Below are positions 1 to 63,284 of a stretch of 63,284 nt of DNA, piece after piece (the stretch's first letter is position 1; the number at the start of each line of letters is the position of its first letter). The notes under the pieces were generated by a model that saw only the letters and a list, made by a program, of their open reading frames with translations, did no database searches and was not told where the DNA came from. Made by a program: the position numbers and the translations under genes. The DNA comes from Clostridia bacterium (GTDB taxonomy: Bacteria; Bacillota; Clostridia; Christensenellales; Aristaeellaceae): NCBI GenBank assembly GCA_017433405.1, contig JAFRHH010000028.1, positions 1 to 63,284 on the forward strand. The letters run 5' to 3'.

Positions 1-174
1 CGGCTCCGCCGTCGGCGCCGGGGTCTCGGTAAAGGTTTCGGGTGTCGCCGTTACCGTCGGCGCCGGAGTCACCACCGCCGTCGGCACCGGAGTTATCCGC
101 GGCGTGGGCGCCGCCTGAAGGGATGCCGCCATCGTGGCGGACAGATAAACCAGCAATATCTTCAAAATGTCCAT
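1..174 (-). CDS. Secreted Pro/Thr-rich protein, N-terminal part (truncated by window edge)
   Basis: The minus-strand reading frame opens at the ATG at 174 and stays open to base 1 (58 codons). The first ~20 residues are a short basic start followed by a hydrophobic stretch ending in AAS-type small residues, which looks like a signal peptide. The rest is low-complexity Pro/Thr/Ala, with repeated PTP and APT units typical of wall-spanning linkers. The start is fixed by AGAGGAG at 190-184, which is the tail of the repeat element just upstream, with 9 bases of spacing. The function is unknown because the main domain lies outside the window. Confidence 0.65.
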   Translation of the reverse strand, partial: MDILKILLVYLSATMAASLQAAPTPRITPVPTAVVTPAPTVTATPETFTETPAPTAEP

Positions 175-183
175 GGACACACT

Positions 184-279
184 CTCCTCTGTGAACGTCA
201 GTTCACGTCTGCCATTCTGTTCGGATGACGATTTTGTAGCCGCTTCGCTGACGCGTTCGCGGACAAAATCTGTCTCCTC
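184..279 (-). repeat. Family A repeat, full-length copy
   Basis: Complete copy read on the minus strand. It begins GAGGAGACAGATTTTGTC, has an outer stem (GATTTTGT with ACAAAATC) around an inner CCGC/GCGG pair, then CGTCATCCG, then the hairpin GTGAAC-TGAC-GTTCAC, and ends in AGAGGAG. The end supplies the ribosome site of the gene starting at 174. It lies in the 5' leader downstream of the promoter at 301-329. Confidence 0.9.
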
Positions 280-300
280 AGGCTCGAAAGAGCTGGCGTT

Positions 301-329
301 ATTATACCAGACCCGGTCTTTAATGACAA
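301..329 (-). promoter_or_regulatory. Promoter for the secreted protein gene
   Basis: On the minus strand TTGTCA (329-324) and TATAAT (306-301) are separated by 17 bases, near-consensus for a vegetative sigma factor. Transcription would begin near 294 and run through the family A repeat before the ATG at 174. Confidence 0.7.
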
Positions 330-351
330 TCCCCGTTTTTTATGGTAGAAT
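323..351 (+). promoter_or_regulatory. Promoter for recD2
   Basis: ATGACA (323-328) and TAGAAT (346-351) are 17 bases apart, 38 bases before the recD2 start. The -35 box overlaps the -35 of the divergent promoter on the other strand. Confidence 0.55.
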
Positions 352-389
352 GCCTCAAAGGCATGAAAATGAACGCTGGGAGGCTCGTC

Positions 390-2618
390 ATGGATCGTTT
401 TGAGGCCACCGTGCAGGGGACGGTTTTCCGGAATCCGGAAAACGGCTATTCCGTACTGACCGTTCTGGCAGGGCGGGAGGAAAGCACCGTGGTCGGCAGC
501 CTGCCGGAGCTGAGTCCCGGGGAGCAGGTGATCTTTTCCGGGGAGTGGACGGAGCACCGAACCTACGGGCGCCAGTTCCGCTGCGTCGGATGCGAAATCC
601 GGATGCCCACCACCCTGCTGGGGATCGAGCGGTTCCTTGGCAGCGGGCTGATCCGCGGCGTGGGGCCTTCCACCGCCAGCCTGATCGTCGCCGCCTTCGG
701 GGAGGAGACGATGACGATGCTTTCCGAGCATCCGGAGCGGCTGACGGAGGTGCCGGGCATCGGGCGGCGCCGCATGGAAATGATCGCCGAAAGCTACCGG
801 GAGCATCAGGGGACCCGCCGGGCCATGATCTTTCTTCAGAGCTACGGCGTAGCCCCGGCGCTGGCGGTCCGGATCAGCCGCCGATATGGCGACCGGACGC
901 CGGAGGTGATCCGGGAGAATCCCTACCGGCTTTGCGACGATCTCGAGGGAGTCGGTTTTCGCACGGCAGACCGGATCGGGCTGATGCTCGGCATTCCGCC
1001 GGACAGCGACAGCCGGATCCGGGCCGCCCTGAAGTTCATCCTGACGGACGTTTCCCAGGAGCGGGGCCACGTCTATCTTCCGGAGGAGGAGCTCATCCGC
1101 ACCGGGGCGGAGCTGATGCAGGTGGATCCCGCCCTCTGCCGGCGGCAGCTGACAGGGCTGCTCCTTTCCGGGGATCTCATCGCCGAAGCGGAGGAGGACG
1201 GAAGCCGGCGGGTCTATCTGCCCTTTCTCTATCGGGCGGAGCAGGAGGTAGCTCTCCGGCTCCGGGCGCTGATGACCGCCGCTTCCCCGGGCCGCTTCGC
1301 CGGCGCCCGCCGGGCGATTTCCGGCTTCGAGCGCCGGGAGGGCATCTCCTTTTCCCCGGCCCAGCGGGAGGCGATCCGCCAGGCCCTCGAGGCCGGCGTC
1401 TTCGTCATTACCGGGGGGCCCGGCACCGGCAAGACAACCCTGATCAACTGCCTGCTGGCGCTCCTGTCCCAGGGGAGTGAGGTCGTGCTCTGCGCCCCCA
1501 CCGGCCGGGCGGCCAAGCGCATGACCGAGGCCACCGGGGCCGAGGCCCGGACCATCCACCGGCTGCTGGAATACGGCGGGGAAGAGGGTTCCTTTTCCCG
1601 GGGGGAGGACAATCCCCTGGAGGCGGAGATCGTCATTGCCGACGAGGCCTCCATGATCGATCTGGCCCTGATGCGGGCCCTGCTCCGGGCCCTTGCCCCC
1701 GGATCCAGGCTGATCCTGGTGGGGGACGCGGACCAGCTGCCCTCCGTCGGCGCCGGAAACGTCCTGCGGGATATTCTCGAAAGCGGCGAGATTCCCTGCG
1801 CCCGGCTGACGGATATCTACCGCCAGAGCGAGGAGAGCCGCATCGTTCTCAACGCCCACCGGATCAACCGGGGGGAGATGCCCCTTTTAAACGGCCGGGG
1901 CTCCGATTTCTTCTTCGAGCGCAGGGATTCCGCCGCCTCCGCCGCCGAAAGCATCGTCGCCCTGATCACCCGGCGGCTTCCGGGCTATCTGGGCTATCCG
2001 GAGGGGCAGCGGATCCCTCTGGCGGTGCGGAATATTCAGGCCCTTTCCCCCGGGCGGCGGGGCGAATGCGGGGTCAACATCCTGAACGCCATGCTCCAGG
2101 CCGCCCTGAATCCTCCAGGGGAAGGTCGGCCCCAGCTGACCTGGGGGGAGACGGTTTTCCGCCTCGGCGACAAGGTCATCCAGACCCGGAACGACTATCA
2201 GCTCGCCTGGCGCCGGGTCGTTCCCGGCGGGGAGGAGGGCACGGGCGTCTTTAACGGGGACGTCGGGTTCATTACCGCGGTGGACCCGGAGGCTCAGACC
2301 CTGACGGTTCTCTTCGACGAGGAGCGGGAGGTCGACTACGATTCCGGAAACCTGGAGGATCTCGAGATGGCCTACTGCCTGAGCGTCCACAAAAGCCAGG
2401 GCAGCGAATTTCCCGTCGTCGTCATGCCGGTGGTCGGCGCGCCGCCGCTTTTGCAGACCCGAAACCTGCTCTACACCGCCATGACCCGGGCCCGGTCCCT
2501 GGTGGTGCTGGTTGGCCGGGAGGAGGTCATCCGGCGGATGGTCGAGAACGACCGGGTGGTCCGCCGCTATACCACCCTGGCGGAGCGGATTCGAGAGAGC
2601 GCGGCGCTGGAGGGCTGA
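390..2618 (+). CDS. recD2: RecD2-type ATP-dependent DNA helicase
   Basis: This is a 5'-3' SF1B DNA helicase of the RecD/TraA family, acting in DNA repair without RecBC. The 742-aa length is normal for RecD2. The order is an N-terminal OB-like domain, helix-hairpin-helix segments (VPGIGRRR and similar, ~residues 120-200), Walker A GGPGTGKTT near residue 341, Walker B DEAS ~420, and the C-terminal UvrD-like region with VHKSQGSEF and YTAMTRAR. Upstream in-frame start codons exist, but the ATG at 390 has TGGGAGG at 377-383. It stands alone with its own promoter and is followed by comF. Confidence 0.95.
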   Translation: MDRFEATVQGTVFRNPENGYSVLTVLAGREESTVVGSLPELSPGEQVIFSGEWTEHRTYGRQFRCVGCEIRMPTTLLGIERFLGSGLIRGVGPSTASLIVAAFGEETMTMLSEHPERLTEVPGIGRRRMEMIAESYREHQGTRRAMIFLQSYGVAPALAVRISRRYGDRTPEVIRENPYRLCDDLEGVGFRTADRIGLMLGIPPDSDSRIRAALKFILTDVSQERGHVYLPEEELIRTGAELMQVDPALCRRQLTGLLLSGDLIAEAEEDGSRRVYLPFLYRAEQEVALRLRALMTAASPGRFAGARRAISGFERREGISFSPAQREAIRQALEAGVFVITGGPGTGKTTLINCLLALLSQGSEVVLCAPTGRAAKRMTEATGAEARTIHRLLEYGGEEGSFSRGEDNPLEAEIVIADEASMIDLALMRALLRALAPGSRLILVGDADQLPSVGAGNVLRDILESGEIPCARLTDIYRQSEESRIVLNAHRINRGEMPLLNGRGSDFFFERRDSAASAAESIVALITRRLPGYLGYPEGQRIPLAVRNIQALSPGRRGECGVNILNAMLQAALNPPGEGRPQLTWGETVFRLGDKVIQTRNDYQLAWRRVVPGGEEGTGVFNGDVGFITAVDPEAQTLTVLFDEEREVDYDSGNLEDLEMAYCLSVHKSQGSEFPVVVMPVVGAPPLLQTRNLLYTAMTRARSLVVLVGREEVIRRMVENDRVVRRYTTLAERIRESAALEG

Positions 2619-2633
2619 CGCGCCCCTGTCCGG

Positions 2634-2658
2634 CGGACGTAAACTGACGGTCACAGAA
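2634..2658 (+). repeat. Family A repeat tail, degenerate
   Basis: About 25 bases (GGACGTAAACTGACGGTCAC and flank) match the tail of family A with a few substitutions that weaken the hairpin. It has the same orientation as the comF-like gene but lies 80 bases before it, and it has lost the AGAGGAG. Confidence 0.55.
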
Positions 2659-2738
2659 GTGAACGCTGTCCTGGTTACGGAAAGAGAATCCCATGAGGCC
2701 TGATCAGGCGGAGCGCTCAGAGAGGAGGGAAAGGCGGC

Positions 2739-3446
2739 ATGAAGCACTGGATCTACAGCCGGTGGGGCGAGGGGCTGCGGGCCACCGGCGCCTTCCTGCG
2801 GGACGTCATCTGGCCCGAGGGCGCCATCTGCCGCGGATGCGGCAAAATCTCCGACGGAACGCCCCTGTGCCCCGGGTGCCGGGAGAGGCTGCAACGGGAG
2901 AACAGTCTTTCCTTCTGGACCGAGACGACCCTGGCGCCGGGGCTGACCGCCTGGAGCCTCCGGGCCCACGAGGCGCTGCCCCGGCAGCTGGTACTGAGCC
3001 TGAAGTACCGGGGGGAGGCCTGCCTCGCCCGTGAAATCGCCCGGCTGATTCAGCCCCTTCCCGCTTTTCTGACCTTTTCATCGGAAACAGTCGTGACCTG
3101 GGTTACCATGCCCCGGGGGCGGCTTCGGGTTCGGGGCATCGATCACGGCCGGCTGCTGGCGGAGGCGGTGGCGGAGGAGCTGGGGCTTCCCTGCCGCCGG
3201 CTGCTGGACCGTCGGGACGACCGGTCCCGGGCCCAGGCCCGGCTGAACGAGGCCAGGCGGCTTCAAAACCTGAAGGGCGCCTTCGCCCCGGCGGAGCCCA
3301 TCCGGTTTCCCGTGCTTCTCGTGGACGACGTGCTGACCACCGGCACCACCGCCCGGCGCTGTGCCGAAGCCCTGCGGCAGGGCGGCGGGACGGAAATCAC
3401 CGTGCTGACCTTTACCCGGGCGGTTTCCCGGGACCCGGGTTCCTGA
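2739..3446 (+). CDS. comF: ComF-family phosphoribosyltransferase-like protein
   Basis: The 235-aa protein has an N-terminal zinc-ribbon-like Cys cluster (CRGCG and CPGCRE, residues ~31-55) and a C-terminal type I phosphoribosyltransferase fold with the PRPP-binding motif LLVDDVLTTGTTA near residues 190-203. This is the ComFC/GntX architecture linked to natural transformation. The start is the ATG at 2739, preceded by AGAGGAGGGA at 2719-2728. The gene follows recD2 with a 120-base gap. Competence function is inferred from the family only; other com genes are not visible. Confidence 0.85.
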   Translation: MKHWIYSRWGEGLRATGAFLRDVIWPEGAICRGCGKISDGTPLCPGCRERLQRENSLSFWTETTLAPGLTAWSLRAHEALPRQLVLSLKYRGEACLAREIARLIQPLPAFLTFSSETVVTWVTMPRGRLRVRGIDHGRLLAEAVAEELGLPCRRLLDRRDDRSRAQARLNEARRLQNLKGAFAPAEPIRFPVLLVDDVLTTGTTARRCAEALRQGGGTEITVLTFTRAVSRDPGS

Positions 3447-3519
3447 CCGGGCGGGTTCCGGCCCGGACGGAGGGGGACGGATTTCGTGTCAGCGCGGCAT
3501 TTCCCGGCCCGCCGCTCCC

Positions 3520-3549
3520 TTGACAGGGAGCCGGCGGCGGCGGTAGAAT
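3520..3549 (+). promoter_or_regulatory. Promoter for aspartokinase gene
   Basis: TTGACA at 3520-3525 and TAGAAT at 3544-3549 are spaced by 18 bases. They lie 86 bases before the GTG start at 3635. Confidence 0.65.
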
Positions 3550-3612
3550 AGCCCTTGGTTTGCGCTGGGCGAAGGACAGAAAGAACCGTCCTCTCCCGTA
3601 CCGACAAACCGG

Positions 3613-3627
3613 CGTTCACAGAGGAGG
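3613..3627 (+). repeat. Family A tail remnant carrying the ribosome site
   Basis: GCGTTCACAGAGGAGG at the 3' end of the leader equals the last bases of family A (GTTCAC plus AGAGGAG). The rest of the element is absent. It is the Shine-Dalgarno sequence of the aspartokinase gene, seven bases before the GTG. Confidence 0.5.
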
Positions 3628-3634
3628 AAAACCC

Positions 3635-4957
3635 GTGCTTGAGTGTATTGTAACCAAATTCGGAGGCAGCTCCCTGGCCAGCGACGAACAGTTCCGCAAG
3701 GTCCGGAGCATTCTCGAGCTGGAGCCCACCCGGCGTTATCTGGTGCCCAGCGCTCCCGGCAAGCGCTTCGACGGGGACGACAAGGTCACCGATCTGCTCT
3801 ACGTCTGCTATAACCTGGCGTCGACGGGAAAACCCATCGCCGAACCCTTTGGCAAGATCCGGGAGCGATATCTATCCATCGCCCGGGGCCTTCACCTGAA
3901 AATCGATATCGAGAGGGAGCTGGACCAGGTCGAGGCAGGAATCCGGATCGGCAAGGGCCGGGACTGGTGCGCCAGCCGCGGGGAATATCTCTGCGGGCTT
4001 TTAATGGCGGACTATCTCGGGTGGCGCTTCGTCGACGCGGCGGAGGGGATCGTCTTTCACGACGACGGCCGGCTCAGCGATTCCAAAACCCAGGAGAAGC
4101 TTTCCCGGCTGCTTTCCGACGGTCAGAGCGCCGTAATCCCCGGCTTTTATGGGGCGAAGGAGAATGGCGAGGTCTGTACCTTTTCCCGGGGCGGCAGCGA
4201 TATTACCGGGGCCCTGGTTTCCCGGGCGGTCGGCGCGGACGTCTATGAAAACTGGACGGACGTATCCGGCTTCCTGATGGCGGATCCCCGGATCATCGAC
4301 GGGCCGGCGGAAATTTCCTCCATTACCTATAAGGAGCTGCGGGAGCTGAGCCATATGGGCGCCTCCGTGCTCCACGAGGACGCCATGTTCCCGGTGCACC
4401 GGGCAGGCATTCCCACCAATATCCGGAATACCAACAAGCCCTATCATCCCGGGACGATGATCAGCCGGAACGCCCCCCAGGAGGTTTCCGTGCCCACCAT
4501 TACCGGCATCGCCGGCCACAAGGGCTATACCGTCATCAACATCGAAAAGAACATGATGAACAGCGAGGTGGGCTTCGGCCGCAAGGTGCTGGCGGTGCTC
4601 GAGGAATACGGCATCAGCTTTGAGCATATGCCCACCGGCATCGACAGCATGTGCGTCGTCGTCAAGAGCGATTCCCTGATTCCCCACCAGGAGGAGGTTA
4701 TCCGCCGGATTGAGGAGCTGGTGGACGGCCAGGGCTCCGTCAGCGTCATGGACCAGCTGGCCATCATCGCCACCGTCGGCCGCGGCATGGTTCACAACTG
4801 CGGTACCGCCGCCCGGCTGTTTTCCGCCATGAGCCGCGCCCGGATCAACGTCCGCATGATCGACCAGGGATCCAGCGAGCTGAGCATCATCGTCGGCGTC
4901 AACGAGAGCGACTTCGAGGCCACCATTCACGCCATCTACCACGAGTTCGTCGGATAA
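3635..4957 (+). CDS. lysC: Aspartate kinase
   Basis: Phosphorylates L-aspartate, the first step to lysine, threonine, methionine and diaminopimelate. The 440-aa protein has the N-terminal kinase motif KFGGSS (residues ~6-11), a mid-domain FSRGGSDITGA signature, and two C-terminal ACT regulatory domains from ~residue 305, so allosteric feedback is expected. The start is GTG at 3635, chosen because AGAGGAGG lies at 3620-3627; the frame is open further upstream but has no ribosome site. Monocistronic with its own promoter. Confidence 0.93.
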   Translation: MLECIVTKFGGSSLASDEQFRKVRSILELEPTRRYLVPSAPGKRFDGDDKVTDLLYVCYNLASTGKPIAEPFGKIRERYLSIARGLHLKIDIERELDQVEAGIRIGKGRDWCASRGEYLCGLLMADYLGWRFVDAAEGIVFHDDGRLSDSKTQEKLSRLLSDGQSAVIPGFYGAKENGEVCTFSRGGSDITGALVSRAVGADVYENWTDVSGFLMADPRIIDGPAEISSITYKELRELSHMGASVLHEDAMFPVHRAGIPTNIRNTNKPYHPGTMISRNAPQEVSVPTITGIAGHKGYTVINIEKNMMNSEVGFGRKVLAVLEEYGISFEHMPTGIDSMCVVVKSDSLIPHQEEVIRRIEELVDGQGSVSVMDQLAIIATVGRGMVHNCGTAARLFSAMSRARINVRMIDQGSSELSIIVGVNESDFEATIHAIYHEFVG

Positions 4958-4964
4958 GCGGCAA

Positions 4965-5036
4965 CCGGACAGAGAGCACCATTCCCCTGTCCGGAAACGG
5001 CCAAAAAGAAAGAAACCCGCCGGGGGACCGGCGGGA
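4965..5036 (+). other. Two GC-rich hairpins between lysC and rfbD
   Basis: CCGGACAG...CTGTCCGG (about 4965-5000) and CCCGCCGG...CCGGCGGG (about 5017-5036) are both perfect or nearly perfect stems. Neither is followed by a T-run on the plus strand, so these are not clear terminators for lysC. The second one precedes the rfbD ribosome site by a few bases. Confidence 0.4.
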
Positions 5037-5054
5037 AGCGGAGGGAAAGCGATC

Positions 5055-5921
5055 ATGAAAGTACTGGTGACCGGAGCCGCCGGCCAGCTGGGCCACGATG
5101 TGATCCAGGAACTGGAAAGCCGCGGCATTCCCTGCCTTGGCGCGGACGTCGCGGACTTCGATCTGACCGACGGCGACGCCGCCCGGCGCTTCACGGAGGA
5201 ATACGGGCCCGACGTCATCGTTCACTGCGCCGCCTATACCAACGTCGACCGAGCGGAATCCGAACCGGAGATCTGCGCCGGGGTCAACGGCATGGGGACG
5301 CTGAACATGGTCCGGGCCGCCCTGGCGGTCGGGGCCAGGCTGGTCTATATCTCGACGGACTACGTCTTCCCCGGGGACGGCGAGCGGCCCTGGGAACCGG
5401 AGGACGAATACGGGCCCCTGAACGTTTACGGCATGAGCAAGGTTCAGGGAGAGAACGCGGTCCGCAGCCTGATGACCCGCTTTTTTATCCTGCGGACCAG
5501 CTGGGTTTTCGGGATAAACGGCCGGAACTTTGTCCGGACCATGCTCCGCCTCGGGGCGGAGAAGCCGGAGCTGCGGGTGGTGGACGACCAGGTCGGTTCC
5601 CCGACCTATACCCGGGATCTTGCGGCCGTCATCGCCGACATGATCGGCACCGAAAAATACGGCATCTATCATACCCGGAACGAGGGCTTTCTCTCCTGGG
5701 CGGACTTCGCCCGCATGATCATGCAAAAGGCGGGGCTGCCCTGCCGGATCATTCCGGTTTCCTCCGCCGAATACCCCACCCCGGCCCGGCGGCCCCTGAA
5801 CTCCCGGCTCAGCGGGGAGCGCCTTCTGGAGGCGGGCTTCAAACCCCTGCCCTCCGTCGAAAACGCCCTGGACCGCTATCTGGCGGAGCTGGCGGCGGAA
5901 GCGGCGGCTCCCGCCCCCTGA
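5055..5921 (+). CDS. rfbD: dTDP-4-dehydrorhamnose reductase
   Basis: NAD(P)H-dependent SDR enzyme that makes dTDP-L-rhamnose from dTDP-4-keto-rhamnose. The 288-aa length is normal. The N-terminal Rossmann motif is VTGAAGQLG (residues 5-13), followed by STDYVFPGD and the catalytic YGMSK (Tyr/Lys) near residues 127-131, and RTSWVFG. The ribosome site GGAGGG precedes the ATG at 5055. The other dTDP-rhamnose genes (rfbA, rfbB, rfbC) are not in the window. It converges on rluD with only seven bases between stop codons and no visible terminator. Confidence 0.92.
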   Translation: MKVLVTGAAGQLGHDVIQELESRGIPCLGADVADFDLTDGDAARRFTEEYGPDVIVHCAAYTNVDRAESEPEICAGVNGMGTLNMVRAALAVGARLVYISTDYVFPGDGERPWEPEDEYGPLNVYGMSKVQGENAVRSLMTRFFILRTSWVFGINGRNFVRTMLRLGAEKPELRVVDDQVGSPTYTRDLAAVIADMIGTEKYGIYHTRNEGFLSWADFARMIMQKAGLPCRIIPVSSAEYPTPARRPLNSRLSGERLLEAGFKPLPSVENALDRYLAELAAEAAAPAP

Positions 5922-5928
5922 CGCCGGT

Positions 5929-6849
5929 TCATATCAGCTCCTCCGGAATCACAATGCCATTGCTCCCAAGACCTTTCAGGAAGTCCTCCGGCAGAGGCGC
6001 CTGGAAGGTCATTTTTTTGTGGGTTCGGGGATGCTCCAGGGTCAGGCTCCGGGCGTGAAGCATCAGGCAGGGCACCTTCGCCCCCCGATCCGACCCGTAG
6101 AGGGGATCCCCGCAGACCGGGTGATGAATACTCTTCAGATGAACCCGGATCTGATGGGTTCGGCCCGTCAGGATATGCACGTCCAGCAGCGTGCAGCTCC
6201 GGCCCTCCGCCAGCTTCCGCCACTCCGTAATCGCCTCCCGGCCCGCCGGATCCACGGCCATTTTTTTTCGGTCCTTCCGGCTGCGGCCGATGGGCGCCTC
6301 GATCCGGCCCGCATCCTCCTTCAGGAGGCCCTCCGCCAGGGCCCGGTAATGCTTTTCAATCCGCCGCTCCCGCAGGAGGTCCGACAGGGCCTGCTGGGTT
6401 TCGTCGTTTTTGGCCACCAGGAGCAGGCCGCTGGTATCCTTATCCAGCCGGTGGACGATGCCCGGCCGCCGCTCGCCGCCGATGGCCCCCAGGGAGTCCA
6501 GCCGGAAGAGCAGGGCGTTGACCAGCGTGCCCTCCTCGTGGCCCACCGCCGGGTGAACCACCATGCCCCGGGGCTTGTTGACCACCGCCAAGTCCGGGTC
6601 CTCATAGAGGATTTCCAGGGGCAGATCCTCCGCCGCCAGCCCCGTCTCCCGGGGGGCGGGCACCGTCAGGGTCACCCGCTTTCCCGGCGTCGGCCGCTCC
6701 CCGGCCTTCCGGCAGGGGGCGCCTTCCAGGAAGCACTGTCCCTCCTCCATCAGGGCCGCCGCCCGGGAGCGGCTCAGCCCCGCCGCCTCCGCCAGCAGCA
6801 CGTCCAGCCGCCGCCCATCGGTCACCGCTTCAATCCATTTTTCTTCCAT
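5929..6849 (-). CDS. rluD: RluA/RluD-family pseudouridine synthase
   Basis: Isomerises uridines in rRNA. The 306-aa protein has an N-terminal S4 RNA-binding domain (~15-75, RLDVLLAEA...), then the RluA catalytic motif GIVHRLDKDTSGLL (~135-150, catalytic Asp) and the C-terminal RTHQIRVHL motif. The ATG at 6849 is chosen because AAGGAAGG lies five bases upstream; a TTG six codons earlier has no ribosome site. The start overlaps the end of lspA by 20 bases, the common lspA-rluD arrangement of Firmicutes. The exact paralogue (RluD versus RluA or RluC) is not certain. Confidence 0.9.
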   Translation of the reverse strand: MEEKWIEAVTDGRRLDVLLAEAAGLSRSRAAALMEEGQCFLEGAPCRKAGERPTPGKRVTLTVPAPRETGLAAEDLPLEILYEDPDLAVVNKPRGMVVHPAVGHEEGTLVNALLFRLDSLGAIGGERRPGIVHRLDKDTSGLLLVAKNDETQQALSDLLRERRIEKHYRALAEGLLKEDAGRIEAPIGRSRKDRKKMAVDPAGREAITEWRKLAEGRSCTLLDVHILTGRTHQIRVHLKSIHHPVCGDPLYGSDRGAKVPCLMLHARSLTLEHPRTHKKMTFQAPLPEDFLKGLGSNGIVIPEELI

Positions 6850-7294
6850 CTGGCCCTTCCTTTCCAAAGAGCAGGCAGCCCATCACCAGCGCGCAGCCCA
6901 CCGTCAGGCAGGCGTCCGCCGCGTTAAAAACGGCGAAGCGAACGAAGAGCAGCTCGATCCAGTCCGGCACCGGGCCGGCCCCCAGCCGGTCCACCAGGTT
7001 TCCCAGGGCGCCCCCCAGCATCATCATCAGCCCCACCGTCGCGGGGGCGCTGAAGCGCTTCCTTCTCAGGAAAAAGACCGCGGCGGCGATCACCGCCAGG
7101 CTGACCAGCCCCAGCAGCCGGGGATTCCCCCCGAGGAGGCTGAAGGCCGCCCCGTCGTTCAGGGTCAGCCGCAGACGAACCACCCCGGGAATCAGCAAAA
7201 ACCCTTCCGCCGGCAGCCCCGCCGCCCAGGCCTTGGTGAGCCGGTCCAGAAGGAGCACCGCCCCGGCGATCCAGAGCCCATCCCGCTTTTTCAT
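6830..7294 (-). CDS. lspA: Lipoprotein signal peptidase (signal peptidase II)
   Basis: Membrane aspartic protease that removes prolipoprotein signal peptides. The 154-aa protein has four hydrophobic segments. The conserved motifs are GALGNLVDRL with the following PDW (first catalytic Asp) and FNAADACLTVG (second catalytic Asp in the position of the usual FNxADS). The ATG overlaps the mfd stop codon as ATGA, so translation is probably coupled. Confidence 0.92.
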   Translation of the reverse strand: MKKRDGLWIAGAVLLLDRLTKAWAAGLPAEGFLLIPGVVRLRLTLNDGAAFSLLGGNPRLLGLVSLAVIAAAVFFLRRKRFSAPATVGLMMMLGGALGNLVDRLGAGPVPDWIELLFVRFAVFNAADACLTVGCALVMGCLLFGKEGPDGRKMD

Positions 7295-10200
7295 AGGCGC
7301 TTCCCTTTCGCGGGCTGCCGCTTTTCCGCGGGCTGCTGTTCCTCCGCGGCCTGCTTTTCCGCCAGCAGATCCTCCAGCCGGGCTGCCAGCTTCCGCATGA
7401 CCTTCAGCCCCTCCCGGAGCACCGCCCGGTCGTCGCCCCGGACGTCCCGGAGGGTCAGGGCCGCCGGGGGCCTCGCCGAGAGGATCAGCCGCCCGTCGGT
7501 TTCCTGCATCGCCCGGAGGAGACAGGCCGGATCCGGTACCGCGCTCTCCTCCAGCTTCATCCGCAGCCCTTCCTTGCTTCGGGCCACGCTCGACACCCCG
7601 ATCCGGCTGCAGAGGGCCCGCAGCTGGCTCACGTCAAGCAGGGCCTCCACCGGAACGGGCAGCTCGCCGTAGCGGTCGATCAGCTCGTCGGTCACATCCG
7701 CCCGGTCGTCGTCGGTGACGATGGAGGCGACCCGTTTATACATTTCCATCCGCTGCTTTTCCTCCGCCACGTAGCTTTCCGGCAGGAAGGCATCCACGCT
7801 GAGGAGGATCCGGGTTTCCAGCTCCCGGGCGGCGGGCTTGCCGCTGACCTCCGCCAGGGTTTCCTCCATCAGCTTGCAGTACATATCGTAGCCGACGGTG
7901 GCCAGATGGCCGTGCTGCTCCGGGCCGAGGATATTCCCAGCGCCGCGGATTTCCAGATCCCGCATGGCGATCCGGAAGCCGGCGCCAAACTCGGTAAATT
8001 CCCGGATGGCTGAAAGCCGCTGCTGGGCCGTTTCCGAGAGGATCCGGTCCTGGCGGACCGTAAAGTAGGCGTAGGCCTGGCGGTTGCTCCGGCCGACCCG
8101 GCCCCGCAGCTGATACAGCTGGCTGAGGCCGAAGCGCTCCGCGTCATAGACGATCAGGGTATTGGCCAGGGGCACGTCCAGGCCGTTTTCGATAATCGTC
8201 GTACAGAGGAGCACGTCGTAATTCCCGTTATAGAAATCCATCATCACGTCCTCGAGCTGATGCTCCCGCATCTGGCCGTGGGCCACGCCGATCCGGACCT
8301 CCGGCACCAGCACCCGCAGCCGCTCATAGAACCGTTCGATACTCTGGACCCGGTTATAGAGAAAATAAACCTGGCCCCCGCGGCCCGCCTCCCGCAGGAT
8401 CGCGTCCCGGATCAGGGCATCGGAATATTCCGTGACCACCGTCTGGACAGGAATCCGCTCCTCCGGCGGGGTTTCCAGCACGCTCATATCCCGGATACCG
8501 GTCATGCTCATATGCAGCGTTCGGGGAATCGGCGTCGCCGACAGGGTCAGCACGTCCACCTGGCGCTTCATGTTCTTGATGATTTCCTTATGGGCCACGC
8601 CGAAACGCTGCTCCTCGTCGACGATCAGCAGCCCCAGATCCTTAAACCTGACGTCTCTGCCCAGCAGCCGGTGGGTGCCTACGACGATATCGATCTCGCC
8701 GGAGGCCAGGCGGGCGATCACGTCCTTCTGCTCCTTCGCCGTCCGGAAGCGGGAGAGGTAATCCACCCGGGCGCCGGTGCGGGCGAAGCGCTTCTGAATC
8801 GTATTATAATGCTGCTGGACGAGAATGGTCGTCGGGGCCAGCAGGGCCACCTGCTTGTTGTTGACCACCGCCTTGAAGGCCGCCCGCAGGCTGACCTCGG
8901 TTTTGCCGTAGCCCACGTCGCCGCAGAGGAGCCGGTCCATATTCCGGTCGCTCTCCATATCCTCGGTAATCTCCCGGACGCTCTGGGCCTGGTCCGGCGT
9001 CAGCTCCCAGGGGAATTCGTCCTCGAATTCCCGCTGCCAGGCGGTATCCGGCCCGAAGGCGTAGCCCGTATTCCGGCTGCGCTCGGCATAGAGATTCTTC
9101 AGGTCGAAGGCCAGGGTTTTCAGCCCCTCCTTGACCCGCCCCTTCTGGCGGGCCCATTCACCGCCGCCGAGGCGGTTCACCTTCGGGGGCTGGCCCGGAT
9201 TCCCGATATAGCGCTGGACCCGCTCCAGCTGCTCCACGGGTACGTAGAGCCGGTCGTTTCCGGCATAGTGAATCAGCAGATAGTCCCGCCAGGCGCCCTC
9301 GGACTGAATCCGGGTAATGCCCTCGTAGACGCCGACGCCGTGATCCTCGTGGACCACGTAGTCGCCGACCTTCAGATCCGTAAAGGTCGAAATCCGCTCC
9401 CCGGCCCGCTTCCGGCTTTTGCTCCGCCGATAGCCTTCACCCCAGATATCCGCGTCGCTGACCACGACGGCGCCGCAGTCCTTCAGCTGGAAGCCCCGGC
9501 TCAGGGTCAGGGGCAGGATCACCGCCTGGCCCGGGGAAACATCCCCGGGCTCCTCCCGGTATTCCGCCTTCTCTCCCAGCTCCTTCAGGCTTTCCGCCAG
9601 CCGCTGGCCCCGGGAGGCGCCGCCGCTTAGGAGAAAGACCCGCCGGCCCTCCTTCCGCCAGGCCGCCAGATCGTCCCGCAGGGGGCGCAGCTGGCCCCGG
9701 TATCCCGGGATGCCCGCCGCCTCCGCCGCGATGACCTTCTCCGGCCGGAGGCCCCCCAGCCCCAGCAGCATCTCCGTCGTCAGCACCCGGGGAAAGGCGG
9801 CAAGGGTACCCATCGCTTCCTCCCAGCCGGTCATCAGCCCGGCCTGGGCGGCGACGGCTTCCCCCCGCTCCATGGCAGCGGCCAGATCCCGGCTGAAGCC
9901 CTCCGTCCGCTCGGCGATCCGGTCCCGCAGCTTATCCGGCTCCCAGAGGATTACCAGATCCGGCCGGAACCAGTCGCAGACGCTCCCCAGCCGATCCGTC
10001 AGCACCGGCAGCCAGACCCGGATCCGCCGGAAGGGCAGCCCCTTTTCCAGGTTCTCCGCCTCCTGGCGCAGGCGGCTGAGCCGCATGTCCGCCGCGTTTT
10101 CCGCCGCCTCCCGCCAGGCCTTTTCCCGGGTCTTCGGGGCCAGGGCGGTATCGAAGTATTCCGCCAGCTCCTCCTCGTCCTCCGGCAGCGGGGGCAGGGA

Positions 10201-10968
10201 ATCCAGCAGCCCTCCCGCCGGGGGCTCCGGCGCGGCCTTTTCTCCCAGCGCCTCCCGCATCCGGCGGGCGGCCTCCGGGTATTCCGCTTCGGCCAGCAGC
10301 GCCTCGCAGGCCGGGGTCAGCACCGCCTCCTCCAGCGCCTCCTGGCTCCGCTGGCTGATACAGTCGAAGCCCCGCAGGCCGTCGACCTCGTCGTCAAAGA
10401 ACTCCAGCCGGATCCCCTGGCTGAGAGCCGGGGGATAGACGTCGACGATGGCGCCACGCCGGGCGTACTGCCCCTTGCCCTCCACCATGCCGACCCGCTC
10501 GTAGCCCATCCGGTCCAGTCTGGCGGTCAGCGTCTCCGGGGCCATCACGTCCCCCCGCCGGAGGGTCAGGGTCAGCTGCCGGAAGGCATCCGGCTGCCCC
10601 ATGCGCTGGATCAGGGTTTCCGCCCCGACGCTCAGGAGCCGGATCTCCCCCCGGGCCACCGCCGCCAGGGTTTCCAGCCGGCGCCAGCTGAGCTCCTGGC
10701 TCCCCGCCGCCCTCGTCAGCTCGATTTCCCCGCCCGGCAGGCTCGCGCAGCCCTCCCCCGCCAGCTGGCGGGCATCGTCCGCCGCCCGGGTCGCCTTCAG
10801 GTCGTTATCCATGACCAGCAGAACCCTTTTTCCCTGGCCCGCCAGGGTCGCCCCCAGGGCCGCCGCCAGGGAGGCCGTCAGCCCGGTGACCGCCACCGTC
10901 TTTCCGGCCGCCAGGCCCTCCAGCGCTTCCTGGTCCGGAAAGCGCAGCGCTTCCGTCAGTTGTTTCAT
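7291..10968 (-). CDS. mfd: Transcription-repair coupling factor Mfd
   Basis: DNA translocase that removes stalled RNA polymerase and recruits UvrA. The 1225-aa protein has an N-terminal UvrB-homology module, a CarD-like RNA-polymerase-interacting domain (~residues 530-610, GDYVVHEDHGVGVYEG), RecG-like motor domains with Walker A GDVGYGKTE (~685) and Walker B VDEEQRFGV (~783), and a C-terminal D7 domain. The last ~25 residues are a low-complexity Lys/Gln/Glu/Pro tail. The start ATG overlaps the pth stop (ATGA), with GAGGAG just upstream. Confidence 0.96.
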   Translation of the reverse strand: MKQLTEALRFPDQEALEGLAAGKTVAVTGLTASLAAALGATLAGQGKRVLLVMDNDLKATRAADDARQLAGEGCASLPGGEIELTRAAGSQELSWRRLETLAAVARGEIRLLSVGAETLIQRMGQPDAFRQLTLTLRRGDVMAPETLTARLDRMGYERVGMVEGKGQYARRGAIVDVYPPALSQGIRLEFFDDEVDGLRGFDCISQRSQEALEEAVLTPACEALLAEAEYPEAARRMREALGEKAAPEPPAGGLLDSLPPLPEDEEELAEYFDTALAPKTREKAWREAAENAADMRLSRLRQEAENLEKGLPFRRIRVWLPVLTDRLGSVCDWFRPDLVILWEPDKLRDRIAERTEGFSRDLAAAMERGEAVAAQAGLMTGWEEAMGTLAAFPRVLTTEMLLGLGGLRPEKVIAAEAAGIPGYRGQLRPLRDDLAAWRKEGRRVFLLSGGASRGQRLAESLKELGEKAEYREEPGDVSPGQAVILPLTLSRGFQLKDCGAVVVSDADIWGEGYRRSKSRKRAGERISTFTDLKVGDYVVHEDHGVGVYEGITRIQSEGAWRDYLLIHYAGNDRLYVPVEQLERVQRYIGNPGQPPKVNRLGGGEWARQKGRVKEGLKTLAFDLKNLYAERSRNTGYAFGPDTAWQREFEDEFPWELTPDQAQSVREITEDMESDRNMDRLLCGDVGYGKTEVSLRAAFKAVVNNKQVALLAPTTILVQQHYNTIQKRFARTGARVDYLSRFRTAKEQKDVIARLASGEIDIVVGTHRLLGRDVRFKDLGLLIVDEEQRFGVAHKEIIKNMKRQVDVLTLSATPIPRTLHMSMTGIRDMSVLETPPEERIPVQTVVTEYSDALIRDAILREAGRGGQVYFLYNRVQSIERFYERLRVLVPEVRIGVAHGQMREHQLEDVMMDFYNGNYDVLLCTTIIENGLDVPLANTLIVYDAERFGLSQLYQLRGRVGRSNRQAYAYFTVRQDRILSETAQQRLSAIREFTEFGAGFRIAMRDLEIRGAGNILGPEQHGHLATVGYDMYCKLMEETLAEVSGKPAARELETRILLSVDAFLPESYVAEEKQRMEMYKRVASIVTDDDRADVTDELIDRYGELPVPVEALLDVSQLRALCSRIGVSSVARSKEGLRMKLEESAVPDPACLLRAMQETDGRLILSARPPAALTLRDVRGDDRAVLREGLKVMRKLAARLEDLLAEKQAAEEQQPAEKRQPAKGKRL

Positions 10969-11582
10969 GCCTTCTCCTCTTCCACATTCCCCGTCGGTTT
11001 TTTGAACCCCGCGTTTACCGCCTGCATCGCCTTCTCCGCGCCTTCCCGGGCCCAGATCAGGGCCCCTTCCGCCGCCCGGTCAAAGGCTTCCGCCATGGCG
11101 TCCCGCTCCTCCGGCCCCGGGCGCCCCAGCACCCAGGATACCAGATCCTGGCCCCGGGGCCGGTCCCCGGTTCCGATCCGGATTCGGGGAAAGGCCGTCG
11201 TCCCCGTCTCCTCCGCGATGGAGCGCATGCCGTTATGGGTGCCCGGGCCGCCGTTTTTCCGGAAGCGGAGATGGGCCGGAGGCAGGTCGATATCGTCATA
11301 GAGGATCAGCACCCGCTCCGGCGGGATTTTATACCAGTCCATCAGCTTCCGCAGGCATCGGCCGGAATTGTTCATAAAGGTCTCCGGCTCGCAGATCACG
11401 ATCTTCCGCTCCGGCTCCGCCGCCTCCGCCAGGGCCCCCTCCAGGGCCGGCTTTTTCCGGAAGGCGAGCCCCAGCCGTCCGGCGACCCGGTCCGCCGCCT
11501 CGAAGCCGGCGTTATGCCGGGTATGGGCATATTCCTCCCCGGGATTTCCCAGGCCGACGATCAGAAATGTTTCCTTTTCCAT
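10965..11582 (-). CDS. pth: Peptidyl-tRNA hydrolase
   Basis: Releases peptides from prematurely dropped peptidyl-tRNA. The 205-aa protein has GLGNPGEEYAHTRHNAG at residues 10-26, including the catalytic His, and later FMNNSG and YDDIDLP with the conserved Asp. The pth-mfd order is conserved in Firmicutes. It heads the overlapping operon pth-mfd-lspA-rluD. The ribosome site is AGAGGAGG, part of a family A repeat directly upstream. Confidence 0.95.
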   Translation of the reverse strand: MEKETFLIVGLGNPGEEYAHTRHNAGFEAADRVAGRLGLAFRKKPALEGALAEAAEPERKIVICEPETFMNNSGRCLRKLMDWYKIPPERVLILYDDIDLPPAHLRFRKNGGPGTHNGMRSIAEETGTTAFPRIRIGTGDRPRGQDLVSWVLGRPGPEERDAMAEAFDRAAEGALIWAREGAEKAMQAVNAGFKKPTGNVEEEKA

Positions 11583-11587
11583 GGTTT

Positions 11588-11656
11588 CCTCCTCTGTGAA
11601 CGGCAGTTCACGTCTGCCATTCTGCGACGGATGACGTTTTTACAGCCGCTTTGCTG
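11588..11656 (-). repeat. Family A repeat, 5' shortened copy
   Basis: The tail hairpin GTGAAC-TGCC-GTTCAC and AGAGGAGG are intact and serve pth. The first hairpin is only half present and is broken after the GCGGCT segment. Confidence 0.85.
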
Positions 11657-11810
11657 ATAAAAATGTTCTCTTTTCTGCCCTTTTTCAACGTTTTGGGGCT
11701 GTATAGCCGGGACTGGCCTCGGCGTCAGCCCAAAAACACCGCTTCGCGAACGGACCTCCGTCCCTTCGCCGCCCATCAGTTTCTCATCTTTCCCCTGCCC
11801 TGTCAAGGCG

Positions 11811-11936
11811 AATCCGGATTTCCGGCGAACCCTGGATTCCCGCCGAGCCCCGGATTTCCGGCAAGCCCTGTATTTTCAGCAAGCCCTGGATTTTCAGCAA
11901 GCCCTGGATTTCCGCCGAACCCCGGATTTCCGGTTC
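11811..11936. repeat. 18-bp minisatellite, about seven units
   Basis: Seven consecutive units of 18 bases with consensus AGCCCTGGATTTCCGGCG vary mainly at the last few bases. It lies between pth and asnA, outside any convincing gene. Because 18 is a multiple of three, it gives open hexapeptide repeats on both strands, which explains the spurious open frames here. Confidence 0.9.
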
Positions 11937-12033
11937 CCGGAGGCACCCGCCGCCACTGGCGCGCCCCAAAGCCGCTTCAGGGGATTGGTCTTTTTCTGTT
12001 TCCCGGGCCGCGTCCTTTTCCCCGGCCTTTTCT

Positions 12034-12056
12034 TGCGGTTCGAAATGTGCTATGAT
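12034..12056 (+). promoter_or_regulatory. Possible -10 region for asnA
   Basis: TATGAT at 12051-12056 lies 52 bases before the asnA start. The matching -35 (TTTTCT at 17 bases spacing, or TTGCGG closer) is poor, so only the -10 is supported. Confidence 0.35.
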
Positions 12057-12108
12057 TGAATACGATTTTTTCAGACGCCCGGTTCGGGCGGGCAAGGAGG
12101 CTTCCCCC

Positions 12109-13113
12109 ATGCATCTGATTATTCCGAAAAACTATAACCCGGTCCTGGATCTTCGGGATACGGAGATCGCCATCAAGCTGGTCAAGGACTTCTTCGAAAC
12201 GGAGCTGGCCCGGGCCCTGAACCTGACCCGGGTTTCCGCCCCCATCATGGTCACGCCGGAAAGCGGCCTGAACGACAACCTGAACGGCGTCGAGCGGCCC
12301 GTGGCCTTCGACGTGCTGGAGACGGGGCAACAGGCAGAAATCGTCCATTCCCTGGCCAAATGGAAGCGCCTGGCTCTCAAAACCTATGGATTCTCCATGG
12401 GAGAAGGGCTGTATACCGACATGAACGCCATCCGGCGGGACGAGATGACCGACAACATCCACTCCATCTTCGTCGACCAGTGGGACTGGGAGCGAATCAT
12501 GCGGCCCGGGGAGCGGAACGAGGCCTTCCTGCGGGAGATCGTCGAGCGGATCTACTATACCCTGCGGAAGACCGAGGGCTACGTCTGCGCCCATTATCCC
12601 CATATCCGGCCGGAGCTGCCGGAGCGGATTACCTTCATCACCACCCAGGCCCTGGAGGACCGGTATCCGGAGCTTTCCCCAAAGGAGCGGGAGTACCGGG
12701 CGGTGAAGGAGGCCGGGGCCGTCTTCCTGATGCAGGTCGGGGGCGCCCTCAAATCCGGCCAGCCCCACGACGGCCGGGCCCCGGACTACGACGACTGGAG
12801 CCTGAACGGCGATATTCTCCTCTACGACCCCTTGCTGGACATCTCCCTGGAGGTCAGCTCCATGGGCATCCGGGTGGATCCGGAAACCCTGAAAAAGCAG
12901 CTCAGGATCCGGGGGTGCGAGGAGCGGGCGGAGCTGCCCTTCCAGAAGGCGCTTTTGAACGGGGAGCTGCCCCAGACCATCGGCGGCGGCATCGGCCAGA
13001 GCCGGATGTGCGTTTATTTCCTCCGGAAGGCTCACGTGGGCGAGGTTCAGGCCAGCCTCTGGCCGGAGGAGGTTGTCAGAGCCTGTCACGGTGCCGGGAT
13101 CCCGCTGCTCTGA
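12109..13113 (+). CDS. asnA: Aspartate--ammonia ligase (ammonia-dependent asparagine synthetase)
   Basis: Makes asparagine from aspartate, ammonia and ATP. The 334-aa protein resembles class II tRNA synthetases. Recognisable segments are IPKNYNPVLDLRDTE near the start, SGLNDNLNGVERPV, VDQWDWERIM, and the C-terminal GGGIGQSRMCVYFL. The upstream frame is open, but the ATG at 12109 has AAGGAGG at 12094-12100. Single gene followed by a strong terminator. Confidence 0.95.
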   Translation: MHLIIPKNYNPVLDLRDTEIAIKLVKDFFETELARALNLTRVSAPIMVTPESGLNDNLNGVERPVAFDVLETGQQAEIVHSLAKWKRLALKTYGFSMGEGLYTDMNAIRRDEMTDNIHSIFVDQWDWERIMRPGERNEAFLREIVERIYYTLRKTEGYVCAHYPHIRPELPERITFITTQALEDRYPELSPKEREYRAVKEAGAVFLMQVGGALKSGQPHDGRAPDYDDWSLNGDILLYDPLLDISLEVSSMGIRVDPETLKKQLRIRGCEERAELPFQKALLNGELPQTIGGGIGQSRMCVYFLRKAHVGEVQASLWPEEVVRACHGAGIPLL

Positions 13114-13124
13114 AAAAGCATAAT

Positions 13125-13179
13125 AAAAGGGCTGCGAAGCATTTGGGGGGACCCCCTGAATGACTTCGCAGCCCTTTTT
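13125..13179. terminator. Rho-independent terminator after asnA (bidirectional)
   Basis: A 14-15 bp stem, AAAAGGGCTGCGAAG with CTTCGCAGCCCTTTTT, has a loop that contains a second GGGGG/CCCCC pairing. T-runs are present on both strands. It also lies just after the end of the minus-strand permease gene, so it may serve both. Confidence 0.92.
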
Positions 13180-13236
13180 CTGTAACCGTCAGTTCTCGTC
13201 TGCCTTTTCGTCCGCCTTTCCGTCCGGTTGACAATT
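13180..13236 (-). repeat. Family A repeat, degenerate copy overlapping a gene end
   Basis: The tail (GTAACCGTCAGTTCTCGTCTG on the plus strand) and part of the middle are recognisable with many changes. The stop codon of the minus-strand permease gene is the TGA inside the hairpin loop, and its last residues are repeat-encoded. Confidence 0.6.
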
Positions 13237-14397
13237 TGGGTGCCGCTCCGCCGGAGGCTCCGGGGCCGGCGCCCATCTTCGCCGGAAATAGGCGATCACC
13301 GTATGCAGATCCTTCCGGATGGATTCGAAGATCCGGCCCCGGATGGCGCCCACCAGCACCGCCATGGCCACCGGCCCGCCGATCAGGCCCAGGATGCCGC
13401 CGGCCCGCAGGCCGACGAACATCCCCACCAGGCTTTGCAGCGGGGTAATGCTCATGGAATCGGACATCAGCTTCGGCTCCAGCAGCCGCCGCAGCAGCTG
13501 CAGCCCCAGGGTCAGGGCCAGCACCTGCCAGCCCTGGGCGGGGTTGCCCCCGATAAAATGCAGAATTCCCAGGACGATATAGAGCAGGCCGCTCCCCACC
13601 ATGGGAATCATTTCCATGATAGCGGCCGCGATGGACAGCACCGCCGGATAGGGGTGGCCGAAGCAGCTCAGATAGATCCAGCTGACCACCAGCACCATGG
13701 CGGCGAAGATACCCTGAACCCGGAGGTAGCCGATCAGGCTGCGGACGGCCTTGTTGGTCAGCTGGGCCGAGGCGCTGTCCTGCCGGTGGCGGGCACCGCC
13801 GGGCAGATAGGCCCGGATCGCCCCGTAATCCTTGGAAATAAAATACAGCGCCATGGCCAGGAAGCTGATATAGATCACCATATAAGGGGCACCGGTCGCC
13901 AGATTCAGCAGCCAGGCCAGGACGGACTGGGCCAGCACCGGGCCGTAATCCGTAATCTCCTTGACCACGCCGTTAATGGCTTCCCGGACCCATCGTTCGG
14001 ACTCCGGAGAGACATTGACCGCGCTTTCAAGGATGCTGTCCGTCAGGCCCTTGATGCCGGCGACCGTCCCCTTAATGATCTCCCCGGAATTATTGACCAG
14101 CTCCGTCGTCTGGCCAATAGCGAAAGTCAGAAAATAGACCAGGATGCCGACCCCCAGCACCACCGTCAGAAGCACCAGCACCACGCTGGCCAGAGGCCGT
14201 TTGATTTTCAGCTTCTTTTCCAGAAAGCGGATCAGCGGCTGCAGCATGGCCGCCAGCGGAATGGCCAGCACGAAGGGGCTCAGCTTGTCCCACAGCCAGG
14301 GGATCAGGATATAGGCCAGCCAGCCTCCCAGCAGGATCGCCCCGCAGCGGAAGAGCAGCCGTTCCCCGGCTTTTCTTTCCTCGCTCATGGCCGTCAT
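13189..14397 (-). CDS. AI-2E/YtvI-family integral membrane transporter
   Basis: The ~402-aa polytopic membrane protein has several hydrophobic helices, a large polar loop in the middle (~100-200), and C-terminal glycine-rich membrane segments with VGMFVGLRAGGILGLIGGP, the pattern of the AI-2E permease family (PF01594), which includes sporulation protein YtvI. Substrate unknown. The ATG at 14397 overlaps the stop of the upstream L,D-transpeptidase gene as ATGA; an ATG three codons later is an alternative. The C terminus (last ~15 residues) comes from a decayed family A repeat. Confidence 0.82.
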   Translation of the reverse strand: MTAMSEERKAGERLLFRCGAILLGGWLAYILIPWLWDKLSPFVLAIPLAAMLQPLIRFLEKKLKIKRPLASVVLVLLTVVLGVGILVYFLTFAIGQTTELVNNSGEIIKGTVAGIKGLTDSILESAVNVSPESERWVREAINGVVKEITDYGPVLAQSVLAWLLNLATGAPYMVIYISFLAMALYFISKDYGAIRAYLPGGARHRQDSASAQLTNKAVRSLIGYLRVQGIFAAMVLVVSWIYLSCFGHPYPAVLSIAAAIMEMIPMVGSGLLYIVLGILHFIGGNPAQGWQVLALTLGLQLLRRLLEPKLMSDSMSITPLQSLVGMFVGLRAGGILGLIGGPVAMAVLVGAIRGRIFESIRKDLHTVIAYFRRRWAPAPEPPAERHPNCQPDGKADEKADEN

Positions 14398-15590
14398 TTC
14401 CCTTCCCGGTTGTTTTTTTCGTTCACCGTATCGATCTCGCTCCGGCGCAGCTGGGGCGTGCAGCCGGGGCACCGGCTCAGCCTGCTGTAGGGCTTTTCCT
14501 CCAGCTCGCCGTAACGGAAGGCCGTCATCGGTTCATACCTGTCCTTGACCAGAGCGCAGGTGGGCTGGGAATGATAGTTCTTTCCGCCGCTGGGATTGTA
14601 ATACAGCTCCAGGCTGTCGTCGGGGTAGCCGAGGGTTCGGCCGATCTCGTCCCAGATGATCACCTTCGTACAGGGCGTCCGGTGCAGATTATCCCACAGC
14701 CATTTAATGCTGACGCCCTCCGGCGTCCTTTCCCGCTGAACCCGGATACAGCCGTGGCTGGCCTTCTCCCCCAGGTACCGCTCGCAGCGGGCGTAGTTCC
14801 GGGTTTCCTCCCCGGTTTTTTCGTCCTTTTCGATCAGGCAGGGCACCTCGTGAATCAGGATACCGCTGTTGATCCGCATACCCATATCGCAGAAGAGGCT
14901 GCCGGCCCAGAAGCCACCGGTCCAGCTGACCATCAGGAATTCCCCCGCCGGGGTTTCGGCAAAGGGGGTGTCCGACCGGGGAAAGCCCGTCGAGCAGAGG
15001 AGGGTGCTGAGCAGCTTCCCTTCCTTAAAGACGTAGAGCCGCTGCTGCAGCTTATCGATTACCAGGCCGTAGGTCTGGTCGACCTCCTTTTCCTCCAGCA
15101 GGCTGGTTTTGACCCAGCCCCGGAAGGGCAGGGCCCAGACCCGGACCGCCGAGCCCTCCTCGCAGCTGGAGTAGGCCTCCACCAGGGTCCAGTCCTCCCG
15201 CCTTTCCAGCACGTGAACCGCCTGGCTGGCGCAGGTAATAACCCCGGTATATTCCTCGCAGGAAGCCTCCGGCTCCTTCCGGGCCCGGATCTGCTCCCGC
15301 TGGGCGCCCTTCAGCACCGTCACCGGCCGGGTCAGCACCCGCCAGATGGCCTCCTCGTCCATGCAGCCCATCTTCAGGTTCCAGAAGCAGTCCGCGTGGC
15401 CGCAGGGGGCGTTCCCGTTCATCTCGTTGGGCGTATAATAGTCGACATCCGTCGCCAGCAGGGTTTCCCCCGGCTCCGGCAGATCGATTTCCTCGATAAT
15501 TTCCGTCACGGCGATCTCCTCCGCCGGAGCGGGAACGGGCAGGCAGAGCAGAAGCCCCAGGGCCGCCGTCAGCGCCGCTCCTCTTCGCAA
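14394..15590 (-). CDS. Secreted L,D-transpeptidase (YkuD domain)
   Basis: The 398-aa protein has an N-terminal signal peptide (residues 1-24, cleavage after APA), an SH3-like segment, a YkuD catalytic domain (~175-330) with the active-site motif SHGCIRV, and a C-terminal Cys-rich extension with YYNPSGGKNYHS and CPGC. It would cross-link peptidoglycan stems or attach proteins to the wall. The start is TTG at 15590 with AGGGGGG eight bases upstream; no ATG is available in this frame near the signal peptide. It follows the SH3/peptidoglycan-binding gene by 66 bases and is probably in the same operon. Confidence 0.88.
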   Translation of the reverse strand: MRRGAALTAALGLLLCLPVPAPAEEIAVTEIIEEIDLPEPGETLLATDVDYYTPNEMNGNAPCGHADCFWNLKMGCMDEEAIWRVLTRPVTVLKGAQREQIRARKEPEASCEEYTGVITCASQAVHVLERREDWTLVEAYSSCEEGSAVRVWALPFRGWVKTSLLEEKEVDQTYGLVIDKLQQRLYVFKEGKLLSTLLCSTGFPRSDTPFAETPAGEFLMVSWTGGFWAGSLFCDMGMRINSGILIHEVPCLIEKDEKTGEETRNYARCERYLGEKASHGCIRVQRERTPEGVSIKWLWDNLHRTPCTKVIIWDEIGRTLGYPDDSLELYYNPSGGKNYHSQPTCALVKDRYEPMTAFRYGELEEKPYSRLSRCPGCTPQLRRSEIDTVNEKNNREGK

Positions 15591-15656
15591 GAAAGATCCC
15601 CCCTGTTTCGTGATATTGCCGCATGATACGGCCGTAGCCCGTTTCCCAAAGATGAG

Positions 15657-18053
15657 TTATTTCATGCTCTGGGTTCTCGCCCAGGCCGCGTCGATGGTTT
15701 CCTGGTGGCTGGTCGCATACTGGCCGATCTTCTCCACCTGCTCCTGGGTCCGCGGGAAGTGCAGACAGCTGTGGCCCGCGAAGTTGTTATCCGCGATATG
15801 CTGCGTGCCGTGGGGATACGAATGGGTCGACCCGAGATACACGCTGCCATTGGAGAAGACGACCCAGACCGCCTTCGGATTCCAGGTGTTCCCCCCGAAG
15901 ATCCGCAGCATCTTCGCCGTATCCGCGGCGGTCAGCGGCTCGTAGTCCGCGTGGGCCCCGAGGGAGAAGATATGAATCTGGTAGGAGATACCGCTGCCGA
16001 AATCGTATACCGTCGCGTAGGGGTAGCTCCGGGCCACGTTCTTGACGGAGGTATACCAGTTTTCATAGCGCACCTGGGACGCGGAAGGCCGCACCCCGGA
16101 AACCGCCGTGCCGCTGGAGGCAGCCGTCGCTGCGGCCGCCGGCGCCGCCGTCGGTGTTGGCGTTCCCTCCTTCGAAACGGCGCTTCCGCTCTGCAGCGCC
16201 GCCAGGGTCTTCTCCCCGGCCACGCCGTCCGCCTTCAGGGAGTTCGCCTTCTGGAAGGCGACCACCGCCTTATAGGTATTGGCGCCGTAGACGCCGTCCG
16301 CCTTACCCTTAAGATAGCCCAGGCGGATCAGCAGGTTCTGAAGATCCTTGACGGCGGAGCCGGTGGCCCCCTGCTTCAGGATCCCGTTCTTCTCCGCTTC
16401 CTCCGCCCTGGCGGCGGAGGCCTTCCTGGCGCTGCCGCTGAAGAGCGCCTTCTGGGTCGCCTCGCCGGCGGATCCGTCCGCCGTCAGGCCGTTCGCCTTC
16501 TGGAAGGCCTTTACCGCCTCCGTGGTCTTATCGCCGTAGGTACCGTCCGCCCGGCCCTTAAGGTAGCCCAGCTCGATCAGCATTTCCTGCAGCTGAGCCA
16601 CGTTTTCGCCCGTATCCCCGGGCCGGATCGTTCCCCAGAAGGAGGAAGCCTCCCCCGGCGCGGGGGTCGGCGTCACCGTTACCGCGGGGGTCGGGGTCGT
16701 CCCTTTGGCCAGGGCCGCGTCGCTGAACAGCACCTGATAGGTGCCCTTTCCGGCGACGCCGTCGGCCTCCAGGCCGTTGGCCTCCTGGAATTTCTTCAGG
16801 GCGACCTCGCTCAGCGCCCCGAACTTGCCGTCCACCCGGCTGGTAAAATAGCCCAGCTCCTTCAGGCGGCTCTGAACCGTCCGGGCGTCCTCCCCCTCGC
16901 TGCCCTTTCTGACCGAGACCGTCGGAACCTTGTAGACCGGCTTGGGGGTCGGGGTCGGGGTCGGCTTCGGGGTCGGCGTCGCGTCGGCCCGGATCGCCGT
17001 ATCGGCGTAGAGGGCCTGCTGGGTTTCGGCGTAGGCCACGCCGTCCTTCTTGCTCAGGCCCATCTTCTTCTGGAAGGTCAGCACCGCCACCTTCGTGGCC
17101 CCGTCAAAGGTGCCGCTGGGGGTGACCATATAACCCAGGTCGCTGAGCCTCTGCTGCAGCTTTTTAACGTTCGCCCCGGTGTTGCCCAGCTTCATGGTCA
17201 CCCAGCTGACAGGGCTGACGGTATTGATCTTGACGGCGGTTCCCTTCGCGTTCTTCGGCTTTCCGGAATACAGGAAGGCCTGCAGGTTCGCGTCCACGAC
17301 GCCGGTATCCGGGTAGCCGTTCTTCTTCTGGAAGGCGATGACCGCCCTTTCCGTTCCCGCGCCGAACTTGCCGTCCGGCTTTCCGTTCAGGAAGCCCAGC
17401 TCGATCAGGGCGCTCTGCAGCGCCTCGACCTGGTCGCCGGAGGAACCCTTCTGCAGCACCTGGTAGCTGCCCGCGTCCTCCTCGGGGCTCAGGGTCGGCA
17501 CCGGGCTCGGGGTCGCCGTCGCCCGGGTTCTGACCACCTTCTTCAGGGTAATATAATCCGTCTTCACGTAGCCGGAGCTCTTTCCCCAGGTCACCGCGGC
17601 CCAGCTTCCGCTGACCCCGGTCACCGAAATCTCCGTCCCCCGCGGAATCGTCCGGATCAGCGCGCTGCGCACGGACCGGGCGGAGCGCAGGTTCACCTTA
17701 TCCGTCGTTACCGTGGTATAGGGATAGCCGCTGACCGTCTCGATCTCCTCCGGCGCGGGGGTTACGATGACGCTTTTATCCGTGTTGACATACTGCTTCT
17801 GGACATACCCGTCCCGGCCCCGGGCCCTGACATGATACCAGCTGCCGGTTTCGCCCAGCACCTCCACGCTCTCGCCCTTCTCCAGGGTCTCCAGCACCGT
17901 CGCTCCGGAAGACGCGCTGCGGCGCATCCGCACCGAATCCGTGGTCTTCGTCGTAAAGGGGTAGCTCAGCGCCGCCGCGGCCACCGCGCAGACCAGCGTC
18001 AGCGCCGCCGCCAGCGTCAGGGCGCGCCGAAAACGGATTTTCTTTCCTGCCAT
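15657..18053 (-). CDS. Large exported SH3b / multi-peptidoglycan-binding-domain protein
   Basis: The 798-aa protein has a basic N terminus and a membrane anchor or signal (residues ~8-30). Then come two bacterial SH3 domains (~33-90 and ~100-160), five PG_binding_1 modules of ~60 aa (each with an LGY/F...DG.FG...FQK.NGL pattern, ~190-620) separated by Thr-Pro linkers, and a ~150-aa C-terminal domain. That last domain has HGTQH and GHSCLHFPRT, a His/Ser/Cys arrangement recalling L,D-transpeptidases. It probably acts on or anchors to the cell wall. The ATG at 18053 has GGAGGG upstream; a longer frame to 18128 lies in the leader. Own promoter at 18127-18155. Confidence 0.85.
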   Translation of the reverse strand: MAGKKIRFRRALTLAAALTLVCAVAAAALSYPFTTKTTDSVRMRRSASSGATVLETLEKGESVEVLGETGSWYHVRARGRDGYVQKQYVNTDKSVIVTPAPEEIETVSGYPYTTVTTDKVNLRSARSVRSALIRTIPRGTEISVTGVSGSWAAVTWGKSSGYVKTDYITLKKVVRTRATATPSPVPTLSPEEDAGSYQVLQKGSSGDQVEALQSALIELGFLNGKPDGKFGAGTERAVIAFQKKNGYPDTGVVDANLQAFLYSGKPKNAKGTAVKINTVSPVSWVTMKLGNTGANVKKLQQRLSDLGYMVTPSGTFDGATKVAVLTFQKKMGLSKKDGVAYAETQQALYADTAIRADATPTPKPTPTPTPKPVYKVPTVSVRKGSEGEDARTVQSRLKELGYFTSRVDGKFGALSEVALKKFQEANGLEADGVAGKGTYQVLFSDAALAKGTTPTPAVTVTPTPAPGEASSFWGTIRPGDTGENVAQLQEMLIELGYLKGRADGTYGDKTTEAVKAFQKANGLTADGSAGEATQKALFSGSARKASAARAEEAEKNGILKQGATGSAVKDLQNLLIRLGYLKGKADGVYGANTYKAVVAFQKANSLKADGVAGEKTLAALQSGSAVSKEGTPTPTAAPAAAATAASSGTAVSGVRPSASQVRYENWYTSVKNVARSYPYATVYDFGSGISYQIHIFSLGAHADYEPLTAADTAKMLRIFGGNTWNPKAVWVVFSNGSVYLGSTHSYPHGTQHIADNNFAGHSCLHFPRTQEQVEKIGQYATSHQETIDAAWARTQSMK

Positions 18054-18126
18054 CTCGATCCCTCCGGCTTCCTGCTTTTTTCGGATAAAGGGAAAAAAGC
18101 CCGTCAGCATATTGATACACACAATC

Positions 18127-18155
18127 ATTTTACAATGCGTGTGTCAAATTGTCAA
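18127..18155 (-). promoter_or_regulatory. Promoter for the SH3/PG-binding gene
   Basis: TTGACA (18155-18150) and TAAAAT (18132-18127) are 17 bases apart on the minus strand, 74 bases before the ATG. A second overlapping TTGACA lies eight bases further downstream. Confidence 0.8.
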
Positions 18156-18274
18156 CGGGAATTTCATTTTTCTGTAATAATTATTTCACATTTGCGTTTT
18201 CCGGCCGCATGAAGACTGTCTCCCAATACAACCCGCACTGCCCGAAAAGCCTTTCCCGAACCGCCGGTTTCTGT

Positions 18275-18280
18275 TATAAT
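18275..18280 (+). promoter_or_regulatory. -10 element for the YuiD-like gene
   Basis: A perfect TATAAT, with only a weak -35 (TTTCCC) upstream. It lies 220 bases before the start codon, so the leader would carry the whole family A array at 18366-18492. The 300-base stretch 18054-18365 holds nothing else that I recognise apart from the two divergent promoters. Confidence 0.45.
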
Positions 18281-18365
18281 GGCAGGGACAATCAGGCACA
18301 GGCCCGGAAGGCCTGTCTGTCCGTGATCCTTTCAGCGGGGCGCGGTCACGGGATCGCCATCCGCC

Positions 18366-18492
18366 GCAGAATGGCAGACGTGAACTACCGTTCACAGAGG
18401 AGACAGATTTTGTCCGCGAACGCATAAGCGGAGCGGCTACAAAATCGTCATCCGGACAGAATGACAGACGTGAACTCTGGTTCACAGAGGAG
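18366..18492 (+). repeat. Family A repeat, tail-core-tail array
   Basis: Plus-strand copy. An extra tail (GTGAAC-TACC-GTTCAC, AGAGGAG) is followed directly by a complete element whose own tail is GTGAAC-TCTG-GTTCAC, AGAGGAG. The second AGAGGAG is seven bases before the YuiD-like ATG. It is the main copy on the plus strand, and it follows the orientation of its gene. Confidence 0.9.
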
Positions 18493-18499
18493 AAACAGC

Positions 18500-18949
18500 A
18501 TGGACCTGTATAACCCGATTCTGGTTACAGCCCTGATCGCCTGGGCGCTCGCCCAGTTTTCCAAGACAGTGATCCACTGGATCATCCACCGGCAGTTCGA
18601 CGTTCACCGGCTCTTTGGGGACGGGGGCATGCCCAGCAGCCACTCCGCCATCGTGACCTCGGCCGCCACGGCCATCGGCCTGCGCCACGGCTGGCCCTCG
18701 CCGCTTTTCGCCCTTTCGGTCATCCTCGCGCTGATCGTCATGCACGACGCCGCCGGCGTCCGCCAGGAAACCGGCAAGCAGGCCCGGGCGATCAACGATA
18801 TCGCCGAGCTCCTGAAATCCATGAACCGGGGCGTCCTGTCCCAGGTCGAGGCCCTGGAGGAGTTCGTCGGCCATACCGGCCGTCAGGTCTTCGTCGGCGC
18901 CCTCCTGGGGATCCTCGTCGCCCTGATCGCCCACGGTTTTTTGCCGTGA
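18500..18949 (+). CDS. Divergent PAP2-family (YuiD-like) membrane protein
   Basis: 149 aa with about four hydrophobic segments. The motifs GGMPSSHSAIVTS and, later, HDAAGVRQETGKQA with LEEFVGHTGRQVFVG are those of the divergent PAP2 family (PF02681), predicted acid phosphatase / lipid phosphatase relatives. Physiological substrate unknown. The ATG at 18500 is used with the repeat-derived AGAGGAG. An in-frame ATG at 18461, inside the repeat, would add 13 residues. Confidence 0.88.
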   Translation: MDLYNPILVTALIAWALAQFSKTVIHWIIHRQFDVHRLFGDGGMPSSHSAIVTSAATAIGLRHGWPSPLFALSVILALIVMHDAAGVRQETGKQARAINDIAELLKSMNRGVLSQVEALEEFVGHTGRQVFVGALLGILVALIAHGFLP

Positions 18950-18958
18950 TAATTGGCT

Positions 18959-19381
18959 TCAGCCCTTCAGGATTTTTCTTTTCGTAAAATAATTCCAGAT
19001 CATGACGACCCCCGTCGCGATGACCTTGTTCACCATATACAGGCTGATATTAAAGCCGAAGACCGTCAGGAGTACCGTTTCCTCGCCCCAGATGACGCGG
19101 AACAGGAGCATCAGCAGCTCGTTAATCGCCAGACCGATGGCGCTGGTCAGAAAGAAGCCGAACTGACTCTTCGCGCTCTGCTCCCGGGCCCCGTCGAACA
19201 CCCACAGCACGCACAGCAGGTAATTCACCACCACCGACAGCAGGAAGGCGATCGGCGTCGCCACCAGCGTATCCATGCCCAGCTTCTCCTTGCAGAGGAT
19301 CAGCGTCAGCATTTCCACGACGAATCCGCCGGCCCCCGCGATGGCGAAGCGGATGATTTCACCCAGTCGTTTTTTGTCCAT
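18959..19381 (-). CDS. GtrA-family membrane protein
   Basis: 140 aa with four predicted transmembrane helices and the GtrA pattern (basic start, RFAIAGAGGFVVEMLTL, later VNYLLCVLWVF and KVIATGVVMIWNYFTKRKI). GtrA proteins are thought to flip lipid-linked sugars. The ATG at 19381 is preferred. Spacing to the repeat's AGAGGAGG is ~18 bases, and a weaker AGGAAAG lies closer. It is downstream of, and probably co-transcribed with, the GT-C gene at 19506-20690. Confidence 0.85.
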   Translation of the reverse strand: MDKKRLGEIIRFAIAGAGGFVVEMLTLILCKEKLGMDTLVATPIAFLLSVVVNYLLCVLWVFDGAREQSAKSQFGFFLTSAIGLAINELLMLLFRVIWGEETVLLTVFGFNISLYMVNKVIATGVVMIWNYFTKRKILKG

Positions 19382-19400
19382 TCCCTGTATCTTTCCTTTC

Positions 19401-19512
19401 CTCCTCTGTGAACGGCTGTTCACGTCTGCCATTCTATCCGGATGACGATTTTGTTGCCGCTCCCGCTGACGCGTTCGCGGACAAAATCTGTCTCCTCTGT
19501 GAACGTCAGTTT
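19401..19512 (-). repeat. Family A repeat, full copy plus second tail
   Basis: A full copy (19401-19497) with a second, abutting tail (GTGAAC-GTCA-GTTTCC on the plus strand). It fills the gap between two minus-strand genes. The TGA stop codon of the upstream GT-C gene lies inside the second tail. Confidence 0.9.
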
Positions 19513-20690
19513 CCGTCCGGCCCCGCCAGCGCCTCCCGCTTCCGGATGCCCCGGCACAGGTTCCAGACATAGAGACTGAAGCAGACGATATTCGCCACCG
19601 ACAGCATGACCCAGTTCGGGTTATTCCCGAAGAGGAAGTCGCCGTAGGTGGTCAGATTGATCTGCAGGAAGACCATCAGGAAGGGCAGCGTACCCACCTC
19701 CAGGCAGCCTACCGCCAGACAGGCGAGGATCGCCGGATAGTCATACCGCTCATGCATGTTCGGCAGAAGCAGGGGGCAGACATAGAGGATCAGCGCCAGG
19801 ATTTTGAGATGATCCAGATCCGTCAGGGGCTTTTTCCGCTTCAGGAGCAGCAGCATGCCCACCGCCAGCACCAGCAGGGTCAGCACGATCAGCATGCCCT
19901 TGAGGTCCTCATAATAGCCCTCCTTCATGTTCGGGAACATCAGTCCCCAGAAGGAGGGGTAGTTATAGGAGATCCGCTCGTACTGCCCCCCCTGGTTGAT
20001 CAGGGTTCTGAAGAGATCGATGATATCCCGGCCCTGGAGGATACCCGGCAGGCTGGTTACCACGATCGTCGCCGGGATCAGCAGGAAGTGCAGCAGGGAG
20101 TACTCCTTCCGATCCGCATAGAGGAAGAGGAAGAAGGGCAGGAAAAAGATGCCCTGCAGCTTGACGGAAAAGGCGATTCCCAGGGAGATAAAGGCCAGCA
20201 CCGGTTTTTTCTCCAGAATCAGCCAGTAGGCCAGGAGGCCGAAGCCCGTAATCAGGGATTCACACTGGCCCCAGAGGGCGCCGTTCAGCAGCACGATGGG
20301 AAAATTCAGCGCCGCGGCATAGCCCACCGCGCCCTTCAGGCCGCTGCCGCTGATCTTCTTCACGATCAGCCCAGCCGCCGCGGCCAGGACGAAATCGAAG
20401 GGCAGCAGTACCGCCTTCATTGCCACCACCGGGGACAGGGGCAGGTAATAGGCGATCACCATCAGCGTCTGGAACAGGACGCCGTAGTTGCCCGTCTGGG
20501 TGCTCAGAGCCCGCCAGCCCCCCTTTTCCCCGATATCCCGGTACCACCGCAGGAAGATATCCATATCCTCGCTGTGGAACCCGACCGTCCAGTAGCGGAT
20601 CAGGATACCCGCCAGCGTTCCGCCCAGCAGCACCAGCAGCGCCGGATTTTTCAGAAACCAGTTCCAGAATTTTTTCTCCACCCGAAGCAA
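19506..20690 (-). CDS. Integral membrane GT-C glycosyltransferase (ALG6/mannosyltransferase-like)
   Basis: 394 aa with 9-11 hydrophobic segments. An N-terminal loop carries HSEDMDIFLRWYRDIGEKGGW. Further motifs are ALWGQCESLI and, near the C terminus, PNMHERYDYPAIL (MHERY), as in polyprenyl-phosphate-sugar-dependent GT-C enzymes. It likely moves a sugar from a lipid carrier to an outer-face acceptor. The start is TTG at 20690 with AGGAGGG 7-8 bases upstream. The neighbouring GtrA protein fits a two-protein glycosylation unit. Confidence 0.8.
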   Translation of the reverse strand: MLRVEKKFWNWFLKNPALLVLLGGTLAGILIRYWTVGFHSEDMDIFLRWYRDIGEKGGWRALSTQTGNYGVLFQTLMVIAYYLPLSPVVAMKAVLLPFDFVLAAAAGLIVKKISGSGLKGAVGYAAALNFPIVLLNGALWGQCESLITGFGLLAYWLILEKKPVLAFISLGIAFSVKLQGIFFLPFFLFLYADRKEYSLLHFLLIPATIVVTSLPGILQGRDIIDLFRTLINQGGQYERISYNYPSFWGLMFPNMKEGYYEDLKGMLIVLTLLVLAVGMLLLLKRKKPLTDLDHLKILALILYVCPLLLPNMHERYDYPAILACLAVGCLEVGTLPFLMVFLQINLTTYGDFLFGNNPNWVMLSVANIVCFSLYVWNLCRGIRKREALAGPDGN

Positions 20691-20729
20691 GATTTCACCC
20701 TCCTGACATGTTTTCCTTTGTCTGCGCTT

Positions 20730-20800
20730 CTCCTCTGTGAACGGCAGTTCACATCGGTCTTTCTGTTCGGATGACGATTTAGTTACCGCTTCGCTCAGGC
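20730..20800 (-). repeat. Family A repeat, partial copy
   Basis: Tail hairpin (GTGAAC-TGCC-GTTCAC), middle and half of the first hairpin. Its AGAGGAG is about 40 bases from the TTG start of the GT-C gene, so here it does not serve as the ribosome site. A four-codon open frame, ATG-TCA-GGA-GGG-TGA, lies in between. Confidence 0.8.
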
Positions 20801-20835
20801 GGTTTCAGCCCGGGATTCCTCCCCGGCTTCCCCGC

Positions 20836-21744
20836 TCACAGCCGCCGGGCCATCTCCTCCAGCTTTTCCGTCACCCGCGCCATATCCGTTCCCGACCGGC
20901 GGGCCCAGGTTTCCAGCGGGCCCCGGCCCCCGTCGTGGTGCAGGATGCCGCCCCGGGGAAAGCGGTTATAATCCCCGTACTGCTCCCGCAGGTATCCCTC
21001 CGGGTTCGCGGGACCGGAAAGCTCCACTCCCTCGAAGGCGATGGGCCGCAGGGGAAACACATCCTCCATCCGCTGCAGGTTTGCCGCCCGGAAAAACTCC
21101 GAGGCGAAGATGACGCTCCGGGCTTCCTCCTTCCCGCAGAGGGAGGAGATCATCCGCTTCCGAATCTCCTCATGACGCGCCATGTCCGGATCCTTCCCCA
21201 GCTTTTTCCGGTAGGTCAGATAATAGGCGTGAATCTCCCGGGCCAGGGTCGCCCGTTCCTCCGGGCTGTCCGGATCCGTCCGGGAATAATCCATCGGGAA
21301 CACGTCGATCCAGAGGCCGGTCTTCTCGTGGTCGCAGCCGATCCCGAGCCATCCGCCGAGGTAACCCGGCTCCTCCCGGGCGGTAAGCCCCAGCTCCCCG
21401 CAGGCCTTCGGCAGGATCTCCCGGGCCTTCAGGTAGTTTTCCCGATCCATGCAGACGTCACAGTCGTCGTCCCAGGGGATGAAGCCCCCATGGCGAACCG
21501 CCCCCAGCAGGGTACCGAACCCGATCCAGTAGGCCAGCCCGTGGCGGCGGCACAGGGCATCGAAGACCTTCAGAAGCGCCGTATCCCCCTGCTGCAGAAG
21601 GCGCAGATCGCCCTCCGCCGGCGGCAGGTCGCCGACCTTGCAGAAGCGGTTCAGAAAATAGAACAGCGCATCGAAGGACTCCTGCGTCTCCTGCTGATCC
21701 GTCAGACGCTTCGCGATCCCCTTAATCCGCTCCCGGATACCCAC
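20836..21744 (-). CDS. licD: LicD-family protein (phosphocholine/phosphosugar transferase)
   Basis: 302 aa with the LicD signature of the nucleotidyltransferase fold: GFGTLLGAVRHGGFIPWDDD, DVCMDR, and later WIDVFPMDY. LicD proteins attach phosphocholine or similar phospho-groups to surface glycans. GTG at 21744 is chosen, with GGAAGGGG seven bases upstream. An in-frame extension to 21834 exists, but it is encoded by a small repetitive tract without a ribosome site. The donor here could be a CMP/CDP-activated phosphonate from the pepM or pntC-like genes; this is inference. Confidence 0.82.
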   Translation of the reverse strand: MGIRERIKGIAKRLTDQQETQESFDALFYFLNRFCKVGDLPPAEGDLRLLQQGDTALLKVFDALCRRHGLAYWIGFGTLLGAVRHGGFIPWDDDCDVCMDRENYLKAREILPKACGELGLTAREEPGYLGGWLGIGCDHEKTGLWIDVFPMDYSRTDPDSPEERATLAREIHAYYLTYRKKLGKDPDMARHEEIRKRMISSLCGKEEARSVIFASEFFRAANLQRMEDVFPLRPIAFEGVELSGPANPEGYLREQYGDYNRFPRGGILHHDGGRGPLETWARRSGTDMARVTEKLEEMARRL

Positions 21745-21774
21745 GGCGCTCTCCCCTTCCCTGTCAGGAAAATT

Positions 21775-21830
21775 CATATTCCCGAAAAAAGATGCATTCC
21801 CGGAACACCTTGCATCCCCGAAAAAATCGC
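21775..21830. repeat. Short degenerate minisatellite upstream of licD
   Basis: Three imperfect units of ~18 bases (CATTCCCGGAACACCTTG type, alternating with CCCGAAAAAA) immediately upstream of the licD start. Confidence 0.5.
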
Positions 21831-21902
21831 ACATCCGATATCATACACTACCGCCCCCCCTGTTTCAAGGGTTTTCTCCTCGATACAACGCCGTGATAGA
21901 CT

Positions 21903-21928
21903 AGACAAAAGAACCGTCTCCCTGTCTG
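21903..21928. repeat. Family B repeat, degenerate copy
   Basis: AGACAAAAGAACCGTCTCCC followed by TGTCT, matching the GAACCGTCCCCGTGTCT variant of family B seen at 57.9 kb. Its ends AGACA/TGTCT are inverted repeats. It is intergenic between divergent licD and ugd. Confidence 0.75.
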
Positions 21929-21940
21929 GTACCGTTTCCC

Positions 21941-21970
21941 CGACGTTCGCGGGCAAAATCTGTCTCCTCT
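21941..21970 (-). repeat. Family A repeat, distal fragment
   Basis: Only the outer end of the first hairpin is kept (GTTCGCGGGCAAAATCTGTC and CTCCTCT on the plus strand). It has no tail and serves no adjacent start. Confidence 0.6.
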
Positions 21971-22012
21971 GCCCGCTCCCCCCGGCGCGGTCACGAACAG
22001 GAACCCGCTCCC

Positions 22013-22042
22013 TTGACGAAGGCCGCAGTCCGGTGATAGGAT
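22013..22042 (+). promoter_or_regulatory. Promoter for the nucleotide-sugar dehydrogenase gene
   Basis: TTGACG (22013-22018) and TAGGAT (22037-22042) are 18 bases apart, ending 34 bases before the start codon. Confidence 0.55.
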
Positions 22043-22076
22043 CAGATCGTAAACAAACGCAGGAGGCGGATGATTG

Positions 22077-23354
22077 ATGAAATTCCAGAACCTTTCCCGG
22101 AAAAAGATCGCTGTAGCCGGCACCGGCTATGTGGGGCTTTCCCTGGCGGTGCTTCTGTCCCAGCATCACGACGTAACCGCCGTTGATATTCTGCCGGAGA
22201 AGGTGGAAAAACTGAACCGGCGGGAAAGCCCGATCCGGGATGAATATATCGAAACCTTCCTCCGGGAATACGACCAGCGGGGCCTTTCCCTGCAGGCAAC
22301 CACCGACGGCGCCGCCGCCTACCGGGAAGCAGACTTCATTCTCGTCGCCGCCCCGACCAATTACGATCCAAAGCAGAACTTCTTCGACTGCTCCGCGGTG
22401 GAAAGCGTGCTGCGGATGATCCGGGAGGTCACCCGGGACCGGGCGGAAAAGCCCGTCGTCGTAATTAAGTCCACGATCCCCGTCGGCTATACCCGCGCCG
22501 TCCGGGAAAAGCTCGGCATGCGCCGCCTGCTCTTCAGCCCGGAGTTTCTGCGGGAATCGAAGGCCCTCTACGATAACCTTTACCCCAGCCGGATTATCGT
22601 CGGCCGGGAGGAGGAGGATCGGGAGGCCGCGGAAACCTTCGCCGAGCTGCTGCGGGAGGGGGCCCTGAAGGAGGAGATTCCGACGCTTTTCACGGGCACC
22701 ACCGAAGCCGAGGCCACCAAGCTCTTCGTCAATACCTATCTCGCCCTCCGGGTCAGCTTTTTTAACGAGCTGGATACCTACGCGGAGATCAAGGGACTGC
22801 GGACCGCGGACATTATTCAGGGCGTCTGCCTGGATCCCCGGGTCGGGGATTTCTACAACAATCCCTCCTTCGGCTACGGCGGCTACTGCCTGCCGAAGGA
22901 TACCAAGCAGCTGCTGGCCAACTATCAGGATGTGCCCCAGAACCTGATCCAGGCCATCGTCGAAAGCAACCGCACCCGGAAGGATTTTATCGCCGAGCGG
23001 GTGCTGGAAATCGCCGGCTCCTATACCGGCTCCGCCCATTATTCCCGGGACCAGGAACAAAAACAGCAGGCGGTCACCGTCGGGGTGTACCGCCTGACCA
23101 TGAAGAGCAACAGCGACAACTTCCGCCAGAGCTCGATCCAGGGCATTATGAAGCGCATCAAGGCCAAGGGCGCCCAGGTCATTATCTTCGAGCCCACCCT
23201 GGAGGACGGCTCCACCTTCTTCGGATCGGAGGTGGTCAACGACCTGGCGGCCTTTAAACGCCGGAGCAGCTGCATCATCGCCAACCGCTATGACCCCTGT
23301 CTCGACGACGTGGCGGAGACGGTTTATACCCGGGATCTGTTCAGAAGAGACTGA
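22077..23354 (+). CDS. ugd: UDP-glucose 6-dehydrogenase (nucleotide-sugar dehydrogenase)
   Basis: Oxidises a UDP-hexose to the uronic acid using two NAD+. The 425-aa protein has the N-terminal Rossmann motif GTGYVGLS (~13-20), KSTIPVGYT, the central segment [21 protein letters not shown], the catalytic Cys in [14 protein letters not shown] (~residue 270), and a C-terminal UDP-binding domain. The ATG at 22077 has AGGAGG ten bases upstream; TTG at 22074 is an alternative with better spacing. The uronic acid product probably feeds the surface polysaccharide. Convergent with the pepM operon. Confidence 0.9.
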
Positions 23355-23395
23355 TCCCGGGCACCTTGATTCGCGTTGTTTTGACTGGCTGTTGC

Positions 23396-23422
23396 GGAAC
23401 GCGGGGACAGGCCCCATGTTCC
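23396..23422. repeat. Imperfect palindrome (REP-like)
   Basis: GGAACGCGGGG-ACAGG-CCCCATGTTCC folds into an 11-bp stem with two mismatches. A related palindrome lies at 37988-38014. Both lie next to gene ends or starts in intergenic DNA. Confidence 0.65.
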
Positions 23423-23444
23423 GATCCAACCTGCCTTGCTTACA

Positions 23445-23482
23445 AGACAGAAGATACGTCCCTCTGTCTGAACCTCTGTCTG
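23445..23482. repeat. Family B repeat copy
   Basis: AGACAGAAGATACGTCCC followed by TCTGTCTG and a second CTCTGTCTGA. It lies between convergent ugd and pepM, two bases beyond the pepM stop. Confidence 0.8.
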
Positions 23483-23483
23483 A

Positions 23484-25493
23484 TTACTCTTCCGGGATCA
23501 GTCGGATGATTTCCTTGAAGGGCATCAGCATGGCGTCGCATTCCTCCGCCCGATGGTGGGTCAGGATGGATTCCGCCGCCCGCTGAATCGCCGGAACCGC
23601 CGCCCGCATCAGCTGGTTGGCGTAGATGATGATGTTCGCTCCTCGCTTTTTCCACTCCTCCTCCGTGACGCTGTTGAAGGAGGTCGGCACCAGCACGATG
23701 GGGGTGGTTGTGTCCTTTTCCCGGAATTTCTCAATAAATTCACAGATCTCCGACGGATCCTTCTTCCGGCTGTGGATCATGATCGCGTCCGCCCCGGCCT
23801 CGGTAAAGGCGAAGGCCCGATCCAGCGCGTCCGCCATACCCTGCTCGAGAATCAGGCTTTCGATCCGGGCGCAGATCATGAATTCCCCGGTCCGCTGGGC
23901 CTTCTTCCCGGCCCGGATCTTTTCGCAGAAATGCTCAATACTGTCCTGGGTCTGCCGGACCTCCGTGCCGAAGAGAGAGTTCTTCTTCAGTCCCGTCTTA
24001 TCCTCGATGATCACCATGCTGACGCCCATCCGCTCCAGGGAGCGGACGGTATAGACGAAATGCTCCGTCAGCCCGCCGGTATCCCCGTCAAAGATGATCG
24101 GCTTGGTGGTCACCTCCATAATATCATCGATGGTCCGGAAGCGGCTGGTCATATCCACCAGCTCGATATCCGGCTTGCCCTTGGCGGTGGAGTCGCACAG
24201 GGAGGACAGCCACATGGCGTCGAACTGGCGGGCGCCGCCCTCCTGGTGCACCACCGTATTTTCCACCACCAGACCCGTCAGCCCGTCGTGGGCCTCCATG
24301 GCCGTGACCAGGCCCTTCATGGCCAGCAGCCGCTTCAGCCGCCCCCGCCGAAGGTCCGGCATCGCCAGATCCGCCCGCTGCCGGGCCTGGATCTCCTTAT
24401 ATTTCGGATCCGTCGCGTAGGGAAACTCCACCAGCTCCCCGCCGTAGGAGGCCAGCACCTCGATCACCTCGTCCCGGATCGGCTTCTGGAACCCGGTGCA
24501 CCAGTCGTCCCCGTGGACGACGTAGTCCGGCTTCAGTTTGAGCAGATTCTCCCGGTAGCTCAGGCTGTTCTGCTCCACAACCCGGCTGACCCCGGCGATA
24601 TTTTCGAACATGATCCGCCGCTCGGAGGCGGGCACCAGCGGGAATCGCTTAAAGGAGGAAACCGCCTCGTCGCTCAGCACGCCGATGATCAGCCGGCCCA
24701 GCATCTGGGCCTTCCGGATGATGGCGATATGCCCCCCATGAATAATATCCGTGGAAAAGCAGCAATAAACCGTCTTGTTTTCCGTTTCCTTCAGCCGCTC
24801 CGTTACCATGGCCAGATCCTCCGCGTTATCGATTTCCGCGCACAGGGCGTCCTTCACATCCAGGGCCGCGATGTTCGCCGCCCCCTCCAGCTCGTTCAGG
24901 GCGTTTTCGGCATAGACCCCCGTCCGCCCGCTTTCACAGAAGACAGCGATCTTCTCCAGCCAGCGCCGCCAGTCCTCCCGCTTCAGGCGATACAGGGCCT
25001 GGGCCGCCATCGCCTCATCGAAGAACTCAATCCCGACCTTCCGCACGAAGCCGTTTCGCACCACCGCCTTGAAGTCCTTTTCCGGCAGCGGCAGCGTCGA
25101 GGATACCGTCATGCAGGAGGTGGGGCTCTTCAGCACCCGGTCCAGCACCCGGCCCTCAAAGACCAGATCCCCGTGCATCAGGATCAGGTCGTCGTCCTGA
25201 AGAAGCTCCCGGGCACAGTAGATCGAATAAATATAGTTGGTTTCCCGGTACCGGGGATTGTTGACGAAGGTCAGCTCCAGCGGAAGCCCCAGGCTTCGGG
25301 CGTAGTCCTGAAGCACCCCGTCGTAATAGCCGGTGGTGATGACCGCCTCCCGGACCCCCGCCGCCGCCAAAAGCCGCAGCTGGCGGCTCAGGATCGTCTC
25401 TCCCGGGGCGATCTCCGTCATGCATTTCGGATGTTCCTTCGTCAGGGCCCCCATCCGGGAACCCAGACCCGAATTTAAAATCAGTGCTTTCAT
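23484..25493 (-). CDS. pepM: Three-domain nucleotidyltransferase / cytidylyltransferase / PEP mutase
   Basis: 669 aa in three modules. (1) Residues 1-~235 are a LicC-like NTP transferase (MKALILNSGLGSRMG). (2) Residues ~240-385 are a cytidylyltransferase of the HxGH class (DIIHGGHIA, LSDEAV, HGDDW). (3) Residues ~390-669 are phosphoenolpyruvate mutase with the hallmark EDKTGLKKNS (~496-505) and FDGDTGG. PEP mutase makes phosphonopyruvate, the entry to C-P bond natural products. Fusion of a cytidylyltransferase to PEP mutase is known from Fom1 of the fosfomycin pathway; the extra LicC-like module is unusual. Last gene of the legionaminic operon. Start ATG 25493 with GGAGAG upstream. Confidence 0.88.
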   Translation of the reverse strand: MKALILNSGLGSRMGALTKEHPKCMTEIAPGETILSRQLRLLAAAGVREAVITTGYYDGVLQDYARSLGLPLELTFVNNPRYRETNYIYSIYCARELLQDDDLILMHGDLVFEGRVLDRVLKSPTSCMTVSSTLPLPEKDFKAVVRNGFVRKVGIEFFDEAMAAQALYRLKREDWRRWLEKIAVFCESGRTGVYAENALNELEGAANIAALDVKDALCAEIDNAEDLAMVTERLKETENKTVYCCFSTDIIHGGHIAIIRKAQMLGRLIIGVLSDEAVSSFKRFPLVPASERRIMFENIAGVSRVVEQNSLSYRENLLKLKPDYVVHGDDWCTGFQKPIRDEVIEVLASYGGELVEFPYATDPKYKEIQARQRADLAMPDLRRGRLKRLLAMKGLVTAMEAHDGLTGLVVENTVVHQEGGARQFDAMWLSSLCDSTAKGKPDIELVDMTSRFRTIDDIMEVTTKPIIFDGDTGGLTEHFVYTVRSLERMGVSMVIIEDKTGLKKNSLFGTEVRQTQDSIEHFCEKIRAGKKAQRTGEFMICARIESLILEQGMADALDRAFAFTEAGADAIMIHSRKKDPSEICEFIEKFREKDTTTPIVLVPTSFNSVTEEEWKKRGANIIIYANQLMRAAVPAIQRAAESILTHHRAEECDAMLMPFKEIIRLIPEE

Positions 25494-25623
25494 ATTTTCG
25501 TTCTCTCCGCAACCTCAATCGGCGCGAACCGCCCTTGGGGCGGGCGTTTCGCTTGTTTCGGTTGATTCGCTCGGGTCGCTTTGGCCTTCGGCCAATGCCC
25601 CACCGGGGCACCGCTTCCCTCGC
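25494..25623 (-). other. Structured intergenic region upstream of pepM
   Basis: In 130 bases there are three back-to-back short hairpins: GCCCC-ggt-GGGGC, TGGCC-gaa-GGCCA and CGCCCGCCCC-aa-GGGGCG. They are joined by a spacer rich in GCGAA and ACCGAAAC motifs. No open frame fits, and there is no T-run to call a terminator. It could be a leader or regulatory RNA of the pepM gene; I do not recognise a known family. Confidence 0.4.
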
Positions 25624-25782
25624 TCACCATTTACCCTTCTCCAGCGCCTCGCGCTTTTTCTCCCGTTCCATTTCCATCCGCTGATACTGCTTCCAGTCCT
25701 TCTTGTCCCAGATCATGCCCACGGTGAAGCCGAAGCAGAAGCTGAAAAAAATGCCGACCACCAGCCAGATCCAGCTGACCAT
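25624..25782 (-). CDS. Small single-span membrane protein (52 aa)
   Basis: ATG at 25782, stop at 25624. Residues 2-25 are a strongly hydrophobic helix with Trp at its start, followed by WDKKDWKQY and a highly charged Arg/Lys/Glu amphipathic tail. GGGAG and GGAAGAG precede the ATG. It lies on the same strand between the membrane protein at 25897 and pepM, so it is probably in the operon. It is too short for most gene callers and its function is unknown; it may help hold the glycan machinery at the membrane. Confidence 0.65.
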   Translation of the reverse strand: MVSWIWLVVGIFFSFCFGFTVGMIWDKKDWKQYQRMEMEREKKREALEKGKW

Positions 25783-25896
25783 ACTCTTCCCGCTCCCTTC
25801 ATCTGTTTCACTTCATATCCCAAATCATTCCGGCTCATATCCCGAATCATTCCGGCGGTCTGTTCCTTCCCTGCGCGCAAACCGCTCTTCGATTTC

Positions 25897-27444
25897 TTAC
25901 TCCGCCTTCACATACTGAATCGTCCCCAGTTTCTCCATTTCCTTTTCGAAATCATCTGGTCGGAAAAGCTCCAGGAACTTCAGTCGCTTCGCATCCTCCG
26001 GGGAAACGTGTATCTCGTAGTTCAGATTTCCGTCCACTTCCGGATGATAGGTGTAGTCCCCGAACATCGGATATTCCTTCAGGATCGTCTTCATTCTTTC
26101 CGGGCTTTCCAGCATGGCTGCGTTGTCCGGCCCGTTGAATAGAAACAGGTTTTGCCGGCCCGTCGCTGCCGCTGCGTTTCCGCTCCAGGTATAAAAACGC
26201 CTGTCCTCCACCGCCGAGGACTGTGAACAGTTTACAACATAGTTCCCGCCGCCGGCAATCTCTTCCATTCTGACAATCTGCTTCTGGAAGGCCAGTTCCC
26301 GATACCACTCCGCCTGATAGTACAAATACCAGTTCCCGAAATGGAACATGGCGAGCACCGCCGTGAAAATAACCATCGGCCGCCGCAGCTTCCGGACGGG
26401 GAAGCTGTACAGCATCAGAGCAGCCCCGAAGCCGAGCTGCATCGAATCCCTGCCCGTAATCCCCAGCAGATTCAGGGTCGCGGTTCCCCGAACCACTGTA
26501 TAGGAGAAGAAACCCGCCGTAAAGAACACCAGCCCGAAGAGAAACAGGATCAGATTTGCCTTCTCGCCCGTCTTTTCCCTGTCGGCCGCATCGGCGCGTT
26601 TTCCTCTCTCCCGCCACCACAGGAACAGCCCACAGATAACTGCCGCAGCCATCGCCGCAATCAACCCGATATGATCATCCGTCAGTGTTTCCGCAAGGGC
26701 CAGCAGCAGATTCCGGATCGTCTGCGGAATCGCCCCGACAGCCCATAAAAGGCCATTCAGCGTAACCTCGTTATAGCTTTCCGCCGCGAAAGCGCCCTGA
26801 AGGGGAAACAGCTTCCTGGTAAGCAGGAAGAAAGCCACCGGCAGGATGGCATAATCCAGATACTTCACCCATTCCCGTGGGCGGATTCGAATCAGCATAT
26901 ACAGGAGCACGCCGCCGTACATGACCAGGTTGGAGTTCAGCGTAAAGCTCAGGAAAAACAGCGCCAGCGTCCCCATCCGAAAGGGAATCTTTTTCAGCTC
27001 GCCGATATGCTTCACCAGCATCCAGCAGGCGATCCAGAACAGCATCATTCCCAGGGCATAGGGATAATTCGCCAACAGCACCCGGGCATCATTGACCGGC
27101 ATGGCCATGGCGGCCACCGCCATCCAGACGGCATCCCGCCGCCGAAGCTCCGGTACGCAGCTCAGCGTCTTATACATAAACAGGTAGGAAATAAAATAGG
27201 TCACGAAGGCCAGGATCCGGTATCCGTATCCCGGCAGTCCCCAGACCGCCTCGATGACCAGGGAATAATACGGCCGCCCGGACTCCCACCCCTCCAGGCT
27301 CTTGGTCACCGGATCCTTAAACCAGCTGGTCCAGTCGTCATGAAAGGTCCCGGTCAGGATCAGCATAAATCCGTGAATCAGCAGATAAAAGCAGCTCAGC
27401 ATGACGCCATCCCGGAATCCGGGCCTGCTCCACAGCTTCCTCAT
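25897..27444 (-). CDS. Polytopic membrane protein, probable GtrII-type glucosyltransferase
   Basis: 515 aa with ~10-12 hydrophobic helices and an early periplasmic-type loop containing TFHDDWTSWF (Asp-Asp, a GT-C-like acidic pair). The overall appearance is that of O-antigen GtrII-like glucosyltransferases or unassigned GT-C proteins. I see no decisive signature, so acceptor and donor are unknown. ATG 27444 is used; a GTG six codons earlier lacks a ribosome site. It is collinear with and downstream of legF. Confidence 0.6.
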   Translation of the reverse strand: MRKLWSRPGFRDGVMLSCFYLLIHGFMLILTGTFHDDWTSWFKDPVTKSLEGWESGRPYYSLVIEAVWGLPGYGYRILAFVTYFISYLFMYKTLSCVPELRRRDAVWMAVAAMAMPVNDARVLLANYPYALGMMLFWIACWMLVKHIGELKKIPFRMGTLALFFLSFTLNSNLVMYGGVLLYMLIRIRPREWVKYLDYAILPVAFFLLTRKLFPLQGAFAAESYNEVTLNGLLWAVGAIPQTIRNLLLALAETLTDDHIGLIAAMAAAVICGLFLWWRERGKRADAADREKTGEKANLILFLFGLVFFTAGFFSYTVVRGTATLNLLGITGRDSMQLGFGAALMLYSFPVRKLRRPMVIFTAVLAMFHFGNWYLYYQAEWYRELAFQKQIVRMEEIAGGGNYVVNCSQSSAVEDRRFYTWSGNAAAATGRQNLFLFNGPDNAAMLESPERMKTILKEYPMFGDYTYHPEVDGNLNYEIHVSPEDAKRLKFLELFRPDDFEKEMEKLGTIQYVKAE

Positions 27445-27490
27445 TTCCCTGTAGCACCTCACTTCAGATTCTGTTTTTTTCCTACAGGAA

Positions 27491-27514
27491 CCTCGTTCAC
27501 GTCCGACATTCTGG
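27491..27514 (-). repeat. Family A tail remnant
   Basis: CTCGTTCACGTCCGACATTC on the plus strand is a decayed tail (GTTCAC half and the AATGGCAGACG segment), upstream of the membrane protein gene at 25897-27444. Confidence 0.45.
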
Positions 27515-27522
27515 CCCTGCGG

Positions 27523-28206
27523 CTACCGGCGGCCCAGATAGAAGGCCGCCAGCCGGAAGTCCTCCGCCGTGTCGATATCCACGCTGTGCTCCCGTGGCAT
27601 AATATACGCGTAGCTTCCTTCCCGATACAGAAAGTCGTCCTCCAGCAGCGCGCCGGTTTCGACGATATAGACGGCCCCGTTCAGCCGGTAATATTTTCCG
27701 GCCTTCTGCCGCGGCGCATCCGCCGCCCTCGGAATGAAACCCGCCAGGCTCTGATCCTCCGGCAGATGGTTACACCACAGCGGCGAATGATCCGCCTCGC
27801 AGACCGACACCACCGCCACCCGGGCCACCTTTCGGTAAAGCTCATAAGCGCCGCGGATATCCTCCGCCGTGCGCAGGGGGGAGGTGGGCTGCAGCAGGCA
27901 GACGGAATCAAAGCTCCGTCCCAGCCTCCGGTATCCCTCCAGCACCTCCCGAACCGCGTCCCAGCTGGAAGCGGTATCGGTGGCGGTGGCCTCGCTCCGC
28001 AGGAAAGGAACCGACGCGCCCCATTCCCTCGCTGTCTGCGCATAGCGCTCCGAATCCGTGGAAACCATGATCTCCTCAAACTGTCCGCTTTCTTTCGCCG
28101 CCTCAATCGAATAGGCAATCAGCGGCTTTCCCGCCAGCGGAAGAATATTCTTATCCTTCAGCCCCTTGGATCCGCTCCGCGCGGGAATGATGGCCAGATT
28201 TTTCAC
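27523..28206 (-). CDS. legF: CMP-legionaminate/CMP-sialate synthase
   Basis: Activates a nonulosonic acid with CTP. The 227-aa protein has the CMP-sugar synthetase N terminus IIPARSGSKGLKDKNI, then STDSERYAQ, QPTSPLR and the C-terminal DIDTAEDF with the metal-binding Asp. GTG at 28206 is used: it overlaps the legG stop as GTGA, with AGGTGAGC just upstream. Its position after legI and legG argues for a legionaminic or related nonulosonate rather than true Neu5Ac; the sugar identity is inference. Confidence 0.88.
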   Translation of the reverse strand: MKNLAIIPARSGSKGLKDKNILPLAGKPLIAYSIEAAKESGQFEEIMVSTDSERYAQTAREWGASVPFLRSEATATDTASSWDAVREVLEGYRRLGRSFDSVCLLQPTSPLRTAEDIRGAYELYRKVARVAVVSVCEADHSPLWCNHLPEDQSLAGFIPRAADAPRQKAGKYYRLNGAVYIVETGALLEDDFLYREGSYAYIMPREHSVDIDTAEDFRLAAFYLGRR

Positions 28207-29378
28207 ACGCTCACCTCTGTATTCAGCACATAAAACGTCTTCATCAGGTTCATCGGCTCCGCAAGCATTCTCATGGAGATTGCTGCGATTCGCTCCGCCG
28301 CGTGCCCGTCCCCATAGGGGGAAGTGATCCGTCCGCATTTTTCCCGGAACGGGGGATCCAGAGCCTGACGGATCGCCCGGAGGATCTCATCGGTTTCCGG
28401 TCCGCAGTTGATGACGCTTTCCGCCTGCAGTCTTCCGCGCTGCCGATCCCCGATGTTCACCGTCGGAATATGAAACGCCGGGGTTTCCACAATGCCGCTG
28501 GACGAATTTCCCAGTACAAACTGCGCGTATTTCATCAGGGAAAGATAGCGTCTGGCCCCGAGGGAAGCGAAGACATGCAGATTCGGAATCCTGCCCTCCG
28601 CCTCATCCAGCAGGCGGTTGATCCGCTCTCCGCCCTGATCCGCGTTGGATTTCGTCACGATAAACTCCAGCCGGTCATCATGCTCCACCGCCTTTAAAAA
28701 AGCCCCGATCTTTTCATCGACGGACTCCTCCTCAAGCGTCACGGGATGATAGGTGCACAGCGCGTAGCGCGGGTTTCGCAGGCCGATGGAAGCCATCGCT
28801 TCCTCCCGGGTCATGTCCGCCACAGACATCACGTTGTCAATGCTGGTGGAGCCGACGCACCAGACCCGGTCCGGTGCCTCCCCCATCTGAATCACCCGCC
28901 TTCTGCTGTCCTCATTGGTCGTCAGATGCAGATAGCTCATCTTGGTGATGGCATGACGGATACAGTCATCCACTGCGCCTTCGGTCACATCCCCGCCGCT
29001 GATATGAAAAATCGGCGTCCGGGTTATGCAGGCCGCATCCGCCACCGCCAGCATTTCGTATCGGTCCCCGAGGATCATGACAGCGTCATACCGCCGCTTT
29101 TCAAACAGCTCCGCAAATCCTGTCAGCGTCTGGGCCTGGACCCGGGCAATATCCAGCGCGCTGCCGGTCGCCATATGGACCGGAACGGTTCGGTCAATCC
29201 GGACTTTCTCCTCCTGGATCTCCCGAATCGTCAGCCCGTAGGCCGGAGACAGATGCGTCCCGGTAACGATCAGCTCCGTCCGGAAGCTATCGGACTCCAG
29301 GCTCCGGAGCCGCCGGATCACAGGAGACAGCAGACCGTAGTCCGCTCGGGTCGAGGTTACAACCGCCAGCGTTTTCAT
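28203..29378 (-). CDS. legG: Hydrolysing UDP/GDP-N-acetylsugar 2-epimerase (NeuC/LegG type)
   Basis: Converts a nucleotide-activated diacetylbacillosamine or GlcNAc to the free 2-epimer. The 391-aa protein begins with VVTSTRADYGLL, the signature of the hydrolysing branch, followed by LGDRYEMLAVADAA, HISGGDVTEGAVDD and GNSSSGIVETP. It is a GT-B-fold enzyme. The ATG at 29378 overlaps the legI stop. With PtmE upstream the substrate may be GDP-linked, as in the Campylobacter legionaminic pathway; this is not shown by sequence alone. Confidence 0.88.
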   Translation of the reverse strand: MKTLAVVTSTRADYGLLSPVIRRLRSLESDSFRTELIVTGTHLSPAYGLTIREIQEEKVRIDRTVPVHMATGSALDIARVQAQTLTGFAELFEKRRYDAVMILGDRYEMLAVADAACITRTPIFHISGGDVTEGAVDDCIRHAITKMSYLHLTTNEDSRRRVIQMGEAPDRVWCVGSTSIDNVMSVADMTREEAMASIGLRNPRYALCTYHPVTLEEESVDEKIGAFLKAVEHDDRLEFIVTKSNADQGGERINRLLDEAEGRIPNLHVFASLGARRYLSLMKYAQFVLGNSSSGIVETPAFHIPTVNIGDRQRGRLQAESVINCGPETDEILRAIRQALDPPFREKCGRITSPYGDGHAAERIAAISMRMLAEPMNLMKTFYVLNTEVSV

Positions 29379-30373
29379 AGCTCGATCAGCTCATCCTCTC
29401 CGAAATCCCGGACCGCCGGCGTTCCCAGAACCTCAAACCATTTCATCGGAGAAACCCCGCTCCCCGGACGCTTCACCGTAATGTTCTCCTCCGTCAGGAT
29501 CTCGCCCCGACGGATATCCCTGGCCGCCACGATACTCTTGCGGGCAATCGGCATATTCTTCCGCTCCGACACGGAGGGCTCCTTTACGCCCGACCCCATC
29601 GCCTTTTCCACATGGCGTATCGCCCGGATCATCTCACGCAGCTCATCCGGCTCCAGGCTGGCCTTATGATCCGGGCCCTCCATATTCCGGTCCAGCGTAA
29701 AATGCTTTTCGATCACCGCGGCTCCCAGCGCGACAGCCGCGACAGGGATTTCAATCCCCGGCGTATGGTCGGAATACCCCACCCGACAGCCGAATGTCTC
29801 CCGCAGGGTATTCATCGCCCGCAGGTTGACATCAGCGTAGGGCGCGGGATACTCGGTCGTACAATGCAGCAGCGTCACCTCGCCGGCCCCGTTCTTTTTC
29901 AGGATTTCCAGCGCCGCTCCAACCTCCTCCAGCGTACTCATACCGGTCGAGAGGATAATCGGCTTCCCGGTTCGGGCAATCCGGATCAGATAGGGCAGAT
30001 TCGTAATCTCTCCGGAGGGAATCTTCCACAGATCACATCCCAGCTCATCGAGAAAATCAACGCTGGACAGATCGAATGGCGTCGACAGAAACCGGATACC
30101 CTGCTCCCCGCAGTACCGCTTCAGCGGAATAAAATCCTCGAACTTCAGCATCAGCTTCCGGACCATCTCCAGCTGGCTCTCCCCCGCGCCGGTGGTCTGC
30201 TTCTGATACTCCGCCTTCTCCGCAAACCGGGACATCACCTTCTCCGGCACTCCCGTTTGAAATTTCACGATATCCGCTCCGGCCTTTTTGGCTTCATCCA
30301 CCATCCGGTAAGCCAGATCCAGCCGTCCGTTATAGTTGACACCGGCCTCCGCGATAATCAGCGTACTGCTCAT
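29375..30373 (-). CDS. legI: N,N'-diacetyllegionaminate / sialic acid synthase (NeuB family)
   Basis: Condenses PEP with a 6-deoxy or ManNAc-type sugar. The 332-aa protein has an N-terminal TIM barrel (IIAEAGVNYNG, DIVKFQTG, IPSGEI, VGYSDHTPG, EKHFTLD) and a C-terminal SAF/antifreeze-like domain from ~275 (RKSIVAARDIRRGEIL). The ATG at 30373 overlaps the previous stop as ATGA; a start seven codons earlier lacks support. Confidence 0.9.
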   Translation of the reverse strand: MSSTLIIAEAGVNYNGRLDLAYRMVDEAKKAGADIVKFQTGVPEKVMSRFAEKAEYQKQTTGAGESQLEMVRKLMLKFEDFIPLKRYCGEQGIRFLSTPFDLSSVDFLDELGCDLWKIPSGEITNLPYLIRIARTGKPIILSTGMSTLEEVGAALEILKKNGAGEVTLLHCTTEYPAPYADVNLRAMNTLRETFGCRVGYSDHTPGIEIPVAAVALGAAVIEKHFTLDRNMEGPDHKASLEPDELREMIRAIRHVEKAMGSGVKEPSVSERKNMPIARKSIVAARDIRRGEILTEENITVKRPGSGVSPMKWFEVLGTPAVRDFGEDELIEL

Positions 30374-31650
30374 ACTTCTCCCTCCAGCAGACATTCGATC
30401 ATATGGGGATCAAAGACCGGGATGCCGCGCCTTTCCGCCACCGCCCGCCTTTCCCCGTAGGAATCATCCACAAAGATCGCCCTCGGCTCCGTCACATAAT
30501 CCGCCTTCTGCTCCTCCCGCTGAAGATGAATCACCTCGTCAAAAACGCCCGCGATCCGGTACCGCCGCAGCTCCTCCTCCAGATTTCCGTCATGCTTGCT
30601 CAGCAGAATGAGTCTCCGTCCGCGGTTTACGCACTGATAGACGAACTGCATCATCCGGGTATTCACCCGTCCCCGCTCCACGAGGGTATCGTCGTAATCA
30701 AAATAAACCGTATCGTACGCCAGCTGAACCGCGTAGACATTCTCCAGGGCCCGGTCCAGTTCGATCTCATAATGGTTCGGCATGACGCTGTCAATCCGGA
30801 AGCCGTCAAAAACGTTCACGGTCAGAAGCGGCAGGTTCACCCCCGCGCACCGGGAGATCGCCGAGGTTCCCGCGATCCGGGAAGCCACTTCCAGAAGCTT
30901 GAGGGTCCCATCCTCGGCTTCCTTCAGCTGATAAAACCAGCCGCCCCGCTGGGAAAGCGCGGCGTTGATCCGCTCCCCGTATTCCCGGAAAAGCGGATTG
31001 TCCACGAAAACAGTGTTGACGCTGATCCCGTTTTTGATCCTTTTCCGTCCCCTTCCGCGGGCGTAGAGAAGCTTTCCCTCTCCATTTGTAAAGCAGTCGA
31101 CCGTGAATTCCTCCCCCGGCAGCCGCTCCATGCAGACCATTTTTCCGAAGTCCACTTCCGAAAGCTCCTCCGCCGAGCGGATCAGCCGGGCTCCCACGGA
31201 GCCCTGCCCCGCATCCGGTTTCACAAAAACCGGAAAGGACGGAACCTCCTCCGGCCGTTCATAGCAGACCGGCACGGGAATCACGTCACTCAGCAGGCGG
31301 TAGGTTTTCCGCTTCGACCGCGTCACTACGGCCGTCTCCGCATCCGGCGCAATCACCACCGGCTGAAGCCGCTCCCGATAGCGCGAGAAAACCGTCACCA
31401 CCCCGTCCATCGCCGGATAGATGAAATCGAAGTCCTCTTTTTCAATCGCCGCCTGAAAGGCATCGATCTCCTCCGGGGAGCTCCGGTCGGTGATGAAAGG
31501 CAGACCATCCAGGTGCCGCTCAAACACGAACCGGCCATGATCGTAGTCTGACGACCCGCCGTACACCAGGTAGTGAGTGGAATAGCGAAGGGCGCGTTCG
31601 ATCTCCAGACCGATCTCCGTCCCGCAGGGATACACCAGCACTTTTTTCAT
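30370..31650 (-). CDS. ATP-grasp ligase fused to a HAD hydrolase
   Basis: 426 aa. Residues 1-~300 form a carbamoyl-phosphate-synthase-like ATP-grasp fold (FPVFVKPDAGQGSVGARL, MERLPGEEFTVDCF, LEVASRIAGTSAISR). Residues ~310-426 are a HAD domain with nucleophile motif YFDYDDTLV and the later FVDDSYGERRA. The ligase would join a carboxylate to an amine; the HAD part may remove a phosphate. It lies between ptmE and legI with ATGA overlaps at both ends, so it is an integral part of the operon. Its step in nonulosonate biosynthesis is unknown to me. Confidence 0.75.
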   Translation of the reverse strand: MKKVLVYPCGTEIGLEIERALRYSTHYLVYGGSSDYDHGRFVFERHLDGLPFITDRSSPEEIDAFQAAIEKEDFDFIYPAMDGVVTVFSRYRERLQPVVIAPDAETAVVTRSKRKTYRLLSDVIPVPVCYERPEEVPSFPVFVKPDAGQGSVGARLIRSAEELSEVDFGKMVCMERLPGEEFTVDCFTNGEGKLLYARGRGRKRIKNGISVNTVFVDNPLFREYGERINAALSQRGGWFYQLKEAEDGTLKLLEVASRIAGTSAISRCAGVNLPLLTVNVFDGFRIDSVMPNHYEIELDRALENVYAVQLAYDTVYFDYDDTLVERGRVNTRMMQFVYQCVNRGRRLILLSKHDGNLEEELRRYRIAGVFDEVIHLQREEQKADYVTEPRAIFVDDSYGERRAVAERRGIPVFDPHMIECLLEGEV

Positions 31651-32696
31651 AGGGCCTCCCCGTACAGCTTCTTCCGCATCTTTTCCAGCTCCGGCAGCTG
31701 GCCCATGTCCATCCAGTCATTCTCGCTGACCGGGAACACCGCGACCCGCCTTCCCTTTTTCCGCTCCATTTCCACCACGTCCGGAAAGCCGATGGGCACC
31801 CCATCCTCCATATCCTCCATCACCTCGGGCTCCACCAGATAGATTCCGGTATTCGTCAGGAAGGACATGGTCGGCTTTTCCGTCATACGCTCGATCCGCC
31901 CGTTGCTGCCCATTTCCACCACCCCATAGGGCAGCGTCAGATTCCGGTAGGCGCAGACCATGGTAATCAGGTTGCCGCTCTCCCGATGAAACTGCACCAT
32001 GCGTTCGTAGTTTGCCGTCAGAAGCGCGTCGCAGTTCGCGAAGAAAAAAGTTCCCTGCAGCTTACCCCGCAGGAGGGTCAGCCCTCCGCCGGTGCCGAGA
32101 GGCTCCTCCTCATCGTACCAGGTGATCCTGTAATGATGCTCGTTTTCCGCGAAATAAGCCTTCATCAGCTCCCTGCGATAGTTCACAATCACGTGAAACT
32201 CATCGCAGGCATAGGTCTGATACTCCCGCATGATGTGCTCGATAATCGGCATCTCCCCCACCGGAATCAGGGGTTTGGGCAGCACGCGGGTAAAGGGATC
32301 CAGCCGGGTTCCCTTTCCGCCGGCGTTGATCACCACGGGCATTTTCAGCGCTGTCCTCGGAGCCCGATCAATCTCCTCCCCGTTATAGAGGCCGACCACC
32401 ACGCCCTCTGCGTCCACGATGGGAATGACGATATAGTTCTTTTTATGATAGAGCGCCCGGGCCTCCTCATCGTTTCCCGCCGCCCGGGGATGCGGGTTCG
32501 CCGCCCGCATGGCCGGCTCCTCCAGCTTTCCGCCCGAGAGCAGAAAACGCCGGATGTCCCCGTCTGTCAGGCAGCCGGTCAGCCGCCCCGCTTCATCCGT
32601 AAAAAACAGGATCCCCGTTTCGTTCCGGTCAATCCGGCGCATGGCCTCCGCGACGGTATCATCTGTCCGGCCCAGAAACTTCTCTATTTCATTCAC
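31647..32696 (-). CDS. ptmE: CBS-domain sugar-1-phosphate nucleotidyltransferase (PtmE-like)
   Basis: 349 aa: tandem CBS domains (residues ~1-112) followed by an NTP transferase (from ~118, INAGGKGTRLDPFTRVLPKPLIPVG). This is the layout of Campylobacter PtmE, a glucosamine-1-phosphate guanylyltransferase opening the GDP-linked route to legionaminic acid. Its start overlaps the legC stop by eight bases. Nucleotide specificity cannot be read from sequence. Confidence 0.8.
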   Translation of the reverse strand: MNEIEKFLGRTDDTVAEAMRRIDRNETGILFFTDEAGRLTGCLTDGDIRRFLLSGGKLEEPAMRAANPHPRAAGNDEEARALYHKKNYIVIPIVDAEGVVVGLYNGEEIDRAPRTALKMPVVINAGGKGTRLDPFTRVLPKPLIPVGEMPIIEHIMREYQTYACDEFHVIVNYRRELMKAYFAENEHHYRITWYDEEEPLGTGGGLTLLRGKLQGTFFFANCDALLTANYERMVQFHRESGNLITMVCAYRNLTLPYGVVEMGSNGRIERMTEKPTMSFLTNTGIYLVEPEVMEDMEDGVPIGFPDVVEMERKKGRRVAVFPVSENDWMDMGQLPELEKMRKKLYGEAL

Positions 32697-33867
32697 GGCT
32701 CAACGACCTCAGCAGCTGCTTCACCTCGTCCGCCACGTACCGGATTTCCTCCTCCGTAATCTGCGTCGTGGAAGGAATGTTCAGAACCCGATCGGCATAA
32801 TAGGGTGCTTTCTCCAGTTGATAGGTTTCCTCGCCCGCATAGGGCTTCTGTTCATTGATCAGGCCCCAGATCGGCCTGGTTTCGATCCCCTTCTCCCTCA
32901 GCGCGACAATGATCTCCCGCAGCGGCGTATCGATCCGCTCCCGGTCAATCTTCAGCGAATAAAACCAGCGGTTCGAAGCCGTACCCTCCCGGAACGGCAG
33001 CAGCTCCGCCGCCTCAAAGCCATCAAAAAGCACCCGGTAGGTTTCCCAGTTCCGCTGCTTCCGCCGGATAAACTCCTCCAGTTCCTCCATCTGCGCAACC
33101 CCGAGCGCGGCCTGCAGATTCGTCATCCGGTAGTTGTAGCCCACCTCATCGTGAAGATAGTAATGGGGATCCGTCTTCGCCTGGGTGGACAGGAACCGAA
33201 TATGATCCGTACGCTTCGGATCGCGGGCCGTCACCGCCCCTCCGCCCCCTGTGGTGATAATCTTATTACCATTGAAGCTGAAGGCTCCGAAATCCCCGAT
33301 CGTCCCGGCATACCGGCCGGCGTACCGCCCCGTCTGATAATGGCTGCCCAGGGCTTCCGTCGCGTCCTCTATGACCTGAAGGCCGTATTCCTCCGCGATA
33401 TTCATGATTTCTTCCATGTCCGCCAGGTTGCCAAAGACATGAACCACGATCACCGCCTTCACCGGTTTCCCCCGCCAGGTCAATCTCCCGTCCTTCCGGG
33501 CGCATTCCTCCGCGCAGAAGCGCCGGAGCTTAACCGGATCCATGCACAGGCTGTCGTCGCAGTCGATAAACACCGGCACCGCGAACTGATACTTCACCGG
33601 ATTGACCGCCGCAATAAAGGTCAGCGGCGGTACCAGCACCACGTCCCCGGGCGCCACCCCCGCCTCCACCAGGGAAAGATGCAGCGCGGCGGTACCGCTC
33701 TGGCAGGCCGCCACATTCTCCGTCCGCAGGAAGGCGGCCAGATCCTTTTCCAGGCGGGTGATATAGGCACCGCCCGTGGATACCCAGCCCTGATCGATAG
33801 CGTCATCCACGTATTTCCGCTCGTTTCCCTCAAAATTTGGTACCGACAGGGGAATCAGTTTCTGCAT
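32689..33867 (-). CDS. legC: DegT/DnrJ-family sugar aminotransferase (LegC type)
   Basis: PLP-dependent aminotransferase acting on the 4-keto sugar. The 392-aa protein has IDQGWVSTGG, CQSGTAALHL, IEDATEALGSHY and the PLP-lysine segment FSFNGNKIITTGGGG (~195-208), all typical of the LegC/PseC group. The ATG at 33867 has AAAGGA upstream. It comes after the 4,6-dehydratase gene, matching the reaction order. Confidence 0.88.
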   Translation of the reverse strand: MQKLIPLSVPNFEGNERKYVDDAIDQGWVSTGGAYITRLEKDLAAFLRTENVAACQSGTAALHLSLVEAGVAPGDVVLVPPLTFIAAVNPVKYQFAVPVFIDCDDSLCMDPVKLRRFCAEECARKDGRLTWRGKPVKAVIVVHVFGNLADMEEIMNIAEEYGLQVIEDATEALGSHYQTGRYAGRYAGTIGDFGAFSFNGNKIITTGGGGAVTARDPKRTDHIRFLSTQAKTDPHYYLHDEVGYNYRMTNLQAALGVAQMEELEEFIRRKQRNWETYRVLFDGFEAAELLPFREGTASNRWFYSLKIDRERIDTPLREIIVALREKGIETRPIWGLINEQKPYAGEETYQLEKAPYYADRVLNIPSTTQITEEEIRYVADEVKQLLRSLSRE

Positions 33868-33904
33868 AAGGGGTTTTTCCTTTCCATCCGGTTCCACGGT
33901 TTGC

Positions 33905-35116
33905 TTACATCTTTCCGTCCAGGGACCGACCCGTTTCAAGATGATGAAAGTTCGGAAGATATTCGCTCATCAGGCGGACAACCTCCTCCTTGGAGGCATC
34001 TTTCGCGTTCAGCGTCTCCGTCAGCTGACGAAGGAGATTTTCAACCTTCGCGCGATCCGGAACAGCCTTTCCGGTAATCACGCCCAGAGAGGCAAACCGG
34101 CTTTCGTCCGCCGTCTCCCCTTCCGCCACGAACTCTTCGAAGGGTTTTTCCCCGGAGGTATCGGATCTTGAATAGTATACGGGATACAGGTCGCTTCCGT
34201 GCCGCAGCTCCTCCGCCCGGTCGATTGCCTCCGCCTCAGAGGCGCATTCAAGCACCCGGTACCCCTGGGCCTCCAGTAGCGCCGTCCCAATCACGTCGAA
34301 GCTCATCATCTGGGCTTCCCGGAGCCTGGGATAAAAAATTTCCCGGTTTTCCCCCAGCATGCAGGCCAGCATGCAAATCTGTCCCGACTCCTCGGGGGAC
34401 ACAAAGTATCTTTTCACGTCCGACGGGGCGGAGAGCGGCTGAAGCTTCCGGATTCTGGCCAGGAACCCTGCGGGCAGGGAGCCGTTGGAGAAGGCCACGT
34501 TGGCGAAGCGCGCCGTCTTCACCGGAAACCGGTCGGAATGGCTGAAAATCATGTCCTCCATGATCCGCTTTGACGCCCCCATGATGTTGACCGGGTTGGC
34601 GGCTTTGTCCGTCGACACGCAGAAATAGGCCTCCGGCGGTCTTTCGCCCAGAAGCGCCAGGAGTCCGGCTGCGTGAAGCACATTGTTCTGAAGCAGCGCC
34701 TCGACGGAAAAAATATCCTTCTCGGACCGGACGTGTTTATGGGCCGAGAAATTCCCGACGATATCGAATCCGCCCCGGGTCCTGAACATCTTTTCAAAGA
34801 CCGGGGAAGCAAAATCCATCGGATACGGCGTGTAGCGCTCCGGAACAAACATCCCCTTCGTGGACCGGAGATCGCGGGTCAGCTCCGCCAGCTCATTCTC
34901 ATTGGTGTCAACCACCACCAGCTCTGACGGCCGAAAGGGAAGCAGCGACCTGATGAAAGAGGAGCCGATCGAGCCGGCCCCTCCGATCACCAGGACACGC
35001 TTCCCTTCAATCCGGTTCGCCAGTTCCTCCCGATGCTCCTCCAGATCCGGAAGAAACATGGATTCCGGGCGTCCCGTTACCTTTTCCGCGATAAACTTTT
35101 CCAGATTAAACATCAT
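33905..35116 (-). CDS. legB: Polysaccharide 4,6-dehydratase (short FlaA1-like SDR)
   Basis: 403 aa, soluble extended SDR of the UDP/GDP-GlcNAc 4,6-dehydratase family: Rossmann motif GGAGSIGSSF (~45-54), SAHKHV, STDKAANPVNIMGASK in which the catalytic Tyr of YxxxK is replaced by Met, as in FlaA1/PglF-type enzymes, and ARFANVAFSNGS. It is probably the first sugar-modifying step of the nonulosonate pathway. The ATG overlaps the upstream stop (ATGATG). Assignment as LegB is by context. Confidence 0.78.
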   Translation of the reverse strand: MMFNLEKFIAEKVTGRPESMFLPDLEEHREELANRIEGKRVLVIGGAGSIGSSFIRSLLPFRPSELVVVDTNENELAELTRDLRSTKGMFVPERYTPYPMDFASPVFEKMFRTRGGFDIVGNFSAHKHVRSEKDIFSVEALLQNNVLHAAGLLALLGERPPEAYFCVSTDKAANPVNIMGASKRIMEDMIFSHSDRFPVKTARFANVAFSNGSLPAGFLARIRKLQPLSAPSDVKRYFVSPEESGQICMLACMLGENREIFYPRLREAQMMSFDVIGTALLEAQGYRVLECASEAEAIDRAEELRHGSDLYPVYYSRSDTSGEKPFEEFVAEGETADESRFASLGVITGKAVPDRAKVENLLRQLTETLNAKDASKEEVVRLMSEYLPNFHHLETGRSLDGKM

Positions 35117-36231
35117 TTTTCTTCCCAGACCGGATGCTTCAGCACCCAGTTCCCAAAGGCATCTTTTTCAAAAAGCTCCCGGTTATACTGCCTGTCCACG
35201 ATTTCCCAGAACTCCGTCTCGCTGTAGCCGCAGAACTCACAGAAATCCCGCACGCACAGGGGATCCAGCTTCCCGTCGTGATCCCGAACCAGGCGGGCTC
35301 CCTCCTCCCGGGAAATCATACCGTAGCGGATCATGCGGGACGCGTAATCCGTCGCGATCGTGTGGCCGAACTTGGGATACTTCATCCAGGGGTGTACCAG
35401 ATAAGCCCGGCTGTCCACCTGATCCATATCCTCAATATGCTGCGTTCTCCGCCACTCGTGGGTCAGATCATGGAACCCGTGCTTCTTCGCGAATTCATAA
35501 TTGGCGAAGCTGTTCCACGGCACAAAATAGGAGATATAGATGGGATCAAGCTTATCGAGATCCTCCTGCTTCGGCGCCCGGGTCAGATACAGATCCTCCG
35601 CCGTGACCCCCGTCTCCCGAATCAGCTCCTCCTCATCCACACCGGAGGCTACGCCGTTGTTCAGCTGATCCCGGGCGGAATAAGTCTCTTTCGCGTCCGC
35701 TCCGCCGTACTCGTAGCTGACGTTCTCGCCGTAAACCAGCAGCGGCGTGTTCAGCTTCCCCGCCATCATCAGCGGATAGGTGTAAATCAGCCGATCCACA
35801 TACCAGGTGGGCTTTCCGTACTTTTCAAACATGTAACGCATCAGCTTCTTCTGCGCCCGGATGTTCGGCTTGATACTGATAATATTGCACCCGAATTCCT
35901 CGGAAATATTCTGAATATTATGCTTTCCGGCCTCGGTCATCGGAAAATTGTCCTCCACCGAAAGCAGGATCGGATTCATGTGCATGACATTCTTCATCAG
36001 GTGAACCTGATAATGGCTGTCCTTTCCGCCGGAAACCGCGATCGCGCAGTCCGGATCCTTCCCGTTCATTCCCCGGTATTTATTGCAGATCTCCTCCAGT
36101 TCCTTCCAGCGGGCCTTCCAGTCGATTTTCGCCCGCTTTTCATAGGCCTGGCAAGCGGAACAGACGCCTTCTTCATTAAAGGAAATGCCCGGCCGGGTAT
36201 CCGGCATCACGCATCTTTTGCAGTATCTCAT
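35113..36231 (-). CDS. N-acetyl sugar amidotransferase (PseA/WbpG family)
   Basis: 372 aa. N-terminal Cys pairs (YCKRCVMPD and CSACQAYE, residues 3-31) probably bind zinc. They are followed by an ATP-pyrophosphatase domain with SGGKDSHYQ (~68-76). Family members convert an acetamido group to an acetamidino group on pseudaminic, legionaminic or bacillosamine-type sugars. First gene of the operon, behind the promoter at 36288-36316, with GGGAGG nine bases before the ATG. The HisH/HisF-like partners that usually supply ammonia are not in the window. Confidence 0.88.
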   Translation of the reverse strand: MRYCKRCVMPDTRPGISFNEEGVCSACQAYEKRAKIDWKARWKELEEICNKYRGMNGKDPDCAIAVSGGKDSHYQVHLMKNVMHMNPILLSVEDNFPMTEAGKHNIQNISEEFGCNIISIKPNIRAQKKLMRYMFEKYGKPTWYVDRLIYTYPLMMAGKLNTPLLVYGENVSYEYGGADAKETYSARDQLNNGVASGVDEEELIRETGVTAEDLYLTRAPKQEDLDKLDPIYISYFVPWNSFANYEFAKKHGFHDLTHEWRRTQHIEDMDQVDSRAYLVHPWMKYPKFGHTIATDYASRMIRYGMISREEGARLVRDHDGKLDPLCVRDFCEFCGYSETEFWEIVDRQYNRELFEKDAFGNWVLKHPVWEEK

Positions 36232-36287
36232 TTCCCGTTCCTCCCTCTTCTTTCCTTCTTCTCTCTTCCTCTTTTATTTACCCAAAG

Positions 36288-36316
36288 ATGATACAATAAT
36301 TACCGCTGCGATGCAA
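36288..36316 (-). promoter_or_regulatory. Promoter of the legionaminic/phosphonate operon
   Basis: TTGCAT (36316-36311) and TATCAT (36293-36288) are separated by 17 bases on the minus strand, 57 bases before the amidotransferase ATG. The local sequence is clearly AT-richer than its surroundings. Confidence 0.7.
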
Positions 36317-36337
36317 GCCTCTTCTCCTTCCTTTTCA

Positions 36338-36388
36338 GAATAAAACGAACAGGGCGCGGGGGTCAGCACACCCTCGCGCCTTGTTCGT
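36338..36388 (-). terminator. Rho-independent terminator downstream of wzx
   Basis: Stem ACGAACAAGGCGCG with CGCGCCCTGTTCGT (one G-T pair), then TTTTATT on the minus strand. It separates the exopolysaccharide transcript from the following legionaminic operon promoter. The 36389-36505 stretch has no gene. Confidence 0.85.
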
Positions 36389-36505
36389 CTGCGGGTATTG
36401 TATTCCATTTCCGGCAGCCTGTCAAGAACACCTTCCCGGGAAAACAATGAAAATACGCGGCCCGCCCTGCATCGCGGAAGCAGACTTTGTCCGCGGACTG
36501 AAGCC

Positions 36506-37912
36506 TCAGTCCCTTCGTTTCCGGAAGAGGCCCAGCACCAGTTCCTTTTTCTTCAGGAACACAATTCCCAGCCCGATGGCATATCCGATCATGACGCCCC
36601 ACCGAACCGGTAGATGGCCGTAAAGCCAGTTGGCTCCCAACATGACCAGGGTAATCACGCCGACCATGACCATCACCAGGCGGTAGTCATAGACCCCCCG
36701 GTAGCCATAATGGTAAACCAGGAACATATGCACCAGCAGCATCCAGAGGTAGCCGGCGAAAGTCGTATAGGCTGCGGCGATATAGCCATACCGGGGAATA
36801 AAATAGGCGTTCAGCCCCCAGTTCAGAAGAGCCGCCGATACGCTGGCGAAGGCCATGCCCGTGGTTTTCTTTTCGAACTGTTCGACGTTGACGAACATAC
36901 AGTACAGGAACTGCAGCATCACCCCGGCGGCCACCGGCGGCAGCACCCAGATACCCGCCCGATACTTCGACCCGCCGACGACGGCGATCACCTCCGGCGC
37001 CGCCAGCACGATCAGTGCCGCCATGGCAACGAAGGCCGTCATATAGACCCGTGACACCCGGTTAATATCCCCGTAGCGCTTCTCGTGCAGCTTCTCCCCG
37101 ATCCAGGGGGCGAAGGCGGAGTTCAGGGATCCGACCAGCATCGTAATCATCGAGGAGCAGGTATAGGCCAGGGAATAAATCGCTGTATCCTCCGGGCCGC
37201 AGATCCGGGTAATCATCGTCCGGTCCATGCTGCTGAGCAGGATCAGGCTCAATACGTGGGGGATATAGGGAATGCAGATCGGCAGGGCATATTTCCAGTA
37301 TTCGATCCTGACCCGCTTTCCCCGCTTATAGAAGAACCAGGCCAGCCAGGCCGCGATGGGGATCACCGGCAGCACCCCGCCGAGAACGCGGCCCTTCAGC
37401 TTGTCCTCCATCAGCACCACCAGCGCCACCGACAGCCCCGTGGTCAGGATGCTGACCGTCAGGCTCAGGGCCACGCTCTGCTTATATTCGAAGTAGTACC
37501 GCTCCCGCTCGACGAACATCGAGGTAAAGGGCTGAATCAGCATGCTCAGACACATGACCGAGATATAGAACCTGTTCATGGACAAAAAGCCCTCGAAGAA
37601 GCCGCCGAACACCTGCAGGATCACGAACCAGATCAGGGCGGACAGGGAGCTCAGCGCCAGCATGGAAAAGATATAGCCGTCGAAGTCCTTCTCGTGGTCG
37701 TACCGTGCGCTGATCAGCGTGGCGCTCAGGTTCAGCGTCACGAAGACGGTCAGAATCTGTTCCCAGGAGGTATAGTTGGAATACAGCCCGAACTCCGTTT
37801 CGGTCATCAGCCGGGAGAAAATCGGGGTCGTCAGAAACCCGATCCCCCGCATCAGAAAGGAAGCCGCCGTGTACCACAGCCCGCTCTTCAGCGCCTTCCG
37901 GTCATTGCTCAT
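36506..37912 (-). CDS. wzx: Wzx-type polysaccharide flippase (MOP superfamily)
   Basis: 468 aa with ~12-14 transmembrane helices. The N-terminal pattern GLWYTAASFLMRGIGFLTTPIFSR is typical of the polysaccharide transport family. It flips undecaprenyl-linked repeat units across the membrane. ATG 37912 has AGGAG upstream. Last gene of the exopolysaccharide run, with a promoter of its own (37934-37963) and a terminator at 36338-36388. No Wzy polymerase was recognised nearby. Confidence 0.88.
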   Translation of the reverse strand: MSNDRKALKSGLWYTAASFLMRGIGFLTTPIFSRLMTETEFGLYSNYTSWEQILTVFVTLNLSATLISARYDHEKDFDGYIFSMLALSSLSALIWFVILQVFGGFFEGFLSMNRFYISVMCLSMLIQPFTSMFVERERYYFEYKQSVALSLTVSILTTGLSVALVVLMEDKLKGRVLGGVLPVIPIAAWLAWFFYKRGKRVRIEYWKYALPICIPYIPHVLSLILLSSMDRTMITRICGPEDTAIYSLAYTCSSMITMLVGSLNSAFAPWIGEKLHEKRYGDINRVSRVYMTAFVAMAALIVLAAPEVIAVVGGSKYRAGIWVLPPVAAGVMLQFLYCMFVNVEQFEKKTTGMAFASVSAALLNWGLNAYFIPRYGYIAAAYTTFAGYLWMLLVHMFLVYHYGYRGVYDYRLVMVMVGVITLVMLGANWLYGHLPVRWGVMIGYAIGLGIVFLKKKELVLGLFRKRRD

Positions 37913-37933
37913 GAATCGTTTGTCTCCTCACTT

Positions 37934-37963
37934 TCTATACTCGCGAACAGAATTGACTGCCAA
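37934..37963 (-). promoter_or_regulatory. Probable promoter for wzx
   Basis: TTGGCA (37963-37958) and TATAGA (37939-37934) are 18 bases apart on the minus strand, 22 bases before the wzx ATG. Confidence 0.5.
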
Positions 37964-37987
37964 AGTATCGTCCTGTTGCGGCATATC

Positions 37988-38014
37988 GGAATGCAGGGAC
38001 AGTCCCTGCGTTCC
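37988..38014. repeat. Imperfect palindrome (REP-like)
   Basis: GGAATGCAGGGAC-AG-TCCCTGCGTTCC, a near-perfect 12-bp stem, the same kind as the palindrome at 23396-23422. It lies directly after the stop of the gene at 38026-39309, so it could also terminate that transcript. Confidence 0.7.
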
Positions 38015-38025
38015 AGCCCGTGTTT

Positions 38026-39309
38026 CTATCTGATCCCCAGCTCAGCGAAGGCCCGCCGGTAATTCTCCGCGATATCCCCGGGGCAGCCATAAATCTCCCT
38101 CGCTGCTTCCGCGTCCTTCCGGATCTCCTCCGCCGGCCGCTCCACCAGGGCGGCGAACTCCTCCGTCGTCCCGAATTTCAGTGCGGGCTCGTTCTGATAA
38201 ACGTCATACAGCTGTTCCTCATTCCGGATGATATAGACCGGAAGTCCAAACTGCGTCGCCTCCAGCAGCACCGTCGTATTCCGGACCACCGCCACATCGA
38301 TCTCCCGGAAGAAATCGAACAGCGGCTGCTCCCGGGGCACGAACTCGACGCACGGATCCTGCCGAAACTGCTCGTACCGCTCCGCGTGGCTGGTGGGATG
38401 CATCCGAACCTTCAGCTTCTTTTTCCTGGAGGCACAGAAGTCCCGCAGCACTTCGATCATCCGGAAATTGTCCCTGAGCAGATTATCGTCATCCAGGAAA
38501 GCCCCAACCGTTCCGATGGCCGCCGGCAGCTCCCGGGGCTCCGGCTGGTTGTGAATGAAGGTAAACAGGCCTACCACCTTCATCTCGTGATCAAACCCGA
38601 TGATCTTCGCCTCGTCCACCGTGAAGCGGCTGTTGGCCAGCAGCGTCCGGCTGTGAGAGCCGGTATAGGTCCAGACGTCCAGCGTCGCGCAGTAGACCCC
38701 GTGCTGCAGCGTCACGGTATCCCGGCCTTCCCGGTTAAAATGCTGGACGAACCAGCTGTCGAGATACTGGACGTCGTTGAGCACCAGCATCCGGTTAAAG
38801 CGCAGCCCCGCCTTCCGCTCGTAAGCCTTCATGGCCGCGTAGCGCGCCTCGCATTCAAACAGATATCCGGCGTAGTACAGCCGCTGGGGAAGGGTCATGC
38901 CGGGAGCGGCCTTCATCTCCCGGGTCCAGGTAAAAAGCTTTCCCAGATGCTTCAGCCGGGAAAGGGTGAAGCGCTTCTTTCCCGGATGGAGGTAGACATG
39001 GTGGTCTGACAGGCTCACGACCCGCTCGAAGTTCTCCCGCAGCCCCTTTCGGAACAGGTAGTACCGGGCGAAGCAGAACAGCGTATCCCCATCCCCGGCC
39101 CGGTCGAAGACCTCGTCGGCAAAAAAGAGATCCCGCAGAAGCTTGGAAAAAAAACGCCCCAGGAGCGCCCGCCCCGTATGGATATCCCGCTCCCGCAGCC
39201 GGATCCGGTGGTACAGCACGTCCCCGACCCGGATTCCCTCGCAGCCGCTGAGCCGGATCCCGTTCAGGGCTTCCACCGTGCCCTCGTGATGCAGCACCTG
39301 CTCCTTCAA
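38026..39309 (-). CDS. GT-B-like surface polysaccharide transferase, unassigned
   Basis: 427 aa, soluble, no signal peptide. TVTLQHGVYCATLDVW, KVRMHPTSHAERY and VRNTTVLLEATQFGLPVYII recall GT-B transferases of the capsule and CDP-glycerol/sialyltransferase type (His-Pro acceptor motif, then a nucleotide-binding Glu/Ser region). Given the CMP-nonulosonate operon next door, a nonulosonate transferase is possible, but this is inference. The TTG at 39309 is chosen: it overlaps the capG stop as TTGA, with GGAGG eight bases upstream. Confidence 0.6.
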   Translation of the reverse strand: MKEQVLHHEGTVEALNGIRLSGCEGIRVGDVLYHRIRLRERDIHTGRALLGRFFSKLLRDLFFADEVFDRAGDGDTLFCFARYYLFRKGLRENFERVVSLSDHHVYLHPGKKRFTLSRLKHLGKLFTWTREMKAAPGMTLPQRLYYAGYLFECEARYAAMKAYERKAGLRFNRMLVLNDVQYLDSWFVQHFNREGRDTVTLQHGVYCATLDVWTYTGSHSRTLLANSRFTVDEAKIIGFDHEMKVVGLFTFIHNQPEPRELPAAIGTVGAFLDDDNLLRDNFRMIEVLRDFCASRKKKLKVRMHPTSHAERYEQFRQDPCVEFVPREQPLFDFFREIDVAVVRNTTVLLEATQFGLPVYIIRNEEQLYDVYQNEPALKFGTTEEFAALVERPAEEIRKDAEAAREIYGCPGDIAENYRRAFAELGIR

Positions 39310-40475
39310 ACCTTTTTCCTCCAAACCATCCGGTTCACGACCCCCGTGTAGCTCTGGATGATCTTCACCACTTTGTCAGACACGTTTTCGTCCCGGTAAT
39401 CCGGCACCGGCAGGGCGCCCCCCGCCTTTTCCCGCCGGAGCATCTCCACCGCGGTATCCACCGCCTGAAGCAGCCCCCGGGAATCGATGCCGCTCAGGAT
39501 GAAGCAGCCCTTGTCCAGCGCCTCCGGCCGCTCCGTGCTCGTCCGGATACAGACGGCAGGGAAGGGCTTTCCGACGGAGGTAAAGAAGCTGCTCTCCTCC
39601 GGCAGCGTCCCGGAATCCGACACGACGCAGAAGGCGTTCATCTGCAGGCAGTTATAGTCATGGAACCCCAGGGGCTCATGGCGGATGACCCGGGGATCCA
39701 GCTGAAAGCCGCTCTCCTCGAGGCGCTTCCGGCTCCGGGGATGGCAGGAATAGAGGATCGGCAGGCCGTAGCGCTCCGCCATCCCGTTGATCGCCGTAAA
39801 GAGGCTCCGGAAGTTCTCCTCCGTGTCGATGTTCTCCTCCCGGTGGGCGGAAAGCAGGATGTATTTTCCTTTTTCCAGCCCCAGCCGGGCATGGATGTCC
39901 GACGCCTCGATCTGGGAAAGATTCCGATGCAGCACCTCCGCCATGGGGCTGCCGGTCACATAGGTCCGCTCCTTCGGCAGGCCGCATTCCGCCAGGTACC
40001 GCCGGGCGTGCTCGGAATAGGCGAGGTTCACGTCGGAGATAATATCCACGATCCGCCGGTTCGTCTCCTCCGGCAGGCATTCGTCCTTGCAGCGGTTTCC
40101 CGCCTCCATATGAAAGATCGGAATATGCAGCCGCTTGGCCCCGATGACGCTGAGACAGCTGTTGGTATCCCCCAGCACCAGCACCGCCTCCGGCTTCATC
40201 TCCGCCATCAGCTCGTAGCTCCGGGCAATAATATTGCCCATGGTCTGGCCCAGGTTCTCCCCCACCGCGTCCAGATACACCTCCGGATCCGCCAGGGAAA
40301 GGTCCTTAAAGAAGACCCCGTTGAGATTGTAGTCATAGTTCTGGCCGGTATGCACCAGCACCGTATCGAAATAGGTCCGGCATTTTCCGATAACCGCCGC
40401 CAGCCGGATGATCTCCGGCCGGGTCCCGACGATGATCATCAGCTTCAGCCTGCCGTTTTCCTGCCACTTGGCCAT
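39306..40475 (-). CDS. capG: Non-hydrolysing UDP-N-acetylsugar 2-epimerase (CapG/FnlC-like)
   Basis: 389 aa of the WecB superfamily: MIIVGTRPEIIRLAAVI, HTGQNYDYNLNGVFF, LGDTNSCLSV, HMEAGNRCKDECLPEE, SAHREENIDTEE, SDSGTLPEESSF. The NRCKDE form (instead of LRSxD) and the position after capF fit the last step of UDP-L-FucNAc synthesis (CapE-CapF-CapG, FnlABC). The ribosome site AGGAGGAGG comes from a family A tail just upstream. Confidence 0.85.
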   Translation of the reverse strand: MAKWQENGRLKLMIIVGTRPEIIRLAAVIGKCRTYFDTVLVHTGQNYDYNLNGVFFKDLSLADPEVYLDAVGENLGQTMGNIIARSYELMAEMKPEAVLVLGDTNSCLSVIGAKRLHIPIFHMEAGNRCKDECLPEETNRRIVDIISDVNLAYSEHARRYLAECGLPKERTYVTGSPMAEVLHRNLSQIEASDIHARLGLEKGKYILLSAHREENIDTEENFRSLFTAINGMAERYGLPILYSCHPRSRKRLEESGFQLDPRVIRHEPLGFHDYNCLQMNAFCVVSDSGTLPEESSFFTSVGKPFPAVCIRTSTERPEALDKGCFILSGIDSRGLLQAVDTAVEMLRREKAGGALPVPDYRDENVSDKVVKIIQSYTGVVNRMVWRKKV

Positions 40476-40481
40476 GCGCTT

Positions 40482-40521
40482 CCTCCTCCTGTGAACGGCA
40501 GTTCACGTCTGCCATTCTGTC
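40482..40521 (-). repeat. Family A repeat, tail only
   Basis: GTGAAC-TGCC-GTTCAC hairpin and AGGAGGAGG with the AATGGCAGACG segment. The rest of the element is missing. It serves capG. Confidence 0.85.
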
Positions 40522-40534
40522 CCCTCTGTCGCGC

Positions 40535-41758
40535 TCATACCGGTTCGAAAAACGTATCCGGATGGTTCGGGTCGAACACCTCGCTGGCCCACATGAGGGT
40601 CACCAGGTTCTCCGTCTCGCTCAGGTTGATCAGGCTGTGGGTATAGCCCGGCAGCATATGCACCGCCTGGATCCTGTCCCCGCTGACCGGGAACTCGACG
40701 ACCTCCTCCGTCCCCAGCTTCCGCTCCCGGATCAGGCCCCGGCCGCTGACGACGATAAAGAACTCCCACTTGCTGTTATGCCAGTGCTGGCCCTTGACCG
40801 CCCCGGGCCGGGAGATGTTGACGCTGAACTGGCCGTGATCGAAGGTTTTCAGGAGCTCCGTAAAGCTCCCCCGCTCATCGGATCGGGTCGTCAGATCGAA
40901 AGCCGCCTTCTCCGGCGGGAGATAGGACAGATACATGGCGTAGAGCTTCTTTTCAAAGCTTCCCGGCTTCAGGGAGGGCATCATCAGCGTCCGGGGCTGG
41001 TCATGGAAGATCCGCAGGCATTCCACAATCCGCCCCAGGGTCACCTTATGGGTCACCGGCACCCCGCAGTACCGCCCGGCGGGATCCCACCGGGGCGTCA
41101 GGCCGTCGTAGCCCGCCTCTCCCGCCGGCGGATAGTCGCATCGGTGCTCCCGGCCCTCCAGGGCGTCCAGCATCTCCGCCACCAGATCGTCGATAAACAG
41201 CAGCTCCAGCTCCACCGACGGGTCATTCACCGTAATCGGCAGATCCCGGGCGATATTGTGGCAGAAGGTTCCGACGGCGGAATTGTAATTGGGCCGCACC
41301 CATTTTCCCGCCAGGTTCGGGAAGCGGTAGACCAGCACCCGCGCCCCGGTCTCCGCCCCGTAGCGGAAGAAGAGCTCCTCCCCCTCCCGCTTGCTGAGCC
41401 CGTATTCCGAGGTGCCGAAGCGCCCGGCCAGGGAGGCCTGGACCGAGGAGGAAAGCATCACCGGGCACCGGTTTCCGCTCCTTCGGAGGGTTTCCAGCAA
41501 AAGGGAGGCGAACCCGCAGTTCCCCTCCCGAAACTCCCCGGGATCCTTCGGCCGGTTGACCCCCGCCAGGTTGAACACAAAGTCCGCCCGGGCGCAGAAG
41601 GCCTCCAGCTCCTCCGCCGTATTCTCCAGGTCATAGGTCATGATCTCCGAAACCGTCAGCCCCGGCCGGGTCCGGTCCTTACCGTCCCGCAGGTTCTTCA
41701 GGTTCTCAACCAGGTTCCGGCCCACAAAGCCTCCCGCTCCGGTCACCAGGATCTTCAC
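40535..41758 (-). CDS. capF: Bifunctional UDP-sugar epimerase/reductase CapF (FnlB)
   Basis: 407 aa: an N-terminal extended SDR (VTGAGGFVGRNL, residues 5-16; YGLSK active site) and a C-terminal cupin from ~285 (HWHNSKWEFFIVVSG, metal-binding His residues). This is the distinctive CapF layout of UDP-L-FucNAc biosynthesis. The start is GTG at 41758 with AGAGGTG five bases upstream. Normally adjacent to capE; here separated from it by the four-gene ATPase/helicase cassette. Confidence 0.92.
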   Translation of the reverse strand: MKILVTGAGGFVGRNLVENLKNLRDGKDRTRPGLTVSEIMTYDLENTAEELEAFCARADFVFNLAGVNRPKDPGEFREGNCGFASLLLETLRRSGNRCPVMLSSSVQASLAGRFGTSEYGLSKREGEELFFRYGAETGARVLVYRFPNLAGKWVRPNYNSAVGTFCHNIARDLPITVNDPSVELELLFIDDLVAEMLDALEGREHRCDYPPAGEAGYDGLTPRWDPAGRYCGVPVTHKVTLGRIVECLRIFHDQPRTLMMPSLKPGSFEKKLYAMYLSYLPPEKAAFDLTTRSDERGSFTELLKTFDHGQFSVNISRPGAVKGQHWHNSKWEFFIVVSGRGLIRERKLGTEEVVEFPVSGDRIQAVHMLPGYTHSLINLSETENLVTLMWASEVFDPNHPDTFFEPV

Positions 41759-41825
41759 TTGCTCACCTCTTCCGCTTGCGATCGTCGCAACCGCTCAGCC
41801 TTCGCCTTCGGCTCGCCTGTCCATA

Positions 41826-43031
41826 TCATTCCTCCGGGAGATCCGGCAGCTCCTCTTCTTCCTCCAGGGACTCCGCGTCCAGCTTTCCGACCCGGATGTT
41901 CCCCACTTCCCCATACTGATACAGCTGATCCAGCAGTTCAATCGCGCCCCGGAGCTTGGTCCGCAGCAGATAGCCGCCGGCCTCCGTTGCCCGGTAGATC
42001 TCCTCCGCGGGGACATCCGGATGCCAGTCGTAGGCCAGGGCGTGGAACTGCTCAATATCCCGCAGGATCCGGATGACTTCCTCCCGGCTCAGCGGGGACA
42101 GCTCCGGCGCGTTCAGGATTGCGCTGAGCACCGCGGTCGCCGCCTTCTCCTCCTCGGTTCCTTCTCCAAAGGCGTCCAGAACGTTCTGGAACTCCTTTCG
42201 CTTCTCGATCACATCCGCCTGGTAGGACTCGCTGAACGCCAGCAGCGTCACCGTCTTTTCCAGACGGGGATCCGGCTTCAGAAAATCCGCCATCCGAAGA
42301 TAGGATCTCAACCGGGTTTTCTTTCCCATGCGGCCGATCAGCTCCGCCTCGTCCAGCAGAATCACCCAGCCATCATAGCCCAGCATCCGGAAAAAATGGC
42401 TCATAAAAAAGAAGTAATCCCGCCAGTGCTTCGTCTTGCTGAAGTTTTCCGAAAACCGGGCCGCCGTACCGTTGATTCGGCGATAGCTCCGCTTAATCAG
42501 CGGCGGGGAGACAAAATCCCCCTCCAGATCCGCCATAAACAGCGCCCGCTCCTCCTCATCCTGGGTCCGGGTCATGGCCTGCAGCAGGAAATAGAGCTTA
42601 TTGGTCTGCAGCTCCGTCACGGTATAGGCCGCCATCTCCGAGGCCAGACTGGAGCCCGAGGTCATTTCCTCCACCTTTTCCCGGAAGCCCGGCTGGCTCG
42701 CGCCCGGCAGCCAGGTATTCGCGATCAGCCTCCGATAAAGCTCCCAGGGTTTGTCGATGGGCGTTTCCTTGCTCAGGGACACCATGGAAACCACCATGTT
42801 CTGATCCATCGCCATGTTGAAGGCTGTATGCAGCATATGGGTCTTCCCTTCGCCGTACCGACCCGTGAAAACCATGCCGCCGGATTTGTTTTCCTCCCGG
42901 GCAGCCTTCAGGCGGCCTTCTATTTTGGACCGCATGCCCGGCCTGGATTCAGAAAAGTATTCGCCCACTTCCCTGGAGGGTACCCCGGAGCGCAGCGCTT
43001 CGATGATATGGCGCGCGTTAAAATCAAACAT
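41826..43031 (-). CDS. BrxC/BrxD-like (DUF2791-type) P-loop ATPase, second copy
   Basis: 401 aa. It starts FDFNARHIIEALRSGVPSRE, then has Walker A GRYGEGKTH (~residues 56-64), MVVSMVSLSKETPIDKPWEL, and Walker B WVILLDEAELIG (~222-233), a sequence pattern I associate with the DUF2791/BrxC-BrxD ATPase family of BREX and related defence clusters. The acidic C-terminal tail (LEEEEELPDLPEE) may mediate an interaction. The ATG at 43031, with GGAGGGGG nine bases upstream, overlaps the first ATPase gene by eight bases, so the two are translationally coupled. Confidence 0.72.
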   Translation of the reverse strand: MFDFNARHIIEALRSGVPSREVGEYFSESRPGMRSKIEGRLKAAREENKSGGMVFTGRYGEGKTHMLHTAFNMAMDQNMVVSMVSLSKETPIDKPWELYRRLIANTWLPGASQPGFREKVEEMTSGSSLASEMAAYTVTELQTNKLYFLLQAMTRTQDEEERALFMADLEGDFVSPPLIKRSYRRINGTAARFSENFSKTKHWRDYFFFMSHFFRMLGYDGWVILLDEAELIGRMGKKTRLRSYLRMADFLKPDPRLEKTVTLLAFSESYQADVIEKRKEFQNVLDAFGEGTEEEKAATAVLSAILNAPELSPLSREEVIRILRDIEQFHALAYDWHPDVPAEEIYRATEAGGYLLRTKLRGAIELLDQLYQYGEVGNIRVGKLDAESLEEEEELPDLPEE

Positions 43032-44250
43032 CCGCTTTTTCCCCCTCCACAACGGCGCGGTTCACCATATAGGGCAGGCCCATGGCGCCGTACGCCGCCC
43101 GATTCATCAGCCCAAGGACGGTTTCCTCCGCCAGCGGCGCCTTGGGAATTCCCATTTCCGTCAGCGTCCCCGCCAGCTTTTCAGCCATTTCCGCAATCGT
43201 ACCCGCGTTCCAGTTCTCGTCCTCGTAGCGGTCCAGGTTCAAAATATCCGCGAAGCCGTTAAACCGATGCCCGACAACCTCGTTCTGCACCCGGAGCCAG
43301 AGGGCCTGATAGGTTTTCATGCCGACGTTTTCATTGTCCATCAGCTCCCGGTCCAGACAGAAGATGAACATCAGATACCGCATGCTGTCGATCTCGTCGA
43401 TCAACTGGCGGATGCTTTCGTACGCGTCCTCCCGCCTGGCCCTGGTATATTTGATGCCGTTTCCGTCCTTGCTGTTCATCAGGCCTTCCAGCTCGTCCAC
43501 GATCACCAGCAGGCCCTGATATCCCGCCAGGCGCGCCGCCTCCGCCAGGGATCTGAGCAGATGCCGCGCGTTAAACTTCGTGACACCGACGGGCGTCATG
43601 CCAAGGGCCCGGATCTGCCCCGCCTTCACGGCGGGATCCCCATTCAGCCATCCCCGGATCAGCTCCCGATTCGCCGGCTCCAGCACCGGATGACCCAGCA
43701 GATCCCCCGTCAGCAGGGAACAGCAGGCCGCGAACTCCCGGTCCATCCGCGGATTCCGGGTAAAGAGCTTTCGCAGCGCGGAGCGGATTTCATTCCGGGT
43801 CAGGACGTCGCCCTCCCCCCGTTCGCTGAGATAGTCCATCAGCGTCTGCCCTTCGGACAGGGCTGCGGGATCCACGTTCATGCCGCGGATAATCTTCTCC
43901 GCGCAGCCCTTCAGAATCCGGTCAAGGCCGCTCTGGGCGAGACAGGCCCGGTAAATCTCCCGAAAGTCATGGATCGCGACATCCCGCGCGGAAAAGGATA
44001 CCGTCAGGTATCCTTCCCGGGCAGCTTCCTCCTTCAGGATCCCGGCCACATGGGTTTTCCCGCTGCCGGGCTGGCCGCAGAGAAACTTGATCTTGCTTCC
44101 CCCCGCGGGGATATAGCTCTGAAAATAATGCTCCCGCAGGAACCCCTTCAGGGAATCGATCCCCGTGGAGATACGCGCCAGTGTCTCCTCGTCCCCCGGG
44201 GCGCGGCCCGCCAGCAGCGCCTCCAGCGCCGCGTTCTTTGCTTCCGTCAT
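43024..44250 (-). CDS. BrxC/BrxD-like P-loop ATPase, first copy
   Basis: 408 aa. Walker A GQPGSGKTH (~60-68), FSARDVAIHDFREIY, Walker B LLVIVDELEGLMNS (~245-258), and a sensor-like DSMRYLMFIFCLDREL. Distant from, but the same type as, the next gene; the pair may form a hetero-oligomer. AGAGGAGG of the family A repeat lies nine bases before the ATG. Part of the helicase/coiled-coil/ATPase/ATPase cassette. Assignment to the BREX-type ATP-binding family is from remembered family features and needs a profile search. Confidence 0.68.
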   Translation of the reverse strand: MTEAKNAALEALLAGRAPGDEETLARISTGIDSLKGFLREHYFQSYIPAGGSKIKFLCGQPGSGKTHVAGILKEEAAREGYLTVSFSARDVAIHDFREIYRACLAQSGLDRILKGCAEKIIRGMNVDPAALSEGQTLMDYLSERGEGDVLTRNEIRSALRKLFTRNPRMDREFAACCSLLTGDLLGHPVLEPANRELIRGWLNGDPAVKAGQIRALGMTPVGVTKFNARHLLRSLAEAARLAGYQGLLVIVDELEGLMNSKDGNGIKYTRARREDAYESIRQLIDEIDSMRYLMFIFCLDRELMDNENVGMKTYQALWLRVQNEVVGHRFNGFADILNLDRYEDENWNAGTIAEMAEKLAGTLTEMGIPKAPLAEETVLGLMNRAAYGAMGLPYMVNRAVVEGEKADV

Positions 44251-44260
44251 TCCGCCTGTC

Positions 44261-44355
44261 CTCCTCTGTGACCGACAGCTCGCGTCTGCCTTCCGTTCGG
44301 ATGACGACTTTGGTACCGCTTCGCTGGCGCGTTCGCGGACAAAATCTGTCTCCCG
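44261..44355 (-). repeat. Family A repeat, full-length divergent copy
   Basis: Complete element with several substitutions (tail GTGACC-GACA-GCTCGC on the plus strand, GACTTTGGTACC in the first stem). AGAGGAGG serves the ATPase gene at 43024-44250. Confidence 0.88.
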
Positions 44356-44366
44356 GATGCGTTTTT

Positions 44367-45167
44367 TTATTCCTCTGTATTGACGATATGCCGCAGGGTA
44401 CTGATATAATTTTCGACCCCCGTGCTGCTCAGCACCCTGTATCCGCTGCCATTGCGGCTGGTTCCCAGATCAAAGCGCTTTCCGTCTTTGGTTACCCAGG
44501 CGTCCGGCCCCTTTTCATAGGCCCGGGCCAGATCAAAGGCGAAGGCCTGGGCGTCGTAATCCTTCCTCGCCCGGGCCGTCGGCGCGAGATATTTATAGAT
44601 CTTCGCCAACGCGATCGTGGTGCCGTCCCGGGTGTTCTTGCTGTCGGAGCGCAGGCGGGCGGTCTCATAGGCCTCCGCCAGATCTCCCATGAAGTTCTCG
44701 ACGTTGAAGTTCGCGCTGTAGAGCTTCGCCCGCCCCGCGCGGATCGTTTCTGCGATCTGGGAAGGCCGGACGCTGTTGACCTTTTTCCTGTCCATCCAGA
44801 CCTCCGCCGCATGCTCCTCATCCGCTACAACCCGGATCTTATAGGGGAACATCTGATAGACGCCCTTTTCGCCCTGAACGTCAACGCCCTTGGCCTCGCA
44901 GCTCTCCAGCAGCTGACGGGTAAAGTCACCGCTGATAAAGTATTCCTGGGTATCGAAGCCGGAAACGAGCTTCTCCGCCTCCTGAAGGCCGGCCTGCAGC
45001 GCGGAAACCGTGTCCTCCAGCGCGGCCATCGCCTTTTTCATCTCCGGAATATTGCCCAGATCCTCGTTCTTCTGCAGCGCCTTCTGCTGCCGCGCGGCCG
45101 CGGCGGCCGCGTCCTTGATCGCCTTCTGGACCGGTGTAAGCTGGCTGATCAGTTCCTCATAATTCAT
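44367..45167 (-). CDS. Coiled-coil protein of the ATPase/helicase cassette, function unknown
   Basis: 266 aa. Residues ~1-75 are rich in Ala, Lys, Gln and Glu with heptad spacing and probably form a coiled coil. The rest is a compact mixed domain with KIRVVADEEHAAEVWMDRKK, RPSQIAETIRAGRAKL, and a C-terminal RVLSSTGVENYISTLRHI. I recognise no family. It starts the second transcript of the cassette behind a good promoter (45235-45263), with GAGAGGGAAG before the ATG. It could be a sensor or scaffold for the ATPases. Confidence 0.7.
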   Translation of the reverse strand: MNYEELISQLTPVQKAIKDAAAAAARQQKALQKNEDLGNIPEMKKAMAALEDTVSALQAGLQEAEKLVSGFDTQEYFISGDFTRQLLESCEAKGVDVQGEKGVYQMFPYKIRVVADEEHAAEVWMDRKKVNSVRPSQIAETIRAGRAKLYSANFNVENFMGDLAEAYETARLRSDSKNTRDGTTIALAKIYKYLAPTARARKDYDAQAFAFDLARAYEKGPDAWVTKDGKRFDLGTSRNGSGYRVLSSTGVENYISTLRHIVNTEE

Positions 45168-45196
45168 GCTGTATCTTCCCTCTCTGTTCTTATAAA

Positions 45197-45233
45197 CTGA
45201 AAAAATCCCCTTCGTCAGAAAAAAGTTCCGAAG
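45197..45233 (-). terminator. Terminator after the helicase gene
   Basis: CCCTTCG / CGAAGGG stem with a 14-base loop, then GATTTTTTC on the minus strand. The first arm lies at or just before the predicted start of the next transcript, so it would stop read-through from the helicase but not new transcripts. Confidence 0.65.
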
Positions 45234-45234
45234 G

Positions 45235-45263
45235 GCAGTATAGCGTAAAACGGTCCCGCTTGC
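45235..45263 (-). promoter_or_regulatory. Promoter for the coiled-coil/ATPase/ATPase genes
   Basis: TTGCAA (45263-45258) and TATACT (45240-45235) are spaced by 17 bases on the minus strand. They directly abut the terminator hairpin. Confidence 0.72.
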
Positions 45264-45284
45264 AACGGAGAGCGCCGCAATCCC

Positions 45285-46811
45285 CTACATTCTTTTCGCA
45301 ATCGCGCCCATGGTTTTCCAGTAGTTGCGGCCATGGGCCGTTTCCGCGCTCCAGCGTTTTTTTTGAATGACCGCTTCCGGCAGGAGATGGTCGCCCCGGA
45401 TCAGTCCTTCCTCCATACAGGCCCGCAGGCTTCTGATCTGGTCGTCCGTATACCCGCCTTCCCGTGCCTCCTGAACCACCTGCCAGCAGGCGCAGGCATA
45501 AAAATCATCGGTGAAGATATTCTCCGCCGGCCAGTATCGGACGCTGAAGGCCTCCACCCCCTCCAGGCCCGGCAGATAGGTCATGTCCTCCGCCGACTCC
45601 CGGATATAAAGATAGTACAGGCAGGCAGCGCTCTTTCCGGGCGACCGCCGGAGAATTCTTCCCAGCCGCTGCACCCGCTGGCGGGAAACGGAGCTGCTGC
45701 TGACCACGATGGCCGTATCCGCGTCCGGTACGTCCAGCCCCTCGTCCAGGCAGCGGCAGCTGACCAGAATTCGGAATTCATGCTCCCGGAATCCGCGCAG
45801 GACGCGGGTTCTCGCCTCCCGCGTCATCTGAGAATGATAGATTCCGCAGACATTGCCCCATCTTCGGCGGATCAGCTTCACGATTCGTTCCGCCTGGCTG
45901 ACCCGCTCGCAGAAGATCAGGATCCTGTGGCTTTCCGGCAGCCGGTCCATCAGCGCCATGCAGCACTGCAGGCGCCCTTCCGCCAGGCGCACCAGCTGGA
46001 TCCTTTCATAAGTCGCCATCAGGAAGGCCGCGGCAGGATTTTTCGGATTCATCTCCGCCGCCTCCGCCATCCGGGAGACCTCCCGCATGAAGCGCTCCCG
46101 CGGCAGCCCTTTCAGCTCCGGACGCGCTTTCATCAGCAGCCCGTAATTCAGCCTGACCGAAAAGCTCAGCTCGTTGTACCGGGCCAGTTCCATGCCCTGA
46201 AAGCCGGCGGAAACCTCGCAGACAACGAAGGGTGAAAGCACGCCGTCCCGGGAAGCCCGCCCCGCATCATAGCGGAAGATCACATCCCCGAGGGCCCCGG
46301 TCAGCACCTCGTCATGATTCGTCTCCAGCGGCGTTGCCGACAGCCCCAGAGAACTGTAAAGTCCCCCTTCCCTGATCTCCGGCGTCAGAAAGTCAAACAC
46401 CCGGCGGTTCTGACGGCTCTGCAGGTGGTGGCATTCATCGCAGATCAGCAGCAGCGGATGCCCCAGCGCCAGCTCCCGGCAAGCCCTGGGCGCCAGCACG
46501 CTCCTCGCTGAATTGACGATAAAGATGATCACCCGGCGGTCCTTCACGTCCAGCACGCCGTCGCCGACGAAGCCCGGGCGCATTTCCTCGGACGCCGCGT
46601 GGCGCTGAAGCGCCTCATGCCACTGCCGGGCCAGCGGAATCGTAGGAACCACAATATACACCGCCAGATGGGGATGTTTTTGCGACAGCGCATCCATGGC
46701 CGCCAGCGCCAGAGCCGTCTTCCCTGTTCCGGTCGCCGCCTGCACAATGCCCCGGCATCCGTGCCCCTGCCAGGCAGCCAGCGCGTTCTTCTGCCACCGG
46801 TACAACTCCAT
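45285..46811 (-). CDS. SF2 DEAD/DEAH-box helicase of the cassette
   Basis: 508 aa. Q-like motif LYRWQKNALAAW, Walker A ATGTGKTALAL (~26-36), motif II DECHHL (~124-129), motif III SATPLETN, and a C-terminal helicase domain with SCRCLDEGLDVPD and RVQRLGRILRR. This is the XPB/RAD25-like group of SF2. The C-terminal ~100 residues include YWPAENIFTDDFYACACW and are family-specific. It begins the cassette after the capE terminator. GGGAGAGG precedes the ATG. Substrate (DNA or RNA) not known. Confidence 0.85.
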   Translation of the reverse strand: MELYRWQKNALAAWQGHGCRGIVQAATGTGKTALALAAMDALSQKHPHLAVYIVVPTIPLARQWHEALQRHAASEEMRPGFVGDGVLDVKDRRVIIFIVNSARSVLAPRACRELALGHPLLLICDECHHLQSRQNRRVFDFLTPEIREGGLYSSLGLSATPLETNHDEVLTGALGDVIFRYDAGRASRDGVLSPFVVCEVSAGFQGMELARYNELSFSVRLNYGLLMKARPELKGLPRERFMREVSRMAEAAEMNPKNPAAAFLMATYERIQLVRLAEGRLQCCMALMDRLPESHRILIFCERVSQAERIVKLIRRRWGNVCGIYHSQMTREARTRVLRGFREHEFRILVSCRCLDEGLDVPDADTAIVVSSSSVSRQRVQRLGRILRRSPGKSAACLYYLYIRESAEDMTYLPGLEGVEAFSVRYWPAENIFTDDFYACACWQVVQEAREGGYTDDQIRSLRACMEEGLIRGDHLLPEAVIQKKRWSAETAHGRNYWKTMGAIAKRM

Positions 46812-46878
46812 CGCGGCCGCCTCTCCCTCTGTTCTTTTCCGATCTCTTCAGTCCATTGGCTGGTTCCGATCCCGTTTT

Positions 46879-46970
46879 TCCTCTGTGAACCTCAGTTTAC
46901 ATCTGTCATTCTGTCCGGATGACGATTTTGTAACCGCTTTCGCTGACGCGATTCGCAGACAAAATCTGCC
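46879..46970 (-). repeat. Family A repeat, full-length copy
   Basis: Complete element with small changes in both hairpins (tail GTGAAC-CTCA-GTTTAC on the plus strand). It lies 65 bases before the helicase ATG, so it does not act as that gene's ribosome site. Confidence 0.88.
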
Positions 46971-46972
46971 TT

Positions 46973-47011
46973 CCAAAAAACCGGGAGCCCGATCCGCGAC
47001 AGGTTTTTTGG
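46973..47011. terminator. Terminator after capE
   Basis: CCAAAAAACC ... GGTTTTTTGG, a perfect 10-bp outer stem with a further CGGG/CCCG pairing inside. It would work on either strand. It lies 15 bases past the capE stop and separates the sugar operon from the ATPase/helicase cassette. Confidence 0.7.
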
Positions 47012-47025
47012 CCGCAACGGTCCGT

Positions 47026-48072
47026 TCAGCTGTGCCGGATTCCCCGTAATTCCTCCTGGACATAATCCGTCGTCAGCAGCTTTTTTACCGTTCCCTCCAC
47101 GTCCAGCAGACAGGTGTTGTGGCTGGTATAGGCCTCCTCCGCCATGGTCTGGACCTTGCCCTCGACGAAGTATTTATCGTAGTTCAGATCCCGGTTGTCC
47201 GCGAAGACCCGGTAGTAATCCCCCAGATCCTCGCTGCGCAGCCGCTCCTCCCGGGTCATCAGCGTCTCGTAAAGTTTTTCCCCGTGCCGGGTACCGATGA
47301 TCTGGATCCCGGTATCCCCGAAGAGCTGCTGCACCGCCTTCGCCAGCGTCCCGATGGTGCTGGCGTCCGCCTTCTGGATAAACAGATCCCCGGGGTTCGC
47401 GTGCTCAAAGGCGAAGCGCACCAGCTCCACCGCCTCGTCCAGGTTCATCAGGAAGCGGGTCATGCCGGGATCCGTCACCGTAATCGGGTTCCCCGCCCGG
47501 ATCTGGTCGATAAACAGCGGAATCACCGAGCCCCGGGAACACATGACGTTCCCGTACCGGGTACAGCAGATCACCGTGCCGCCCCGCTCGGCCGCCACCC
47601 GGGCGTTGGCGTAAATCACGTGCTCCATCATCGCCTTGGAAATCCCCATGGCGTTGATGGGATAGGCCGCCTTGTCCGTCGACAGGCAGACCACCCGCTT
47701 CACCCCCGCGGCCACCGCCGCGTGAAGCACGTTGTCCGTCCCCTCGACGTTGGTTTTCACCGCCTGCATCGGGAAAAACTCACAGCTGGGCACCTGCTTT
47801 AACGCCGCCGCATGGAAAATATAATCCACCCCCGGCATGGCGTCCGCCACGCTCCGGGGGTCCCGCACATCCCCAACGTAGAACTTCACCTTTTTCGCCG
47901 CTTCCGGATGCTCCGCCTGCAGCGCGTGGCGCATATCGTCCTGCTTCTTTTCGTCCCGGCTGAAAATCCGGATCTGGCCAATATCCGTCTCCAGAAAATG
48001 CTTCAGCACCGTATGCCCGAAGGAACCCGTTCCTCCGGTAATCATCAGCGTCGCTCCGTTAAACGCGGACAT
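47026..48072 (-). CDS. capE: UDP-GlcNAc 4,6-dehydratase, inverting (CapE/FnlA)
   Basis: 348 aa extended SDR: MITGGTGSFGHTVL (Rossmann), FSRDEKKQDDMR, DVRDPRSV, STDKAAYPINAMGISKAMME, VICCTRYGNVMCSRGSV. This is the FlaA1/CapE-type first enzyme of UDP-L-FucNAc/L-QuiNAc synthesis. ATG at 48072 has GGAGG with eight bases spacing; the upstream frame to 48144 lies in the leader. Own promoter at 48188-48216. Confidence 0.9.
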   Translation of the reverse strand: MSAFNGATLMITGGTGSFGHTVLKHFLETDIGQIRIFSRDEKKQDDMRHALQAEHPEAAKKVKFYVGDVRDPRSVADAMPGVDYIFHAAALKQVPSCEFFPMQAVKTNVEGTDNVLHAAVAAGVKRVVCLSTDKAAYPINAMGISKAMMEHVIYANARVAAERGGTVICCTRYGNVMCSRGSVIPLFIDQIRAGNPITVTDPGMTRFLMNLDEAVELVRFAFEHANPGDLFIQKADASTIGTLAKAVQQLFGDTGIQIIGTRHGEKLYETLMTREERLRSEDLGDYYRVFADNRDLNYDKYFVEGKVQTMAEEAYTSHNTCLLDVEGTVKKLLTTDYVQEELRGIRHS

Positions 48073-48187
48073 GCCAGCTTCCTCCTTCTTCCAACAGGTC
48101 TCTTCCGGGAAATCCATCCTTGCGCGTCCGGTCAGTCTCCTCACGCCCGCTGGCTTTTATGATCACGACTGACCTGCAAACCATGAC

Positions 48188-48216
48188 ATTCTACCATATT
48201 CGCCGAAAGGATTCAA
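48188..48216 (-). promoter_or_regulatory. Promoter for capE
   Basis: TTGAAT (48216-48211) and TAGAAT (48193-48188) are 17 bases apart on the minus strand. They lie partly just beyond the end of the upstream glycosyltransferase gene. Confidence 0.65.
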
Positions 48217-48233
48217 ACCCGTGCAGCATTCGT

Positions 48234-49817
48234 TCAGGATCTTGCCCCTGGGACAGCTTCCACCAGCTGCCGCGCCACATATTCCGGCGTGCACGCGCGG
48301 TAGCGTTCCCGGATCTCCTCAAAGGGAATCCGTTTCCCCCGGTTCTCCCGCACGAAGGCGGAAAGCCGCTCCGCCGCCTCCCGGCCGCCGTCCTCCATCC
48401 GGTTCAGGTTGATGGTCAGGCAGAGAGGGTAATCCGCCAGATAGGGCAGGATCGGGCTTGCGTCGTCAAACACAAAGTTCACGATGGGCTTTCCGGTGCT
48501 GATGTATTCAAAGATCTTGCTGGGCACCTGCATCGGGTTCGTATTGTCAATATTGATGAGAAAATCCGCCGCCTCCCGGGCCGCGGCCGCCTCCCCGGAG
48601 GAGACCTGTCCGTGCAGCGCCAGCCAGTCCCGCGCCCGGTCATAGTCCGGCGATGCCTCGATCAGCTCCTGATGACTGCCGTAAAAATCGAAGCAGGCCA
48701 TCTCCTCCCGGGGCGCTTCCTCTCGGGCTGTCTGCTCTGTGAGTGTCAGTTCACGTCTGCCATTCCATCCTGATGACGAATTTGGTACCGCTTCGCTGGC
48801 GCGTTCGCGGACTAAGCCTGCCCCCCGCCAGGCCGCGACGACCTGTATCACTTGCTCCGGCGGGCGAAGGCCCGGATACAGGGCTCCGGCGAAAACCAGA
48901 TGCACCGGGTTCCCGTTCATTCCGTTCCGTTGCCGCTCCCGTCCCCGCGGATCGCAGACTGAATTTTCCTCCTCTGTGAACGTCAGTTCACGTCTGCCTC
49001 TCTGCCCGGATGACGATTTTGCAGGCGCTTCGCTTGAGCGTTCGCGGACAAAATCTGTCTCCTTCCGGATTCCTTCCGGGCGAACCACCATCGGGAACTC
49101 CGAGGGAATCCATTTCCCCTGCAGCTCCGGCCACTGCCTGGCGTTCTCCTCCGCGATCAGGGGGGTCGTCAGGACGAAGGCGCACTCCTCCGCCATCTTT
49201 CGCTCAAAGGCCTTCCGCTCCTCCAGGTGCTCCTCCGTGTCCGTTCCCCGGTTCCAGAAGGTATCCAGCTGATACACCGCCCAGGGCAGGGGACTTCCCT
49301 CCCGCTGCCAGGCCCAGACCGCGTCCTGGGGCATCAGGGTAATCAGCACCAGATCATAGGTTTCCTGCCGCAGATGGTCCCGGAAGAACCGGCGATAAGC
49401 CTTCGCGTAGGGCGGATAGACGGATAGCTCCCGGTATTTTCGGAAAGCTGAACGCTTTCCCTCCGCCAGAGCCCGCCGGGCGATCAGCCAGGCTGTTTTT
49501 ACGAAGTGCCCCTTCAGGTTTCCCATCAGCTGTGCGCGGCTCCGCATCTCCGGCACATAAAGGTTTGTAATCCGCTCCCCCTGCCGCCGCGTAAGTACCG
49601 CGTCCGCCTTCTCTTCAGCCAACCGCCGTGTTACCGCTGTGTCCGCATTCTCTTCAGACCGCCGCCGTGTGACCGCCGTATCCGCCCTCTCCCCGCTCAG
49701 TCCGACCACGTGCAGGCTGTGCCCCATCCCCGTCAGAGCGTCCGCCAGGTTCCGCACGACGGCCCCGTTGGCGTCCCCGTGAGGATAATACCCCTTTGTC
49801 ACAATCAGGATTTTCAC
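48234..49817 (-). CDS. Glycosyltransferase family 4-like protein carrying in-frame repeat insertions
   Basis: 527 aa GT-B glycosyltransferase: N-terminal KGYYPHGDANGAVVRNLADAL, C-terminal ADFLINIDNTNPMQVPSKIFEYISTGKPIV with the usual Lys-Glu pair for nucleotide-sugar binding. Three foreign stretches expand it. A 13-aa tandem repeat (ADTAVTRRRSEEN type, three units) follows the first ~45 residues. Two family A elements are translated in frame mid-protein as TDFVRERSSEAPAKSSSGQ...RRELTFTEE and GLVRERASEAVPNSSSG...RRELTLTEQ. Both lie near the inter-domain region and should form loops. Start GTG 49817 with a weak ribosome site. Confidence 0.85.
   Translation of the reverse strand: MKILIVTKGYYPHGDANGAVVRNLADALTGMGHSLHVVGLSGERADTAVTRRRSEENADTAVTRRLAEEKADAVLTRRQGERITNLYVPEMRSRAQLMGNLKGHFVKTAWLIARRALAEGKRSAFRKYRELSVYPPYAKAYRRFFRDHLRQETYDLVLITLMPQDAVWAWQREGSPLPWAVYQLDTFWNRGTDTEEHLEERKAFERKMAEECAFVLTTPLIAEENARQWPELQGKWIPSEFPMVVRPEGIRKETDFVRERSSEAPAKSSSGQRGRRELTFTEEENSVCDPRGRERQRNGMNGNPVHLVFAGALYPGLRPPEQVIQVVAAWRGAGLVRERASEAVPNSSSGWNGRRELTLTEQTAREEAPREEMACFDFYGSHQELIEASPDYDRARDWLALHGQVSSGEAAAAREAADFLINIDNTNPMQVPSKIFEYISTGKPIVNFVFDDASPILPYLADYPLCLTINLNRMEDGGREAAERLSAFVRENRGKRIPFEEIRERYRACTPEYVARQLVEAVPGARS
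48733..48820 (-). repeat. Family A repeat inserted in frame in a glycosyltransferase gene (copy 2)
   Basis: Nearly complete, diverged copy inside the coding sequence at 48234-49817, in the same orientation as the gene and in the frame that contains no stop codon. Confidence 0.9.
48968..49064 (-). repeat. Family A repeat inserted in frame in a glycosyltransferase gene (copy 1)
   Basis: Full-length copy within the coding sequence at 48234-49817, same orientation and frame as copy 2, about 150 bases from it. Confidence 0.92.
49583..49690 (-). repeat. 39-bp coding minisatellite
   Basis: Nearly three units of 39 bases encode 13-residue units beginning ADTAVTRR. It lies within the N-terminal domain of the glycosyltransferase at 48234-49817. 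Confidence 0.85.
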
Positions 49818-49910
49818 GACTGCCCCTGTTCCGCTTTCAGACAGGCCCGGATTTCATCCGCCTTCACGATCATTCGCTCCCCTCGTATCATTCAGAAATA
49901 ACGTTCTCCT

Positions 49911-50738
49911 CTAGATCTTTCTGAAGTACCGTATCCCTTCCTTTTCCTTTTTCAGGGTTTTCAGATACGCGCCGGACAGTCGAAGCTTTCCGTGCCGCAG
50001 ATCCGACAGCGCCGTCACCAGGATCGGGAACCTGGCCCCGGACGCCGCGTCCAACACCCCGTCGTCAAAAAAGCGCTGATCCGGATCCCCGGAGGCCCAG
50101 GTGGATGGCCGCTCGTCCGTCAGCCGGGCGATCGCCTCCGGCCAGACCAGCATCTTCAGTCCCTCCCGGACGCAGGCGGAAAGAAACAGGGTATCCTCTC
50201 CATGGCCGAAGGCGCAGCCGCCCCCGAAGTGCAGATTAAAGAAAATCCCGTGCATCTGGGCCGTCACCCGCCGCACTGCAATACGCACAGCCCCAAAGCC
50301 CGTCTTTTTCGTATAGAAAGCTTTTCCAAACCGCCGCCGCTCGCTCTTCCCGGGTTCGTCGATATTAAACAGCACCACGTCCGCCTCCGGATGCTCCCGG
50401 AAGATCTTCAGCACCTTTTCCGCGTAGCCGTCGTAGTAGACCATATCGTCGTCGCAGAAGAGGACGATATCCCCCTCCGCCCGCATCCAGGCGTTGTTCC
50501 GGTTCAGGCCGACGCCCCGCTCAGCCGTATGCATCACCCGCACCCGATGCCCGGAAACCGCCGTCTCTTCCATTTCGAAGCGATCGGTCTGGTTCGCGAT
50601 GAAGCAGTCCGTCTGGATATTCGCCTTTCGGACGAATTCCTCCGGTGAAATCTTCAGCTCCAGCGCCGCCACGCAGACCTCCACAGACTCCGCCCGCCGC
50701 GGGTCTCCCCTGAACCGCTGATCATGATCTTTGGTCAT
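49911..50738 (-). CDS. GT-A type glycosyltransferase (family 2-like)
   Basis: 275 aa. VCVAALELKISPEEFVRKAN, GVGLNRNNAWMRAEGDIVLFCDDDM (DXD-like metal site near residue 91), and later GHGEDTLFLSAC, typical of family 2 enzymes acting on cell-surface sugars. ATG 50738 has AGAGGT six bases upstream; the upstream in-frame extension lies over the promoter. Confidence 0.78.
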   Translation of the reverse strand: MTKDHDQRFRGDPRRAESVEVCVAALELKISPEEFVRKANIQTDCFIANQTDRFEMEETAVSGHRVRVMHTAERGVGLNRNNAWMRAEGDIVLFCDDDMVYYDGYAEKVLKIFREHPEADVVLFNIDEPGKSERRRFGKAFYTKKTGFGAVRIAVRRVTAQMHGIFFNLHFGGGCAFGHGEDTLFLSACVREGLKMLVWPEAIARLTDERPSTWASGDPDQRFFDDGVLDAASGARFPILVTALSDLRHGKLRLSGAYLKTLKKEKEGIRYFRKI

Positions 50739-50754
50739 ATGCTTACCTCTGCTT

Positions 50755-50783
50755 GTTCTATGTGCCTGTTCCATGACTTTCAA
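50755..50783 (-). promoter_or_regulatory. Promoter for the family 2 glycosyltransferase gene
   Basis: TTGAAA (50783-50778) and TAGAAC (50760-50755) are 17 bases apart on the minus strand. The leader would be only ~15 bases. Confidence 0.5.
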
Positions 50784-50819
50784 AAGTAAAACATTTTCTT
50801 TGGATGCAGAATAATCCAC

Positions 50820-52085
50820 TTACACAACTGACATAAAATTTGTCGAGAAGGCCTCTCTGCCAAAGCGGGAAACCACCTGCTCCCGAAGATGGGCGGGATC
50901 AAACGCAATCTTTCCTTCGAGGAAGTCCCGGAGGGCCAGGGCCAGCGCCTCGCCCTCCCGGATCCCGACGATCCGGCCCATGCTTTCGTCCACATAGTCC
51001 TCGACCCCACCGCAGCGGGTGGAGAAAACCGGCAGGCCGCTGCAGGCCGCCTCCAGGGCGGAAACCGGCTGGCCCTCCTGAATCGAGGTCATGACAAAGG
51101 CATCCGCCTGCCGGTAGATTTCGCTCATCTTTTCGTGGGGAACCGACGGAATCAGCTCCGCCCGGTCCGCGAACCGGGACGCCCGGATCTTTTTCTCCAG
51201 CTCCGCCGCGTTCCCGGCATATCCCGGATTCGCTCCGTACCCGACGATCATGACCCGGAAGGGAACCTCCGTCAGCTCCGTCAGCCGGTTCATCACGGAG
51301 ATAAACAGGTCGTAGTTCTTATAGAAGCTGTAGGCCCCGACCGTGATAAGGGTTTTTAGCTCCGTCCCCTCCGTGAACATCCGTTCACGTCTGCCATTCA
51401 TCCTGCTTTGCTGCCGAAGCGGAAAATGCTCCTCCAACACCAGATTGCCCACATAGACAACCTTCGGCAGACGGATATTCTGCATCTCCATCTGTCGCAC
51501 CTTGTCCCAGGAGATCGCGAGGAAGGCCGCCGCCCCTTCGATGGCCTTTTTCTGCCGAAGGGGAATCACCGTTCCGGGCCAGGGCACGGGCCCGTGCTCG
51601 CCAACAATATAGGGCTTTCCGAAATGCCCGGCCAGCAGCTGAACATCCGCCGCCTCCCGCTGGGCGTCGACGCAGTAGAACAGATCGATCCGATCCCGAA
51701 AATGCTCCCCGAAGATCCGGATCAGCTTTTTTTCCTTGATCCGCTCCCGCCGGCAGGACCGCTCCGCGAAAACGCTTCCGTCCTCCCCCCGAAGGCCCCG
51801 GAAGATTCCTTCCGCCGCCCGTTCCCGGAGGGCGGCCCAAGCCGGCACCACCGCCTCGATGGCAAATTCCGAAATATTTTTCTCCTGCCGAACCGGGACG
51901 ATCCGATCCTTCTGCCCCGGACGTTTCCGGATTCGCTCCGTATAGTGGACCACCAGGAAGTCAAACCGATCCGAAAGCGCCAGCGCCTGCTCCCGGAAGA
52001 AGAGACCGAAATGGGGATTCTCCGGAGTCGGATACCAGTTCGTCAGAAGGCAGACCGTCCTTCTCTCTTTCCTTTCCGTACTCAC
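50820..52085 (-). CDS. Glycosyltransferase family 4 (GT-B)
   Basis: 421 aa. CLLTNWYPTPENPHFGLFF at the start, GEHGPVPWPG, TVGAYSFYKNYDLFI, VMIVGYGAN and EGQPVSALEAACSGLPVFSTRCGG, the E-x7-E nucleotide-sugar region. A shortened family A element adds RMNGRRERMFTEG in frame in the middle. GTG at 52085 is used with GAGGAGG from the repeat just upstream; the frame remains open through the repeats to 52172 but that part is repeat-derived. Confidence 0.85.
   Translation of the reverse strand: MSTERKERRTVCLLTNWYPTPENPHFGLFFREQALALSDRFDFLVVHYTERIRKRPGQKDRIVPVRQEKNISEFAIEAVVPAWAALRERAAEGIFRGLRGEDGSVFAERSCRRERIKEKKLIRIFGEHFRDRIDLFYCVDAQREAADVQLLAGHFGKPYIVGEHGPVPWPGTVIPLRQKKAIEGAAAFLAISWDKVRQMEMQNIRLPKVVYVGNLVLEEHFPLRQQSRMNGRRERMFTEGTELKTLITVGAYSFYKNYDLFISVMNRLTELTEVPFRVMIVGYGANPGYAGNAAELEKKIRASRFADRAELIPSVPHEKMSEIYRQADAFVMTSIQEGQPVSALEAACSGLPVFSTRCGGVEDYVDESMGRIVGIREGEALALALRDFLEGKIAFDPAHLREQVVSRFGREAFSTNFMSVV
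51367..51402 (-). repeat. Family A repeat, tail fragment inside a coding sequence
   Basis: GTGAAC-GGAT-GTTCAC hairpin and flank in frame within the glycosyltransferase gene at 50820-52085, in the same frame as the other coding insertions (GRRE..FTE). Confidence 0.85.
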
Positions 52086-52089
52086 CGTT

Positions 52090-52242
52090 CCTCCTCTGCG
52101 AACGACAGAACACATCTGCCTTTCTGTCCGGATGACGATTTTGTAGCCGCTCCTCTGCGAACGACAGTTCACATCTGCCTTTCTGCCCGGATGACGATTT
52201 TGCAGCCGCTTCGCTTACGCGTCCGCGGACAAAATCTGTCTC
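52090..52242 (-). repeat. Family A repeat, tandem of a partial and a full copy
   Basis: A 5'-truncated copy (52090-52150) follows a full copy (52151-52242) in the direction of transcription. The join is at GCGGCT/AGAGGAG. GAGGAGG at the end serves the glycosyltransferase gene at 50820-52085. Confidence 0.9.
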
Positions 52243-52256
52243 AGCGCGCAGTTCCA

Positions 52257-52661
52257 TCATTCTTTCCGAACGTAGTTCAGAAAATCCTGATAATTCCGGA
52301 TATAGTCCGATTCATCATAGTATTCCGAAGCCAGCACCATCAGCACCGCGTCCGGGGAAAAATCGAACATCTCCCGCCACATGTCATTGGCGATGTAGAT
52401 GCCCTCGTTGGGCCTGTCCAGCAGGAGCACCTCCGTCTCCCCCCGCCCGTTATCCAGCTTCAGCCGGCAGGAACCGTGGATACAGATCAGCACCTGCTCC
52501 AGGGACTTGTGGGCATGCTTCCCCCGAACCACCCCGGCTTCCGTCCGATAGATATAGTAGACCCGTCTGATCGGAAACGGGATATTTTTCATCTCCTCCA
52601 GGGACACCAGCTCTCCCTGCTTGTCCCCGTGGATCTCAAAGCTAAACTTTTTGATCTCCAT
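52257..52661 (-). CDS. FdtA/QdtA-like sugar 3,4-ketoisomerase (WxcM-type cupin)
   Basis: 134 aa cupin. FEIHGDKQGELVSLEE, RVYYIYRT, RGKHAHKSLEQVLICIHGS (His residues of the active site) and NEGIYIANDMWREM match the dTDP-6-deoxy-hex-4-ulose 3,4-isomerase family. It would make a 3-keto sugar for later transamination; the partner transaminase is not obvious in the window. ATG at 52661 with AGAGGAGG about 12 bases upstream; a start within the repeat at 52706 is in frame. Confidence 0.85.
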   Translation of the reverse strand: MEIKKFSFEIHGDKQGELVSLEEMKNIPFPIRRVYYIYRTEAGVVRGKHAHKSLEQVLICIHGSCRLKLDNGRGETEVLLLDRPNEGIYIANDMWREMFDFSPDAVLMVLASEYYDESDYIRNYQDFLNYVRKE

Positions 52662-52672
52662 CCCGGCTCGCT

Positions 52673-52728
52673 TCCTCCTCTGTGAACGGCAGTTCACGTC
52701 TGCCATTCTGTCCGGATGACGGTTTTAT
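52673..52728 (-). repeat. Family A repeat, tail and middle part
   Basis: Intact tail hairpin GTGAAC-TGCC-GTTCAC and AGAGGAGG. The element is cut after the ATCGTC/ATAAAACC region. It serves the FdtA-like gene. Confidence 0.88.
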
Positions 52729-52737
52729 AATGGAACT

Positions 52738-53388
52738 TCAACCCTTCCCGAAGAACCGCTCTTCCAGCATCATGCACCAGCAGTGATAGATCGGAAGATG
52801 CAGCTCCTGCACCCGGTAGGTCTCGTCCGCCGGCGCTTTGACCGCCACGTCCGCGATCTCCGCCAGCTCGCCGCCCTTTCTGCCGGTCAGGCCGATGACG
52901 GGAATCCCCAACGCCCGGGCCACCGCCGCCGCGTTCAGGATGTTCTCCGCGTTTCCGCTGGTGCTGATGCCGAGAAACACGTCCCCGGCCCGGCCGAAGC
53001 CATACAGCTGCTGGGCAAAAACCCCCAGGGCGTCCACGTCGTTGATATACGCCGTCGTCAGCGCCTCGTGGGCCACCAGCGGAATCGCCATCAGCCCCCG
53101 CTCCAGGTTCCGGGCCAGCCCCGGCCCCCGCTTCGGATCAATCTCCCTCAGGCGCTCCGCCAGCTCCTCCGGCATCGGCCGGGGAAACCGGAAGCGCTTC
53201 ATCAGCTCTCCGGCCATATGCTCGCTGTCCGCCGCGGAACCGCCGTTCCCGGCGATAAGCAGCTTTCCGTCCCGCTCGTAGCAGGCTTCCATGACGCGAT
53301 AGGCCTCCAGGATCGGCTGCCGGATTTCCGAAAGCTCCGGATACCGCGCCGCCAGCGCCTCCACATGCTTTTCGAGTCCGGATTTCAT
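52738..53388 (-). CDS. gmhA: Phosphoheptose isomerase (SIS domain)
   Basis: Converts sedoheptulose 7-phosphate to D-glycero-heptose 7-phosphate. The 216-aa SIS protein has AGNGGSAADSEHMAGEL (~45-61), LGISTSGNAENILNA, GLTGRKGGEL and a C-terminal QELHLPIYHCWC with catalytic His. The 53388 ATG has GGAG eight bases upstream. With HddC-GmhB it indicates a GDP-D-glycero-D-manno-heptose pathway. Confidence 0.92.
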   Translation of the reverse strand: MKSGLEKHVEALAARYPELSEIRQPILEAYRVMEACYERDGKLLIAGNGGSAADSEHMAGELMKRFRFPRPMPEELAERLREIDPKRGPGLARNLERGLMAIPLVAHEALTTAYINDVDALGVFAQQLYGFGRAGDVFLGISTSGNAENILNAAAVARALGIPVIGLTGRKGGELAEIADVAVKAPADETYRVQELHLPIYHCWCMMLEERFFGKG

Positions 53389-53435
53389 ATCGTAAGCTCC
53401 ATTTTCTCTTTCATCTTCAGCCTCGCCGGGAATTC

Positions 53436-54842
53436 TCACGCTTCCAGCTCCATTTTTTCTTCCATTTTCAGCCGCGCCGTAATCCCCCGGCAGGCCTCGA
53501 AGACCTTCTCCTCGTCGATGGTGGTCAGCTTCCCGTCCTTCATCAGGATCCGGCCGTCCACCATCACCGTGTCAACCTCGTTCCCCGTGGCGGAATAGAC
53601 CAGGCCGGAGAGAATATTGTTCGCCGGCATGAACTGGGGCCGGTGCAGATCGATGAGGATCAAATCCGCCAGGGCGCCTTCCCGGATAACCCCCAGCTCC
53701 CCTTCGCGGCCGATGGCCTTCGCGCCGCCAACCGTTGCCATGCGGAGCACCTCCCCGGCGCCGACGCACTGGGCCTTCCGGTTCGCGCCCTTGTAGACCA
53801 GGGCTGCCGCGTTCATCTCCTGGAACATGTTCAGGCTGTTGTTGCTGCCGCAGCCGTCAGTGCCCAGGCACACGTTAACCCCGGCCGCCAGCATCTTCTC
53901 CACCGGCGCGAAGCCGTTCCCCAGCTTCATGTTGCTCTTGGGGCAGGCGGCGACGCTGACGCCCTTTTCCGCCATGATCCGGATGTCGTCCTCCGTGGCG
54001 TAGACCGCGTGGGCCACAATGCAGGGAACATCGAATACCCCAAGGCTGTCCGCGTACTGAATCGGGGTCATTCCCCCGTGATCCTTCGCGATGCCCTCCA
54101 TCTCCGCCTGGCTCTCGGAAAGATGGATGTGCTGTCCGATGCCCCGGTCCCGGCAGGACTGCGTCAGTTTCTGAAGATAATCCGCCATGCAGGAATAGGG
54201 GGCATGAGGCCCGTGGACGAACTGCAGCCGGCTCTCATCCTGAAGAAGATCCATCTCGTGGACCGCTTCGCCGTATTTCCGGAGGGATTCCTCCGAATCC
54301 GCCACCCCGGCCAGCCCCCGGCAGATCACCGCCCGGAACCCGGCGTCCAGCACCGCCCCCGCCACCGCGGCCATGGGGCCGCTTTTGGCCTTCGCGCTCT
54401 TGATGGACATATCGACAAAGCAGGTCGTCCCGCTGCGGATCATCTCGATGATCGCCAGCATCGTCGTCCAGTAGACGTCCTCCTCGGTCATGCCCTGCTC
54501 AACCCGATCCACATGATCCAGCCAGTCGAAGAAGGCCAGATCATCCGCGAAATTCCGGTGAATCGTCATATAGGCATGGGTATGGGCGTTAATCAGCCCC
54601 GGCATGACCAGCTTCCCCGCGGCATCAATCACCTCGCAGGCTTTTTCCGCCACAGCGGCCCGCTGGTCTTTTTCCCCGCCATTTGCCGGACTCGCGTCCA
54701 TGGCCTTCTTTTCGGTCTTTGACGGGATCGCGTCCGCGATTCTGATGATCCGGTTCCCCTCGATCAGGAGATCCTTCTTTTCCGCTCTCCAGCCTTCTTC
54801 ATTCAGAAGAAGCACCAGGCCGTTTTTAATCAGTGTTTTCAT
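53436..54842 (-). CDS. S-adenosylhomocysteine / methylthioadenosine deaminase-type amidohydrolase
   Basis: 468 aa metal-dependent amidohydrolase: PGLINAHTHAYM (metal-binding HxH), HAPYSC, HIHLSESQAE, VAHAVYATEDD, CPKSNMKLGNG and LGTDGCGSNNS with the metal Asp. This is the MtaD/DadD family. It contains a ~28-residue charged insertion after residue 40 that looks unlike the family. With ahcY next to it, it should process SAH produced by methyltransferases. ATG 54842. Confidence 0.85.
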   Translation of the reverse strand: MKTLIKNGLVLLLNEEGWRAEKKDLLIEGNRIIRIADAIPSKTEKKAMDASPANGGEKDQRAAVAEKACEVIDAAGKLVMPGLINAHTHAYMTIHRNFADDLAFFDWLDHVDRVEQGMTEEDVYWTTMLAIIEMIRSGTTCFVDMSIKSAKAKSGPMAAVAGAVLDAGFRAVICRGLAGVADSEESLRKYGEAVHEMDLLQDESRLQFVHGPHAPYSCMADYLQKLTQSCRDRGIGQHIHLSESQAEMEGIAKDHGGMTPIQYADSLGVFDVPCIVAHAVYATEDDIRIMAEKGVSVAACPKSNMKLGNGFAPVEKMLAAGVNVCLGTDGCGSNNSLNMFQEMNAAALVYKGANRKAQCVGAGEVLRMATVGGAKAIGREGELGVIREGALADLILIDLHRPQFMPANNILSGLVYSATGNEVDTVMVDGRILMKDGKLTTIDEEKVFEACRGITARLKMEEKMELEA

Positions 54843-54880
54843 CCATTCTTCCTTTCATCGTCCCTCCGTTCCGCCCGTTC

Positions 54881-56125
54881 TCAGACCGCTGAGCTGTTGA
54901 GGTAGGCCTCCTGCTCCGGGGTCAGGTGATCTATTTCAATGCCCAGGAACTTCAGCTTCCGGTGGGCGACCTCAAGGTCTACCTCCCGGGGAACGTCAAT
55001 GAGCTTATCCGTCAGCCTGCCCTCATGCTCCACGAGGTATTTCGCCGACAGCGCCTGAATCGCGAAGCTCATGTCCATGATCTCCGCTGGATGCCCGTCG
55101 CCGGCCGCCAGGTTCACCAGCCGCCCCTCCGCCAGCACATAGACATGCCTTCCGTTCGAAAGCGTATACCCCATGATGTTGTTCCGCATCTCCCGGGCTT
55201 CCGCCGCGTGCTCCCGCAGCCACTTCATGTCCACTTCGACGTCGAAGTGACCGGCGTTGCAGAGAATCGCGCCCTCCTTCATCTTCAGGAAGTCTTTCTC
55301 CGTGATGACCCCGGCGCAGCCGGTCACCGTCACGAAGAAATCCCCCTTCTCCGCCGCCTCGTTCATCGGCATGACGCTAAATCCGTCCATATAGGCCTCG
55401 ATGGCCTTGATCGGATCCACCTCCGTCACGATGACCTGAGCTCCCAGGCCCTTGGCCCGCATGGCAACGCCCTTGCCACACCAGCCGTATCCGGCTACCA
55501 CCACCGTCTTGCCGGCGACGATCAGGTTCGTCGTCCGGTTGATCCCGTCCCAGACGGACTGGCCGGTTCCGTAGCGGTTATCGAAAAGATGCTTGCAGTC
55601 CGCGTTGTTGACCTTCACCATCGGGAAGCGGAGCTTTCCCTCCCGGGCCATGGCCGTCAGCCGGATGATCCCCGTCGTGGTTTCCTCGCAGCCGCCGATG
55701 ACGTACGGCAGCTCATCCTGCAGCTCCGTATGCAGCATGTGCACCAGGTCCCCGCCGTCGTCGATGATGATGTTCGCGTGGTGGGAAAGGGTTTCCCGGA
55801 TATGGGCGTTATACTCCTCCTCCGTAGCCCCGTGCCAGGCGAAGACGTTCAGGCCGCCCCTGGCCAGCGCCGCCGCCACGTCGTCCTGTGTCGACAGGGG
55901 ATTGGACCCCGTCACATACATCTCCGCCCCGCCGGCGGCCAGCACCCGGCAGAGATACGCCGTCTTCGCTTCCAGGTGAACCGACAGCGCGACCCGCTTC
56001 CCCGCGAAGGGCTTCGTCTGGCTGAAATCCTCCTCCAGGCTTCTCAGGAGCGGGCAGTTCCGCCGCACCCATTCAATCTTGTTCTCCCCGGATGCCGCCA
56101 GGTTGATGTCCCGAATCATGCTCAT
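54881..56125 (-). CDS. ahcY: Adenosylhomocysteinase
   Basis: Hydrolyses SAH to adenosine and homocysteine using bound NAD. The 414-aa protein is the shorter type lacking the eukaryotic insertion. LSVHLEAKTAYL, GCEETTTGIIRL, VNNADCKHLFDNRYGTGQS, VAGYGWCGKGVA (NAD site) and CNAGHFDVEVDM are diagnostic. ATG 56125 with AGAGGAGG of a decayed family A tail ten bases upstream. A third-codon Met is an alternative. Confidence 0.96.
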   Translation of the reverse strand: MSMIRDINLAASGENKIEWVRRNCPLLRSLEEDFSQTKPFAGKRVALSVHLEAKTAYLCRVLAAGGAEMYVTGSNPLSTQDDVAAALARGGLNVFAWHGATEEEYNAHIRETLSHHANIIIDDGGDLVHMLHTELQDELPYVIGGCEETTTGIIRLTAMAREGKLRFPMVKVNNADCKHLFDNRYGTGQSVWDGINRTTNLIVAGKTVVVAGYGWCGKGVAMRAKGLGAQVIVTEVDPIKAIEAYMDGFSVMPMNEAAEKGDFFVTVTGCAGVITEKDFLKMKEGAILCNAGHFDVEVDMKWLREHAAEAREMRNNIMGYTLSNGRHVYVLAEGRLVNLAAGDGHPAEIMDMSFAIQALSAKYLVEHEGRLTDKLIDVPREVDLEVAHRKLKFLGIEIDHLTPEQEAYLNSSAV

Positions 56126-56135
56126 TCTTAGGTTT

Positions 56136-56172
56136 CCTCCTCTGCGAATAACAATTCATATCTGCTATTCCG
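56136..56172 (-). repeat. Family A repeat tail with compensatory changes
   Basis: The hairpin reads GCGAAT-AACA-ATTCAT on the plus strand instead of GTGAAC-N4-GTTCAC. The inner C-G pair has become T-A on both sides. AGAGGAGG is kept and serves ahcY. It also overlaps the last bases of the HddC-GmhB gene. Confidence 0.7.
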
Positions 56173-57472
56173 CCAGGATCCCCGCCACTGCTTCCTGCAG
56201 CGACCCGGCTGTCAGATCCTGTCCATATTCTCCCCCGCCCAGCAGGCAGGTCCGGCATCCGGCCCGCCTTCCGGCCTCCACATCCTTCTCCCGATCCCCG
56301 ATCATCCAGGAGGCGGCCAGGTCGATGTTGAATTTCTCCGCCGCCTTCAGCAGCATACCGGGCTTCGGCTTCCGGCAGTCGCAGACAACCTTGAGCTCCG
56401 GAATCTCACCCTCAAAACCCCGATCCGGGTGATGGGGGCAGTAGAAAATCCCGTCCAGATACGCCCCCTCCGCCCCCAGCAGGGTCTCCATCTTCCGATG
56501 AATTTCATCCAGCTCCGCCACCGTGACCTCGCCCCGGGCGATCACCGGCTGGTTCGTCGCCACGATGGCCAGATATCCGGCGTCGTTGATCCGTCGGATG
56601 GCCTCCGCCGCCCCCGGCAAAAGCTCGAAGTCCCGGATATCCCGAAGGAACCCGACCTCCCGGTTGATCGTCCCGTCCCGGTCCAGAAAAATCGCCTTCT
56701 GAGGATTTTTCAGGTTCCGGGCGCTGACCCTGCCGGCCTCAAAATCCCGGCAGACCGCCGCGTAGCGGTCCGGCGTTCCCATGTCCCGGACGTATTCCGG
56801 GCTGTCGTAGCAGAACATGATCCCCGTGCCACAAAGGGGCTTCAGGATCTGCCGATCCAGATCCACCTTCACCGGCTTCCCGTCCACCCCGACGGTTCCC
56901 ACCGCCGCCGGATCGATGCCGCACCGGTCCAGCACCGCGGGATTCAGAAGATGGATCCCCGCGTTCACCCGGTTCCGGACCCATTCGGGCCGGGGATCCT
57001 CCTTCGCCAGCCATCGGGTCACCGCACCCCGCTCGTCCGCGATCACCAGGGCGCTGTCGTAGGGATGGCTGTTAGGATGGGTAAACAGGGTCGCCAGGCC
57101 GCCCTTTTCCCGGTGAAAGGCGGCAAACCGCCGCAGGTCGATATCGAACACCGCGTCGGCATTGATCAGCAGGAAATCCGACTCCAGCTGATCCCGGATT
57201 TTCAGCAGCGCCCCGGCGTTTCCCAGGGGGAGTTCTTCCCTATAATACTGAATCGAAACCCCGAAGCGGCGCCCGTCCCCGAAGTAATCCATGATCTGCT
57301 CTCCGAGATGGGACACCGTCAGGATCAGCTCCGTAAAGCCCTGCTCCCGGAGGCTCCCGATCTCCCGCTCCAGCACGGGTTTCCCCCCGACGGGAATCAT
57401 AGGCTTGGGGATATCCGATGCCACTGAACGGATCCTCGTTCCCTTCCCCCCGGCCATCAGGACTGCTTTCAT
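56165..57472 (-). CDS. Heptose-1-phosphate nucleotidyltransferase fused to heptose bisphosphate phosphatase (HddC-GmhB)
   Basis: 435 aa. Residues 1-~235 are an NTP transferase (VLMAGGKGTRIRSVASDIPK). From ~255 there is a GmhB-type HAD phosphatase with FLDRDGTINREVGFL, ATNQPVIARG, and the zinc-loop cysteines in YCPHHP and CDCRKPKPGM. Together they would dephosphorylate heptose 1,7-bisphosphate and activate heptose 1-phosphate, probably with GTP. ATG 57472 with GAGGTG, own promoter 57536-57564. The kinase HddA, needed between GmhA and GmhB, is not seen in the window. Confidence 0.9.
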   Translation of the reverse strand: MKAVLMAGGKGTRIRSVASDIPKPMIPVGGKPVLEREIGSLREQGFTELILTVSHLGEQIMDYFGDGRRFGVSIQYYREELPLGNAGALLKIRDQLESDFLLINADAVFDIDLRRFAAFHREKGGLATLFTHPNSHPYDSALVIADERGAVTRWLAKEDPRPEWVRNRVNAGIHLLNPAVLDRCGIDPAAVGTVGVDGKPVKVDLDRQILKPLCGTGIMFCYDSPEYVRDMGTPDRYAAVCRDFEAGRVSARNLKNPQKAIFLDRDGTINREVGFLRDIRDFELLPGAAEAIRRINDAGYLAIVATNQPVIARGEVTVAELDEIHRKMETLLGAEGAYLDGIFYCPHHPDRGFEGEIPELKVVCDCRKPKPGMLLKAAEKFNIDLAASWMIGDREKDVEAGRRAGCRTCLLGGGEYGQDLTAGSLQEAVAGILAE

Positions 57473-57535
57473 CGTTTCACCTCGTTGCGCGCCAGTTCAG
57501 GTCCGCCGGTCCCCAAAGCACCATCCAACCCCATG

Positions 57536-57564
57536 ATTATACTGATCGTGCCCGCCTCCGTCAA
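57536..57564 (-). promoter_or_regulatory. Promoter for the heptose/SAH gene run
   Basis: TTGACG (57564-57559) and TATAAT (57541-57536) are spaced by 17 bases on the minus strand, 64 bases before the HddC-GmhB start. Confidence 0.75.
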
Positions 57565-57577
57565 TTTCCAGGCCCCT

Positions 57578-57616
57578 GGACAGAAAGGAACCGTCCCCGT
57601 GTCTGCCCGTGTCTGC
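57578..57616. repeat. Family B repeat copy
   Basis: GGACAGAAAGGAACCGTCCC followed by CGTGTCTG and a second CCGTGTCTG. It lies directly after the stop of the membrane glycosyltransferase gene. Confidence 0.8.
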
Positions 57617-57621
57617 GCCCT

Positions 57622-59211
57622 TCATGGCCCAATCATCTGACGCATCGTGGTGAGGAAGACCACAAAAAACATTCCGATCCAGAGCAGGGAAAAGCCCAGG
57701 CAAACCCTGGAAAGCAGCCTATGCCTAACCAGTCTTTCCTCTGTGAACGTCAGTTCACGTCTGTCATGCTGTCCGGATCTCTCTGCCGTTCCCCTATTCA
57801 TGTCCATACTCGCCTTGCCGGCAGACAAAGTATCCGGCTTTTCATCTGCCTGATCATCAGACAGAAGATACGTCCCCGTGTCTTGAATGGTGTCATCGGA
57901 ACCGGCCATCCGGGATCTGCTGCCAGACAAAAGAACCGTCCCCGTGTCTGTGATGCCGAAGGCCAGGGGCAGCAGCAGGGTAATGATATACCGCCCCTGG
58001 GGCTGATAGTCCGTGAAAAAGGAGTTGTACAGCGTCAGCCCCACCGTAATGATTCCGCCCGCGAGGAAGATGCCAAGGATCCACTTCTCCTCCCGGGTCT
58101 TTTTCCGGAACACGAACACTCCGAAGCAGACCGCTCCAAGGAGAATGACGGCATAGTAGAAGAAATAGATCCACCCGGGCATGAAGATGTTCATGTTTCC
58201 GAAAGCCCCGATGAAGCTCTTGAGCAGCGCCACCAGATAGGCGCACCGCTCCTCCGTCAGCATCCGGAAAAGAGTATATCCTTCCATCTCGCTGGGCCGG
58301 CGGTAATTCTTGAAAACCCAGCCCTCCGCCTCAAGCCGGGCCCGGTCGACCGCCTCCGTGGTCATGCCCAGGAAATCCCCGTTGTGGTAGTAAGCGTTCC
58401 GGATAAACCACCAGCCCGCCAGCGCCACGATTCCGAGAAAAATCCCGGTCATCTTCAGGGCCTTTTCCTTTCCGGAAATTCGTTTGTCCGACAGGAAGCT
58501 GACCGCCGTCACGATCCCGCAGACCAGCAACCAGCCATAGGCGTTGTAATAGCTCAGCAGCGTCGCCGATGTCCAGACCGTCAGATGCACGCAGTCCCGA
58601 ACCCGCCAGTGATTCCGGGATCCCATCAGCACGCTGTACAGCACCGCGATGACCCCGCAAAGCGCCAGGGAGTCATTGTTGTGATACATCCCCAGGAACA
58701 TGGTCTGGGGCATGAAGCAGACCAGCGCCGCGAACAGTGTGGAGACGCACCGCCGCCGGAAAAGCGCATTCCCGATCCGCTGCAGATAAACGCATCCCAC
58801 CGAAAGGGACAGCACCGAGCACATCCGGGAGGCCGCCAGCAGCACCCACTCTGACCCCGTAAACAGCCCCGCGATCCGCATGAACAGCGCGTTGATCATT
58901 GCCGCCAGATAGGGATAGATCGCGTAGGAGAAGCCGTATTCCCGGAGGATCAGTTCCCCCTCCTCCCCGATGGGCAGCCGCCCGTGAGACACCATATAGT
59001 CGCAAAGGAGCCGCCGGGCCCATTCGTCCGGACAGTATTCCACCCGAAGTAGTGAAGCCCCGGCCAGGCAACACAGAAATACGAGCACTGCCAGTCCCCA
59101 CTGCCAGGCGTTCAGTCCTGCAGCGGCAGCCTTTTTATGCGGTTTCAGAATCTCCGTCACTCTGCCTGGACTTGCAAGTTCAGTCATCACCGACTTCTGA
59201 TTATTTCTCAT
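57622..59211 (-). CDS. GT-C membrane glycosyltransferase (DUF2142-like) with repeat-expanded loop
   Basis: 529 aa with ~11-12 transmembrane helices. An early loop has EYCPDEWARRLLCDYM and MYHNNDSLAL, and the pattern QPQGRYIITLLLPLA near residue 415 recalls DUF2142/PMT-like enzymes. Between that helix and the final one (CLGFSLLWIGMFFVVFL) lies a ~75-residue hydrophilic stretch made of two family B elements (DTGTVLLSG, DTGTYLLSD), the composite block (DEKPDTLSAGKASMDMNRG) and one family A fragment (RRELTFTEE). Without them the loop would be short. Start ATG 59211; alternative ATG eight codons in. Confidence 0.75.
   Translation of the reverse strand: MRNNQKSVMTELASPGRVTEILKPHKKAAAAGLNAWQWGLAVLVFLCCLAGASLLRVEYCPDEWARRLLCDYMVSHGRLPIGEEGELILREYGFSYAIYPYLAAMINALFMRIAGLFTGSEWVLLAASRMCSVLSLSVGCVYLQRIGNALFRRRCVSTLFAALVCFMPQTMFLGMYHNNDSLALCGVIAVLYSVLMGSRNHWRVRDCVHLTVWTSATLLSYYNAYGWLLVCGIVTAVSFLSDKRISGKEKALKMTGIFLGIVALAGWWFIRNAYYHNGDFLGMTTEAVDRARLEAEGWVFKNYRRPSEMEGYTLFRMLTEERCAYLVALLKSFIGAFGNMNIFMPGWIYFFYYAVILLGAVCFGVFVFRKKTREEKWILGIFLAGGIITVGLTLYNSFFTDYQPQGRYIITLLLPLAFGITDTGTVLLSGSRSRMAGSDDTIQDTGTYLLSDDQADEKPDTLSAGKASMDMNRGTAERSGQHDRRELTFTEERLVRHRLLSRVCLGFSLLWIGMFFVVFLTTMRQMIGP
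57736..57779 (-). repeat. Family A repeat fragment inside a coding sequence
   Basis: Tail hairpin GTGAAC-TGAC-GTTCAC and flank in frame in the membrane glycosyltransferase gene, reading GQHDRRELTFTEE. Confidence 0.88.
57777..57884 (-). repeat. Composite block C (copy 1, in coding sequence)
   Basis: A 108-base block with over 90% identity to 61624-61730. It includes CTATTCATGTCCATACTCG, a CTTGCCGGCAG segment and ends in a family B element. Here it is translated in frame. Confidence 0.9.
57924..57949. repeat. Family B repeat inside a coding sequence
   Basis: AGACAAAAGAACCGTCCCCG followed by TGTCT, in frame as DTGTVLLSG in the membrane glycosyltransferase. Confidence 0.88.
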
Positions 59212-59327
59212 TCGCTTCTGCCATATCCTTTGTTCCTGCGTTCACAGTTTGAGAAAATGGGATTCCATGCAGGAAGAGCATCTATTGAAACAAAAGGATT
59301 AAAATCGGAGGAAAACCAAGATTGTTA

Positions 59328-59516
59328 TGAGGGGTAGAGACAATGGCTGTCTTGCCAAGACAGGAGATACGTCCCCGCGTCTTGCCGTCCCCGTGTCTTC
59401 CCCATCCCCGCGTCTTATTCAGCGGCTGCCCGCAGACAGAAGATACGTCCCCGTGTCTTCTGAGGGGTAGAGACAATGGCTGTCTTGCCAAGACAGAAGA
59501 TACGTCCCCGTGTCTT
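59328..59516. repeat. Two 56-bp direct repeats with family B cores, plus a third core
   Basis: 59328-59383 and 59461-59516 differ at only two bases. Each holds the perfect palindrome CTGTCTTG-C-CAAGACAG followed by AGATACGTCCCCGTGTCTT. Another core lies at 59430-59460. Together they fill the ~300-base gap between two minus-strand genes, where no other feature is seen. Confidence 0.9.
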
Positions 59517-61378
59517 CAACATATTTCTTCCTTCAGGGCTGCCAGCAGGCGGTTATCCTCCTCCGTACGGCGAACGGCGATTCTCAGATAATTTCCGCCG
59601 TTCGTTTTCTGTGTCAGATCCTTAATCAGGATATTGTGCCGGATCAGCAGTCTTCGGGTCAGTTCCGCCGCGGTTCGGTCTCCCGTCAGTGCAGCCGTGG
59701 TTCGGTCTCCCTTCTGTTCCGCCGCGGTTCGGTTTCCCGTCAGCTCGATCATGAGATAGTTTGCCTGGGAGGGAATCACCCGGATCCCGGGAATCTTTGC
59801 AAGCTCCGAAGCCAGCCGCTTTCGCTCCTTCCGAAGACAGGCAAGTCCCTCCCGGTAATCCTTCCGGTATTTCTCTTCGATCTGCAGAAAAAATTCCCCG
59901 AAGGAATTGATATTCCAGATCGCGACGTCCTTTTTCAGCGTCCGTATCAGTTCCCCGTCCCCGGAACCCAGAACACCAAGCCGCAGCCCCGGAACGCCAT
60001 AGGATTTGGAAATGCTCTTGACAACCACCAGATGCGGGTTTTCCGCCAACAGCTCCTGCCGGATCACGCTGTTATCCGCCTCGTCCGCAAAATCCGCGAA
60101 GCTCTCATCCACGACCAGCCGGATCCCCTTCTCCCGGCACCAGTCCGCCAGCCGGATCAATTCCGCCCGGGGAAGATAGTTTCCGCTGGGATTGTCCGGA
60201 TTGACGAGCACCAGATTATGAATATCCTTTCCGGCAAAGAAATCCATCAGATCCTGCGCGGTATAGGCAAAATCCGGGTTCTCCGGATAAAAGCAGATCG
60301 ACTGATCCTCCGCGGCCCTGTGCGGATACTCCTCAAAGGTCGGCCGGATGAATCCCGTCCTTCCCGAAAGCTGCCCCATCAGGCTCCGGATCAGCTCCGC
60401 GGCTCCGTTTCCCACGAGGATCTGATCCTGTCTCACCCCGAAATTCTTCGCCGCCAGCAGGGAATTGACCCGCATGCCCGACGGATACTGCGTCAGGAGC
60501 GTATCGAAGCTGGCCCGCAGCTCCTCTTTCATCTTTTTCGGCGGATACCAGGGATTTACCAGATAGCAGAAATCCAGCATCTTCGGATACCGCCAGTATC
60601 CGCCATAGCGCTGCTGCAGCCGTTTCACCCGTTCCTCCTCATCCGGGGCGAACAGGGATTCCGCAATATCCAGATCCTGAATATCGTCGATCTCGTACCA
60701 GCGCTGCCCGGTCAGCCGTTTTCCCCGGATCACCGGCTCATCCAGCATGGCGATCACCCGCAGCACCTGTTCGTAGTATTCGTTTTCTCCCAGGGCGGAC
60801 TGATAGGCCTCCAGAAACGGCACATAGTATTTCCGGGAAAAATCGCGGCTGAATTTGTAGATGTTTACCGTCTTGAAATACTCTCCCGCACGGCTGAAAT
60901 CAAAATGCTTTCCCGGAATAAAGTCGATGATCTCATCCTTCTCATTCAGCCGGACGCAGGTTCCATCCATCCAGGGTTCGTACCGATCCACCAGTGCCAG
61001 CGTATCCCGTGGATCCTCCATAAGCGCATCCAGTACCGCGTCCTCAAAGATGATATCCGACTCAAACAAAAGCGTATCCTCTTTGCACAGCCAGTCTTTC
61101 GCCAACGCCAGAGAATAGATGTTGTTCGTCCGGTCATAGACCGGGTTCTCCACAAAGGTCACCGGCACGGATCCATTCAGCGTCCCGATATAATCCTGTA
61201 ACTTCTTTCCTTCATAGCCTGTCACCACGACCACGCGAGTCAGATTTCGACCCTCCAGCTGGCGCAGCATCCGCTCGATGAGGGTCACGCCGCAGACCTT
61301 CACCATGCATTTTGTATTATCCCGCGTCAGCTCCTTCAGCCGTTTTCCCATCCCGGCGGCCAGTATGATTGCCTGCAT
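59516..61378 (-). CDS. PntC-like fusion: CMP-phosphonate/phosphocholine-type nucleotidyltransferase + aminotransferase
   Basis: 620 aa. Residues 1-~240 are a LicC-type nucleotidyltransferase (IILAAGMGKRLKELTRDNTK). Residues ~265-620 are a class I/II aminotransferase with VGNGAAELIRSLM, NPDNPSGNYLP, VDESFADF and the PLP lysine in SISKSYGVPGLRLG. This is the architecture of PntC, which transaminates and cytidylylates aminoethylphosphonate in some bacteria. A 30-bp minisatellite adds TGNRTAAEQKGDRTTAALT-type repeats near residue 565. With pepM at 23.5-25.5 kb it supports a phosphonate modification. GAGGAG of the repeat array precedes ATG 61378. Confidence 0.78.
   Translation of the reverse strand: MQAIILAAGMGKRLKELTRDNTKCMVKVCGVTLIERMLRQLEGRNLTRVVVVTGYEGKKLQDYIGTLNGSVPVTFVENPVYDRTNNIYSLALAKDWLCKEDTLLFESDIIFEDAVLDALMEDPRDTLALVDRYEPWMDGTCVRLNEKDEIIDFIPGKHFDFSRAGEYFKTVNIYKFSRDFSRKYYVPFLEAYQSALGENEYYEQVLRVIAMLDEPVIRGKRLTGQRWYEIDDIQDLDIAESLFAPDEEERVKRLQQRYGGYWRYPKMLDFCYLVNPWYPPKKMKEELRASFDTLLTQYPSGMRVNSLLAAKNFGVRQDQILVGNGAAELIRSLMGQLSGRTGFIRPTFEEYPHRAAEDQSICFYPENPDFAYTAQDLMDFFAGKDIHNLVLVNPDNPSGNYLPRAELIRLADWCREKGIRLVVDESFADFADEADNSVIRQELLAENPHLVVVKSISKSYGVPGLRLGVLGSGDGELIRTLKKDVAIWNINSFGEFFLQIEEKYRKDYREGLACLRKERKRLASELAKIPGIRVIPSQANYLMIELTGNRTAAEQKGDRTTAALTGDRTAAELTRRLLIRHNILIKDLTQKTNGGNYLRIAVRRTEEDNRLLAALKEEIC
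59654..59743 (-). repeat. 30-bp coding minisatellite
   Basis: Three 30-base units encode 10-residue units of TGDRTAAELT type inside the aminotransferase domain of the PntC-like protein. Being a multiple of three, they keep the frame. Confidence 0.85.
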
Positions 61379-61389
61379 CGTTCTACTCT

Positions 61390-61604
61390 CCTCCTCTGTG
61401 AACAGCAGTTCACGTCTGCCATTCTGCGACGGATGACGATTTTGATACCGCTTCGCTGTGATCGGCAGTTCACATCTGCCTTTCTAGCCGGATGATAATT
61501 TTGATACCGCTTCGCTGTAATCGGCAGTTCACGTCTGCCATTCTGCGGCGGATAGCAATTTTGATACCGCTTCGCTGACGCGATCGCGGACAAAATCTGT
61601 CTCC
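61390..61604 (-). repeat. Family A repeat, triple tandem with 60-bp period
   Basis: Three tail-plus-middle units at an almost exact 60-base period (61397, 61457, 61517), with only the outermost unit keeping the first hairpin in full. AGAGGAG of the innermost serves the PntC-like gene. Tail hairpins of the outer two carry mismatches (GTGATC, GTAATC on the plus strand). Confidence 0.92.
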
Positions 61605-61623
61605 CGGCAGGATCGCTGACCGA

Positions 61624-61730
61624 ATCTCTCTGCCTTTCCCTATTCATGTCCATACTCGTCTTGCCGGCAGGTAAAGTATCCGGCTTTACATCTGCCCGAT
61701 CATCAGACAAAAGATACGTCCCCGTGTCTT
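61624..61730 (-). repeat. Composite block C (copy 2, intergenic)
   Basis: Near-identical to the coding block at 57777-57884, here in the gap before the PntC-like gene. It ends in family B sequence that runs into the next cluster. Confidence 0.9.
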
Positions 61731-61798
61731 GTCAGACAGAAGATACGTCCCCGTGTCTTCTCCCCGTGTCTTTCGTCCCCGTGTCTTTCTTCGTGTCT
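61704..61798. repeat. Family B repeat cluster
   Basis: Two complete AGATACGTCCCCGTGTCTT cores followed by several CCCCGTGTCTT half-units in tandem. From 61732 onward they form the 3' end of the TagB-like gene. Confidence 0.9.
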
Positions 61799-63021
61799 TG
61801 CTGAAGTTTTTTCCGGGTCTTTATCAGATAATCCGCCACCTTTTCGGCGGAGCATCCGATGCATTCCCAGGCTTCCCGCCGGGCCTTCTCCCGGCCAGCC
61901 TTCAGGTCGGCGGAAGCCAGGCAGTCCCGGATGACCTCCCCGATTCTCTCCACGTTCTCCGGCGTCAGCGGAACCCCCAGCTCCTTCAGCACTTCAAAGG
62001 TCCACAGCGGATCCTCCTCCAGCCAGGAGGCGTCGTAAGGTTCCGGATCAAAGGACGTGTCCGCATAGATCACCGGCTTTTCAAACACGAAGGCAAAATC
62101 CACGATGATGCCTGAAAAGTCCGAAATCAGGATGTCGGATCTTCTCAGCGTCTCAAAGTTATCATTACTCCGGTCCCATTCCAGACGGTCATTCTCCGGA
62201 AATTTCGCCATCAGCCCTTCGACCAGCGCTTTTTCCGAAACGAAGGACTGGGGATGCGGACGAACGATCAGATGATAATCCGTCCGCAGCAGCGCCTCAA
62301 AGATCCGCTCCCCGTACCGGCTCAGGATCCCGCTTTTCCCCCAGGACGGCGCCAGCAGCACCGTCGTTTCTCCGCCCTGCTTCGCCCCTTCCGCCTTCAG
62401 GCGGGCCAGCATGGCGTCCATATAGGGCAGGCCTGTTACCGTCATTTCCTTCTCCGGCAGGCCCCGCATCTTCTCCAGTTTCCGGACCGCCGCCCGCTGC
62501 CATTCGCCGGTCAGCAGCACGGCATCATAGTAATCGAGGCCAAACATCCGGTACAGCGTCAGATCGGAGATCGCGTGCGGAAGATGGACATACCACCTGA
62601 CGTCCCGGGACCGCTTCCACTGATAGACATCCAGCCCGGGCGTGGAGGACAGCACCACATCCGCCCGGATCATATTCATTCGGGCAAAAGCCCGATTCCC
62701 TTTTCCCGCGAACTCGGTCTGAATGTTTTCATACCGGCAGTCCAGCGCGGGGTCGTCCTCTGACGCGGTCAGATAGAGCACCTTCTCCCCCCGCTTTTCC
62801 ATCTCATCGCAGACAGGTTTGAACAGGTTCCAGTAACGCCCGCTGTCCGTGAAAATCACGAAGGGATGCCGGTCCCGGTCCTCCGTTCCGTGCTTCCCGC
62901 CGCCAAGCAGAAACCGGATCTTCACAAACAGATTCCGGAACAGATAAAACAGCGCTCCCAGCACCCCGATCAGCACCGTAAAGAGCATGCTGCCGGTGCC
63001 CGGATCAATATAAAGTTTCAT
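61732..63021 (-). CDS. CDP-glycerol glycerophosphotransferase-like protein (TagB/TagF family)
   Basis: 429 aa. One N-terminal transmembrane helix (residues ~10-30), then a GT-B domain with ADVVLSSTPGLDVYQW, YVHLPHAISD, VLLAPSWGKSG, LIVRPHPQSF and SDILISDFSGIIVDFAFVF, the motifs of poly(glycerophosphate) transferases of teichoic-acid type. It probably adds polyol-phosphate or a similar group to the glycan. The last ~20 residues (DTKKDTGTKDTGRRHGDVSS) are encoded by family B repeats, which also provide the stop codon. ATG 63021 has GGAGAG upstream and overlaps the preceding small frame as ATGA. Confidence 0.85.
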   Translation of the reverse strand: MKLYIDPGTGSMLFTVLIGVLGALFYLFRNLFVKIRFLLGGGKHGTEDRDRHPFVIFTDSGRYWNLFKPVCDEMEKRGEKVLYLTASEDDPALDCRYENIQTEFAGKGNRAFARMNMIRADVVLSSTPGLDVYQWKRSRDVRWYVHLPHAISDLTLYRMFGLDYYDAVLLTGEWQRAAVRKLEKMRGLPEKEMTVTGLPYMDAMLARLKAEGAKQGGETTVLLAPSWGKSGILSRYGERIFEALLRTDYHLIVRPHPQSFVSEKALVEGLMAKFPENDRLEWDRSNDNFETLRRSDILISDFSGIIVDFAFVFEKPVIYADTSFDPEPYDASWLEEDPLWTFEVLKELGVPLTPENVERIGEVIRDCLASADLKAGREKARREAWECIGCSAEKVADYLIKTRKKLQQDTKKDTGTKDTGRRHGDVSSV

Positions 63022-63155
63022 GGCCGCTCTCCTCCCCGGATGTCGTTCAGCGTCTGCCCCGGCTGCGCCACCGACCAGTTTGCCGGGTTGAAAACATCCC
63101 GGTTTCTCACCGTGATCCACGCCGGATCCGCGAACATGTTGCCATGGGCGCACAT
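63018..63155 (-). pseudogene. C-terminal gene remnant or small protein (45 aa)
   Basis: The frame from ATG 63155 to TGA 63018 encodes MFADPAWITVRNRDVFNPAN and a short tail. It looks like a real protein end, and its stop overlaps the next ATG in the tight way seen in this operon. No ribosome site precedes the ATG and a stop lies four codons upstream, so it may be the end of a gene whose front part has been lost. Family not recognised. Confidence 0.4.
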
Positions 63156-63174
63156 AATTTTTTAGGGTAGCGCC

Positions 63175-63284
63175 TCAATCGCCCTTTTCACTATGCAACC
63201 CCAGATAATCCAATCTGCAGAGCTCCACAACTTCACTCCAGTTTCCAGATTCATAGCGGCTCTTCATAGAAAGAATTCCTTGTC
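63175..63284 (-). pseudogene. Truncated or partial reading frame at the right edge
   Basis: A minus-strand frame entering from the right edge ends at TGA 63175. From ATG 63267 it reads MKSRYESGNWSEVVELCRLD and a few more residues, a TPR-like amphipathic start. It could be a gene front fragment or the end of a gene beyond the window. With the remnant at 63018-63155 it may mark one gene that lost its middle. Confidence 0.3.

Follow-up and report, generated by a model that had tools for sequence, protein, structure and literature searches.

A putative small mobile repeat that lands 3' of Shine-Dalgarno motifs and probably replaces them in a Clostridia genome

In the draft genome of a gut-type Clostridia bacterium (Christensenellales; Aristaeellaceae; GCA_017433405.1), a two-hairpin repeat of about 94 nt with the 3' end AGAGGAG, referred to here as family A, is likely to be a small non-coding mobile element that inserts 3' of an NGAG motif without duplication and replaces the Shine-Dalgarno sequence (SD) found there with its own right end. 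About twenty copies lie in the window, i.e., the whole 63,284-nt stretch of contig JAFRHH010000028.1 that was analyzed (Table 1).

A sequence-only reading of this DNA had described a structured repeat with a terminal hairpin followed by AGAGGAG, and motif counts and model matches confirm that description. With up to three mismatches, the terminal pattern GTGAACN4GTTCACAGAGGAG matched the window 19 times (0 matches in 100 shuffles) and CGTCATCCGGACAGAATGG 10 times (shuffle mean 0.01), and a covariance model built from eight full window copies (R1) gave 21 matches at E ≤ 1, 17 of them at E < 1e-4. The ten start codons listed in the same reading agree with the measured distances from GGAG to the start (e.g., 6–13 nt); for the copy it placed before 3635, the 3' end is indeed present, but alone and weak, with no R1 match at E ≤ 1. 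The body, about 90 nt long, begins with ACAG and ends with GAGGAG; of its two hairpins, which are unlike in sequence, the long one lies towards the left end and the short one towards the right, and the tetranucleotide CGTC follows the first hairpin. The palindromes near both ends have a paired fraction of 90–93%, against 24–55% when the structures are slid along the alignment. Among the copies of this genome alone, the fraction is 92.4% (24–46% in slid controls), with double changes at 17 of 27 pairs, which is not far above the slid controls (9–15), while between subfamilies 93.4% of the cells of the left hairpin pair, and 18 cells carry double changes against 1–3 in slid structures. The window has no match in Rfam 15 at gathering scores, and in five further loci searched at E ≤ 0.1 the only Rfam matches were two sub-threshold miRNA matches in L109, away from family A.

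Table 1. Family A copies in the window, with distances from the terminal GGAG to the start codon where a gene follows.
Positions	Strand	Copy	Following start or neighboring copy	R1 score (bits)
184..277	-	full	GGAG 9 nt before ATG at 174	118.6
3604..3626	+	3' end only (GTTCACAGAGGAG), weak	8 nt before GTG at 3635	no match at E ≤ 1
11589..11671	-	5'-truncated	6 nt before start at 11582, peptidyl-tRNA hydrolase gene (Pfam)	48.9
18380..18402	+	3' end of older copy (motif match)	next copy nested in its GGAG	
18399..18492	+	full, + strand like gene	7 nt before ATG at 18500, DUF212 gene (Pfam)	113.8
19401..19495	-	full	nested in GGAG of older 3' end (19492-19514)	110.5
20730..20824	-	partial		53.3
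40483..40576	-	3' end, internally deleted	before ATG at 40475	32.1
44261..44353	-	full	10 nt before ATG at 44250, BrxC/D-like ATPase gene	99.5
46878..46973	-	full, ends GGAA		93.8
48732..48825	-	full, diverged		87.2
48969..49062	-	full, left flank GGAG		107.6
51366..51420	-	3' end		27.9
52091..52243	-	full copy (52150-52243), then second 3' part (52091-52149)	before GTG at 52085	
52675..52764	-	5'-truncated	13 nt before ATG at 52661, FdtA gene	50.6
56137..56195	-	3' end	11 nt before ATG at 56125, S-adenosylhomocysteine hydrolase gene	27
57736..57835	-	3' end, ends GGAA		40.9
61391..61604	-	array of a full copy (61510-61604) and more 3' units fused to it	last GGAG 12 nt before ATG at 61378	78.7 + 53.9

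Throughout the 2.5-Mb draft genome, R1 detects at least 150 copies (all of the 150 candidates scored, out of 747, are matches), spread by hand count over more than 50 of the 92 contigs, and the middle motif occurs at 82 places with up to two mismatches, against none for the reversed pattern. We aligned 132 copies and, after setting aside four that are directly followed by another copy, examined the orientation of the remaining 128. An ATG opening a same-strand reading frame of at least 80 aa lies 4–20 nt past the 3' end in 67 of the 128, whereas the mirrored position (5' end, opposite strand) has one in only 4 of 128 (Fisher 2e-20); the background rate is 8.3% at 6000 random positions and 11% (1128/10260) at NGAG sites outside the elements. 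The proposal that orientation and spacing are tied to the downstream gene thus holds genome-wide and is not a matter of random placement, although for roughly half of the copies no ATG start follows directly. Incomplete copies are also found: in 101 sources from this genome (the window and loci L009-L108), 19 matches comprise the left end only and 49 the right end only. The right-end-only copies are mostly 5'-truncated or internally deleted, and the left-end-only matches likely include chance matches inside genes. When these matches were read by eye, no long element bounded by the two ends, as an autonomous version would be, was noticed.

The left flank was read in 99 non-nested copies (of the 132, 22 have no recognizable start, 10 are nested, and one lies at a contig end). 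The tetranucleotide adjoining the element is GGAG in 63 and AGAG, TGAG or CGAG in 21, i.e., NGAG in 84 of 99, while the right end is GGAG in 99 of the 132 copies. Where a tetranucleotide differs from GGAG by one base, that base is the first in 21 of 30 left flanks, compared with 1 of 26 right ends. Among the 36 copies whose left flank is not GGAG, none has the identical tetranucleotide at the right, where 24 have GGAG; target duplication of GGAG is ruled out by these informative copies. Tandem arrays consist of later copies inserted in the terminal GGAG of earlier ones. Flanks and aligned junctions show that the element inserted directly after the 3' end of an NGAG already present, which is GGAG in most cases and in many belongs to the SD of a gene; they also show the resulting layout, in which the old SD remains as the left flank and the GAGGAG of the element ends up about where the old SD had been relative to the start.

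Empty sites were sought in congeners at 16 sites in all. At nine of them, a relative lacks the element and aligns at the junction to a precision of about two bases, which bears out the mobility suggested earlier for these repeats. Upstream of serS, our genome reads gaaacggAGAG / element / gaagcggaatcaATG where G051 reads gaaacagAGAG / gaaggttgtacaaATG, so that the single pre-insertion AGAG is followed by an element whose right end is GGAG. Similarly, C27:17193 reads GGAG / agggaagaggcATG against GGAG / AGGGATCAgcGTG in G008 (aligned by eye), and at C27:15212 the relatives G051, G024 and G018 have TAA-GGAG-...ATG where our genome carries 94–95 nt extra. The site is empty at the junction for the metH-like locus L031 (in G005; in G051, also a relative, no more than a GAGAG-like run is seen at that place), for L069 (in G051, G005 and G016) and for L107 (in G016), and, to within one or two bases, for L046, L012 and L017; relatives without an anchor number two for L107 and three for serS. 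Two further sites, before genes that by their sequence look era-like and HD-domain-like, also lack the element and have an SD, in a less exact alignment, three (C27:22874, C27:25102 and C86:2477) gave no clean alignment, and two (C86:3081 and C86:7091) are without a relative on both sides. In addition, one site is shared by G009 and contig C54 of our genome within a 94%-identical stretch, which looks like transfer. At the nine cleanly aligning sites, the orthologous gene of the relative already has an SD at the position of the element, and the element therefore displaced an old SD.

Whether the displaced signal is functionally replaced can be judged from the conservation of the terminal GGAG. 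Of the 66 gene-linked copies, 59 retain the right GGAG, as opposed to 36 of the 62 others (Fisher 8.6e-5), whereas the identity of the body is equal in the two groups (0.864 and 0.869), and since GGAG is kept before genes at equal body divergence, it probably serves as the new SD. The earlier idea that the repeat supplies the SD is therefore retained in part: the terminal GGAG is probably used, but at the nine sites the gene did not lack an SD beforehand. In the 66 gene-linked copies, SD accessibility is 0.50, compared with 0.47 when the bodies are shuffled (P 0.18), and a fold of family A that exposes the SD is not supported. Only the GGAG stranded at the left flank is more paired (unpaired 0.27). 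The downstream genes look functionally mixed, including serS-, metH-, tyrS-, trkA-, ftsH-, era- and secA-like genes (names from our reading of their N-termini).

Family A has a narrow distribution. Besides this genome, only 4 of 44 congeners have clear R1 matches, with one weak match in a further congener. Three congeners (G047, G056 and G043) carry a diverged subfamily that shares the fold and the placement, and in these 9 of 14 copies precede an ATG reading frame against 2 of 14 at mirrored positions. No R1 match was found in 16 genomes from 16 other families of the order, and in a weak order-level scan that scored 10 candidates per genome only this one of 396 genomes matched. The exact pattern had no matches in genome-contig and viral-contig collections, and blastn against plasmids and phages returned none.

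A single Y1 gene was found in this genome, which is 89% complete; it encodes a RAYT (REP-associated tyrosine transposase), and the end of a family A copy lies 150 nt before its start. Among the loci compared by BLAST, those of G023 and G021 hold its nearest relatives (58% and 52%); neither of these genomes has a family A match, and no clear R1 match was seen in the 29 other Y1 loci returned. Hairpins common to a TnpA-encoding IS605-type element were likewise not found among the Y1 loci returned. A different repeat (family B) lies near the RAYT in both our genome and G023. We rejected this RAYT as the mobilizer, as its BLAST similarity does not follow the presence of family A, and no enzyme tied to family A was identified.

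Four other readings of family A were weighed. A leader that never moved, being vertically inherited here and lost from the relatives, has nothing specific in its favor and next to no probability in view of the intact SD at the junction in relatives at nine sites and the dispersal of the copies over most contigs. A conventional MITE, mobilized by a DDE transposase that leaves GGAG as target duplication, would account for the GGAG found on both sides of many copies; however, no terminal inverted repeats were seen, the serS site had a single AGAG before an element ending in GGAG arrived, and none of the 36 copies with another left flank repeats that flank at the right. Unless nearly all flanks mutated afterwards, the flank comparison already refutes this reading, and we regard it as very improbable.

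More is to be said for a functional module of translational control, a hairpin leader kept and spread because it tunes a set of genes together, as the 5' leader position, the GGAG at SD distance, the preservation of the SD in gene-linked copies, and the maintenance of the left hairpin through compensatory changes between subfamilies all agree with it. The structure is, however, equally expected under single-strand transposition, many copies are not before genes, and the joint tuning proposed from sequence finds no support in genes that look mixed, in clear copies in only 4 of 44 congeners, or in a body that gives the SD no more accessibility than shuffled bodies do; we therefore think such a module quite unlikely. 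We also consider it unlikely that the resident RAYT mobilizes family A as a set of REP-like repeats: the copy next to that gene and the GGAG before the hairpin, which resembles the 5' tetranucleotide of REPs, point that way, but the genomes with the nearest relatives of the RAYT by BLAST and the other Y1 loci returned are without clear family A matches, family B is the repeat that accompanies it in two genomes, and the REP tags described in the published accounts consulted are GTAG/GTGG or CGTC (PMC6006769; PMC3733652).

In the favored reading, that of a mobile element whose right end replaces the SD, the conserved right end would make insertion almost harmless, so that copies landing in SDs and pointing at the gene would survive. 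Given a target tetranucleotide at the left flank, a similar one ending the right side, hairpins at both ends and no duplication, we infer that family A may have moved in single-stranded form, mobilized in trans by an HUH/Y1-type transposase, by analogy with IS200/IS605 elements and PATEs, and it may now be quiet or nearly so. A strongly conserved internal GTCATCC can pair with the left-end NGAG-AC (GGA:TCC and GAC:GTC, with one bulged A). Tentatively, and with some doubt, this segment might, in imitation of the ribosome, act as an anti-SD-like guide and steer single-strand insertion into SDs, where the right GGAG would rebuild the signal and translation start sites would become a safe haven.

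The palindrome-associated transposable elements (PATEs) of Haloquadratum, described as non-autonomous relatives of IS605-type transposons, come closest in anatomy: according to the sections of that account consulted, they lack terminal inverted repeats, have palindromes near both ends, cause no target duplication, are too short for a transposase, have a short oligonucleotide target on the left and show strain-specific insertions (PMC3119063). By analogy, the anatomy of family A is PATE-like, i.e., that of a non-autonomous IS200/IS605-type element. The main text of that paper has no mention of ribosome or start codon, and family A differs in that its target is often an SD motif that its right end rebuilds; moreover, PATE hairpins resemble IS605-type ones, whereas no such partner was found for family A. 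The left and right hairpins of many IS605-type ends are alike in sequence, unlike the two of family A, which also contains no tnpA. Some IS605-type end hairpins are described as identical (PMC3119063), and the likeness to IS200/IS605 elements, as far as the source was seen, lies in the left-flank target tetranucleotide, the final right tetranucleotide and the subterminal hairpins (PMC6006769). Like REP/BIME and CGTC-/GTAG-tagged repeats, family A forms a species-specific family of many short palindromic intergenic copies, and it has CGTC after its first hairpin. REPs, however, are described as 20–40 bp long, predominantly downstream of coding regions and often in inverted dimers (PMC3733652), whereas family A is about 94 nt, has two different hairpins and the tag GGAG, and often lies upstream of genes in their orientation; the REP combination of tag, palindrome size and tie to a RAYT is not that of family A. 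IStrons are likewise described as mobile elements that limit damage to the host gene (PMC4227781). They do so by self-splicing from RNA, whereas the end of family A rebuilds the lost signal in DNA. In pneumococcus, SPRITE is a further repeat name alongside BOX and RUP. The BOX and RUP repeats are small, interspersed and dormant now, as family A may be, but the part of the source consulted describes no SD targeting for BOX, RUP or SPRITE (PMC3049150). Among the titles and abstract openings listed from the open-access literature, we found no mobile repeat that targets, supplies or rebuilds an SD.

Mobile DNA usually damages its landing site or hides in intergenic space. Instead, family A appears to have colonized a short signal before genes, with the damage repaired in the same step, and, in a single lineage and during the history of one genus, to have changed the ribosome-binding leaders of dozens of genes. 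It would thereby offer a natural experiment on how much the context of an SD matters, as well as a simple route of leader turnover, and, if the single-strand mechanism is true, a transposition system with the SD motif as its target.

Family A, a two-hairpin repeat of about 94 nt, very probably inserts after NGAG within Shine-Dalgarno (SD) sequences in such a way that the SD is rebuilt. A genome-wide search with a covariance model (R1) built on eight copies from the window, as the sequence-only reading had proposed, found 21 matches in the window (contig C92) at E<=1 and at least 150 in the draft genome G000 (2,533,817 bases, 92 contigs, 89% complete, 0.26% contamination; 150 of 747 candidates scored), and the true number is probably higher. 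By its Era-like protein (this name and serS are read from sequence), the ten nearest named relatives among GTDB r220 contigs are uncultured rumen/gut Clostridia at 68-74% amino-acid identity, and Christensenella-labelled MAGs stand at about 55%. Stretches around most R1 match places in G000, leaving out matches on contigs C13, C22, C49, C56, C74 and C79 and locus L105, yielded an alignment of 132 copies with the consensus GGAG-ACAG-ATTTTGTCCGCGAACGCGTCAGCGAAGCGGTTACAAAATC-GTCATCCGGACAGAATGGCAGAC-GTGAAC-N4-GTTCAC-AGAGGAG. Identity between a copy and its nearest neighbour reaches 0.979 at most, with a median of 0.896; judged by this divergence, most copies are therefore not recent.

After setting aside 22 copies whose start is not recognisable, 10 nested copies and one at a contig end, 99 copies were available for the left flank. 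The four bases before ACAG were GGAG in 63, AGAG in 9, TGAG in 8, GAAG in 7, CGAG in 4, and other in 8. Among the 36 copies with a left flank other than GGAG, which are informative for target duplication, such a duplication was found in none: the right four bases were identical to the left in 0, and read GGAG in 24. Where a tetranucleotide departs from GGAG at one position, that position is the first in 21/30 cases on the left vs 1/26 on the right. These sequence comparisons mark the left tetranucleotide as the target (NGAG) and the right one as part of the element. The ten nested copies directly follow the right end of an older copy, one GGAG being common to both.

Since element matches occur in few congeners, empty sites were easy to find. 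Among the candidates scored under strict filters in 44 congeneric genomes, R1 detected one strong copy, which is in G009; the copies in G047 (at least 8), G056 (at least 5) and G043 (at least 1) are diverged. G018 has one weak match. The G009 copy lies inside a 3-kb stretch 94% identical to that locus in G000, probably a recent transfer between two species, one of them without any further match to the element. This stretch (L002/L124 in G009:C45, L060 in G000:C54) reads as a transporter-type operon, element included. When ACAG...GAGGAG was cut out at 16 sites and the joined flanks were aligned with relatives, nine of them matched either exactly at the junction or to within about two bases, for example own gaaacggAGAG/gaagcggaatcaATG vs G051 gaaacagAGAG/gaaggttgtacaaATG, own GGAG/agggaagaggcATG vs G008 GGAG/agggatcagcGTG, and own aagcaGGGAG/gcgcccATG vs G005 tgaGGAG/agcgccATG. 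At serS, the 75 nt ahead of the start are free of the element in all 29 relatives read (L156-L184). Relatives are also element-free at the era-like and HD-domain-like sites and carry an SD there, with a less precise alignment; three further sites gave no clean alignment, and for two no relative could be matched on both flanks. This comparison of orthologous gaps upholds the proposed mobility.

Locations of the features discussed (C, contigs; L, locus stretches)
Feature	Location	Detail
Clean empty site	serS	
Clean empty site	C27:15212	
Clean empty site	C27:17193	
Clean empty site	L031	metH-like
Clean empty site	L069	
Clean empty site	L107	
Clean empty site	L046	
Clean empty site	L012	
Clean empty site	L017	
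Short copy	L024 +1023	
Short copy	L081 -2000	
Short copy	L048 -341	
Short copy	L078 +182	
Short copy	L106 +2487	
Short copy	window, near 40483	minus strand
Family A cluster	G000:C5:1699-20706	ten R1 matches within 19 kb
RAYT gene	C5:1183-1512	L152 805-1548, minus strand
Family B	window 57572-61758	minus strand, e.g. 59491-59514
Paired 97-nt stretches (D11)	window 57789-57885, 61635-61731	93% identical, each adjoining family A and B copies
18-nt-period array (D9)	window 11816-11933	
165-nt unit x4 (D5)	window 16179-17420	

Placement relative to genes is far from random, because start-codon counts exceed those of mirrored and random controls. Under a strict rule (ATG 4-20 nt past the 3' end, ORF of at least 80 aa, or 60 if running off the stretch; four copies trailed by another copy excluded), a same-strand ORF followed 67/128 copies vs 4/128 in the mirror control (opposite strand, from the 5' end), with a background of 8.3% at 6000 random positions and 1128/10260 at NGAG sites outside elements. 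A looser rule (ATG/GTG/TTG, 3-30 nt) gave 87/132 vs 24/132 mirrored, the background at 4000 random positions being 25%; among the 87 starts, 61 lie 6-13 nt from the copy. The suggested tie of orientation and spacing to the downstream gene thus stands for 67/128; roughly one copy in two has no ATG gene directly after it.

The right GGAG was intact in 59/66 gene-linked copies (first start codon found an ATG within 20 nt) vs 36/62 others (Fisher 8.6e-5), and in 51/55 vs 31/52 among well-preserved copies, although the remainder of the copy matched the consensus equally well in both groups (0.864 vs 0.869, P 0.66). This pattern suggests that the element's GGAG is probably used as the new SD. The earlier proposal that the element supplies the SD survives in this form, but at each of the nine clean sites an SD-like purine run already occupies the element position in one or more relatives. 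A structural role in translation was also suggested; the native body does not expose GGAG above shuffled bodies (unpaired 0.50 vs 0.47, P 0.18), which in this modelling counts against it. The old SD, stranded on the left, is less often free of pairing than its replacement (unpaired 0.27, P 1.5e-6).

In alignments fitted to the model, 92.4% of cells pair in the 132 copies vs 24-46% when slid, and 17/27 pairs have double changes, near the slid versions (9-15). A second subfamily in G047, G056 and G043 (11 copies in alignment A5) has the same layout with a different right hairpin, GAAAC...GTTT; 90.5% of its cells pair vs 37-46% slid, with 13 vs 0-2 double-change cells. Its own model (R2) matches 20, 12 and 1 times in these genomes respectively, and 9/14 copies precede an ATG ORF (mirrored 2/14). 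Both subfamilies largely have GGAGAC, GTCATCCG and the terminal GGAG in common, and across them the left hairpin pairs in 93.4% of cells vs 31-55% slid (18 vs 1-3 double-change cells); the four pairs with double changes across subfamilies are ordinary against shuffles (150/500 reach 4). Short copies without the left hairpin, GGAGACAG-AATGG...GAGGAG or similar, look as if deleted between two GACAG words, and several stand before start codons. The REP-like family B (GACACGGGGACGTATCTTCTGTCT) occurs at 31 places in G000 at up to one mismatch (reversed pattern, 0), and similar sequence lies near the RAYT (REP-associated tyrosine transposase) gene in G000 and G023, 2 of 30 Y1 loci.

This RAYT is the only Y1 gene found in G000. 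Its start lies 150 nt downstream from the end of a family A copy, and beyond that copy is what we take to be a PD-(D/E)XK-like ORF. The nearest RAYT relatives by BLAST are in genomes with no R1 match under strict filters among the candidates scored, and a search of G000 for a resident partner sharing its ends with family A found none. We infer a Y1 (HUH-type) step with confidence close to evenly balanced, because the enzyme is missing and RAYT similarity does not follow the element. No match to family A was found in Rfam, in viral and GTDB r220 contigs (exact pattern), or in plasmids and phages (blastn), and the titles and abstract openings covered, a part of the literature, included no mobile repeat targeting or rebuilding SDs. 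The IS200/IS605 scheme has a target tetranucleotide on the left, a like one ending the right, subterminal hairpins, no duplication and an orientation set by the target (PMC6006769), as have palindrome-associated transposable elements (PATEs; PMC3119063); family A has equivalent anatomy and appears PATE-like in its way of working. Because the terminal tetranucleotide is expected to resemble the target in that scheme, an element targeting GGAG would end in an SD. Such an end would account, at no extra cost, for the survival of the genes and for the many remaining copies that face a gene.
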